Assembly: GCA_913042205.1 (NCBI GenBank)
Contig: CAJWIY010000022.1
Location: forward strand, 1-32,197
DNA from: an uncultured Gammaproteobacteria bacterium
GTDB taxonomy: Bacteria > Pseudomonadota > Gammaproteobacteria > Pseudomonadales > Litorivicinaceae
Direction of reading: 5' to 3'
DNA: 32,197 nucleotides
A program made the translations under genes and the position numbers. The notes beneath the pieces were generated by a model. That model saw only the letters and a list, made by a program, of their open reading frames with translations, was not told the DNA's origin and made no database searches. Positions 1 to 32,197 of the stretch are shown one piece after another (positions within the stretch are counted from its first letter, which is position 1; each line of letters opens with the position of its first letter).

Positions 1-267
1 ACGGCAGGCCGGGGTTGGATCGCACTTGCTCTCGTGGTGTTTGCTTCTTGGCGTCCGCTACGGGTAATTGTTGGGGCCTATCTTTTTGGTAGCGTCTCGA
101 TAATCCAGTTACACGGTCAGGCGCTAGGTGTTTCTGTGGCCTCTCAATGGTTGTCAATGTTGCCATATCTGGTCACCATTGGGGCTCTGGTAATTATCGC
201 CGGGCGAGGTAATTTTTCGCACAAGGCTCCCGGTTCATTGGGAGTCACTTTTAAAGAGAGTACATGA
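1..267 (+). CDS. ABC transporter permease, BMP-associated type (C-terminal fragment, cut by window edge)
   Basis: The reading frame is open from base 1 and ends in TGA at 265-267, so only the last 88 residues of a longer protein are present. They are hydrophobic, with two or three membrane segments and the terminal pattern LPYLVTIGALVII seen in permeases of simple-sugar/nucleoside (YufQ-like) importers. The next gene, a BMP-family binding protein, starts 18 bp downstream on the same strand, which supports one transporter operon. Because xanthine dehydrogenase and guanine deaminase lie nearby, a purine nucleoside or base is the likely substrate; that is inference from context. Confidence 0.75.
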   Translation, partial: TAGRGWIALALVVFASWRPLRVIVGAYLFGSVSIIQLHGQALGVSVASQWLSMLPYLVTIGALVIIAGRGNFSHKAPGSLGVTFKEST

Positions 268-285
268 GGAACGGTGGAACTACAC

Positions 286-1389
286 ATGAAGAAATCAAAT
301 CTGGTAATTGGTCTATTGGTGCTTGTGGCCGTGATTGCGGCCGTGGTGTCTTTTGAACCGAGTGAAACAAAAAAAACGGCCGCGGTCTCGGGCAAAGTTA
401 AAGTCGGCTTTGTGTATGTAGGACCTGTCGCTGACGCCGGTTGGACATATGAGCACGACCGAGGTCGTCTTGCAGTCGAGGCTGAGTATGGCGACAGTGT
501 TGAGACGGTGTTTGTTGAGAGTGTATCTGAGGGCCCTGACGCCGAGCGTGTGATCGCTCAAATGGCCACAGATGGTGCAGATGCAGTATTTACGACTTCA
601 TTCGGATACATGAACCCAACAATAAAAGTGGCGCAACAATTCCCGGGCGTGAAGTTTGAGCATGCGACCGGGTACAAGCGTGCCGATAATGTTGCAACTT
701 ATTCGTCGCGGTTCTATGAAGGTCGTCACGTACTTGGTCTGATTGCGGGAAAAATGACTAAGTCAGATACCATCGGTTACATCGCCTCGTTCCCGATTCC
801 GGAGGTTGTACGCGGGATTAATGCGGCATACTTGGCAGCCAAGAGTGTGAACCCTCAGGTCAAGTTTAAAGTGATTTGGGTTTCCACTTGGTTTGATCCG
901 GGTAAGGAGGCCGACGCGGCGAAGGCGCTGATTGACCAAGGCGCTGACATTTTGATGCAGCACACCGACTCCGCTGCTCCGATGAAGATCGCTGAAGAAC
1001 GCGGGATCTACGCGTTTGGTCAGGCGTCAGATCAGGCAGCTTACGGACCAAACGCGCAATTGACGGCTATCATTGATGATTGGGCCCCCTATTACGTGAG
1101 AAGAGTAGGTGATTTGATAAATGGAACTTGGTCGTCCACAGACACCTGGGGCGGCTTTGATACTGGAATGGTTGCCTTGGCCCCCTACGGTAAGGCCGTT
1201 CCGGATGACGTCAAAGCGATGGCTGAGGAAGCCAGAAAGGCGATCACCGAGGGCCGACTGCACGCATTCACAGGACCAGTTAATAAGCAGGATGGCTCGC
1301 CGTGGTTAAAGGCAGGTGAGACAGCGGACGACGGTACCTTACTTGGAATGAACTTCTATGTGGAAGGTATTGAGGGCTCGCTACCATAA
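286..1389 (+). CDS. BMP-family ABC transporter substrate-binding protein (probable purine/nucleoside)
   Basis: This periplasmic binding protein of the BMP/PnrA family (PF02608) would capture the solute for the preceding permease. The mature part opens with KVGFVYVGPVADAGWTY, a typical first strand and ligand loop. It continues with GADAVFTTSFGY, the SRFYEGRHVLGLIAG segment and GADILMQHTDS, all in family order. The N-terminus (MKKSNLVIGLLVLVAVIAAV) is a signal or anchor sequence with no lipobox cysteine. ATG 286 is preferred because it gives the standard MKK signal start; an in-frame GTG at 274 sits only 3 nt after GAGGA and is the alternative. Length (367 aa) is normal. Substrate is inferred from the neighbouring xdhABC and guaD genes. 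Confidence 0.85.
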   Translation: MKKSNLVIGLLVLVAVIAAVVSFEPSETKKTAAVSGKVKVGFVYVGPVADAGWTYEHDRGRLAVEAEYGDSVETVFVESVSEGPDAERVIAQMATDGADAVFTTSFGYMNPTIKVAQQFPGVKFEHATGYKRADNVATYSSRFYEGRHVLGLIAGKMTKSDTIGYIASFPIPEVVRGINAAYLAAKSVNPQVKFKVIWVSTWFDPGKEADAAKALIDQGADILMQHTDSAAPMKIAEERGIYAFGQASDQAAYGPNAQLTAIIDDWAPYYVRRVGDLINGTWSSTDTWGGFDTGMVALAPYGKAVPDDVKAMAEEARKAITEGRLHAFTGPVNKQDGSPWLKAGETADDGTLLGMNFYVEGIEGSLP

Positions 1390-1409
1390 CTGGAGCAGCA
1401 CAGTTCAGC

Positions 1410-2156
1410 TCACATGTTGGCCGTATACTTGCGATCGAACCGGAGAGATATCCGGTTCGATACGCCCCAGATAATTAATGCTTCCGCACACAACACTGCC
1501 AGAGCAGCGAACATGAGATCGGTCTGACCACGGGCGTTAGCGTGCAACATCAGATAACCCAGCCCGCTCGATGACCCAACCCACTCCCCAACCACGGCGC
1601 CGATTGGAGCGACCGAGGCGGCTACTCGGACACCTGATAGGGTATAGGGAACGGCAAGCGGAAGTCGCACATGGAAAAATAACCGTACCCTCCGGGGCCG
1701 AAGCGTTTGAAAAGTGGCGTCCCAGGATGCAGGCAGGGCCCTGAATCCAGCTAGTGTACTAGCTGTCACTGGAAAAAACACAATCAAAGTAGTCATAGCG
1801 AGTTTGGATGCGAATCCATAACCGAGCCATAGCATAAGAATTGGCGCGATCGCGAATACCGGCAGAGCTTGACTGATGATTAACGCTGGCATCGTAATCG
1901 ACTGAAGTCGTTTGGAGTCTCCGATCAGACAAGCGACGGTGAATCCTAAAATGGAGCCCAAAATTAGACCACAGACAATTTCTAGCGCGGTTGTGGTCGC
2001 GTGAACACTTATCAACGTGGACCTATCGAATAAGACAGCAGCGACCCGATCAGGTGCTGGGAGTATAAAGTGCGGGATATCGAACAAGATAACTACTGAC
2101 CACCAGACCGCGATTAATAGCGTCACGGGCAAAAAGTAGCCGAAGATCCTGTTCAT
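1410..2156 (-). CDS. ABC transporter permease, ThiX/SsuC/TauC type
   Basis: This is a single-chain inner-membrane permease (248 aa) of the nitrate/sulfonate/HMP-precursor class, with about six hydrophobic segments. The EAA-type cytoplasmic loop region near residues 140-165 (AGFRALPASWDATFQTL) and the GAVVGEWVGSSSGLGYLML segment near 185-205 are characteristic, the latter closest to ThiX-like permeases. Its ATG overlaps the TGA of the upstream ATPase gene as ATGA, indicating translational coupling. It ends 20 bp from the BMP gene, convergently, with no clear terminator between them. No NMT1-like binding protein gene accompanies the pair, so the substrate is unknown; a pyrimidine or thiamin precursor is one possibility. 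Confidence 0.8.
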   Translation of the reverse strand: MNRIFGYFLPVTLLIAVWWSVVILFDIPHFILPAPDRVAAVLFDRSTLISVHATTTALEIVCGLILGSILGFTVACLIGDSKRLQSITMPALIISQALPVFAIAPILMLWLGYGFASKLAMTTLIVFFPVTASTLAGFRALPASWDATFQTLRPRRVRLFFHVRLPLAVPYTLSGVRVAASVAPIGAVVGEWVGSSSGLGYLMLHANARGQTDLMFAALAVLCAEALIIWGVSNRISLRFDRKYTANM

Positions 2157-2848
2157 AAGTCACCATCCAGTGCCTGAATCAGAGCGTGATCGTTTTGGAA
2201 GTCAGCCAGATCGAATGGACCTCTGAGCCCGTGCGATGTCAGAACTACGGCCGTATCCAACCAGCCTAGCGCGTCTCTGGGGTCGTGTGTAACCAGAATC
2301 ACCGTCTTGTTAGCGAACAATTTGTTACACAGTTTTGTCATTTGAATTTTGGTCGATCTATCAAGCGCCGCAAAGGGCTCGTCTAGTAAGAGAAGATCAG
2401 CGTCTTCGAGGAGTGCCCTCGCGAGCGCTACACGGGACCTCTCGCCGCCGCTAAGATGATTCGTCTTCTGGTCCTGAAAACCGCAAAGCTCCACATCGGT
2501 CAGAAGCTGGTGGGCGCGCTCCATATGTTTCGAGACGATCGTCTCTCCCCGTAATGTAAAGCCTAGAAGTATGTTATCCAGAACGCTAACCCAGGGAAGC
2601 AGGGCCGGCTGCTGGGACAGATATGCGATTCGTTGAGTCTGACACTGAATTGATGGAGAACCTCGGATAATTCGATTCAGAAGTGTTGATTTTCCGGACC
2701 CAGATTTTCCGAGAAGGGCGACCTGTTGCCCACGATGTATAGCCCACGAAATCGTTGTGAGTGGATCGTGTCCAGGGAATCCAAGAGTGAGTTGGTCTAT
2801 GGACAGCACTGTTTCGTTTACTTGGACTTCTTTGATTGCTTTTGTCAC
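2153..2848 (-). CDS. ABC transporter ATP-binding protein, ThiZ/SsuB/TauB type
   Basis: This 231-aa ATPase energises the permease encoded just downstream. It shows Walker A (GKSGSGKST, about residues 47-55), a Q-loop region (AYLSQQPALLPWVSVLDNI), the signature LSGGERSRVALARALL, Walker B LLLLLDEPFAALD and the switch histidine in LVTHD. The start taken is GTG 2848; an in-frame GTG at 2809, opening MLSIDQLTLGF, is also possible, and neither has a strong Shine-Dalgarno. The gene is first in a two-gene minus-strand operon divergent from xdhA. An inverted repeat lies in the shared upstream region at 2887-2906. Confidence 0.85.
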   Translation of the reverse strand: MTKAIKEVQVNETVLSIDQLTLGFPGHDPLTTISWAIHRGQQVALLGKSGSGKSTLLNRIIRGSPSIQCQTQRIAYLSQQPALLPWVSVLDNILLGFTLRGETIVSKHMERAHQLLTDVELCGFQDQKTNHLSGGERSRVALARALLEDADLLLLDEPFAALDRSTKIQMTKLCNKLFANKTVILVTHDPRDALGWLDTAVVLTSHGLRGPFDLADFQNDHALIQALDGDL

Positions 2849-2886
2849 AGTATTTTGAAGATGCTCGGGTGGTCGAAAACGGGTAC

Positions 2887-2906
2887 TCTAAGACGATGCT
2901 CTTAGA
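2887..2906. promoter_or_regulatory. inverted repeat TCTAAGA-N6-TCTTAGA in divergent promoter region
   Basis: A perfect 7-bp inverted repeat with a 6-bp spacer lies between the divergent ABC ATPase gene (start 2848) and xdhA (start about 2973). Its size and place suit a dimeric regulator, and it could also fold as a small hairpin in either transcript. No regulator is encoded in this block, so the binding protein is unknown. Confidence 0.35.
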
Positions 2907-2972
2907 TTAAACGACCTTGGTGATATTTGTCGCGCTAGATTGATGGTGGTAATAGGTGCACGGGAAAAGTTT

Positions 2973-4361
2973 ATGGGGATAGAAGAAGATCTACGCGGTG
3001 ATATCAGATTCTACTTCGATGGCCAGATAAGAATACTGGACGACATACGCGCGACGGATATGGTCATGCACTGGCTACGATCGGAAGCAATGCGGACCGG
3101 AACTAAAGAGGGCTGTAATGAGGGTGACTGCGGTGCCTGTACTTGTCTGGTCGGCTCTCTTTCCGAGTCCGGTGATCTTCGGTTTAGCGTAATTAATACA
3201 TGTATTTATCCGCTCGCATATCTCGATGGGGCGTGGCTGATCTCCGTGGAGACCCTCAGCAGGTCAGGGTCATTATGTTCGGCCCAAAGCGGAATGCTGT
3301 CCCTTAACGCGTCACAATGTGGTTTTTGTACGCCTGGTTTTGTGATGGCGATTGTGTACGCTCAGATCACAAAGAAAGACCAAACACCAGAGCAGGCGTT
3401 GGCTGGGAATCTATGCCGGTGTACCGGGTATGGTGGTCTGATTGAGGCGACTCGACTTGCCCAGGGCCAGCCTATCGATAAAGCCTTTATCGCTGAGATC
3501 GAGAAGGCTACAGCGGTCCTAAGACAGTTGAAGCGGGGTGGATTCTCCATTGTCAACCACAACTCGAGGATTGACGCACCAAAAACGCTCGATCATTTGT
3601 TGGATCTTAGGAAAAATTTTCCATCCGCCACACTTGTTTCTGGGGCCACGGATTTTGGGCTGTGGATAACAAAGCGCTTAGATAGACCGACCCATATCAT
3701 CCTCACAAAATTTTGTGAGCAGCTCCTTTTGGAAGAAATACGGCCCGATAATATAGAAATCGGTGCCGCGGTAACGATCGAAGATTTAGAAAATAGTCTT
3801 GTATCCGAATATCCCGAACTTCAGGAATGGTTTCAAAGGTTCGGGGGGCCCCAGGTTCGCTGCAGTGGAACCCTCGGAGGCAATATTGCCAACGGTTCAC
3901 CGATAGGTGACTCAGCCCCAGTTCTGATCGCTCTTGGTGCTTCTTTAACGATACGTTCGTGCCGAGGGAATCGAGTTATCCCTATGGAGGATTTTTTCAT
4001 TGAGTATGGAAAGCAAGACCTTCTTGATGATGAGGTGTTGGTCTCCATTTTAATTCCCAGACGAGCACGTATCAGACGTTTTGTGGTTGAAAAAATCAGT
4101 AAGAGATACGACCAGGACATCAGTATCGTTCTAGCAGCGATGGCTGAGATTTCTGGTGATAAGCCTAGTTATCGGTTTGCGTTCGGCGGAATGGCGGGCA
4201 CACCAAAACTCGCCGAGAAAACAATGGAGTCTCTGAATCCCGATGATCTGTCATCCGACTTTAGTCCACTCTCGGACCATAGAGCAGAGGCTTGGTACCG
4301 CCTTACTGTATCGAAAAATTTAGTGCGTGATTTTTTGGATGGAGAGGTTTCTCGTGAATGA
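2973..4361 (+). CDS. xdhA: xanthine dehydrogenase small subunit (2Fe-2S and FAD domains)
   Basis: XdhA carries electrons from the molybdenum site to NAD during hypoxanthine/xanthine oxidation. From ATG 2973, the plant-type [2Fe-2S] cysteines are at 48, 53, 56 and 77 (CNEGDCGACT motif). The second [2Fe-2S] domain cysteines are at 116, 119, 148 and 150 (CGFCTPGF and NLCRCTGYGG). The FAD-binding domain follows from about residue 190 (LVSGATDFGLW, and GGPQVRCSGTLGGNIANGSPIGDSAP), then a CO-dehydrogenase flavoprotein C-terminal domain. The 462-aa length is normal for bacterial XdhA. In-frame TTG 2940 and ATG 2943 upstream lack a ribosome site and would add an atypical extension. The stop overlaps the xdhB start by 8 bp. 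Confidence 0.95.
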   Translation: MGIEEDLRGDIRFYFDGQIRILDDIRATDMVMHWLRSEAMRTGTKEGCNEGDCGACTCLVGSLSESGDLRFSVINTCIYPLAYLDGAWLISVETLSRSGSLCSAQSGMLSLNASQCGFCTPGFVMAIVYAQITKKDQTPEQALAGNLCRCTGYGGLIEATRLAQGQPIDKAFIAEIEKATAVLRQLKRGGFSIVNHNSRIDAPKTLDHLLDLRKNFPSATLVSGATDFGLWITKRLDRPTHIILTKFCEQLLLEEIRPDNIEIGAAVTIEDLENSLVSEYPELQEWFQRFGGPQVRCSGTLGGNIANGSPIGDSAPVLIALGASLTIRSCRGNRVIPMEDFFIEYGKQDLLDDEVLVSILIPRRARIRRFVVEKISKRYDQDISIVLAAMAEISGDKPSYRFAFGGMAGTPKLAEKTMESLNPDDLSSDFSPLSDHRAEAWYRLTVSKNLVRDFLDGEVSRE

Positions 4362-6675
4362 TCTAGCCAAGCCATGGGGTACCTCGGTGGTTGGGGTGCC
4401 AGAACCTCATGACAGTAACCTAGAGCACTTAACCGGCCAGGCAGTTTACTGCGACGACATACCAGAGCCGAGCGGTTGTCTGCATGGTGCTCTAGTTCTG
4501 GGCCCAGCTACACCCAGTCGGGATTTGAGCATTGACGCTCCTGACTTCATCCAACTCGAGGGCCTGTCTCTAGGCGATCACCGGTTTCTGAACGCCGCAG
4601 ATATTCCTGGTGAGAATAATGCAGGGCCTGTTGTACATGATGAACCACTTCTGCCCTCCGATGAAACAAGTTACCCACACCAGCCAGTGGGGATGGTCCT
4701 GTGTTCGGATAGAGACCAGGCGCGTCGGGTCGCAAGGGAGTATCAGGTCAGCGGACGGCCATTGGAGCCAACATTTTTAACCATCGCCGAGGCGGCAGGG
4801 GCAGGGCAGGTCCTTCACGAACCGCTCACTCTAGACAATCATTTTTCTGAGTCATCGTTCGTTGGGTGTGACCATGTCACGGTGTGTAGCATGTCGGTTG
4901 GTGGGCAGGATCATGTCTATCTGGAGGGCCAAGTTGCATTGGCGATGCCCTCATCAGACGGTATCCATGTGGTAAGTTCAACCCAACACCCGACAGAGGT
5001 TCAGGACCTGATTGCCAATCTTCTTGGCGTCAGTGCGGCGAATGTGACTGTCGAGATCCGACGGATGGGTGGGGCATTTGGCGGGAAAGAGAGCCAGGCA
5101 GCGCACTTCGCAATGTTGGCCGCATTAGGTGCCCATGTAACAGGTAGACCTGTCAAGGTACGGCTGGACCGAGATGATGATATGCGTGTCACAGGAAAGA
5201 GGCACGATTTCTTGGTGAACTATAGGATCGGGCACGATGCTGAGGGTCGTGTTACAGCAGCGGATATTGAACTGAACTCTCGCTGTGGTTGGAGTTCCGA
5301 TCTGAGTCGATCTGTAAACGATCGGGCCCTATTTCATGCTGAGAACGCGTACTTTATTCCGTCTGTAAAAATCGTTTCGAACCGATTTAAAACCAATACT
5401 GTGTCGAACACAGCGTTTAGAGGTTTCGGGGGTCCACAAGGGATGATCGGCATTGAACGCTGTATGGACGCAATCGCTAGGGTCACGGGTAAAGACCCGC
5501 TCGATATTAGGTTGCTCAACCTGTACGGGACGTCTGGCACAGAAACACCGTACGGGATGTCCATTGATGAGGGCGTGCTTCCAAAAATAATTAAGAATCT
5601 TGCAGAGACGTCAGACTATCGTAATCGGAGGGCAGAAATTAATCTCACGAACGGGCAGTCAAAACGTACCAAGAGAGGTATCGCCCTCACACCTGTAAAG
5701 TTCGGTATCTCATTCACCGCTAGCTTTTTGAACCAAGCCGGCGCCTTACTCAACGTCTACAAAGATGGTTCGGTCTCCCTAAATCATGGTGGAGCCGAAA
5801 TGGGTCAAGGACTGCATACTAAGATCAGACAAGTTGTGGCAGATCATTTGGGCATAGATCAGCAAACGATACAGGTCACTGCTACCAGAACAGATAAGGT
5901 TCCCAATACTTCACCGACAGCGGCCTCTAGCGGTTCTGACCTAAACGGGATGGCCGCCTTGACAGCTGCCCGAAAGATCAGACAAAGGCTAGAGGTTTTT
6001 CTCCGAGAGACCTACCAAACCTCCGCTGAAATTCGATTCTCGCGCGGGATAGTTAGAGTCGGAGGTAACGAAATTCCCTTCAGTGAGTTAGCCAGAAGAG
6101 CGTGGTTCGCGCGTGTCCCGTTAAGTGCGACCGGACACTATGCGACGCCGGATATTGGTTGGGATCCAAAGACAGGTAAGGGTCGTCCATTCTATTATTT
6201 TGCCAATGGGGCTGCCGTAACAGAGGTGGAGATAGATACCCTGACTGGTGTGCCCAAAGTCCTGCGAGTGGATATACTCCATGACGTAGGGAAGAGCCTA
6301 AATCCAGCCATCGATCTAGGCCAGATTGAGGGAGGTTTTGTTCAGGGTATGGGCTGGTTAACGTCAGAGGAATTGATCTATTCGAGTGCCGGCGAATTGT
6401 TGACGCATGGCCTCAGTACCTACAAGATCCCGACCGCCACTGACCGGCCAGAGATGAATATTCATTTGTGGGATGGTGCAAATCCGCGGGAGATGCTTTA
6501 TCAGTCCAAAGCGGTCGGGGAACCACCTTTTATGCTTGCAATCAGTGTGCATTCAGCGATCTGCCACGCGGTTAGCAGTGTCAGCTCAGACAGTCAGTTT
6601 TGGCCACAGCTCAACGCGCCGGCAACTCCTCAAGAAATCCTCAGGTGTGTCCAGTGCGCGGCCCATGGATCCTAG
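4354..6675 (+). CDS. xdhB: xanthine dehydrogenase large subunit (molybdopterin-binding)
   Basis: XdhB is the Mo-cofactor catalytic subunit, forming an (AB)2 complex that oxidises hypoxanthine and xanthine to urate in the cytoplasm. Seen in order are the a/b hammerhead start (LTGQAVYCDDIPEP), YLEGQVALA with the substrate-site Glu, SSTQHPTEVQ, GGAFGGKES, AFRGFGGPQGM with the substrate-site Arg, GGAEMGQGLHTK, and KAVGEPPFMLAISVHSA with the catalytic Glu. GTG 4354 is chosen because GGAGAGG at 4341-4347 lies 6 nt upstream; an in-frame ATG at 4327 would overlap xdhA further and add a non-conserved extension. At 773 aa it is full length. It overlaps xdhA by 8 bp and xdhC at its end. Confidence 0.95.
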   Translation: MNDLAKPWGTSVVGVPEPHDSNLEHLTGQAVYCDDIPEPSGCLHGALVLGPATPSRDLSIDAPDFIQLEGLSLGDHRFLNAADIPGENNAGPVVHDEPLLPSDETSYPHQPVGMVLCSDRDQARRVAREYQVSGRPLEPTFLTIAEAAGAGQVLHEPLTLDNHFSESSFVGCDHVTVCSMSVGGQDHVYLEGQVALAMPSSDGIHVVSSTQHPTEVQDLIANLLGVSAANVTVEIRRMGGAFGGKESQAAHFAMLAALGAHVTGRPVKVRLDRDDDMRVTGKRHDFLVNYRIGHDAEGRVTAADIELNSRCGWSSDLSRSVNDRALFHAENAYFIPSVKIVSNRFKTNTVSNTAFRGFGGPQGMIGIERCMDAIARVTGKDPLDIRLLNLYGTSGTETPYGMSIDEGVLPKIIKNLAETSDYRNRRAEINLTNGQSKRTKRGIALTPVKFGISFTASFLNQAGALLNVYKDGSVSLNHGGAEMGQGLHTKIRQVVADHLGIDQQTIQVTATRTDKVPNTSPTAASSGSDLNGMAALTAARKIRQRLEVFLRETYQTSAEIRFSRGIVRVGGNEIPFSELARRAWFARVPLSATGHYATPDIGWDPKTGKGRPFYYFANGAAVTEVEIDTLTGVPKVLRVDILHDVGKSLNPAIDLGQIEGGFVQGMGWLTSEELIYSSAGELLTHGLSTYKIPTATDRPEMNIHLWDGANPREMLYQSKAVGEPPFMLAISVHSAICHAVSSVSSDSQFWPQLNAPATPQEILRCVQCAAHGS

Positions 6676-7370
6676 TTGAAATCGTCAGAGTGTTAGGAAG
6701 TACTCCGCGAGGCGAGGGTACTAAGATGTGGGTGAATTCCGACTCGCAAGTTGGTTCGATTGGCGGTGGCCAGCTAGAATTTTTGGCGACCAAGAGGGCC
6801 CGGGAAATGATAGCCGAGGGGTCGACGGAGGCTGTTGCCAGCCTACCTCTGGGCCCCGTCTTGTCTCAGTGCTGCGGAGGCATTGTAGACCTAACCTTCA
6901 ACGCCGTCGATATACCTGAAACCGAGCCAGAATACGGATTTCCGATGTTTCTGTATGGACTGGGTCACGTGGGGTCTGCGGTATCTAGGATCATGGAAAC
7001 AGTTCCCCATCCCCTTGTGACATTCGATGATAGGGAAGATTTGGGAGCTTCTCACATAGATGTTTTAGCTGTGATCGATTCGGCACCTGAAAAGGCATAC
7101 CACTTGGTCATGACCTATAGTCACGAATTAGATTTTGAGATATGCAGGCGACTCATTGAGCGAAACGCCGGGGGCTCTGTCAGTTTAATCGGTTCGAAAT
7201 CAAAAAAAGCTAGATTTGCAAGTCGACTGAGAAATCTTGGGCTGGATTCCAAAAGGATAAATTGTCCGGTAGGTGTTGTGGGAATACGTGGCAAGGAGCC
7301 CTCGATTATTGCGGTCTCAGTGGTAGCCGAGTTTCTTCTGTGGCAGACCGCTGAAGCGATATCCGAATGA
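6600..7370 (+). CDS. xdhC: XdhC, molybdenum cofactor insertion/sulfuration chaperone for XdhB
   Basis: XdhC binds the molybdenum cofactor, supports its sulfuration and hands it to XdhB. The protein has the family N-domain (ILVEIVRVLGSTPRGEGTKM; SIGGGQLEF; LGPVLSQCCGG with the conserved Cys pair) and a C-terminal Rossmann domain (FLYGLGHVGSAV near 115-126; VSLIGSKSKKARF; GVVGIRGKEPSIIAVSVVAE). The start is uncertain: TTG 6600 overlaps xdhB by 76 bp and gives 256 aa, while GTG 6645 or 6654 would overlap by 22-31 bp and give a very short first strand. The N-terminus before ILVE is shorter than in most homologues known to me. It completes xdhABC. Confidence 0.9.
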   Translation: MATAQRAGNSSRNPQVCPVRGPWILVEIVRVLGSTPRGEGTKMWVNSDSQVGSIGGGQLEFLATKRAREMIAEGSTEAVASLPLGPVLSQCCGGIVDLTFNAVDIPETEPEYGFPMFLYGLGHVGSAVSRIMETVPHPLVTFDDREDLGASHIDVLAVIDSAPEKAYHLVMTYSHELDFEICRRLIERNAGGSVSLIGSKSKKARFASRLRNLGLDSKRINCPVGVVGIRGKEPSIIAVSVVAEFLLWQTAEAISE

Positions 7371-7415
7371 GAATGAATCGCCGCTTTTCGAAGTCCTCCC
7401 TTTGTGCGGTGTTTT

Positions 7416-8750
7416 ATGACGACTGACTTAGATACCGCAGAATTATGCGCGCCATTTGTTATTCAAGGCCGACTATTTACGCTGCGCAACGATAGTAGAG
7501 TGGGTACCTACGATTACTTTGATAGCGGAGCGCTGGTGGTAAGTGATCAAGGCAGGATTCTGTATGTTGGCCCGAGCGTCCCAGCGGAGTATTCACACTA
7601 TCGGGTTAAGAAAACTCAGCATCTTATTTTCCCAGGATTCGTTGATGCTCATGTTCATTATCCTCAGCTACCCGTTATTGCATCCTACGGAGCATCGTTA
7701 CTTGAATGGCTCGATAAATATACTTTTCCTGAGGAGGCTAAGTACAGTCAAAGACCCTACGCCGAGAGACGTGCTCGTCAGTTTTTGGAGCTGATGCTGC
7801 AGAGGGGAGTGACCTCAGCGGCTGTATTTTCAACGATTCATCAAGAAGCTTTCGACGCGCTGCTGGGGGCGGCTTCTTGTTCAGGGTTTAACCTAGTTTC
7901 GGGGGTCACGGCGATGAACCGGGGCGCTCCTGATGATGTATTGGTTGATGTCGGTTTGTTCAGAGAGATAAACGCAAAGGCTATAGAATCTGGTCTTTGT
8001 GTGGAGAGATTTCGGTACGCAATGACACCCCGCTTTGCCCTCTCCTGTACGGAAGAAATGCTGCAATATTGCGGCCAACTACTTGAATCAAATCCACGTT
8101 TGTTGATGCAGACGCATATCAACGAAACCGAGGATGAGGTTTTGGCCACATCAAATCTATTTCCCCATGCTACCGACTACTTGGATGTATATGACGCATT
8201 TGGACTGCTTACTGGTCGATCATTATTTGCGCACGGGATCTACACAACCGAATCTGAATACGAGAGATGGGCCAAGTCTGGTGCCTCTGTGATTCACTGC
8301 CCCACCAGTAACACTTTCTTGGGATCTGGATTATTCGATGCGTCCGGATATATCTCTAGAGATATCAATATCGGCATGGGAAGCGATGTCGGGGGCGGAG
8401 TCTCATTAAATCCCTTCGTGACGATGTCGGAGGCGTATAAGGTTGCCAAGTTGGGTGGTCAAGTGTTGGATCCCCTTCAATTGATTTATTGGCATACATT
8501 GGGGGGCGCCAAGGCCATCAATCAAGGAGATTTTATTGGATCTTTAGAGCCTGGTAAGTGGGCAGATTTTTGTCTGATTGATATCACGAGTGACGATCTA
8601 GGCTTTGAGGTATGGGAAAGATCTTGTAGTGTCGAAGAGAAATTATTTGGGTTGATGTTTTTATTGCCTGATTCTACGAATAAGGTGGTCGAGACCTATG
8701 CTAGCGGTATCTCACGCTGGCAAGATGCGAGTTGTCTTGAATCTGCATAG
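7416..8750 (+). CDS. guaD: guanine deaminase
   Basis: This zinc-dependent amidohydrolase converts guanine to xanthine and ammonia, feeding XdhABC. Motifs are the metal HxH in PGFVDAHVHYPQ (His79 and His81), TAMNRGAPDD (the counterpart of the MDRNAPD substrate loop), QTHINETEDEV with a metal and catalytic His/Glu, LFAHGIY, IHCPTSNTFLGSGLFD, and the metal Asp in GSDVGGGVSLNPF. Length, 444 aa, is as expected. ATG 7416 is used because a GTG at 7404 only adds four residues and neither has a good Shine-Dalgarno. It lies 45 bp after xdhC on the same strand and is probably the last gene of the purine operon. Confidence 0.93.
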   Translation: MTTDLDTAELCAPFVIQGRLFTLRNDSRVGTYDYFDSGALVVSDQGRILYVGPSVPAEYSHYRVKKTQHLIFPGFVDAHVHYPQLPVIASYGASLLEWLDKYTFPEEAKYSQRPYAERRARQFLELMLQRGVTSAAVFSTIHQEAFDALLGAASCSGFNLVSGVTAMNRGAPDDVLVDVGLFREINAKAIESGLCVERFRYAMTPRFALSCTEEMLQYCGQLLESNPRLLMQTHINETEDEVLATSNLFPHATDYLDVYDAFGLLTGRSLFAHGIYTTESEYERWAKSGASVIHCPTSNTFLGSGLFDASGYISRDINIGMGSDVGGGVSLNPFVTMSEAYKVAKLGGQVLDPLQLIYWHTLGGAKAINQGDFIGSLEPGKWADFCLIDITSDDLGFEVWERSCSVEEKLFGLMFLLPDSTNKVVETYASGISRWQDASCLESA

Positions 8751-8911
8751 GGGCACTACGATTGCGAAAATTCTGAGGCTGAGTGCCAGTGAGCATGTCT
8801 TGGGGGTTGGGGATGTCGCGATAAGTGGATTGGTTGTTGCTGGTAATGATCGTAATCGCCAGCCTAGCTTCACCTCTCCTGGTGCTCGAGTTCGTCAGCG
8901 GAAAATACTGA

Positions 8912-9469
8912 CTAGATACGAGATTTTAGCGCTTTGCCCTGCAACCGCAGTATTCGCTGCTCGATCAATTCGTTGTTCGGCATGAGATTGAGTAGTTGCT
9001 GTTCCGTCTGAATCGCACGCTCGTACTGTTCAGTAGTTTCAAAAATCATCGATAATCCACTTAGTGCCCCAAAATGTCTTGGCTCTAAAATTAATGTTTG
9101 GCGGATATCCAGGAGCGATGACTCGAAGTCACCCAGCATGAAAAATGTGGTCGCACGTCTGTTCCATGCCTCAGCGAAGGCAGGCGCCGAATCAATCACC
9201 TGGCTGAATTGCGTAACAGCGTCTTGGGCCCTCCCTGTCTGCAGGGCCTGAACGCCTTGATCAAAAATAGACTGCAGCGGCAAAGCGTTCTCTGGCAGTT
9301 CGTACCAGTGGGACCAAATCTTATCTTGGATTTCAGAGATTTCAGTAAGGTTATCAGATTCCCGGAGGGCATCGAACAGTTTATCTAGCTCTGGTTTGGT
9401 CTGATCAGCCTGAGCGGTACTCAAACAACCTGCCAACAAGGCTGTAATTATATTTGCGAAAAAGCGCAT
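8912..9469 (-). CDS. TPR-repeat exported protein or lipoprotein
   Basis: This is a 185-aa protein with an N-terminal export signal (MRFFANIITALLAGCLSTAQA). LLAGC could be a lipobox with Cys15, or the signal could be cut after AQA; I cannot decide. The body holds tetratricopeptide-like helical pairs, clearest around residues 70-170, including AEAWNRRATTFFMLGDFESS, RHFGALSGLSMIFETTEQYERA and a last repeat ending near NELIEQ. Such short TPR proteins recur in Proteobacteria with no assigned role. GGAGGT lies 5 nt before the ATG, a strong ribosome site. It stands alone between guaD (convergent) and the zinc operon. Confidence 0.75.
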   Translation of the reverse strand: MRFFANIITALLAGCLSTAQADQTKPELDKLFDALRESDNLTEISEIQDKIWSHWYELPENALPLQSIFDQGVQALQTGRAQDAVTQFSQVIDSAPAFAEAWNRRATTFFMLGDFESSLLDIRQTLILEPRHFGALSGLSMIFETTEQYERAIQTEQQLLNLMPNNELIEQRILRLQGKALKSRI

Positions 9470-9658
9470 TTTTACCTCCGACTACCCGAAGACTAAAACG
9501 AACTACTTGAGATAAAAAGTACTTCTGTATGCGGGTTAAAACTTGTGTCGGTTGAGCTAGCCTGCCTGAATAGGATGAATACAAGGCAGAAAAGCATTTT
9601 CATGTTCAAGGTAGCTGTCCGTGGCACAGGGATACTGGTCTTATCTGGGCGCATAAGG

Positions 9659-10105
9659 CTATGGCTTAAGATTTTTGGGGAGATTCAGACAGTTCTCACA
9701 CTGCCCCTGGATTTCTATAACTTGATTCTTGTGGGCCTTGAATGTTGTCGACGGGGGCATCTTCATCAGGCGTGATAACTCGCAGTGTTCCTCGATTTTC
9801 TGACAACTTGTGCAGTGCTGGAGTACATGGATATGGTCTCTGTGCTCGTCCTTACAAACTACAAATTTGTTTGCTGACTCTATTTTGTGAATCAGCCCAA
9901 GCTCGACCCAGAAATCCAATACTCGATAGATTGTACTGATATTAAATGACTCATCGGACCAACTGTTGGTCAGGTCTCGGAGCTCGTAAGCGGTGATCGG
10001 TTTGCCAACCAATTCAAGAGTCCGAAATATAGTAATCCGCTGTGGTGTGATGGTCTTTCCCGCCGAACTAATTTTTTCAGCCAGTTTGACCTTATCGATC
10101 GCCAT
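9659..10105 (-). CDS. zur: Fur-family zinc uptake regulator (Zur)
   Basis: This 148-aa Fur-superfamily repressor probably senses zinc. The N-terminal winged helix runs from about residue 8 to 80 (TPQRITIFRTLELVGKPITAYEL and the recognition helix STIYRVLDFWVELGLIHKIES). The Zur-like regulatory region follows, with Cys84, His88, His91 and His93, then CxxC pairs at 98/101 and 136/139 for a structural zinc. NKFVVC followed by HxxHIH resembles Zur rather than Fur. It is the last gene of the zinc operon and overlaps the preceding gene by 14 bp. A palindrome at 13163-13177 in the operon promoter is its likely operator, which would make it autoregulated. Confidence 0.87.
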   Translation of the reverse strand: MAIDKVKLAEKISSAGKTITPQRITIFRTLELVGKPITAYELRDLTNSWSDESFNISTIYRVLDFWVELGLIHKIESANKFVVCKDEHRDHIHVLQHCTSCQKIEEHCELSRLMKMPPSTTFKAHKNQVIEIQGQCENCLNLPKNLKP

Positions 10106-10661
10106 CGGCGCCAGGAACGACCGGAATCATGTCCTCTCCAAGGTTTAGCGTGGTGATCTCGGCCGCTACGAGACTATAACCACTATCGGCTATCTCGAAG
10201 CTCTGGGTGCCGACAGACAGTCGGCCCGACACTATGATGGGCTGGTAAAGGTCTCGTAGTGGTGTTGGTGTAGTGGTCGTATCTACAAGCAGTGTCTGAT
10301 TCAGCGGTGGCGGTGGGATATGGATGCACTGTCCCGCCTCTGGGACGAGCAAGAACTGTGAGACTTTTTCCCCTCGCACCTCTATTGGAACCATGAAGCC
10401 TGCAATTTCGATGGATTGACCTTCAAGAAGGGGATTGACCACCCTACCAGCCTCGTCCAGTTGGCTCTGGAATGTGGGGTTGAATAGTAGCTCGAAGTAA
10501 AAATCTTTTGGCACAAAATCATAAGCTCCTGGGGGGATTAGGCTGTCCCAGGCGTTTTCCCAGCGAACAAAGTCCTCCTCAGTAGCCTCATAGCCGGAGG
10601 CAACTGCGTTGACTACGGTGATCAGGCTGAAAAAAATTAGTGTGACCAAAAGGCGTATCAT
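10092..10661 (-). CDS. DUF3299 exported protein of the zinc operon
   Basis: This 189-aa protein starts with a signal peptide (MIRLLVTLIFFSLITVVNAVASG) and so acts outside the cytoplasm. DUF3299 features are the WENAWDSLIPPG segment near residues 34-45, IEIAGFMVPIE near 84-94, FLLVPEAGQCIHIPPPPLNQ at 103-122 with Cys112 and His114, and a final beta region. Its biochemical role is unknown; Cys/His in the conserved loop could bind metal. ATG 10661 gives the canonical signal start. A TTG at 10670 would overlap the permease stop as TTGA and may be used through coupling. The same neighbour set (DUF2796, ABC ATPase, FtsX permease) occurs in Pseudomonas and Vibrio zinc loci. Confidence 0.85.
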   Translation of the reverse strand: MIRLLVTLIFFSLITVVNAVASGYEATEEDFVRWENAWDSLIPPGAYDFVPKDFYFELLFNPTFQSQLDEAGRVVNPLLEGQSIEIAGFMVPIEVRGEKVSQFLLVPEAGQCIHIPPPPLNQTLLVDTTTTPTPLRDLYQPIIVSGRLSVGTQSFEIADSGYSLVAAEITTLNLGEDMIPVVPGADGDR

Positions 10662-10666
10662 TTGAA

Positions 10667-11914
10667 TCAATCAGCGAACCCTCTGTGCAGGGAGCGTCTA
10701 AATATCATACTCGCGGGTATTAGGCTCGCTCCTAGACCGGCCAGAACAATGATCATGAGCGTCATCAGCTCGTTCGCGGCTAACCAGGTGAGTTGGATAC
10801 GGATGCCTGCCCACTCGCCCAATAAGTCTGCGACGCCGAGTGTTAGGATCCTCACTAAAATGACAGCCGTTAGGACCGCAGTAAGACTAATCATGAATGT
10901 TTCTAGGAGTACGAGGCAGGCCAGCCTGGGTGGCGAGGCCCCGAGCGCACGCAAGATTGTCATCTCACGCGTTCGGCCGTCGAGTCCGGTCATTATCATC
11001 GTTACCATTCCTATTATGCTGATTCCGATAATCAGCCAATTAAGAAGCTTGAATGCCGAATCTACCGTGCCGACCATTGACCATAGTTCGGCAAGGGCAA
11101 CACCGGGGATGACGGCACTGACGGCCTCCTCGGGGTAGTCGTTGATCTTCCGGGTGAATTTAAATAGACCCAGCTTAGATTTCAGCCCGAGATAGACCGC
11201 GGTCACCGTTTGGGGGTACAGATGGTCTCTAGGTATTGCTTCAATATCGAGACCTTTCAGGCTCACGGCTTTACTCCCGTTCTTCCATCCGAGATGAATC
11301 AACTCGTAGCCTTCGAGACTTAAGAAAACCGATCGGTCCGTTGGAGTTCCTGTGGGCGCGAGAATACCGGTTACCTTAAATGAAAAGTCATCATGTAATT
11401 CACCGAGCATCTCAGAGCCATGTGTCACAAAAATCTCTGTTCCTAGGGTGTATCCCAGTGCCTCCGCGACATCACTCCCTATAACAACCTCGTTAAGGTC
11501 TCTAAATGTATTTCCTTGCGCAAACACCAGTGGTTGATCGCCAGCAAATTTGATGCGATCGAAGTATGCGTCAGTCGTCGAGATGACCCTAAACCCTCGG
11601 TGGTTATCTCCAAGCGCTACTGGCACTGACCACTCGACCATCGGATCGCTTGCGATGTCTGATACAGTTGCCGTCGTGATATTGTTTGTTGGCTTTCCCA
11701 GATGGAACACAGTGTAGAGGACCAATTCCAGTCCACTCCCTCTCGGTCCAAGTACTAGGTCTACGCCGCTCAGGCTCTGGTTAAATCCACTTTTTGTAGC
11801 CTGTTGGATTCGGTCGACGCTGAGAAGAAGCGCCATAGAGGCTGAGAGGGCAACGACGACAAGACCAACCGGGATCAGCCTCGACCGCATCGAAGCCATC
11901 GCTAGCCGAAACAT
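10667..11914 (-). CDS. FtsX/MacB-like ABC transporter permease of the zinc operon
   Basis: This 415-aa membrane protein has the FtsX-type layout: one N-terminal helix (LIPVGLVVVALSASMALLL), a large extracytoplasmic MacB-like domain of about 240 residues, then three C-terminal helices (LLNWLIIGISIIGMVTMI; LLETFMISLTAVLTAVIL; LMTLMIIVLAGLGASLI). ATG 11914 follows the ATPase stop as TAATG, a one-base overlap, and gives the typical MFRLA start; an upstream GTG at 11950 would overlap the ATPase by 37 bp and is unlikely. FtsX-type permeases usually work as mechanotransducers or exporters rather than importers, so how this one contributes to zinc uptake is unresolved. Confidence 0.88.
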   Translation of the reverse strand: MFRLAMASMRSRLIPVGLVVVALSASMALLLSVDRIQQATKSGFNQSLSGVDLVLGPRGSGLELVLYTVFHLGKPTNNITTATVSDIASDPMVEWSVPVALGDNHRGFRVISTTDAYFDRIKFAGDQPLVFAQGNTFRDLNEVVIGSDVAEALGYTLGTEIFVTHGSEMLGELHDDFSFKVTGILAPTGTPTDRSVFLSLEGYELIHLGWKNGSKAVSLKGLDIEAIPRDHLYPQTVTAVYLGLKSKLGLFKFTRKINDYPEEAVSAVIPGVALAELWSMVGTVDSAFKLLNWLIIGISIIGMVTMIMTGLDGRTREMTILRALGASPPRLACLVLLETFMISLTAVLTAVILVRILTLGVADLLGEWAGIRIQLTWLAANELMTLMIIVLAGLGASLIPASMIFRRSLHRGFAD

Positions 11915-12570
11915 TATTCCCGCCCAATCCTTATCACCCGATCGAACCATGGGATGATCTTGGGGTTGTGACTGATAACGATAATAGCCTGGGACGAGGA
12001 CTCAACGGAGCTGTTCAGCTCTGAAATGAATTTCTCAGTAGCCGAAGGGTCCAGTGCTGAGGTCGGTTCGTCTGCAAGAATGAGCTCAGGCCCCCCGAGT
12101 ATTGCTCTGATGACCGCGATCCGCTGTTGTTGTCCGACACTAAGCTCGTTTGGCCTCTTGTTAAGAATATTGGACGTTAGGCCTAGCTGATGCCCCAGTG
12201 AGGTCGTTTTGTAGGTAACGTCGTCTATCTTGGCTCGACGTGTTCTTGAGAACTCAAGCCCGAGGACCGCATTCTCAAAACCAGTTAAATAGGGAATGAG
12301 GTTAAGCGATTGAAAAATAATCCCAATATGGTCCGCACGAATTTTGTCGAGTTGGAGCGGGCTCAGATCTTTGTAAGATTGGCCGAGTAGCCGAATCGAT
12401 CCAGCTTGAACGGGCAGCACGCCTGAGAGCAAGTTCAGAAAAGTTGATTTCCCGCTACCGGACGCCCCCACTAGTGCAATTTTTTCGCCCGCAGCTACCT
12501 TGAGGTCTGGGAATTGGAGTTTTTCACCAGACCCGTAGTCGTAACTCAGTGCGTTAGTCTCTAGAATCAA
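11914..12570 (-). CDS. ABC transporter ATP-binding protein of the zinc operon (LolD/MacB type)
   Basis: A 218-aa ATPase partner of the FtsX-like permease. Walker A is GASGSGKST at 35-43, the Q-loop lies in IIFQSLNLIPYLTGFENA, the signature is LSVGQQQRIAVIRAIL (Val in place of the usual second Gly), Walker B is ILADEPTSALD, and the H-loop is IVISHN. This set is typical of the LolD/MacB subfamily. Its ATG overlaps the stop of the upstream zinc-binding protein gene as ATGA, and its own stop shares one base with the permease ATG, so the five genes from 13133 to 9659 look like one translationally coupled unit. Confidence 0.9.
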   Translation of the reverse strand: MILETNALSYDYGSGEKLQFPDLKVAAGEKIALVGASGSGKSTFLNLLSGVLPVQAGSIRLLGQSYKDLSPLQLDKIRADHIGIIFQSLNLIPYLTGFENAVLGLEFSRTRRAKIDDVTYKTTSLGHQLGLTSNILNKRPNELSVGQQQRIAVIRAILGGPELILADEPTSALDPSATEKFISELNSSVESSSQAIIVISHNPKIIPWFDRVIRIGRE

Positions 12571-13133
12571 ATTGGGGTTTTTACTCTTTGTCGTGTTAAT
12601 GAGTCCGATAATGAATGATCCCCGACCACACCTTCAACCTCAATCTTCTCAAGATCGTCAAATCTCTCAAAGGCTGGCCCGAAATCGAAGGTGGTAATCT
12701 TATCCGGATGCCCGCAGGTTAGGCTAGCCTCAATGACCACGTCCTTATGCCCGGAGTCTTTGCTAGCTCCCTCGTCTATAACGACGTCCCTGAGTGATTG
12801 GTTTATCTTTTTTTGAACACATTCAGCCGAGTCAGGTAGGCGCACAAATTCGAAGATGCTAGCGATTTCTTTTAGTTCTTCGGTTAGGTGGGCGTGGTTC
12901 CCGTCACCCTTGTGTTCGTCGTGCTTATGTTCGTCGTGCTTATGTTCGTCGTGCTTATGTTCGTCGTGCTCTTGAAGCTGTGCGATTGGGAACTCATAGT
13001 TCACCTCAAGCGTCGTCCCGTCTAAAACTATTTGCACATGGTTTAGACCGTGGACGTGTGCCCCGGCGTGTCGTTTTTCTGCGTGCGCCAAGCCAGCCAA
13101 AAAAATAATAACCAGAGTTACAATGATCCGCAT
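12567..13133 (-). CDS. zrgA: ZrgA-like His-rich periplasmic zinc-binding protein (DUF2796)
   Basis: This 188-aa exported protein begins with a signal peptide cut after LAGLAHA (about residue 18). The mature N-terminus KRHAGAHVHGLNHVQI is the DUF2796 hallmark. A His/Asp/Glu-rich segment at 56-82, built from HDEHK repeats, is suited to binding Zn2+. The C-terminal domain includes ECVQK and SLTCGHPDKI with one Cys each. In Vibrio cholerae a protein of this family (ZrgA) belongs to a second zinc-acquisition system; the same role here is inferred from family, neighbours and the Zur gene. GGGG lies about 6 nt before the ATG. It is the first gene of the operon. Confidence 0.87.
   Translation of the reverse strand: MRIIVTLVIIFLAGLAHAEKRHAGAHVHGLNHVQIVLDGTTLEVNYEFPIAQLQEHDEHKHDEHKHDEHKHDEHKGDGNHAHLTEELKEIASIFEFVRLPDSAECVQKKINQSLRDVVIDEGASKDSGHKDVVIEASLTCGHPDKITTFDFGPAFERFDDLEKIEVEGVVGDHSLSDSLTRQRVKTPI
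12914..12970. repeat. 15-bp in-frame tandem repeat encoding HDEHK units
   Basis: Three identical copies of a 15-bp unit (GTTCGTCGTGCTTAT on the plus strand) lie at 12914-12928, 12929-12943 and 12944-12958, followed by a 12-bp partial copy to 12970. On the coding strand each unit adds five residues (HDEHK) to the metal-binding segment. Exact identity suggests recent slippage expansion, so copy number may vary between strains. Confidence 0.9.
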
Positions 13134-13162
13134 GAATTACCCCAAAAAATGATCAATAAAAA

Positions 13163-13177
13163 TGCAATAGTATTGCA
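13163..13177. promoter_or_regulatory. candidate Zur operator, TGCAATA-G-TATTGCA
   Basis: A perfect 7+1+7 palindrome starts 30 bp upstream of the zrgA ATG. It resembles the AT-rich Zur/Fur-family operators of Proteobacteria (a TGTTATA-N-TATAACA core) and overlaps the predicted -10 element, the usual position for repression. The link to the zur gene at the end of the same operon is inference. Confidence 0.65.
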
Positions 13178-13194
13178 ATATAAGGCTACGTCAA
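13167..13194 (-). promoter_or_regulatory. predicted sigma-70 promoter of the zinc operon
   Basis: On the minus strand, TTGACG (13194-13189) is followed after 16 bp by TACTAT (13172-13167). Transcription would begin near 13160, giving a leader of about 27 nt before the zrgA ATG at 13133. The -10 lies inside the palindrome at 13163-13177. Confidence 0.6.
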
Positions 13195-13555
13195 GGCCGT
13201 GCCGCATAACGTTTTGGCGCCCCGATTCATGCACTTTTTGGCCGAAAACTAATATATTTATACTTACATTGAGTAACGGACAAGATGAACATTATAAATC
13301 GTCGCGCCACCAAAAACCGTGGCTTATCTTTGGCCATTTCGGAGCACAAAATAATACTTTGAAAACATAACGATTAATGGCCTTACGTTCGTTGCATTTG
13401 CTGGCCTGTGTATCACTACCTCAGACTTAAATCGGCTAGAATTTAGCGCCGCAACTATTTGATCCACTAATGTCTGAAATCTCCTGATGCCGCAGAAGAA
13501 TGATTTGATTCAAATGAGTCGCACAGATTTTCTAAGACGAGACGAGACAATTGAC
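13195..13555. other. intergenic region between zinc operon promoter and acnX
   Basis: About 360 bp upstream of the zinc promoter and downstream of the acnX stop contain no convincing gene. The stretch is A/T-rich around 13240-13300. A small odd-centred palindrome, ATTTGA-T-TCAAAT, lies at 13503-13515 near the acnX end. I see no clear intrinsic terminator for acnX. A possible 106-codon plus-strand frame here shows no protein-like features and runs antisense into zrgA. Confidence 0.5.
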
Positions 13556-15274
13556 TTAGGGAACCAGCCAAGCTGGAAGCTCGTGCGCTGCGAAACCCGA
13601 AATCGCCGCGTCCACACAATCCCTCAATGACCCCAATCTAGAGTGCCTGTTACTTAAACCGTGGGCGTAGTGGGCATATTTACCAGAATTGGTCATTAGA
13701 CCTTTTGCCTCAGGCGGGAATATGGGCTCAATGATTGAGCACCAACAGAGGTCGGGCATAAGTTGTACCCCTGCGTCTTCCAATTTCTTAGTAATCCCCT
13801 CAGCCTCTGCGCGTTGAATCGTGTGACGGCCAGCAGTAATTTTCATTTGGGTCTGGATGTGACGTCGTCTACCAGCAAAGAGAGCGCTTATCTTCCTTAT
13901 TTCCTCAATCGAAGCGTGCGGGCTTCCAACAGCGACCAAATCAATTTTTTCGAGTCCACGATTAAGCTCAAGCCAAGCATCCTCGAGGTTCTCACGATTG
14001 ATCAGATGTATCGGATGTTGCTCACAATTCTGAGAAGATGATTCAGGTGTTTGGCCAAGAACGTGTAGCATTGGTGCACCGGAGGTTGTTCCAAAAGCAG
14101 CGCATAGAGATTTTAAATCATCGATTGTTGGTGACAAACTTTCGAGCCCTGTAATCAAGGGGACTGCGTCGGGTGACATTTTACCAGCAAGCCAACCAAT
14201 GAGTGGCCATAAGACCTCATCATCAGGTGTCCACTTTTGAGGAATCGCTACCTCGATTTTTACTCGGGCTTTTCTTCCAACTGTTGAATACATACCAACA
14301 GCTGGCGCCCGCCCCGTCATCGCGATGAATAGATCGAGATAGTCTGGATGTTTTTGTGTTCGGGCACCAAGAACGGTGTTCGCGAAAATCACTGCATTTG
14401 ATTCCGACCAACCTATATTTTCTCCGAGTTGAGGTTTGTCGGTCAGAAGATATGGGGCACAGGTAAAAGTCGGTTTGACCCCCATCTGAACATATGCATC
14501 GGCCAAACGGCTCGCCCGTTTACCAAAGTCCTTATCGAGCCCCGAGTTTTGCCAATTCTCACGATCGACCGAGATAGCATTAATCGTTGTCGGGATGATC
14601 ACTTGAGCACCAAGCTGAGCCATTTTTTCGGCAAAAATGAGATTGGCATCGTGTGCCAAGATACAGCCATCGATATGACCTTTGTCTACATTGATCAAAC
14701 TTGATGCGTTTTCGACGGCTGCCATTACGCAAATCGTTTCCATAGCAGCTTTGGCGACATTGCCATGATCACCCTCCAAATAGGCGTGATCGGTTTCAGA
14801 TAACACTAGTTTAGCTTTTGATATTAGGTCTAGGTCGATAGTTTGACTAGCCAGTACAAGCTTACGATCACGAAGTTCAACTGACTTTTCCCTCGCGACA
14901 GTATGGTAGTTTTGCTGAGACAGACAGATTATAGGAATCGGGACCCCAAAAATCCGATCGCACACGATTGATCCCAGGGTCAATACTTGCTCTGGCTCGT
15001 TGAAAATAATCATTGCTGGGGCACGCTTGTTGAGGGCCAACTGCAATAAGACACCGCTTCCACTGCATGAGCCTCTGGATGTCGGCATCAATAAGCATTT
15101 GCCGGATACAGAATCTCCGTGGTTGGGGTGATGTGTGTCGATGATTAGTCCAGTATTTGGGTCGACGCCTCCCCAGAAACTTAATCCTTCTCCACAGACT
15201 AGAACTTTGCCGTTGGCGCAACCCTCGACAATCAATTGATTTCTTTTGATCGAGCCGTCGTGTTTATGTTTCAT
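13556..15274 (-). CDS. aconitase X, fused small+large (probable cis-3-hydroxy-L-proline dehydratase)
   Basis: This 572-aa protein joins both aconitase-X parts in one chain. The swivel-type small domain (DUF126) spans about residues 12-140, with SRGSCSGSGVLLQLAL at 66-81. The large catalytic domain (DUF521) starts near 155, with LEGDHGNVAKAAMETI, TCAPYLL, GWSESNAVIFANTVLGARTQ, TGRAPAVGMYSTVGRKARV and LMTNSGKYAHYAHG. Fused type I AcnX enzymes use an Fe-S cluster to dehydrate cis-3-hydroxy-L-proline to pyrroline-2-carboxylate. The reductase for that product is encoded at 21843-22778, which supports this reading over a mevalonate-type role. It lies 40 bp after the GntR remnant. No clear Shine-Dalgarno precedes the ATG. 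Confidence 0.88.
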   Translation of the reverse strand: MKHKHDGSIKRNQLIVEGCANGKVLVCGEGLSFWGGVDPNTGLIIDTHHPNHGDSVSGKCLLMPTSRGSCSGSGVLLQLALNKRAPAMIIFNEPEQVLTLGSIVCDRIFGVPIPIICLSQQNYHTVAREKSVELRDRKLVLASQTIDLDLISKAKLVLSETDHAYLEGDHGNVAKAAMETICVMAAVENASSLINVDKGHIDGCILAHDANLIFAEKMAQLGAQVIIPTTINAISVDRENWQNSGLDKDFGKRASRLADAYVQMGVKPTFTCAPYLLTDKPQLGENIGWSESNAVIFANTVLGARTQKHPDYLDLFIAMTGRAPAVGMYSTVGRKARVKIEVAIPQKWTPDDEVLWPLIGWLAGKMSPDAVPLITGLESLSPTIDDLKSLCAAFGTTSGAPMLHVLGQTPESSSQNCEQHPIHLINRENLEDAWLELNRGLEKIDLVAVGSPHASIEEIRKISALFAGRRRHIQTQMKITAGRHTIQRAEAEGITKKLEDAGVQLMPDLCWCSIIEPIFPPEAKGLMTNSGKYAHYAHGLSNRHSRLGSLRDCVDAAISGFAAHELPAWLVP

Positions 15275-15314
15275 GGATGTCGAGCTTTGTATGAAAAGTT
15301 CCTTGTAACGTCAA

Positions 15315-15590
15315 TCAGTAGGGTAGTGTGGGGAATGAGGCTAAAAGCGATTCCTTAGCTCCTAAGATATGATCTCTCAGTAGTTCAGCTGCCAAATCTG
15401 CGTAATTTGAGAGGCAGGCATCAAGGATCGCTAAATGCTCACTTTTCGCTTTATCCATACCATCGCTTAAGACCTGACGTAACGGCATCCCCACTGTGAT
15501 ATCACCCTCGATAATTGCTTTCCGAAGAGCTGAAAAAATTATTTCGGATGCGGATTTGGTTTGTGAAATGTCGACGAACTTAACCTTCAA
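15315..15590 (-). pseudogene. GntR/FCD-family regulator remnant with internal deletion
   Basis: The 91-codon frame joins two ends of a GntR/FCD regulator, normally about 220 aa. Residues 8-39 (ISQTKSASEIIFSALRKAIIEGD... to MPLRQ) match the first helices of the GntR winged helix. Residues 48-87 (AKSEHLAILDACL...AAELLRDHILGAKESLLASFP) match the last helices of an FCD domain. The recognition helix, wing and most of the ligand domain are absent, yet the frame stays open across the join near 15450-15476. It starts at TTG 15590, 6 nt after GGTGA. A DNA-binding role is unlikely, though a short truncated protein could still be made. Its position between acnX and the ABC importer suggests a former hydroxyproline-cluster regulator. 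Confidence 0.75.
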
Positions 15591-15609
15591 AATTTCACCG
15601 ATTCACTCG

Positions 15610-15626
15610 TTGTACATTCGATACAA
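15610..15626. promoter_or_regulatory. GntR/FCD-like operator, TTGTA-N7-TACAA
   Basis: A perfect 5-bp inverted repeat with a 7-bp spacer lies in the 93-bp divergent region between the gntR remnant (start 15590) and the ABC binding-protein gene (start 15684). TTGTA/TACAA half-sites are common in FCD-type GntR operators. No intact GntR gene is present in this window to bind it, so any active regulator must be encoded elsewhere. Confidence 0.45.
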
Positions 15627-15683
15627 TATGCGATAAATTCGATGCCGGCAATAAAGCTTAGAACAACCATAGCGGGTACAAAG

Positions 15684-16484
15684 ATGATAAAAAAACTAGT
15701 TAGCATGGCGGCAATAACAATGATGATTGCCGGGACCTCAATGGCTGATACGTTGGACGATGTAATTGATCGCGGTAAGTTAAGATGCGGAGTCGTTCTG
15801 GACTTCCCTCCAATCGGATTCAGAGACTCAAACAATCAGCCGGCAGGCTTTGACGTCGAATACTGCAAGGACATGGCGGCTGCTTTAGAGGTCGAGCTTG
15901 AGCTTCTTGAACTGACATGGGCCGATCGTTTACCCGTAATCGTGACTGGTCGTGCAGATGTTGTTTTTGGCGCAACCTCGGACAGTTTAGCCCGCGCTAA
16001 GACTGTGGGATTCTCCATTCCCTACGCTATTTATTATGCTCAAGGTATTGTCAACTCAAAGAGCGGCATCAAAACCTTTGAGGACATAAAGGGCAAGCGT
16101 GTCGCTGCTGCCGTAGGCACCGTCCCAGAGCAGGAGTGGTTAAAAATTGCGAAGGAGTGGGGCGAGGAAAATTTATATCAGGGGTACCAGAGCGAGAACG
16201 AAGTTTTCCTCGCGGTCGCGCAAGGCAAGGCCGATATTGGGATAACCACCAACACAGCTGTAAAACCGATTTCAGAACAGTATGATACGGTTGATCCGGG
16301 TCCCCGCATGCCATGGACCACAGACTACACTTCGGTGGTCGGTAAACGGCAAGACGTTAGCTGGCTAAATTACTTGAATCTATTTGTTACTCAACAAGTG
16401 CGCTCTGGTCGTTACCAAGAGCTTTGGGGCCGGTTTGTAGGCGGTGAGGCTCCTGAGCTGAGAATTCCCGGCGTGATGTACTAG
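15684..16484 (+). CDS. amino-acid ABC transporter substrate-binding protein (probable hydroxyproline)
   Basis: This periplasmic binding protein belongs to the polar amino-acid family (SBP_bac_3). A signal peptide MIKKLVSMAAITMMIAGTSMA precedes the mature start DTLDD. The domain shows RGKLRCGVVLDFPPIGFRDSNN, GFDVEYCKDMAAAL, TWADRLPVIVTGRADVVFGA (a standard ligand-site region) and GKRVAAAVGTVPEQ. It heads a four-gene importer followed directly by HypD and hydroxyproline epimerase genes, so hydroxyproline is the likely ligand, comparable to the HypMNPQ importer of Sinorhizobium. ATG 15684 gives the best signal sequence; an ATG at 15642 lies further up in the divergent region. A strong hairpin follows the stop. 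Confidence 0.88.
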   Translation: MIKKLVSMAAITMMIAGTSMADTLDDVIDRGKLRCGVVLDFPPIGFRDSNNQPAGFDVEYCKDMAAALEVELELLELTWADRLPVIVTGRADVVFGATSDSLARAKTVGFSIPYAIYYAQGIVNSKSGIKTFEDIKGKRVAAAVGTVPEQEWLKIAKEWGEENLYQGYQSENEVFLAVAQGKADIGITTNTAVKPISEQYDTVDPGPRMPWTTDYTSVVGKRQDVSWLNYLNLFVTQQVRSGRYQELWGRFVGGEAPELRIPGVMY

Positions 16485-16497
16485 TTGACCGAAAAAT

Positions 16498-16528
16498 GAG
16501 GGGCCGTGCCCCTAGTAGACGGCCCCTC
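16498..16528 (+). terminator. intercistronic stem-loop after the binding-protein gene
   Basis: GAGGGGCCGT (16498-16507) and ACGGCCCCTC (16519-16528) form a perfect 10-bp stem with an 11-nt loop, 12 bp before the permease ATG. No T-run follows, so it is more likely an mRNA 3'-end stabiliser or partial terminator that raises binding-protein levels over permease levels than a full stop. Confidence 0.7.
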
Positions 16529-16539
16529 TCAATAATTGG

Positions 16540-17202
16540 ATGTTTGAGTACAACTTTCACTGGCGGCCTGTTTTTAGGAGCCTGCCGGATCTTCTTGAGG
16601 CGGCCCTAACTACTTTACAGGTCGCTTCCTTGGCTATGACTGTGGGTGTTTTGCTAGGATTCATCTTAGCAGTGGGCCGGATGCGGGAAACTGGAGTGAT
16701 CTATTGGTTCGCTACCACCTGGGTTGAGCTAGCTAGAAACACACCCGCTCTTTTTCAGTTATTCTTTTTTGGTTTTGGGCTAGGAGCGCTTGGGCTTCAT
16801 TTATCGCCTTACTTGATCGTTTTGGCGGGCTTGACCTTCAATACGGCTGGTTACTTGGCAGAGAATTTTCGCGGTGGTTTTGAGGCAATTCCATCTACTC
16901 AATTGAGAGCTGCGCGGAGCCTTGGGATGAACCCTTTGCAGGCCTACACGCGGATATTGATTCCCCAAGTCATGCGGATTGTCTATTACCCGATGACTAA
17001 CCAATTTGTTTGGGTTGTTTTAATGTCCTCCCTAGGAATGTTGGTTGGATACAGAGAGCTCACGGGAGAAACGCAATTTTTTGCGAGTAAGACATACAGG
17101 ATTTTTGAATATTTTGCTGTCACGGCGGTCATTTATTACGTGATGGTTAAAGTGATCCTGGTCCTTTCCAAAGTCTTTGCATCTCGATTTTTTAGGTATT
17201 AG
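16540..17202 (+). CDS. amino-acid ABC transporter permease (HisM/GlnP type)
   Basis: A 220-aa inner-membrane permease of the polar amino-acid family with about five membrane segments. The family start SLPDLLEAALTTLQVASLAM, the motif ELARNTPALFQLFFFGFGLG and the EAA loop NFRGGFEAIPSTQLRAARSLGM are all present. It follows the binding-protein gene after the hairpin at 16498-16528 and is 8 bp upstream of a second permease of the same type, which would form the heterodimeric channel. ATG 16540 has no clear Shine-Dalgarno, which fits lower expression than the binding protein. Confidence 0.9.
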   Translation: MFEYNFHWRPVFRSLPDLLEAALTTLQVASLAMTVGVLLGFILAVGRMRETGVIYWFATTWVELARNTPALFQLFFFGFGLGALGLHLSPYLIVLAGLTFNTAGYLAENFRGGFEAIPSTQLRAARSLGMNPLQAYTRILIPQVMRIVYYPMTNQFVWVVLMSSLGMLVGYRELTGETQFFASKTYRIFEYFAVTAVIYYVMVKVILVLSKVFASRFFRY

Positions 17203-17210
17203 GAATTTCA

Positions 17211-17873
17211 ATGGAGCAAACAGTAACTGTTTTTAGCGGCTTCAGTGCTCAAGACCTATTGTTCCTTGGGGAAGCGGCTCTTAGAACCCTTTGGATTTCT
17301 TTGCTGTCAATCGCCATTGGTTCACTCCTTGGCGGTATTTTTGGGTGGATACTTTACGAAACCAAGTATTGGGGTGGAATTCTTGTAAATCCCCTCTTGG
17401 ATATGTTTCGTTCTGTTCCGTTAATAGTTCAGCTAGTTCTTTTCTATAATTTCGCGCCAATTGTCGGCCTCAACCTAGACGCATTCGAGTCTGGGCTGGT
17501 TGTGCTGACCATGTACACCGCCGCTTTAGTGGCCAACGTAGCGCGCGGTGGCATTGAGTCGGTGGGCAGATCGATGCGTATCGCTTCTCGGTCTCTAGGA
17601 ATGTCATATTGGCAAGATATGCGTTACGTGGTGTTTCCAATTGGTACCCGTGCGATTTTCCCTTCCTGGGTTGGGGTCGCACTGGGCGTTATGAAGGACA
17701 GCGCACTCGTTTCGGTCTTGGGATATGTTGAGCTTGTGAAGGCGAGCCAGGTGCTGATCACGCGTACTCAGGAGCCTCTTCTCATCATCCTAGTGGTCGG
17801 CGCGTTCTATTTTGTCCTCTCTTATCCGGTGTCGCGATATTCAGCGAAGCTTGAGCGCAGGTGGTCGCAATGA
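17211..17873 (+). CDS. amino-acid ABC transporter permease (HisQ/GlnP type)
   Basis: The second 220-aa permease of the importer. It shows [25 protein letters not shown], the [17 protein letters not shown] segment (equivalent of RxTPxLxQL), the EAA loop [23 protein letters not shown] and the family end [21 protein letters not shown]. It presumably pairs with the preceding permease. Its TGA overlaps the ATG of the ATPase gene (ATGA at 17870-17873), showing translational coupling. Confidence 0.9.
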
Positions 17874-18592
17874 TCAAGGTCAATGGGTTACACAAATATT
17901 TTGATGATCTCCACGTTCTCCGCGGAATTGATCTAGAGGTACAGAAGGGGGAGGTCCTCTCGGTGATCGGTGCATCTGGATCAGGAAAGTCAACATTGCT
18001 TTACTGCATCAACGGGATCGAGCAGATTCAGGAAGGCTCGGTCTATGTCGATGATGTTGATGTGCATTCAAAGGCGACTGACTTGAACAAGCTTCGACAG
18101 CGGTTAGGGATGGTATTTCAGCAGTGGAATAGTTTCCCCCACTTGACTGCTCTGGAGAATGTGGCCCTCGCCCCTCAGATTGTTAGAGGGCTGACGAAGG
18201 CAGAAGCTAAGGATATCGCTATCAAACAACTCGAGCATGTTGGGCTTGGTGATAAGTTTGATGTCTATCCCAACGCCCTTTCTGGTGGCCAACAACAACG
18301 ATTGGCAATCGCGCGAGCTTTGGCTATGGACCCTCAGTACATGTTGTTCGATGAAGCCACATCAGCTCTGGATCCTGAGTTAGTCGGTGAGGTTTTGGAT
18401 ACGATGCGGGTGCTAGCTGAAGAGGGGATGACCATGATTTGTGTAACCCACGAAATGGGATTCGCTCGAGATGTATCCGACCGAGTCGCCTATTTTCATG
18501 AGGGCGTTGTGGAAGAAATTGGGTCACCGGATCAAATATTCGTAGACCCAGAGTCCGAGCATACGAAAAAATTTTTAGCAAAAGTAAGGTGA
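17870..18592 (+). CDS. amino-acid ABC transporter ATP-binding protein
   Basis: A 240-aa ATPase of the GlnQ/HisP family that completes the importer. It has Walker [11 protein letters not shown]-loop [20 protein letters not shown], signature [17 protein letters not shown], Walker [22 protein letters not shown]-loop [15 protein letters not shown] and the family ending [20 protein letters not shown] 17870 is taken because it forms the ATGA junction with the permease stop; a GTG at 17861 is less likely. A 59-bp gap with a small hairpin (TCTAT...ATAGA near 18609-18624) separates it from the HypD gene, so import and catabolism are probably co-transcribed. Confidence 0.93.
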
Positions 18593-18651
18593 TTTAGAGA
18601 GGTCAATTTCTATTTCGAGATAGACACGAGACCGCTTGTAGAGAGGTTCAG

Positions 18652-19602
18652 ATGATGAAAACAAGCATATTCACTGGTTGCGTTCCAGCTTTAATGACCC
18701 CATGCGATGAGCATCGAAAACCCAACTACGACGCGCTTGTCGAAAGGGGTTTGTATCTTATCGAGCAAGGAATGTCTGCCGTGGTCTATTGCGGATCCAT
18801 GGGCGATTGGCCCCTGCTGACCGATTCTCAGCGGATGGAGGGTGTGAGCGCGTTAGTAGAGGCAGGCGTACCTGTAATCGTGGGTACAGGGGCCATTAAC
18901 TCGGAGTCAGCTGTTGCTCATGCGGCGCATGCACAGAGGGTTGGTGCGCAGGGTTTAATGGTAATCCCCAGGGTGTTGTCCAGAGGTAACTCGCTAGAGG
19001 CCCAGCGATACCATTTTAAGGCAATCTTGGAGGCTGCCACTGATTTACCTGCGGTCATCTATAACAGTCCTTACTACGGTTTTACTACTCGAGCCGACCT
19101 GTTTTTTGCCCTGAGATCAGAGCATCCAAATCTGGTTGGGTTTAAGGAATTTGGTGGATTTGGGGACTTACGGTACGCGTCGGAACACATCACCTCTAAG
19201 GACCCGGACGTTACTTTGATGATTGGCGTAGATACGGCGGTATACCATGGTTTCGTCAACTGCGGTGCAGGGGGGGCAATTACTGGGATCGGAAACGTTT
19301 TGCCCAAGGAGGTCCTCCTTCTGGCTGAGTTGTCTCAGAAAGCGGCCGCGGGAGACGCGATTGCTCGCCGGAGAGCGCGAGAACTTGATGAGGCCATGTC
19401 TGTGCTCTCGAGTTTTGATGAGGGCGTGGATTTAGTGCTTTATTACAAGCATCTTATGGTTTTGGAGGGAGATGAGAATTACTTGCACCACTTTAATAGG
19501 TCCGACCGTTTGACAGATGCTCAGAGAAATTATGCTGAGTCACAGTTTTATGTGTTTAAGCAGTGGTTCGAGTCCTGGACCCAGCTTGAGAGTCTCCAGT
19601 GA
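18652..19602 (+). CDS. lhpC: DHDPS-family 1-pyrroline-4-hydroxy-2-carboxylate deaminase (HypD/LhpC)
   Basis: This class I aldolase-fold enzyme converts pyrroline-4-hydroxy-2-carboxylate to alpha-ketoglutarate semialdehyde plus ammonia, the third step of 4-hydroxyproline breakdown. The 316-aa TIM barrel has the Schiff-base lysine in LVGFKEFGG (Lys165) and the catalytic tyrosine in VIYNSPYYGF (Tyr137). VVYCGSMGDWPLLT near 44-57 replaces the GTTGE loop of true dihydrodipicolinate synthases. YYGFTTRADLFFALRSEHPNL is a strong subfamily match. Two consecutive ATGs (18652, 18655) follow AGAGAGG. Its TGA overlaps the GTG start of the epimerase gene by 4 bp. Confidence 0.9.
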   Translation: MMKTSIFTGCVPALMTPCDEHRKPNYDALVERGLYLIEQGMSAVVYCGSMGDWPLLTDSQRMEGVSALVEAGVPVIVGTGAINSESAVAHAAHAQRVGAQGLMVIPRVLSRGNSLEAQRYHFKAILEAATDLPAVIYNSPYYGFTTRADLFFALRSEHPNLVGFKEFGGFGDLRYASEHITSKDPDVTLMIGVDTAVYHGFVNCGAGGAITGIGNVLPKEVLLLAELSQKAAAGDAIARRRARELDEAMSVLSSFDEGVDLVLYYKHLMVLEGDENYLHHFNRSDRLTDAQRNYAESQFYVFKQWFESWTQLESLQ

Positions 19603-20525
19603 AAATTCTCGATAGCCACACTGAGGGTGAGCCCACTCGAGCTATTTTCGAGGCCGGTTTCGATTTGGGATCCGGCTCTCTGGCTGAAAAAGCAGTGGTA
19701 TTTGAACAAAATTATCGAGATTTTTGTGGCTCCGTTCTGAAAGAACCTAGAGGGAACGATGCCTACGTGGGCGCCTTGGTGATAGATTCCGAGGAATCTG
19801 ATTGCGCTGCCGGGGTCATTTTTTTTAATACCGTCAAAAATTTGGGAATGTGTGGGCACGGCACGATAGGATTAGGCGCAACGATGGCCTACATGGGTCT
19901 GATAAAGCCTGGCCAACATAGGCTTGAAACACCGGTAGGCAAAGTGGCAATCAATCTCAAAACTCCAAACCGAGTATCGGTCACCAATATTGAGAGCTAT
20001 AGGCTACTGAAGAATGTTCGCGTTGAAGTCTCGTCTCACGGGTCGTTAACTGGCGACGTGGCGTGGGGTGGAAATTGGTTTTTTCTTGTGAAGAATTCAC
20101 CGATCGATATCAGGTTGGAAAACTTGCGTGAGCTCACAGATTTGAGCTTACAAATACGTAAGGCACTGGAAGCTGAAGGTATTACGGGCTTGCAAGGAGC
20201 GTGGATAGATCACATAGAACTGTATGGGGCGCCGGAGTCTGCCGAGGCAAATAGTAGAAGCTTCGTTTTGGTACCCAGCGGTTCTTATGACCGATCTCCA
20301 TGTGGGACAGGTTGTTCGGCGAAGATGGCCTGTTTAGCGGCGGATGAGGCTTGGCCAGCTGGGAAGACCTGGATTCAGGAAAGCGTTATTGGGAGTACCT
20401 ATGCGTTGGCATACGAGCAGGGGGGCAACGGGGGCGTGATTGTTACCATCGAGGGTACGGCCTTTGTCACGGCTGAGATCACATTGATTTTCGATAGCCA
20501 AGACCCGTTCAGGTTTGGGATTTAG
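19599..20525 (+). CDS. 4-hydroxyproline 2-epimerase (proline racemase family)
   Basis: This enzyme interconverts trans-4-hydroxy-L-proline and cis-4-hydroxy-D-proline, the first catabolic step. Both catalytic cysteines are present: Cys85 in MCGHGTIGLG and Cys235 in DRSPCGTGCSAKMA, the Cys/Cys pair expected for a two-base epimerase. The N-terminus MKILDSHTEGEPTR and the DFCGSVLKEPRG segment are typical. At 308 aa it is of family length. The GTG start is inside the stop of the deaminase gene (GTGA), so the two are coupled. The D-hydroxyproline dehydrogenase gene follows after 54 bp. Confidence 0.92.
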   Translation: MKILDSHTEGEPTRAIFEAGFDLGSGSLAEKAVVFEQNYRDFCGSVLKEPRGNDAYVGALVIDSEESDCAAGVIFFNTVKNLGMCGHGTIGLGATMAYMGLIKPGQHRLETPVGKVAINLKTPNRVSVTNIESYRLLKNVRVEVSSHGSLTGDVAWGGNWFFLVKNSPIDIRLENLRELTDLSLQIRKALEAEGITGLQGAWIDHIELYGAPESAEANSRSFVLVPSGSYDRSPCGTGCSAKMACLAADEAWPAGKTWIQESVIGSTYALAYEQGGNGGVIVTIEGTAFVTAEITLIFDSQDPFRFGI

Positions 20526-20579
20526 TCGTGAAAATCTGTCGTTACCTAATGCGACAGAACTTGGGTGTCGGCTTAATCT

Positions 20580-21830
20580 ATGAATCCTAAACAAGGTGTC
20601 GTTGTTGTAGGCTCCGGCATAATCGGCATCAGCGTCGGCTTAGCACTTCAACAAGCTGATTTTAGGGTTCGAATTGTAGATAGAGGAGGGCCGTCCCAGA
20701 AAGCTTCGGAGGGAAATGCCGGTGCTTTTGCATTGGCAGATATCGTTCCGTTAGCGACTCCGGGAATCATGAGGGCAGCACCGGGTTGGTTGTTGGATCC
20801 GCTGGGGCCACTAAGCATTCGCCCTTCGTACGTTTTTTCTATAGCCCCTTGGCTTATGAAGTTCTGGCGCGCGAGCTGGAGCGATAGGTTTCCGTCATTG
20901 ATGAAGTCTCAGGCCGAGTTGATGTCCTTGTCGAGGTCTGCCCTCGACCGTCAGGCCCAACAATATCGTGGGGAACCGTTATTGAGGCGAGCGGGTCAAC
21001 TCCGACTATACGATGGCAGAGATACGTTTCGAGCAAGCTCGTCTTATTGGCATGCTTGCAAAGAGTACGGCATTACTCATGACCTTTTAGAGTCTTCCCA
21101 AGAGATAGAAAAGATCCAGCCGGGGCTGTCGACAAAGTTCCAATACGCGGGCTACACACCGGACTGGTTGAATGTGAGTGATCCGAGGCTGTGGTTAAAA
21201 CATCTGCATGATCAATTTGTCGATCGCGGAGGGCTGGTGGAGTGCAGAGAGGTGCGATCGATTTCCGCCAAATCACGCGTGGTTGAGGTCCATTGCGTAG
21301 ACAAGAGATTGAGCTGTGACTATGTCGTGATTGCGGCTGGCGCCTGGTCGAAGTCCCTGGCTCAGGCTATTGGTGACGATATTCCCCTCGAGACTGAGCG
21401 GGGATACAACACGACGTTCAGTCCAGGTCATTTTGATTTGAAGACTCATTTGACGTTCGCTGATCATGGATTTGTTGTTTCTAAGGTCGGCAGTAAGGTA
21501 AGAGTTGGTGGCGCTGTAGAGTTAGGAGGTTTATCGGCACCTCCCAACTTCGATCGCTCGAAGATTTTGTTATCGAAAGCGAAACAGTTTTTGCCGAACA
21601 TGGACATGGTAGATGGTGAAGAGTGGATGGGTTTCAGGCCATCTATGCCTGATAGTCTTCCTGTAATCGGCAACTCCCCAAAGCAGCCACGCGTGATCTA
21701 TGCGTTCGGTCACGGTCATCTCGGTTTGACTCAGTCTGCCGCCACAGCCGAACTCGTCCGCGATAGTATCTTAGGGAAGCCCTGGCCCATCGCGTCGGCA
21801 CCATTTTCCCCAGAACGGTTCCGTCACTGA
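20580..21830 (+). CDS. FAD-dependent D-hydroxyproline dehydrogenase (DadA/DAO family)
   Basis: This flavoenzyme likely oxidises cis-4-hydroxy-D-proline to pyrroline-4-hydroxy-2-carboxylate and passes electrons to the respiratory chain. The N-terminal dinucleotide fold is clear (VVVVGSGIIGISVGLAL, with glycines 11, 13 and 16, and IVDRGGP). Further DAO motifs are ASEGNAGAFALADIVPLATPG, VVIAAGAWSKSLAQAIG, and the C-terminal MGFRPSMPDSLPVIGNSP and HGHLGLTQSAATAELV. At 416 aa it matches single-chain DadA-like enzymes rather than the multi-subunit LhpBEF type. Its position between epimerase and reductase genes makes D-hydroxyproline the likely substrate; general D-amino-acid use is the alternative. 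Confidence 0.87.
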   Translation: MNPKQGVVVVGSGIIGISVGLALQQADFRVRIVDRGGPSQKASEGNAGAFALADIVPLATPGIMRAAPGWLLDPLGPLSIRPSYVFSIAPWLMKFWRASWSDRFPSLMKSQAELMSLSRSALDRQAQQYRGEPLLRRAGQLRLYDGRDTFRASSSYWHACKEYGITHDLLESSQEIEKIQPGLSTKFQYAGYTPDWLNVSDPRLWLKHLHDQFVDRGGLVECREVRSISAKSRVVEVHCVDKRLSCDYVVIAAGAWSKSLAQAIGDDIPLETERGYNTTFSPGHFDLKTHLTFADHGFVVSKVGSKVRVGGAVELGGLSAPPNFDRSKILLSKAKQFLPNMDMVDGEEWMGFRPSMPDSLPVIGNSPKQPRVIYAFGHGHLGLTQSAATAELVRDSILGKPWPIASAPFSPERFRH

Positions 21831-21842
21831 TTTTATCCAAGG

Positions 21843-22778
21843 TTACACTGAGATCTCGTCAAAAAGTTTTTTGATGTGCGCGGCTACAGCTAAATCTAGA
21901 TGTGCCCCTCCCCCGTTTTTAAAGATCGTAATTTCAGCGTCACTCTTCCGGCCGGGATTGCCACAACATAGCCCGTAAAAATCGTTGATCACGTCAGCCT
22001 CTGAAATCACCCCATTGGCAAGAGGGATGCCTAACTCTCCAATATCATGTAGTGCAGTTTTATAGGAGTCTACGAAAATAGATCCACGGAGTAGAGCCGA
22101 ATCATGGGCTTCACGCATATCGGGCCGGAAAGCACCAATCAAGTCTAGATGGCAACCTTCCTTAAGCCATTCTCCCTTGATGAAGGGGTCGATTGCGGTG
22201 GTCGCGGAAGATAGAATATCCGCGGACCGCACAGCTTCAGCTAAATCTTTGATTGGGACAACATCCTTCTCAGACGCTAGCGCGACTGCCTTTTCGTGGC
22301 GATGGTTCCACACCTGAATGGTCTCAAGTCGCGGAAATAACTCCCGATATGCGTCAATCATCGATTGGGCAACCTTACCTGCACCCAAAATGGTAAGTAC
22401 TTGGCTGTCTTTTCTAGCAAGTAACTTAGCGCCGAGCACTGAATCACCGGCAGTTTTCCACTTCGTTAAGAAATTACCGTCAATTATAGCTCGCGGCGCG
22501 CCCGAGTTATCGTCGAATAGGGTGACAAGTGATTGAACGGTGGGAAGGTCAGGAAATTTGGTTGCATTGTCGGGAAAGATCGTCGCAGTTTTTACAGCGA
22601 TCCCGTAGTTCTTAATCCAAGCAGCTCTAGACAGAAGAGAACTATTTTCAGATTGAAAGAGTATGTCGTTGATCTCTGCCTCAGGTCTCTGATGGGCCGA
22701 GAAGAGCGCGTCAGTTATTCCTGACCAAGTCAGTAGTTTCTCTATGTGTTCCTCGGATATAAAGGGGATGTCTCTCAT
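21843..22778 (-). CDS. lhpI: 1-pyrroline-2-carboxylate reductase (ornithine cyclodeaminase/mu-crystallin family)
   Basis: This 311-aa NAD(P)H-dependent enzyme would reduce pyrroline-2-carboxylate to L-proline, the last step for both 3-hydroxyproline isomers. It shows the family substrate-binding part (RAAWIKNYGIAVKTATIFPDN, and NFLTKWKTAGDSVLGAKLL) and a nucleotide fold starting TILGAGKVAQSMIDAY (GxGxxA at 132-137), then SADILSSATTAIDPFIKGEWLK. An ornithine cyclodeaminase is possible by family, but the trans-3-hydroxyproline dehydratase gene ends just 3 bp upstream on the same strand and makes exactly this substrate. It converges on the dehydrogenase gene, with 12 bp between them. Confidence 0.88.
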   Translation of the reverse strand: MRDIPFISEEHIEKLLTWSGITDALFSAHQRPEAEINDILFQSENSSLLSRAAWIKNYGIAVKTATIFPDNATKFPDLPTVQSLVTLFDDNSGAPRAIIDGNFLTKWKTAGDSVLGAKLLARKDSQVLTILGAGKVAQSMIDAYRELFPRLETIQVWNHRHEKAVALASEKDVVPIKDLAEAVRSADILSSATTAIDPFIKGEWLKEGCHLDLIGAFRPDMREAHDSALLRGSIFVDSYKTALHDIGELGIPLANGVISEADVINDFYGLCCGNPGRKSDAEITIFKNGGGAHLDLAVAAHIKKLFDEISV

Positions 22779-22781
22779 GAT

Positions 22782-23792
22782 TTAGATTGGGCGAACCGGC
22801 CAAGTGTCGGATACCCTATATCCGTGTGGCCAAGGGTCGGATGGGTCTAAATAATATTCATACGAGCCCGTGATCCACGCACGTCCAGAAATCTCAGGTC
22901 TGATCATAGGGATACCGCTGTGCCTCTCCGTTCCCAGAATTTTACCCTCGAAACATGATCCTATTATTGATCGGGCGATAACAGGCTCTCCGATGGACAG
23001 CTGTTTTCTAGCATGTAGGACGGCCATCCGCGCTGACAGACCTGTGCCAGTAGGTGATCGATCAAGCTTTCCTGGGTCTATCACAACCGTATTTGTGTAT
23101 GTTTTTATGCCGTCAATTTTTGTAAGGCTAGAGTGTATTTGTGTAAACGAAAAGTGCGTCCAGTCCTTGTTAATCGGGTGCCTAAATTCCAGTTGCTCGT
23201 TAGCCGCTTTGGTAATTTTTCTGCCGAGCGCAACGAGATCCTTTGCCTCGTCTGGAATGATTTGAATCTCTAGCTGTTCCGCGTCAATCGTTACGAAGCT
23301 ATCCCCACCATATGCGGTGTCTACTGAGAGTGTCCCAAGACCCTCGAGCTCAAGCCTTTGGTCTAGCAAGCCGGCGAATGACGGTACGTTTTCCACGCAG
23401 ACCCGCTCAACCTTCCCGAGGCCACATTTCGCTCTGACTTTTATAAGCCCCCCGGGGGCCTCTAAAGTCATAAAAGTTTCGGGTTCCACCATCGGAATAA
23501 TACCGGTCTCTAGCAGAACGGTAGCGACACAGATCGAGTTCGAGCCCGACATAGGCGGTGTGTGACTTGGTTCCATAATGATCCAGCCCATCTGAGCCTC
23601 GGGCCGCTTAGGTGGCACCAGTAGATTGACGTGTCGAAACAGACCACCACGGGGTTCATTGAGTATGAAGTTTCTTAGCGAGCCGTCATTGTGTATATAA
23701 ACCGCTTGCTCCCAGATCGTATCGCCCGGCGGCGGCGCAACGCCTCCGACAATGACATCACCGACCTCTCCCTCTGCGTGACAACCGATCAC
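22782..23792 (-). CDS. trans-3-hydroxy-L-proline dehydratase (proline racemase family, Ser/Thr active site)
   Basis: This proline-racemase homologue probably dehydrates trans-3-hydroxy-L-proline to pyrroline-2-carboxylate for the reductase 3 bp downstream. It keeps the fold ([34 protein letters not shown]) but the catalytic pair is altered: Ser82 ([11 protein letters not shown]) replaces the first Cys and Thr248 ([14 protein letters not shown]) the second. Thr at the second site is the known mark of dehydratases rather than epimerases. The coordinate given starts at GTG 23792, which has no ribosome site. An in-frame ATT at 23816, 9 nt after AGGGAG, would add eight residues (RSSKSIHV before IGCH) and may be the true start. 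The gene is divergent from the aldehyde dehydrogenase gene. Confidence 0.87.
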
Positions 23793-23957
23793 ATGTATAG
23801 ACTTCGAGGATCTAATTTTTTTACGCTCCCTTTTTTCCTACCAAGCTATACTATTTTTATCGAGGCTTGATCCCTCTAACGTACTACAAGACCCGCAGAG
23901 CGAAAAGGTGAGCCCTCCACAATTTGCTGGCCAATATTAATTTCGAAGGAGTATTCG

Positions 23958-25472
23958 ATGAAATATCAACTGAAGCTGAAGCACTTTATTGCTGGTAACT
24001 GGGTTGGGGGCTCTGATAGCTTTGAATCTTCTCCTAGCTCAGGTCGAGGTCATAGTTTCCCGGTAGGTACAAACGAATTGGTAGATCAGGCGGTTAGAGC
24101 TGCCGAGGAGGCGTTTATCACTTATTCGGAAACTCCTCGGCAGGATCGTGCCAATTTTTTAAAGGCGATAGCTGAAGAAATCGATGCTCTTGGTGATGCG
24201 ATTACAGCGATCGCAGGCGAAGAGACTGGTTTACCCTCGTTAAGATTGGAAGGTGAGCGAGGCAGGACCTGCGGCCAATTGAGAATGTTTTCTGATGTCT
24301 TGGAAAAGGGTGATTATTTAGATTGTCGGCACGATAAGGCCTTGCCTGACCGGACACCGTTACCGCGTCCTGAATTACGACTCATGCAGCTACCTGTGGG
24401 GCCCGTCGCCGTGTTCGGAGCATCTAATTTTCCGCTTGCCTTTTCTACTGCAGGGGGCGATACAGCGTCGGCCTTGGCCGCTGGTTGTCCAGTCGTTGTC
24501 AAGGCGCACCAAGCGCATCCAGGAACAAGTGATCTTGTTGCGCAGGCGATTGAGAGCGCCATACATCGCACTGGGATGCCAAGAGGAGTGTTTTCGATGG
24601 TCCATGGTGGGAGCAGATCAGTGGGCGAGGCCCTCGTGAAGCATCCACTAATTTCTGCTGTTGGATTTACCGGGAGCCTTGTGGGTGGCCGAGCACTGTT
24701 TGACCTCTGCACCCAGCGTCCAACTCCCATCCCGTTCTTTGGTGAACTCGGGTCAGTCAATCCTATGTTTATATTACCAGGAGCGGCGGCAGAGCGGGGC
24801 GAGGAGATCGGTCGGGGTTGGGCCGCGTCCCTTTCAATGGGTGCCGGTCAGTTTTGTACCAATCCCGGGATTATTGTTGTGATGGAAGGCGAAACAGCTG
24901 ACAAACTTATTGATGCAGCTAAAGTCGCGTTAGCTGGCGCTGCTCCTCAAACGATGCTGACTGATGGCATAGCTGTTGCGTATCAAGAGGGGCAAAAACG
25001 GATATCGCACACACCGGGTGTGCGTAGTGTCCTCACCTCAGTGTGTGATCAACGACAGGCAACGCCATACCTATATGAAACAGATGGGTCGACTTGGTTA
25101 GCAGATAGGTCACTTGGTCATGAGGTTTTTGGTCCTTTGGGTCTCATTGTTAAAGTGTCGGATTTTGAGCAGATGCTAGAGGTGGCGAAACATCTGGATG
25201 GACAGCTGACATGCACATTACACACAACAGACGATGACCTTGAATATGGGTGTGCACTGATGCCAATTTTGACTCGCAAGGCTGGGCGTGTTTTGGCGAA
25301 TGCTTATCCGACTGGTGTGGAAGTTTGTGACGCAATGGTCCACGGTGGGCCGTATCCTGCGAGCACAAACTTTGGTGCAACATCGGTGGGCAGTATGGCT
25401 ATCCTCCGATTTTTGAGGCCGGTCTGTTTTCAGGATATACCAGTAAGGCTGCTCCCTGTTGACATTTCCTAG
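23958..25472 (+). CDS. alpha-ketoglutarate semialdehyde dehydrogenase
   Basis: This NAD(P)-dependent aldehyde dehydrogenase oxidises 2,5-dioxopentanoate to alpha-ketoglutarate, the last step of 4-hydroxyproline degradation. Catalytic residues are visible: Asn157 (FGASNFPLAFST), Lys182 (VVVKAHQAHPGT), Glu263 (FFGELGSVNPMFILP) and Cys300 (SMGAGQFCTNPG). GFTGSLVGGRALFDLC and HQAHPGTSD are typical of the KGSADH subfamily. AAGGAG 7 nt before the ATG is the best ribosome site in this block. At 504 aa it is full length. Although divergent from the 3-hydroxyproline genes, it serves the 4-hydroxyproline route encoded at 18652-21830. Confidence 0.93.
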   Translation: MKYQLKLKHFIAGNWVGGSDSFESSPSSGRGHSFPVGTNELVDQAVRAAEEAFITYSETPRQDRANFLKAIAEEIDALGDAITAIAGEETGLPSLRLEGERGRTCGQLRMFSDVLEKGDYLDCRHDKALPDRTPLPRPELRLMQLPVGPVAVFGASNFPLAFSTAGGDTASALAAGCPVVVKAHQAHPGTSDLVAQAIESAIHRTGMPRGVFSMVHGGSRSVGEALVKHPLISAVGFTGSLVGGRALFDLCTQRPTPIPFFGELGSVNPMFILPGAAAERGEEIGRGWAASLSMGAGQFCTNPGIIVVMEGETADKLIDAAKVALAGAAPQTMLTDGIAVAYQEGQKRISHTPGVRSVLTSVCDQRQATPYLYETDGSTWLADRSLGHEVFGPLGLIVKVSDFEQMLEVAKHLDGQLTCTLHTTDDDLEYGCALMPILTRKAGRVLANAYPTGVEVCDAMVHGGPYPASTNFGATSVGSMAILRFLRPVCFQDIPVRLLPVDIS

Positions 25473-25630
25473 TAAAGATTTTGCTTGGGCGATCTCGGTC
25501 GGTTCGCACGTATTGAATGACCTGGCTCTAATTTTTTAATAAAGGTACGGGCCGAGACATGACTCAGAAAGCGTTGAGAAAGACTTATAAGAGCAAACAG
25601 GGGTGTAAAACGATAACGTCGAAAAAGAAT

Positions 25631-26941
25631 TCAAATATCCATTATCGACGGCAGATACAAGGACAGTTCAGGGAACGAGATGATCACCAATAGCGCTACT
25701 ATATCCATTACTATAAACCAACCCACTCCCTTGAAGATTGTTTGAAGCGGAACGCTATTACCGACCGCGCCTTTGATGACATAGACGTTCAAGCCGACTG
25801 GGGGCGAGACTAAGCCTATCTCAAGTAGCTTAATCAGGATTATGCCGAACCAAATGAGGTTCATATCAGCTCCGTTCGCTATCGGTAGAAGTAGTGGCAG
25901 TGTTAAAAGAAGAAGTCCGATTGAATCCACAAACATTCCGAGAATAATGTATATGATAGCCACTGAGATTATGATCCAAACTGCGCTGTCGCTTACACTA
26001 AGCATGGTGCTGGCTAGCCAAGCGGGTAATCCACTTAGCGCTAGGAATTTTGTGAGAAAAATCGTTCCGATGAGGATTATAAAGATACTGCCAGTCCCGC
26101 GTGCGGTTGCGGTCAGTGCTTCAATAAAATTTGTCCGAGAAAACTTTCCTCGAAAGACCGCCAGAATAGTCGCGAGGAAGGCACCAACAGCACCGGCCTC
26201 CGTCGGTGTGAAAAAGCCAGCAAAGATTCCCCCCAGCACAAAAATGATTAAGGTTGGTAGTGCCCATACTTCTTTAATTGCTTCCCACTTTTCTTGACTC
26301 GTGAAATGTTGCTCTACTTTCCCGGCCAGGTCAGGTGTCAGCTTTACACGAGCTACTATCATCAAAATATACAGGGCGGCAGATAAGAGTCCTGGCAAGA
26401 AACCGGCCATAAATAGTTTTCCAATTGAGACCTCAGCATAAACTCCGTAAAGGACCATCAAGATGCTTGGAGGGATCAATGATCCAAGGGTGCCGGATGC
26501 GGCGATGACTCCTGTCGCTAATCCGCGGTCATATTTGTGCCTTAACATTTCTGGTACTGCAATACGCGCCATTGCCGACGCGGTTGCGACACTCGAGCCC
26601 GAGGCTGCTGCAAACATTGAACATGCACCAACACTAGCAATAGCGAGTCCGCCTGGAAGACGCGACAAGCACACCCTCATGGCTTTGAAGAGTCCTTGAG
26701 TCATCCCAGAGGTAGTGCACACGTACCCCATTAACAGAAACATAGGGACGGCTGTAAATGACCAGTTTCCGATGAAATTGAATGGGACCGCAGTGATTAT
26801 TCCCAAAGCGGCACGCATGTTTGTCAGTTCCATAATGCCGAAGAATGAGACTAGACCCAGGGCCACCGCGATCGGCACGCGAAGCGCGATTAGGAGTAGT
26901 GCGACTAAAACGCCTATCGCCCCTAGGGTGATGCTACTCAA
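25631..26941 (-). CDS. dctM: TRAP transporter large permease (DctM)
   Basis: The 436-aa large membrane subunit of a tripartite ATP-independent transporter couples solute import to a sodium or proton gradient. It has about 12 hydrophobic segments and DctM signatures: NFIGNWSFTAVPMFLLMGYV, ASGSSVATASAMARIAVPEM, GTLGSLIPPSILMVLYGVYAEVSIGKLFMAGFLPG, GGIFAGFFTPTEAGAVGAFLA and GLVSPPVGLNVYVIKG. The start is TTG 26941, with AGAGGA 8 nt upstream, inside the last codons of dctQ (8-bp overlap). Its substrate is set by the DctP protein; the setting suggests hydroxyproline, proline or a related betaine. Confidence 0.93.
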   Translation of the reverse strand: MSSITLGAIGVLVALLLIALRVPIAVALGLVSFFGIMELTNMRAALGIITAVPFNFIGNWSFTAVPMFLLMGYVCTTSGMTQGLFKAMRVCLSRLPGGLAIASVGACSMFAAASGSSVATASAMARIAVPEMLRHKYDRGLATGVIAASGTLGSLIPPSILMVLYGVYAEVSIGKLFMAGFLPGLLSAALYILMIVARVKLTPDLAGKVEQHFTSQEKWEAIKEVWALPTLIIFVLGGIFAGFFTPTEAGAVGAFLATILAVFRGKFSRTNFIEALTATARGTGSIFIILIGTIFLTKFLALSGLPAWLASTMLSVSDSAVWIIISVAIIYIILGMFVDSIGLLLLTLPLLLPIANGADMNLIWFGIILIKLLEIGLVSPPVGLNVYVIKGAVGNSVPLQTIFKGVGWFIVMDIVALLVIISFPELSLYLPSIMDI

Positions 26942-27473
26942 CTAAATCGTCCTCTGGACTTGTCACTTGCGGGGAATGTGTTGACTTTTTATTTAACAAA
27001 TAAGTTGTCGATAGAATCAGCGCTAGTGCCATCGCGAGGAATCCGATTGGTAGTGCCCACCTGCTCGGCCAAACATAGAACAAGTAATTGGACATGATCG
27101 TTTCTTTGTAACCGAATGAAGCTATCGCATCGAGGAGTGTTTGATAGAACAATCCGCCGAAATAAACGATTCCTAGGAGGTTCGCAATGCAGAGAGTGAT
27201 CAACCTTAAGCGAGGTGAAAAAAACTGTATGAATAGGTCAACGTGAACGTGTTCCTTTTTCAACTCTACTGCCCCGAGAGGTAGAAAAACTGCCCCGACC
27301 ATGTAGTAATACGAGACAGTTTCAAGCGTCCCGATCAACGGTGCATTGAATGCAAACTTTAGAAAAACGTCTAAAACGACGTGCCCCATCATCAAGATAA
27401 GGCAGCAGAGGCTCACATTTAGCAAAAGATTGCTAAATTTTGTCACGGCAGTATCAAAAACTGTCTGAAGCAA
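26934..27473 (-). CDS. dctQ: TRAP transporter small permease (DctQ)
   Basis: The 179-aa small membrane subunit has four hydrophobic helices (LLLNVSLCCLILMMGHVVLD; YYYMVGAVFLPLGAVELK; LITLCIANLLGIVYFGGLFY; WALPIGFLAMALALILS). It carries the DctQ-type EHVHVDLF motif near residues 74-81. It starts at TTG 27473, with GAGGGG 8 nt upstream. It lies about 250 bp downstream of dctP, past a strong terminator-like hairpin, and overlaps dctM by 8 bp. Confidence 0.88.
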   Translation of the reverse strand: MLQTVFDTAVTKFSNLLLNVSLCCLILMMGHVVLDVFLKFAFNAPLIGTLETVSYYYMVGAVFLPLGAVELKKEHVHVDLFIQFFSPRLRLITLCIANLLGIVYFGGLFYQTLLDAIASFGYKETIMSNYLFYVWPSRWALPIGFLAMALALILSTTYLLNKKSTHSPQVTSPEDDLVE

Positions 27474-27693
27474 AGGTCTTACCCCTCAATGAGACTTGTC
27501 TTACAGCCTATCAAGCCTTTTCAACGTTAGCACTTTTAGACGACACAGACCAAGGACCGTCTGTCGCAAAGTAATGACTGGAAACAAGAGGTCTGGCTCC
27601 TCGGGGAAGTCAGACTCCTTTGTCTTTAACCAGCGACTGCTGAACTCACAGCGATTCTGGAGTGGTGTAAACGGTGTGTATTTGCCTGTTCAA

Positions 27694-27716
27694 AAAAAGG
27701 GGCCGAGCCCCTTTTT
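27694..27716 (-). terminator. intrinsic terminator/attenuator between dctP and dctQ
   Basis: AAAAAGGGGC and GCCCCTTTTT form a 10-bp stem around the loop CGA, with a run of seven T on the minus strand after the stem, 8 bp beyond the dctP stop. It has the form of a Rho-independent terminator. It would end most dctP transcripts and leave dctQM to read-through or to a promoter of their own in the 217-bp gap at 27474-27690. Confidence 0.85.
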
Positions 27717-27724
27717 AGTTACCG

Positions 27725-28864
27725 TTATAGTCCGTAGGAGCCCACATCTATCTTATCGAAGAGTTCTCTCTGGATTATTGCGGCGATAGCGTCTGCGTCG
27801 TTTCTATCCACCTTGGCAAAGAGGGCGTCCCACTTCTGCATAGTTGCGTCGAATCTGCTAAAAAGTGCTTTAGGGTCAGCAATTTTATATTTTTCGGAGG
27901 CCATGCTGTACACGTTAGTCATATTATCTGACGCAAATTGCTTGATTGACGACATCATGTCCGCTGAAGGCTCATAGACTGACACACCGTGACTTTTAGC
28001 TTCGTTTAAAGCTTCTGTTACAGACGCGTCATAGCCAACATATAGTCTCGCCATCGCTTTTGCGTTTTCGTTAAACATCAGGCGCTTGTGCTTGCTTGAC
28101 AATCCGGACCAGAAATCTTTGTTATAACCCCACATAGGGCCAGCCCAAGCCAGACCTAACGGGACCATAGTGGTGTGCTTTGCGACGTCCCAAAGACTTC
28201 TTGATTTAAGATCACTTGCCACGTTAAGTGCGCAATCTAGTGTTCCTTTTTCGAGGCCTTGGTACATTTCGCTTGAAGGAACATTTACTGGAACCGCGCC
28301 TACCGTCTCTGCCCATCTAGAGAGGGCATTTCCATTAGTCCGTAGACGTTTACCTTTAACTTCTGACAAGTTCCTTACAGGCATGCTACACATCAGATTA
28401 TATGCTGGAGTGGAATAGCCGCCACCAAAAATAATCCCAGCCTTTTCCCACTCCGCCAACAACTCTTTATCGTTCATATTAAAGTCGGTGTTGGCGACGG
28501 CCGCCACCAGTGCGTCACTGTAGTTAAAGCCGAGCTCTTGTATGGCGGTTGAGACTGGTAATTCTGCTGGCGTGTAGCCTGAATAGTGATATCCCACTTG
28601 CGCAATGCCGTCTTGTAAGCCCGACATTCCAGCTCTGGCTGGAAGTAGCACCGTTCCAGTGAAGACTTTGGGTTGTAACTCACCGTTTGAGCTCGCTTTT
28701 AACGACTCTGCCCAATCTACATAACCAAACTTGCCAAGTGGATGTGTGGCGGGAAAAAACGTATTCGCATTAAATTCAGTGGCCCCGACCGCAGCGGCCG
28801 AGAAAATACTGCTAGATAAGGCAGCTACACAGATACTCAACTTGAATTTGTGTTTTGTTATCAT
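27725..28864 (-). CDS. dctP: TRAP transporter substrate-binding protein (DctP)
   Basis: This 379-aa periplasmic solute receptor feeds the DctQM permease. A signal peptide (SICVAALSSSIFSAAAVGA) is followed by TEFNANTFFPATHPLGKFGY. DctP-family elements are GLQDGIAQVGYH, the ligand-anchoring arginine in GKRLRTNGNALSRWAE, PVNVPSSEMYQGLEKGTLDCALN and a long C-terminal helical part. AGGAG lies 9 nt before the ATG. Several TRAP receptors from hydroxyproline loci in other bacteria bind 4-hydroxyproline or proline betaine; a similar ligand here is inferred from location only. The gene is divergent from the prolidase-like gene. Confidence 0.9.
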   Translation of the reverse strand: MITKHKFKLSICVAALSSSIFSAAAVGATEFNANTFFPATHPLGKFGYVDWAESLKASSNGELQPKVFTGTVLLPARAGMSGLQDGIAQVGYHYSGYTPAELPVSTAIQELGFNYSDALVAAVANTDFNMNDKELLAEWEKAGIIFGGGYSTPAYNLMCSMPVRNLSEVKGKRLRTNGNALSRWAETVGAVPVNVPSSEMYQGLEKGTLDCALNVASDLKSRSLWDVAKHTTMVPLGLAWAGPMWGYNKDFWSGLSSKHKRLMFNENAKAMARLYVGYDASVTEALNEAKSHGVSVYEPSADMMSSIKQFASDNMTNVYSMASEKYKIADPKALFSRFDATMQKWDALFAKVDRNDADAIAAIIQRELFDKIDVGSYGL

Positions 28865-29073
28865 TTTTATTTCTCCTAGTCCTAACTATCTTAATTATTG
28901 ATTGAATTAGATCCTGAGCGTTAAAAAAACACTTGCCTCGATAGTGGCGATACGAAAGCGACCAGTCAAGCTTAGATTCGCTGCGATAAAGCGCCATATA
29001 GGTATGGGCGGTTTGCTGACTTTCTGGAAAACGCGGTAGGATGCCATGGCAATCGAAACCTTTTGGATCTGAC

Positions 29074-30300
29074 ATGACCGGGCTAGTGGTTTTAGCTAAC
29101 ACAAGAATCTTGGATGTAAGGAAGGGGATACTTACTGACACGCAAGATATTGTGATTGAGAGAGACCGCATTATCGATATCAACCGTAACGCTACCTTGA
29201 AAAACGATCATAGACGGATTGATCTCAAGGGGAAGATTTCACTACCTGGGCTATGCGACGCTCACGTGCATGTTACGGCCGCAACACCGAACTTCCCCGA
29301 ATTGATGCGTTGGTCTCCTTATTATACCGCCGCCCGCGCAAGCGAAATCTTGAGAAATATGCTGATGCGAGGCTTCACCACCGTGAGAGACGCTGGAGGC
29401 GCAGAGTTTGGTTTGGCTCGTGCGGTGGAAGAGGGATTTCTGACCGGACCAAGAATTCTGTTTTGCGGAAAAGCACTATCCCAGACTGGTGGGCATGGCG
29501 ATATGCGAGAGCCGGGAGAGAATTTTGAGTCGTGTCTTTGTTGTGCAGGGCTAGGACGAGTTTGTGATGGTGTGAGCGCGGTCAGAAATGCCTGTCGAGA
29601 TGAAATTCGGAAGGGGGCTAACCAGATCAAGATAATGGCATCCGGTGGAGTTGCGTCCCCTACGGATCGAATATCGAGTTCTCAATTTTCTCTGGAGGAA
29701 ATATCAGCGGCTGTAGAAGAGGCCACAAATGCCAATATCTATGTCATGGCGCACGCATACCTTCCAAGGTCGATTTCAAGAGCACTAGATTGCGGGGTGA
29801 GGTCCATCGAACATGGGAATATGATCGACCAACAGACCTGTAAGCTATTGATTGAAAAAGATGCTTTCCTTGTGCCAACTATGTCTACACACGAAGTTTT
29901 GCCGGTTATGGGCTTAGAGGCAGGCATGCCCGCCGATATGCTCGAAAAGGTCTCGTTCGTCACAGAGGAGGGTAAGAAAAACTTCCCAAATGCTTGGAAA
30001 CAAGGTGTTAAAATGGTGTTTGGGACCGATCTTTTAGGAACCATGCATGAGCATCAATTGCTGGAGTTTGAATTGCGTGGTGCTTTCCAAACGCCGATAG
30101 AAGTCATTCGGTCAGCGACGATAGTCGCGGCAGAATTATTCCAAATGTCTGAAGATTTGGGAGAGATCAAAGTCGGTGCTTTGGCGGACATCATATCTGT
30201 TGACGGCAACCCTCTGGATGACCTAGGTGTTTTACAGTCGCCTGATAGGTTCTTGAAACTTATCATGAAAGCCGGACAGATACATAAAGAGGACTGCTAA
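29074..30300 (+). CDS. amidohydrolase, prolidase-like (COG1228)
   Basis: This 408-aa metal-dependent amidohydrolase has a binuclear site: HxH at His64/His66 (LPGLCDAHVHV), probable carboxylated Lys186 (NQIKIMASGGVASP), His227 (VMAHAYLP), His247 (SIEHGNM) and Asp319 (FGTDLLG). SQTGGHGDMREP and the SGGVASPTD loop match COG1228 enzymes, some of which hydrolyse Xaa-Pro dipeptides or N-acyl-proline. Adjacent to a hydroxyproline island, release of proline or hydroxyproline from peptides is a reasonable inference, but imidazolonepropionase-like or other amide substrates cannot be excluded. ATG 29074 is chosen because family members begin just before LVLANTRILD; ATG 29041 is the alternative. Confidence 0.82.
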   Translation: MTGLVVLANTRILDVRKGILTDTQDIVIERDRIIDINRNATLKNDHRRIDLKGKISLPGLCDAHVHVTAATPNFPELMRWSPYYTAARASEILRNMLMRGFTTVRDAGGAEFGLARAVEEGFLTGPRILFCGKALSQTGGHGDMREPGENFESCLCCAGLGRVCDGVSAVRNACRDEIRKGANQIKIMASGGVASPTDRISSSQFSLEEISAAVEEATNANIYVMAHAYLPRSISRALDCGVRSIEHGNMIDQQTCKLLIEKDAFLVPTMSTHEVLPVMGLEAGMPADMLEKVSFVTEEGKKNFPNAWKQGVKMVFGTDLLGTMHEHQLLEFELRGAFQTPIEVIRSATIVAAELFQMSEDLGEIKVGALADIISVDGNPLDDLGVLQSPDRFLKLIMKAGQIHKEDC

Positions 30301-30540
30301 GCAAAAATTGTAAACTCGTGGTAACGGAGAACACTGCGGCTTACGTAAGTACACCCAAAAAATGGCTCCAGGCACCACCCTAAGCTATAGTATCTGCCAG
30401 GCACGGTGTACCCTTTGGGACCAAGAGTACTCCCGTTCTGGTATTGGTGATTCCTGACTATCCTCTGAAGACCTTCGGAAAAAAACTTCCGCGATAGAAA
30501 CTTTTCTTTTGAATGTTCTGGATCAAGTCGCAACAAAGAA
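30301..30540. other. intergenic region between amidohydrolase gene and tRNA-Arg
   Basis: About 240 bp without a recognisable gene. It contains the palindrome CTTACGTAAG and a short hairpin-like CGGAA...TTCCG near 30475-30495 downstream of the tRNA. A 79-codon minus-strand frame covering it has no family features and begins right at the tRNA end, so I do not call it. Confidence 0.4.
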
Positions 30541-30617
30541 TGGCGCGCTCGGTAGGATTCGAACCTACGACCGCCTGGTTCGTAGCCAGGTACTCTATCC
30601 AGCTGAGCTACGAGCGC
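30541..30617 (-). tRNA. tRNA-Arg (anticodon ACG)
   Basis: On the minus strand the sequence folds as a standard cloverleaf. The acceptor GCGCTCG (30617-30611) pairs with CGAGCGC (30551-30545). The D arm contains GCTCAGCTGGATAGAGT. The anticodon stem CCTGG/CCAGG holds the loop CTACGAA, and the T arm is GTAGG-TTCGAAT-CCTAC. The discriminator is G and CCA is encoded at 30543-30541. ACG is modified to ICG by TadA and reads CGU, CGC and CGA. The D and anticodon arms resemble gammaproteobacterial tRNA-Arg(ACG), which helps place the organism. Confidence 0.97.
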
Positions 30618-30752
30618 GTCAAGGCGGTGAATGGTAATTATTTTGGCGTAAATTGCAACCCTGCCCGAGTTTCGGCTTGTGGTTATATTGTCTTAAAGGA
30701 GATCGTTGCTCGGTGTTATTCAGCGACGATATAACGGTAAGGATAGTCTAAA

Positions 30753-30863
30753 GTGTTGGTCGCACTCGCGCAGTTATTAGTTTGTCAGCTCTTAGGCGAA
30801 ATATTTACCAGGGTTGTTAATCTGGCGATTCCTGGGCCGGTGGTTGGCGGGGCCATAGGTTAA
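30753..30863 (+). pseudogene. N-terminal fragment resembling an LrgA/CidA holin-like protein
   Basis: A 36-codon frame starts at GTG 30753, with AAGGA 9 nt upstream. It reads MLVALAQLLVCQLLGE, then VVNLAIPGPVVGG, and stops at TAA 30861-30863. The combination LLxCQLLGE followed by IPGPVVG is the N-terminal signature of LrgA/CidA membrane proteins, which are normally about 120 aa. After the stop the frame is still hydrophobic (FFVAIFFLE) before it runs into the opposite-strand gene ending at 30874. I read it as a truncated gene; the match is from memory of the family and is short. Confidence 0.5.
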
Positions 30864-30873
30864 TTTTTTGTTG

Positions 30874-31788
30874 CTATTTTTTTCCTAGAAATGGAACTCT
30901 ATAGGTACTCAGGCGGTGTCTGAGTTCCACCAGATTGATTTCTGTACCAGCTAAATAATAAGCCTCGGTCCCTTTAGTTGACTGCTTGAGCTCGAAGTCG
31001 CATTGATCTCGATGATTCCACATAAATGCCCAGAGATCTTTTTCTGTAGGCTCGACCATCCTCTCAGACATAAACTTAGACGCATAGAGGCAGATCGTTT
31101 GGGCAAGTTTATTGCTCGTTGGCTTGAATTTCGGAAGTTTTCTTTGAGGCAACTCTCTTCTTTTTCTTGTTCGATTTGCAGAGGTGTGGGTTTCATTGTC
31201 AACCTTTGGAGGTCTCTCAGTTAGGCGTTCAATTTCGTCAACCGAGAACTGCGCTTCTGACAATACGTTGGCTTGCTGGCTTGCGGTATCCCAGTTGAAT
31301 TCGTGGAATCTGACCACTTTTAAGAGGTAATAAATGTGCCCTGTGAATGCTTGTGTTTCCCAGAGTGTAACCGGGTCACCATCGATCGTTTCAAATTCAA
31401 TAACGAAGTGGGTTTCTGAATTGATATCGGATAAAACTTTACTGTGACGGAAGTAGATAAAGCTGGATCGCGTCTCTGGGCAACGCGCTGAGGCCCTTGG
31501 TAACTTGTAGGGTTGCGTTGTAAATTCTGACGGCGCTTGTGGTGTTTCATCTGAACTGATGGTTAAGACAAACTCACTGCAGGGTTCGAGTCTTGCCGCG
31601 CCAATACGGTCTAAGACATCTTCGGGGAGGCATCGTGTGTCGTAAATTATAATGTGCTTGTTTTGCCAATTAAAGGGAATTGCGTACCGCAATTTGTCTG
31701 CCACAATCAGGGGCGTTATGTCTCTAATTGCGGAAGCAGAGAAGAGTTGGAGTTGATCCAGCGAGCAGTGCCTCAGGGAGTCAGACAT
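30874..31788 (-). CDS. hypothetical protein (304 aa)
   Basis: I do not recognise this protein. It has no signal peptide or membrane segment. The N-terminal half (about 1-175) looks globular with alternating strands (YAIPFNWQNKHIIIYDTRCL; THFVIEFETIDGDPVTLWETQ). A charged linker at about 195-230 is rich in Arg/Lys (NRTRKRRELPQRKLPKFK). The C-terminal part has aromatic-rich helices (DLWAFMWNHRDQCDF) and ends VPFLGKK. GAGG lies 5 nt before the ATG, which supports translation. The basic linker could contact nucleic acid, but that is speculation. It is a single gene, with an intergenic region of 400 bp upstream. Confidence 0.65.
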   Translation of the reverse strand: MSDSLRHCSLDQLQLFSASAIRDITPLIVADKLRYAIPFNWQNKHIIIYDTRCLPEDVLDRIGAARLEPCSEFVLTISSDETPQAPSEFTTQPYKLPRASARCPETRSSFIYFRHSKVLSDINSETHFVIEFETIDGDPVTLWETQAFTGHIYYLLKVVRFHEFNWDTASQQANVLSEAQFSVDEIERLTERPPKVDNETHTSANRTRKRRELPQRKLPKFKPTSNKLAQTICLYASKFMSERMVEPTEKDLWAFMWNHRDQCDFELKQSTKGTEAYYLAGTEINLVELRHRLSTYRVPFLGKK

Positions 31789-32188
31789 GGTGCCTCAACG
31801 CTCCAATAAAATACTAGGGTCTTCCACTTTAGCTTATTTCTCAACCTGACCAGCTTTTATTGGTGTTTTATATTTCTCTTATTCAAGATCTGAATTGTGG
31901 TAGGTCGTCAGGTATCTGTTCTTCAGAATTTTACCAGTCTATCCGCACCAAAACGCTGTCTGATAAAAAAACATTGAAGAGAGATCGCGCTCGCGACCTA
32001 AAACCGGAGGTGCAGCAGCCCTTTTGCTGGGTTGACTATGTCTCGTAAATATCATGATGCGCCAAAAACCGTTCCCTCGTCTGATCAGACGAATGCGAAT
32101 GATGCGCGTTTAAATTCAGTAAATAATTAATTTTTATTGGAATTTTTTTGGTATAACGCACGCCGAAAGTCTTTGCAGGGATAAGGTT
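31789..32188. other. 400-bp divergent intergenic region
   Basis: The region separates the minus-strand 304-aa gene from a plus-strand gene at the right edge. It holds the 16-bp palindrome at 32077-32092, two copies of ATGATGCGC (32054-32062 and 32099-32107) flanking it, and a -10-like TATAAC at 32152-32157. A 30-codon frame at 32038-32130 (MSRKYHDAPKTV...) spans the palindrome but has no good ribosome site. I see no RNA gene or mobile element. Confidence 0.5.
32077..32092. promoter_or_regulatory. 16-bp perfect palindrome TCGTCTGATCAGACGA
   Basis: An uninterrupted self-complementary 16-mer lies 97 bp upstream of the edge gene start and is flanked by the direct repeat ATGATGCGC. Its symmetry suits a dimeric transcription factor. 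The regulator is unknown. Confidence 0.4.
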
Positions 32189-32197
32189 ATGAAGGGC
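32189..32197 (+). CDS. start of a gene truncated by the window edge
   Basis: ATG at 32189 follows AGGGATAAGG with good spacing and a TATAAC -10-like box at 32152-32157. Only three codons (M-K-G) are visible, so the product cannot be named. Confidence 0.4.

Follow-up and report, generated by a model that had tools for sequence, protein, structure and literature searches.

The window, which is the whole stretch of 32,197 nucleotides that was analysed, comes from a member of the OM252 clade of marine gammaproteobacteria, to which the isolate HIMB30 and its relatives belong. The following features were identified between positions 13556 and 30300:

13556..15274, minus strand: AcnX (cis-3-hydroxyproline dehydratase family), Pfam PF04412 and PF01989 (AcnX plus swivel domain); NF051439, 810 bits, cut-off 700
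15321..15626, minus strand: pseudogene of a GntR/FCD-type regulator, with a 130-codon stretch missing and an early stop
15642..18592, plus strand: ABC importer of the polar amino-acid type by Pfam: SBP_bac_3 binding protein (15642-16484), two permeases and ATPase (17861-18592)
18652..19602, plus strand: DHDPS-family deaminase, predicted from family and context to convert Pyr4H2C to alpha-ketoglutarate semialdehyde
19599..20525, plus strand: 4-hydroxyproline 2-epimerase of the proline-racemase family with a Cys/Cys pair; NF052296, 443.8 bits, cut-off 450
20580..21830, plus strand: FAD-dependent (DAO) dehydrogenase, PF01266; from context a probable cis-4-hydroxy-D-proline dehydrogenase
21843..22778, minus strand: ornithine-cyclodeaminase-family reductase, PF02423; probable pyrroline-2-carboxylate reductase
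22782..23816, minus strand: trans-3-hydroxyproline dehydratase (T3DH) with a Ser/Thr pair, 344 aa, by NF047722 and comparison of starts
23958..25472, plus strand: aldehyde dehydrogenase, PF00171; from context a probable alpha-ketoglutaric semialdehyde dehydrogenase (KGSADH)
25631..28864, minus strand: complete TRAP transporter with DctM (25631-26941, PF06808), DctQ (26934-27473, PF04290) and DctP (27725-28864, PF03480)
29041..30300, plus strand: amidohydrolase-superfamily 'prolidase', divergent from dctP, with structure matches 3FEQ/3N2C and 3MKV

The genes listed in an earlier note on this DNA are long open reading frames at or near the positions given there, and their assignment to routes for trans-4-, trans-3- and cis-3-hydroxyproline (Hyp) holds at the family level. 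The description of these as the three common isomers was an overstatement, as the authors of PMC5144071, in the excerpt available, state that the sole occurrence of cis-3-Hyp known to them was as a building block of telomycin. The amidohydrolase, the last gene of the range, was missing from the list of families in that note. In an Rfam scan tRNA-Arg was the sole match.

The enzymes for trans-4-Hyp are all present in the island: the 4-Hyp epimerase, which scores just under its cut-off and whose MCGHGT and SPCGTG motifs align to 4JUU, and the D-Hyp dehydrogenase, the deaminase and KGSADH, which were recognized by family and context. Residues 1-313 of the 316 of the deaminase align to 5CZJ, 4MPQ and 2HMC at 505-510 bits, and KGSADH matches 3V4C at 697 bits. 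No NCBIfam equivalog was passed by KGSADH, and the NCBIfam matches of the DAO dehydrogenase were below cut-off. The roles given for the dehydrogenase, the reductase, KGSADH and the deaminase are probable ones, assigned by family and context only. According to what is known of these families, trans-4-Hyp would be epimerised, oxidised, deaminated and again oxidised to alpha-ketoglutarate.

Both 3-Hyp dehydratases scored above their curated cut-offs, whereas the adjoining ornithine-cyclodeaminase-family reductase remained below its own (best NCBIfam match PRK06141, 257.6 bits, cut-off 322). AcnX aligned with the type I enzyme of Agrobacterium tumefaciens (7CNP) at 639 bits and was identical at Trp35, Ser70, Cys71, Asp203, Ile206, Cys273, Glu292, Ser293, Cys508, Cys510, Lys530 and Tyr534. 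Among the active-site residues named in the excerpt of PMC8184944 that describes this enzyme, the single exception was Thr72, which is Ser in the window. The single fused chain, the 2Fe-2S cysteines and the Glu, Lys and Tyr place the protein in type I; together with the Trp, Ser, Cys, Asp and Ile these are shared with 7CNP, and apart from the Thr72 exchange it is an ordinary member. T3DH carries the motifs SGSN and SPTGTG. From family knowledge, AcnX would convert cis-3-Hyp and T3DH trans-3-Hyp to pyrroline-2-carboxylate, which the ornithine-cyclodeaminase-family enzyme would reduce to L-proline.

Such Hyp gene clusters are already known. The enzyme kinds for trans-4-, trans-3- and cis-3-Hyp are shared with the L-hydroxyproline (lhp) clusters of Pseudomonas aeruginosa, P. 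putida and Sinorhizobium meliloti, as far as these are described in the excerpts of PMC5144071 and PMC4113996; the ABC importer is likewise common to both, as is the local regulator in HIMB30 and SAT133. The order of the enzyme and ABC genes is conserved in SAT133, SP353, HIMB30 and NP1444. Among 53 full-length loci outside OM252, 22 had the ABC binding protein together with AcnX, T3DH and the 4-Hyp epimerase. The window differs from the known clusters in the attached TRAP transporter and amidohydrolase, the decayed regulator, a proline dehydrogenase that was not found and the ATT start of T3DH. Among the titles retrieved on hydroxyproline with TRAP and ABC transporters in marine bacteria, none concerned this system. 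Our main reading, to which we give a probability of roughly 0.72, is that the locus is a chromosomal lhp cluster of an OM252 bacterium to which a module for peptides or conjugates has been added, and in which T3DH is translated from AUU. The cluster itself is ordinary; the enzyme with the AUU start is the interesting part.

Of 80 T3DH loci, 49, including 4 from OM252, have a relative of the ABC binding protein (at least 30% identity and at least 60% coverage) next to the T3DH gene, and this importer is the probable entry route for free hydroxyproline, judging from its genomic context. The regulator next to it is intact in HIMB30, where it has GntR and FCD domains, and in SAT133. In a tblastn search with the SAT133 protein, residues 1-51 and 182-232 matched at 94% and the two matches abut in the window. 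Such a regulator is often present in lhp clusters but does not strictly define them. Since the local copy has decayed, control may be constitutive or located elsewhere. A palindrome, TTGTA-N7-TACAA, is located at the start of the regulator in the window, SAT133 and SP353 and is absent from the fetched stretches of HIMB30, NP1444 and G007; that it is an operator is a guess.

For the two importers, the earlier note had suggested parallel transporters that are split by isomer or affinity. This was weakened by the neighbourhoods of the TRAP genes, which behave as a separate module. All six outside relatives with a DctP identity of 44-50% have both the TRAP genes and the amidohydrolase, and in the 18-20 kb fetched for each, none of the Hyp-pathway enzymes had a match. 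Among more distant DctP relatives, at 27-36% identity, the fetched stretches of G582, G305 and G051 carried TRAP genes without an amidohydrolase match. DctP relatives were located at 2 of 80 T3DH loci, both from OM252, and at none of the 76 other loci, even at 25% identity. That both transporters import free hydroxyprolines, with all isomers serving as carbon sources, is consistent with the TRAP genes of this genome, SAT133 and SP353, which directly adjoin the island, with distant DctM relatives (31-35% identity) near T3DH in 8 of the 76 non-OM252 loci, and with genome-neighbourhood work in which some trans-3-Hyp dehydratases had peptidases and components of TRAP and ABC transporters nearby (PMC4113996, eLife 2014, in excerpt). 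Against the neighbourhood counts it is, however, unlikely. Because the TRAP genes move with the amidohydrolase and without Hyp enzymes, the TRAP transporter probably carries a peptide or conjugate that ends in proline, such as N-acyl-proline, and not free hydroxyproline.

The amidohydrolase matched 3FEQ/3N2C at 387 bits and 3MKV at 332 bits, and the likeness spans nearly the full length. These structures we take to be Sgx9260b and Sgx9260c, of the prolidase type. The window protein differs from them in its pairing with a TRAP transporter, and it reached 289 bits against the curated prolidase model NF051886 (cog1228 prolidase), below the cut-off of 500. The nearest solved binding protein to DctP was 4N6D, at 72 bits only. 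From the linkage of their genes, the TRAP transporter may import, and the divergent amidohydrolase cleave, dipeptides that end in proline or hydroxyproline, or N-acyl derivatives of these, which gives this uncharacterised importer a class of ligands that can be tested.

The use of all isomers as carbon sources is also opposed by a proline dehydrogenase (PF01619) not being found in this 98%-complete genome. Among 22 genomes of the genus, a single one has it; proC is present, and in HIMB30 putA adjoins AcnX. Of the earlier proposal that the cell can use every isomer, the routes stood at the family level, but the 3-Hyp branch would end in the proline pool, so that 3-Hyp would supply proline and not carbon, which alters what these cells are expected to do with 3-hydroxyproline. 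The translation factor gene infC was not found here either. Of the other 21 members of the genus, 14 have it (one as a fragment), so its absence is likely an assembly gap; the proline dehydrogenase, too, could have been missed in this metagenome-assembled genome.

T3DH had been placed at 22782-23792 in the earlier note. Its membership of the Ser/Thr T3DH family stood, and its start was revised to an ATT at 23816, 8 codons upstream of the GTG used there; against NF047722 (cut-off 550) the longer frame scored 569.8 bits and the version that begins at the GTG 555.5 bits. This position is ATT or ATC in 6 of 6 OM252 copies, and ATG, GTG or TTG in 82 of 82 others. A sequencing error is ruled out, as six assemblies, including that of an isolate, all show ATT or ATC at this codon. 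In all six copies an in-frame stop precedes the ATT/ATC by 0 to 7 codons, which makes an upstream in-frame start impossible. No ATG occurs in the 141-nt leader of the window or in that of SP353, which contains N bases; the ATGs in the leaders of SAT133 (1), HIMB30 (3) and NP1444 (3) are all out of reach. The ATT/ATC start with a Shine-Dalgarno sequence is conserved in 6 of 6 OM252 copies; GGAG lies at Shine-Dalgarno distance, and an RSS-K/R-S motif is conserved. Translation of T3DH thus appears to begin at the very rare codon AUU.

To our knowledge, AUU starts occur in very few bacterial genes. In E. coli two are reported, infC and pcnB (PMC9410913, in excerpt), and this near absence would suit a T3DH that has lost its start codon and survives as an unused or decaying remnant, or that starts at the GTG. 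The adjacent regulator has indeed decayed, and since the GTG lies 8 codons past the ATT in the window lineage, a second or alternative start is possible in this genome. Only HIMB30 and NP1444 are without this GTG, however, and in HIMB30 the next ATG, GTG or TTG is 38 codons past its position. The frame is open in all six OM252 copies, and pN/pS was 0.13-0.16 in four comparisons, within or slightly under the range of the six other island genes, which indicates purifying selection. In addition, when the first codons of NP1444 and the window are compared, 4 of the 5 changes fall at third positions, and the RSS-K/R-S motif and the GGAG are retained. A lost start is therefore improbable.

Starts of this kind were also observed in OM252 infC, which reads ATC-AGA or ATT-AGA, with ATC in 9 and ATT in 3 of the 12 copies read. 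In an ortholog-pair start scan, in which parts of HIMB30 and the own genome were compared with 800 kb of G001, infC (IF3) was the only gene among 281 pairs with a conserved ATT/ATC/ATA start and a Shine-Dalgarno core of at least 4 bases. With a 3-base core, 40 candidates of many codon types were obtained in 283 pairs, so that background dominates; 4 of these were ATT/ATC/ATA, infC among them. The comparison of nine close-relative stretches with the window (52 pairs) yielded 12 candidates with various codon types (10 for T3DH and 2 upstream of AcnX) and is of limited use, as conservation at such distance extends to non-coding DNA. That OM252 widely tolerates AUU/AUC starts and T3DH is nothing special, as the infC starts would allow, is very improbable, since infC stood alone in the 4-base scan and, read by eye, seems to start with ATT/ATC in other families of the order too. 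IF3 missing from the clade, so that AUU is allowed, is ruled out by the infC genes of the other genus members.

With its AUU start behind a Shine-Dalgarno sequence, T3DH would by comparison have a weak start like that of infC. It shares the AUU/AUC start behind a Shine-Dalgarno core with E. coli infC and pcnB, as described in the excerpt of PMC9410913, and differs from them in that it is a metabolic enzyme and in that its control by IF3 is putative. We tentatively suggest, as a reading that is itself rather doubtful, that T3DH of OM252 is under an infC-like, IF3-sensitive translational brake, by which the supply of L-proline from 3-Hyp would follow the state of the translation machinery. If true, in members without proline dehydrogenase a scavenging route would be coupled directly to the needs of protein synthesis. 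An AUU/AUC-started enzyme in six of six copies, one from a cultured isolate, offers a natural test of start-codon discrimination by IF3, and proteins with such starts may be shortened by gene callers.

The gene inventory of the hydroxyproline (Hyp) island at 13556-30300, described in the earlier note as holding enzymes for three Hyp isomers and two importers, was borne out by family and profile matches:

13556-15274 (-), AcnX, the cis-3-Hyp dehydratase
15642-18592, ABC importer, complete
19599-20525, 4-Hyp epimerase with a Cys/Cys pair; 443.8 bits against a cut-off of 450
21843-22778, reductase of the ornithine cyclodeaminase (OCD) family
22782-23816 (-), T3DH, the trans-3-Hyp dehydratase; Ser/Thr pair seen in the alignment to 4K8L; 555.5 bits (model cut-off 550) in the earlier frame, 22782-23792, and 569.8 bits in the longer one
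23958-25472, aldehyde dehydrogenase (KGSADH)
25631-28864 (-), TRAP set DctM, DctQ and DctP, complete
29041-30300 (+), amidohydrolase of the 'prolidase' type, a family not named in the earlier note

The DHDPS-family deaminase matched 5CZJ, 4MPQ and 2HMC with 505-510 bits. Three enzymes have roles assigned solely from family and context, having reached no equivalog cut-off: the dehydrogenase, the reductase of the OCD family and the aldehyde dehydrogenase.

PMC5144071 describes gene clusters of this sort, handling trans-4-, trans-3- and cis-3-Hyp and frequently including ABC transporters and regulators. Outside the OM252 clade 76 T3DH loci were compared, 53 of them full length (20.9 kb or more), with neighbouring genes matched at thresholds of 38% identity and 60% coverage. 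AcnX and the 4-Hyp epimerase lay beside T3DH in 24 of the 76, always with an ABC binding protein (24/24), and all four occurred together in 22 of the 53 full-length loci. The three-isomer design is already known, and the island is of a known kind. Matches to the deaminase or KGSADH were found in just 13 of the 24 loci and a relative of the reductase near T3DH in 6/76, indicating that the remaining pathway steps elsewhere differ in kind or place.

The window takes up contig 22 in full; the genome is 2.02 Mb in size and 98% complete. T3DH was found in 6 of the 22 genomes of the genus, with identities to the window copy of 95% in SAT133, 88% in SP353 and 81% in NP1444 (all MAGs), and 82% in the isolate HIMB30. 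HIMB30 is placed in OM252 by PMC8269220, and neither 'hydroxyproline' nor 'TRAP' occurs in the main text of that paper. In the window (9659-13133), genes for a Fur-family regulator, an FtsX permease and a zrgA-like protein flank the island towards AcnX; in HIMB30 (locus L102, 3095-6620) this group is found towards KGSADH and farther away, so that the island surroundings have been rearranged. Purine-breakdown genes adjoin the island (2940-8750), with a guanine deaminase above cut-off at 7404-8750 and, at 2940-6675, what we take from motifs to be xanthine dehydrogenase subunits. A tRNA-Arg (acg) is located at 30541-30617, shortly past the island end.

The start of T3DH had been placed at a GTG. 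When the position of the Met in MRSSKVIH of other T3DHs was used as the aligned start, a different codon was obtained, ATT at 23814-23816 (-). At this position the 76 non-OM252 loci carry ATG (68), GTG (7) or TTG (1), and six further genomes from a second search all carry ATG, giving a canonical codon in 82/82. All six OM252 copies deviate, with ATT in the window, SAT133, SP353, the relative G007 and HIMB30, and ATC in NP1444. A GGAG core was found at Shine-Dalgarno distance in every pair compared, and in 6/6 copies the reading frame is closed by a stop codon 0 to 7 codons upstream of the ATT/ATC. The GTG is missing from HIMB30 and NP1444; in HIMB30 the next ATG, GTG or TTG follows 38 codons past its place. 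Five changes separate NP1444 from the window in the first codons, four of them at third positions. The pN/pS of T3DH was 0.13-0.16 in four comparisons, within or slightly under the range of six other island genes, with synonymous sites near saturation for HIMB30 and NP1444. An AUU/AUC start of T3DH is well supported as a prediction from sequence comparison.

In OM252, infC starts with ATC-AGA (9) or ATT-AGA (3) in the 12 copies read, preceded by GGAGA or GGAGAA. A start scan covered 281 ortholog pairs, with parts of HIMB30 and parts of the window's genome set against 800 kb of the compared genome G001. It gave three raw candidates, and the single one with ATT, ATC or ATA was infC. T3DH has no ortholog in the G001 comparison; it passed the same scan when HIMB30 was paired with NP1444 and when the window was paired with its relatives. 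With a 3-base core, 283 pairs gave 40 candidates of many codon types, so that this setting cannot separate signal from noise. For E. coli, infC and pcnB are named as the only two AUU-start genes in PMC9410913, and among the titles and abstract openings found in searches on AUU starts none concerned a hydroxyproline enzyme. It might be guessed that T3DH is under IF3 control.

Both importers had been assigned to Hyp; for the TRAP set, genome neighbourhoods weaken this. A DctP relative was seen at 2 of 80 T3DH loci, both from OM252; among the 76 from outside the clade, a threshold of 25% identity yielded none. TRAP genes were absent from the fetched stretch of the HIMB30 island, the NP1444 contig stops ∼1.4 kb past KGSADH, and the amidohydrolase was found in 3/22 genus genomes. 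Outside the genus, two overlapping samples were searched, 369 genomes from Gammaproteobacteria and 398 from across the phylum, and DctP at 44-50% identity was identified in six (G402, G239, G769, G464, G685 and G634). In all six the TRAP genes are accompanied by an amidohydrolase that shares 43-57% identity with 29041-30300, and in none did the window enzymes as queries match a Hyp-pathway enzyme in the 18-20 kb fetched; the sole other matches were ABC ATPases (two) and a second, distant DctM (one). Among solved structures, the amidohydrolase is closest to 3FEQ/3N2C, which carry the name prolidase, and to 3MKV, which PMC11342369 lists as a Gly/Ala/N-acyl-Pro dipeptidase originating from the Sargasso Sea. 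In the simplest reading, TRAP set and amidohydrolase form one module, separate from the Hyp island proper, whose ligands we infer to be proline-ended dipeptides or N-acyl-proline, and perhaps their hydroxyproline forms too.

Against a peptide module stand eight of the 76 non-OM252 loci, where a DctM relative (31-35% identity) lies close to T3DH. The permease there belongs to a different TRAP system near Hyp genes, and other TRAP systems may thus serve hydroxyproline. These loci (L011, L013, L014, L016, L019, L031, L036 and L056) are from Pseudomonas or Stutzerimonas (seven) and Microvirga (one). Also against it, TRAP and ABC components and peptidases are reported near trans-3-Hyp dehydratases of Bacilli in an eLife 2014 paper (PMC4113996), and more distant DctP relatives (<36%) have TRAP genes with no amidohydrolase match in the three genomes examined (G582, G305 and G051). 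Two contigs, G194:C37 and G305:C78 (L110, L111, L113-L116), carry three tandem DctP-type binding proteins, each ∼28-31% identical to the window DctP.

A proline dehydrogenase domain was not found in the window's genome and was identified in only one of the 22 genus genomes, HIMB30 (G008), where putA (1139 aa; L103, 5139-8558) follows ∼80 bases after AcnX. In the window, SAT133 and SP353 the zrgA-like gene comes next after AcnX instead, and PutA was not seen in the 1.3 kb following AcnX in NP1444. Since four of the five island-bearing genomes lacking the domain are incomplete (56-88%), its absence rests mainly on the window's genome, in which proC is present. Probably the 3-Hyp branch ends in proline; unless an assembly gap is the cause, both 3-Hyp isomers, trans and cis, would drain into the proline pool, and trans-4-Hyp alone into the TCA cycle.

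HIMB30 and SAT133 encode an intact 233-aa regulator in the interval from AcnX to the ABC genes; the HIMB30 protein has GntR and FCD domains, and the SAT133 protein is 79% identical to it. The window retains a remnant (15321-15626) of residues 1-51 and 182-232 alone, abutting, with an early stop. Frame changes or stops were observed in SP353, less surely as its assembly has N bases, and in G007, whose copy also ends at the contig edge; the NP1444 copy is shortened and diverged. The regulator has thus decayed in four of the six OM252 loci, by differing routes. At the old gene start the window carries a palindrome, TTGTA-N7-TACAA (15610-15626), also present in SAT133 and SP353, which is a possible candidate operator.
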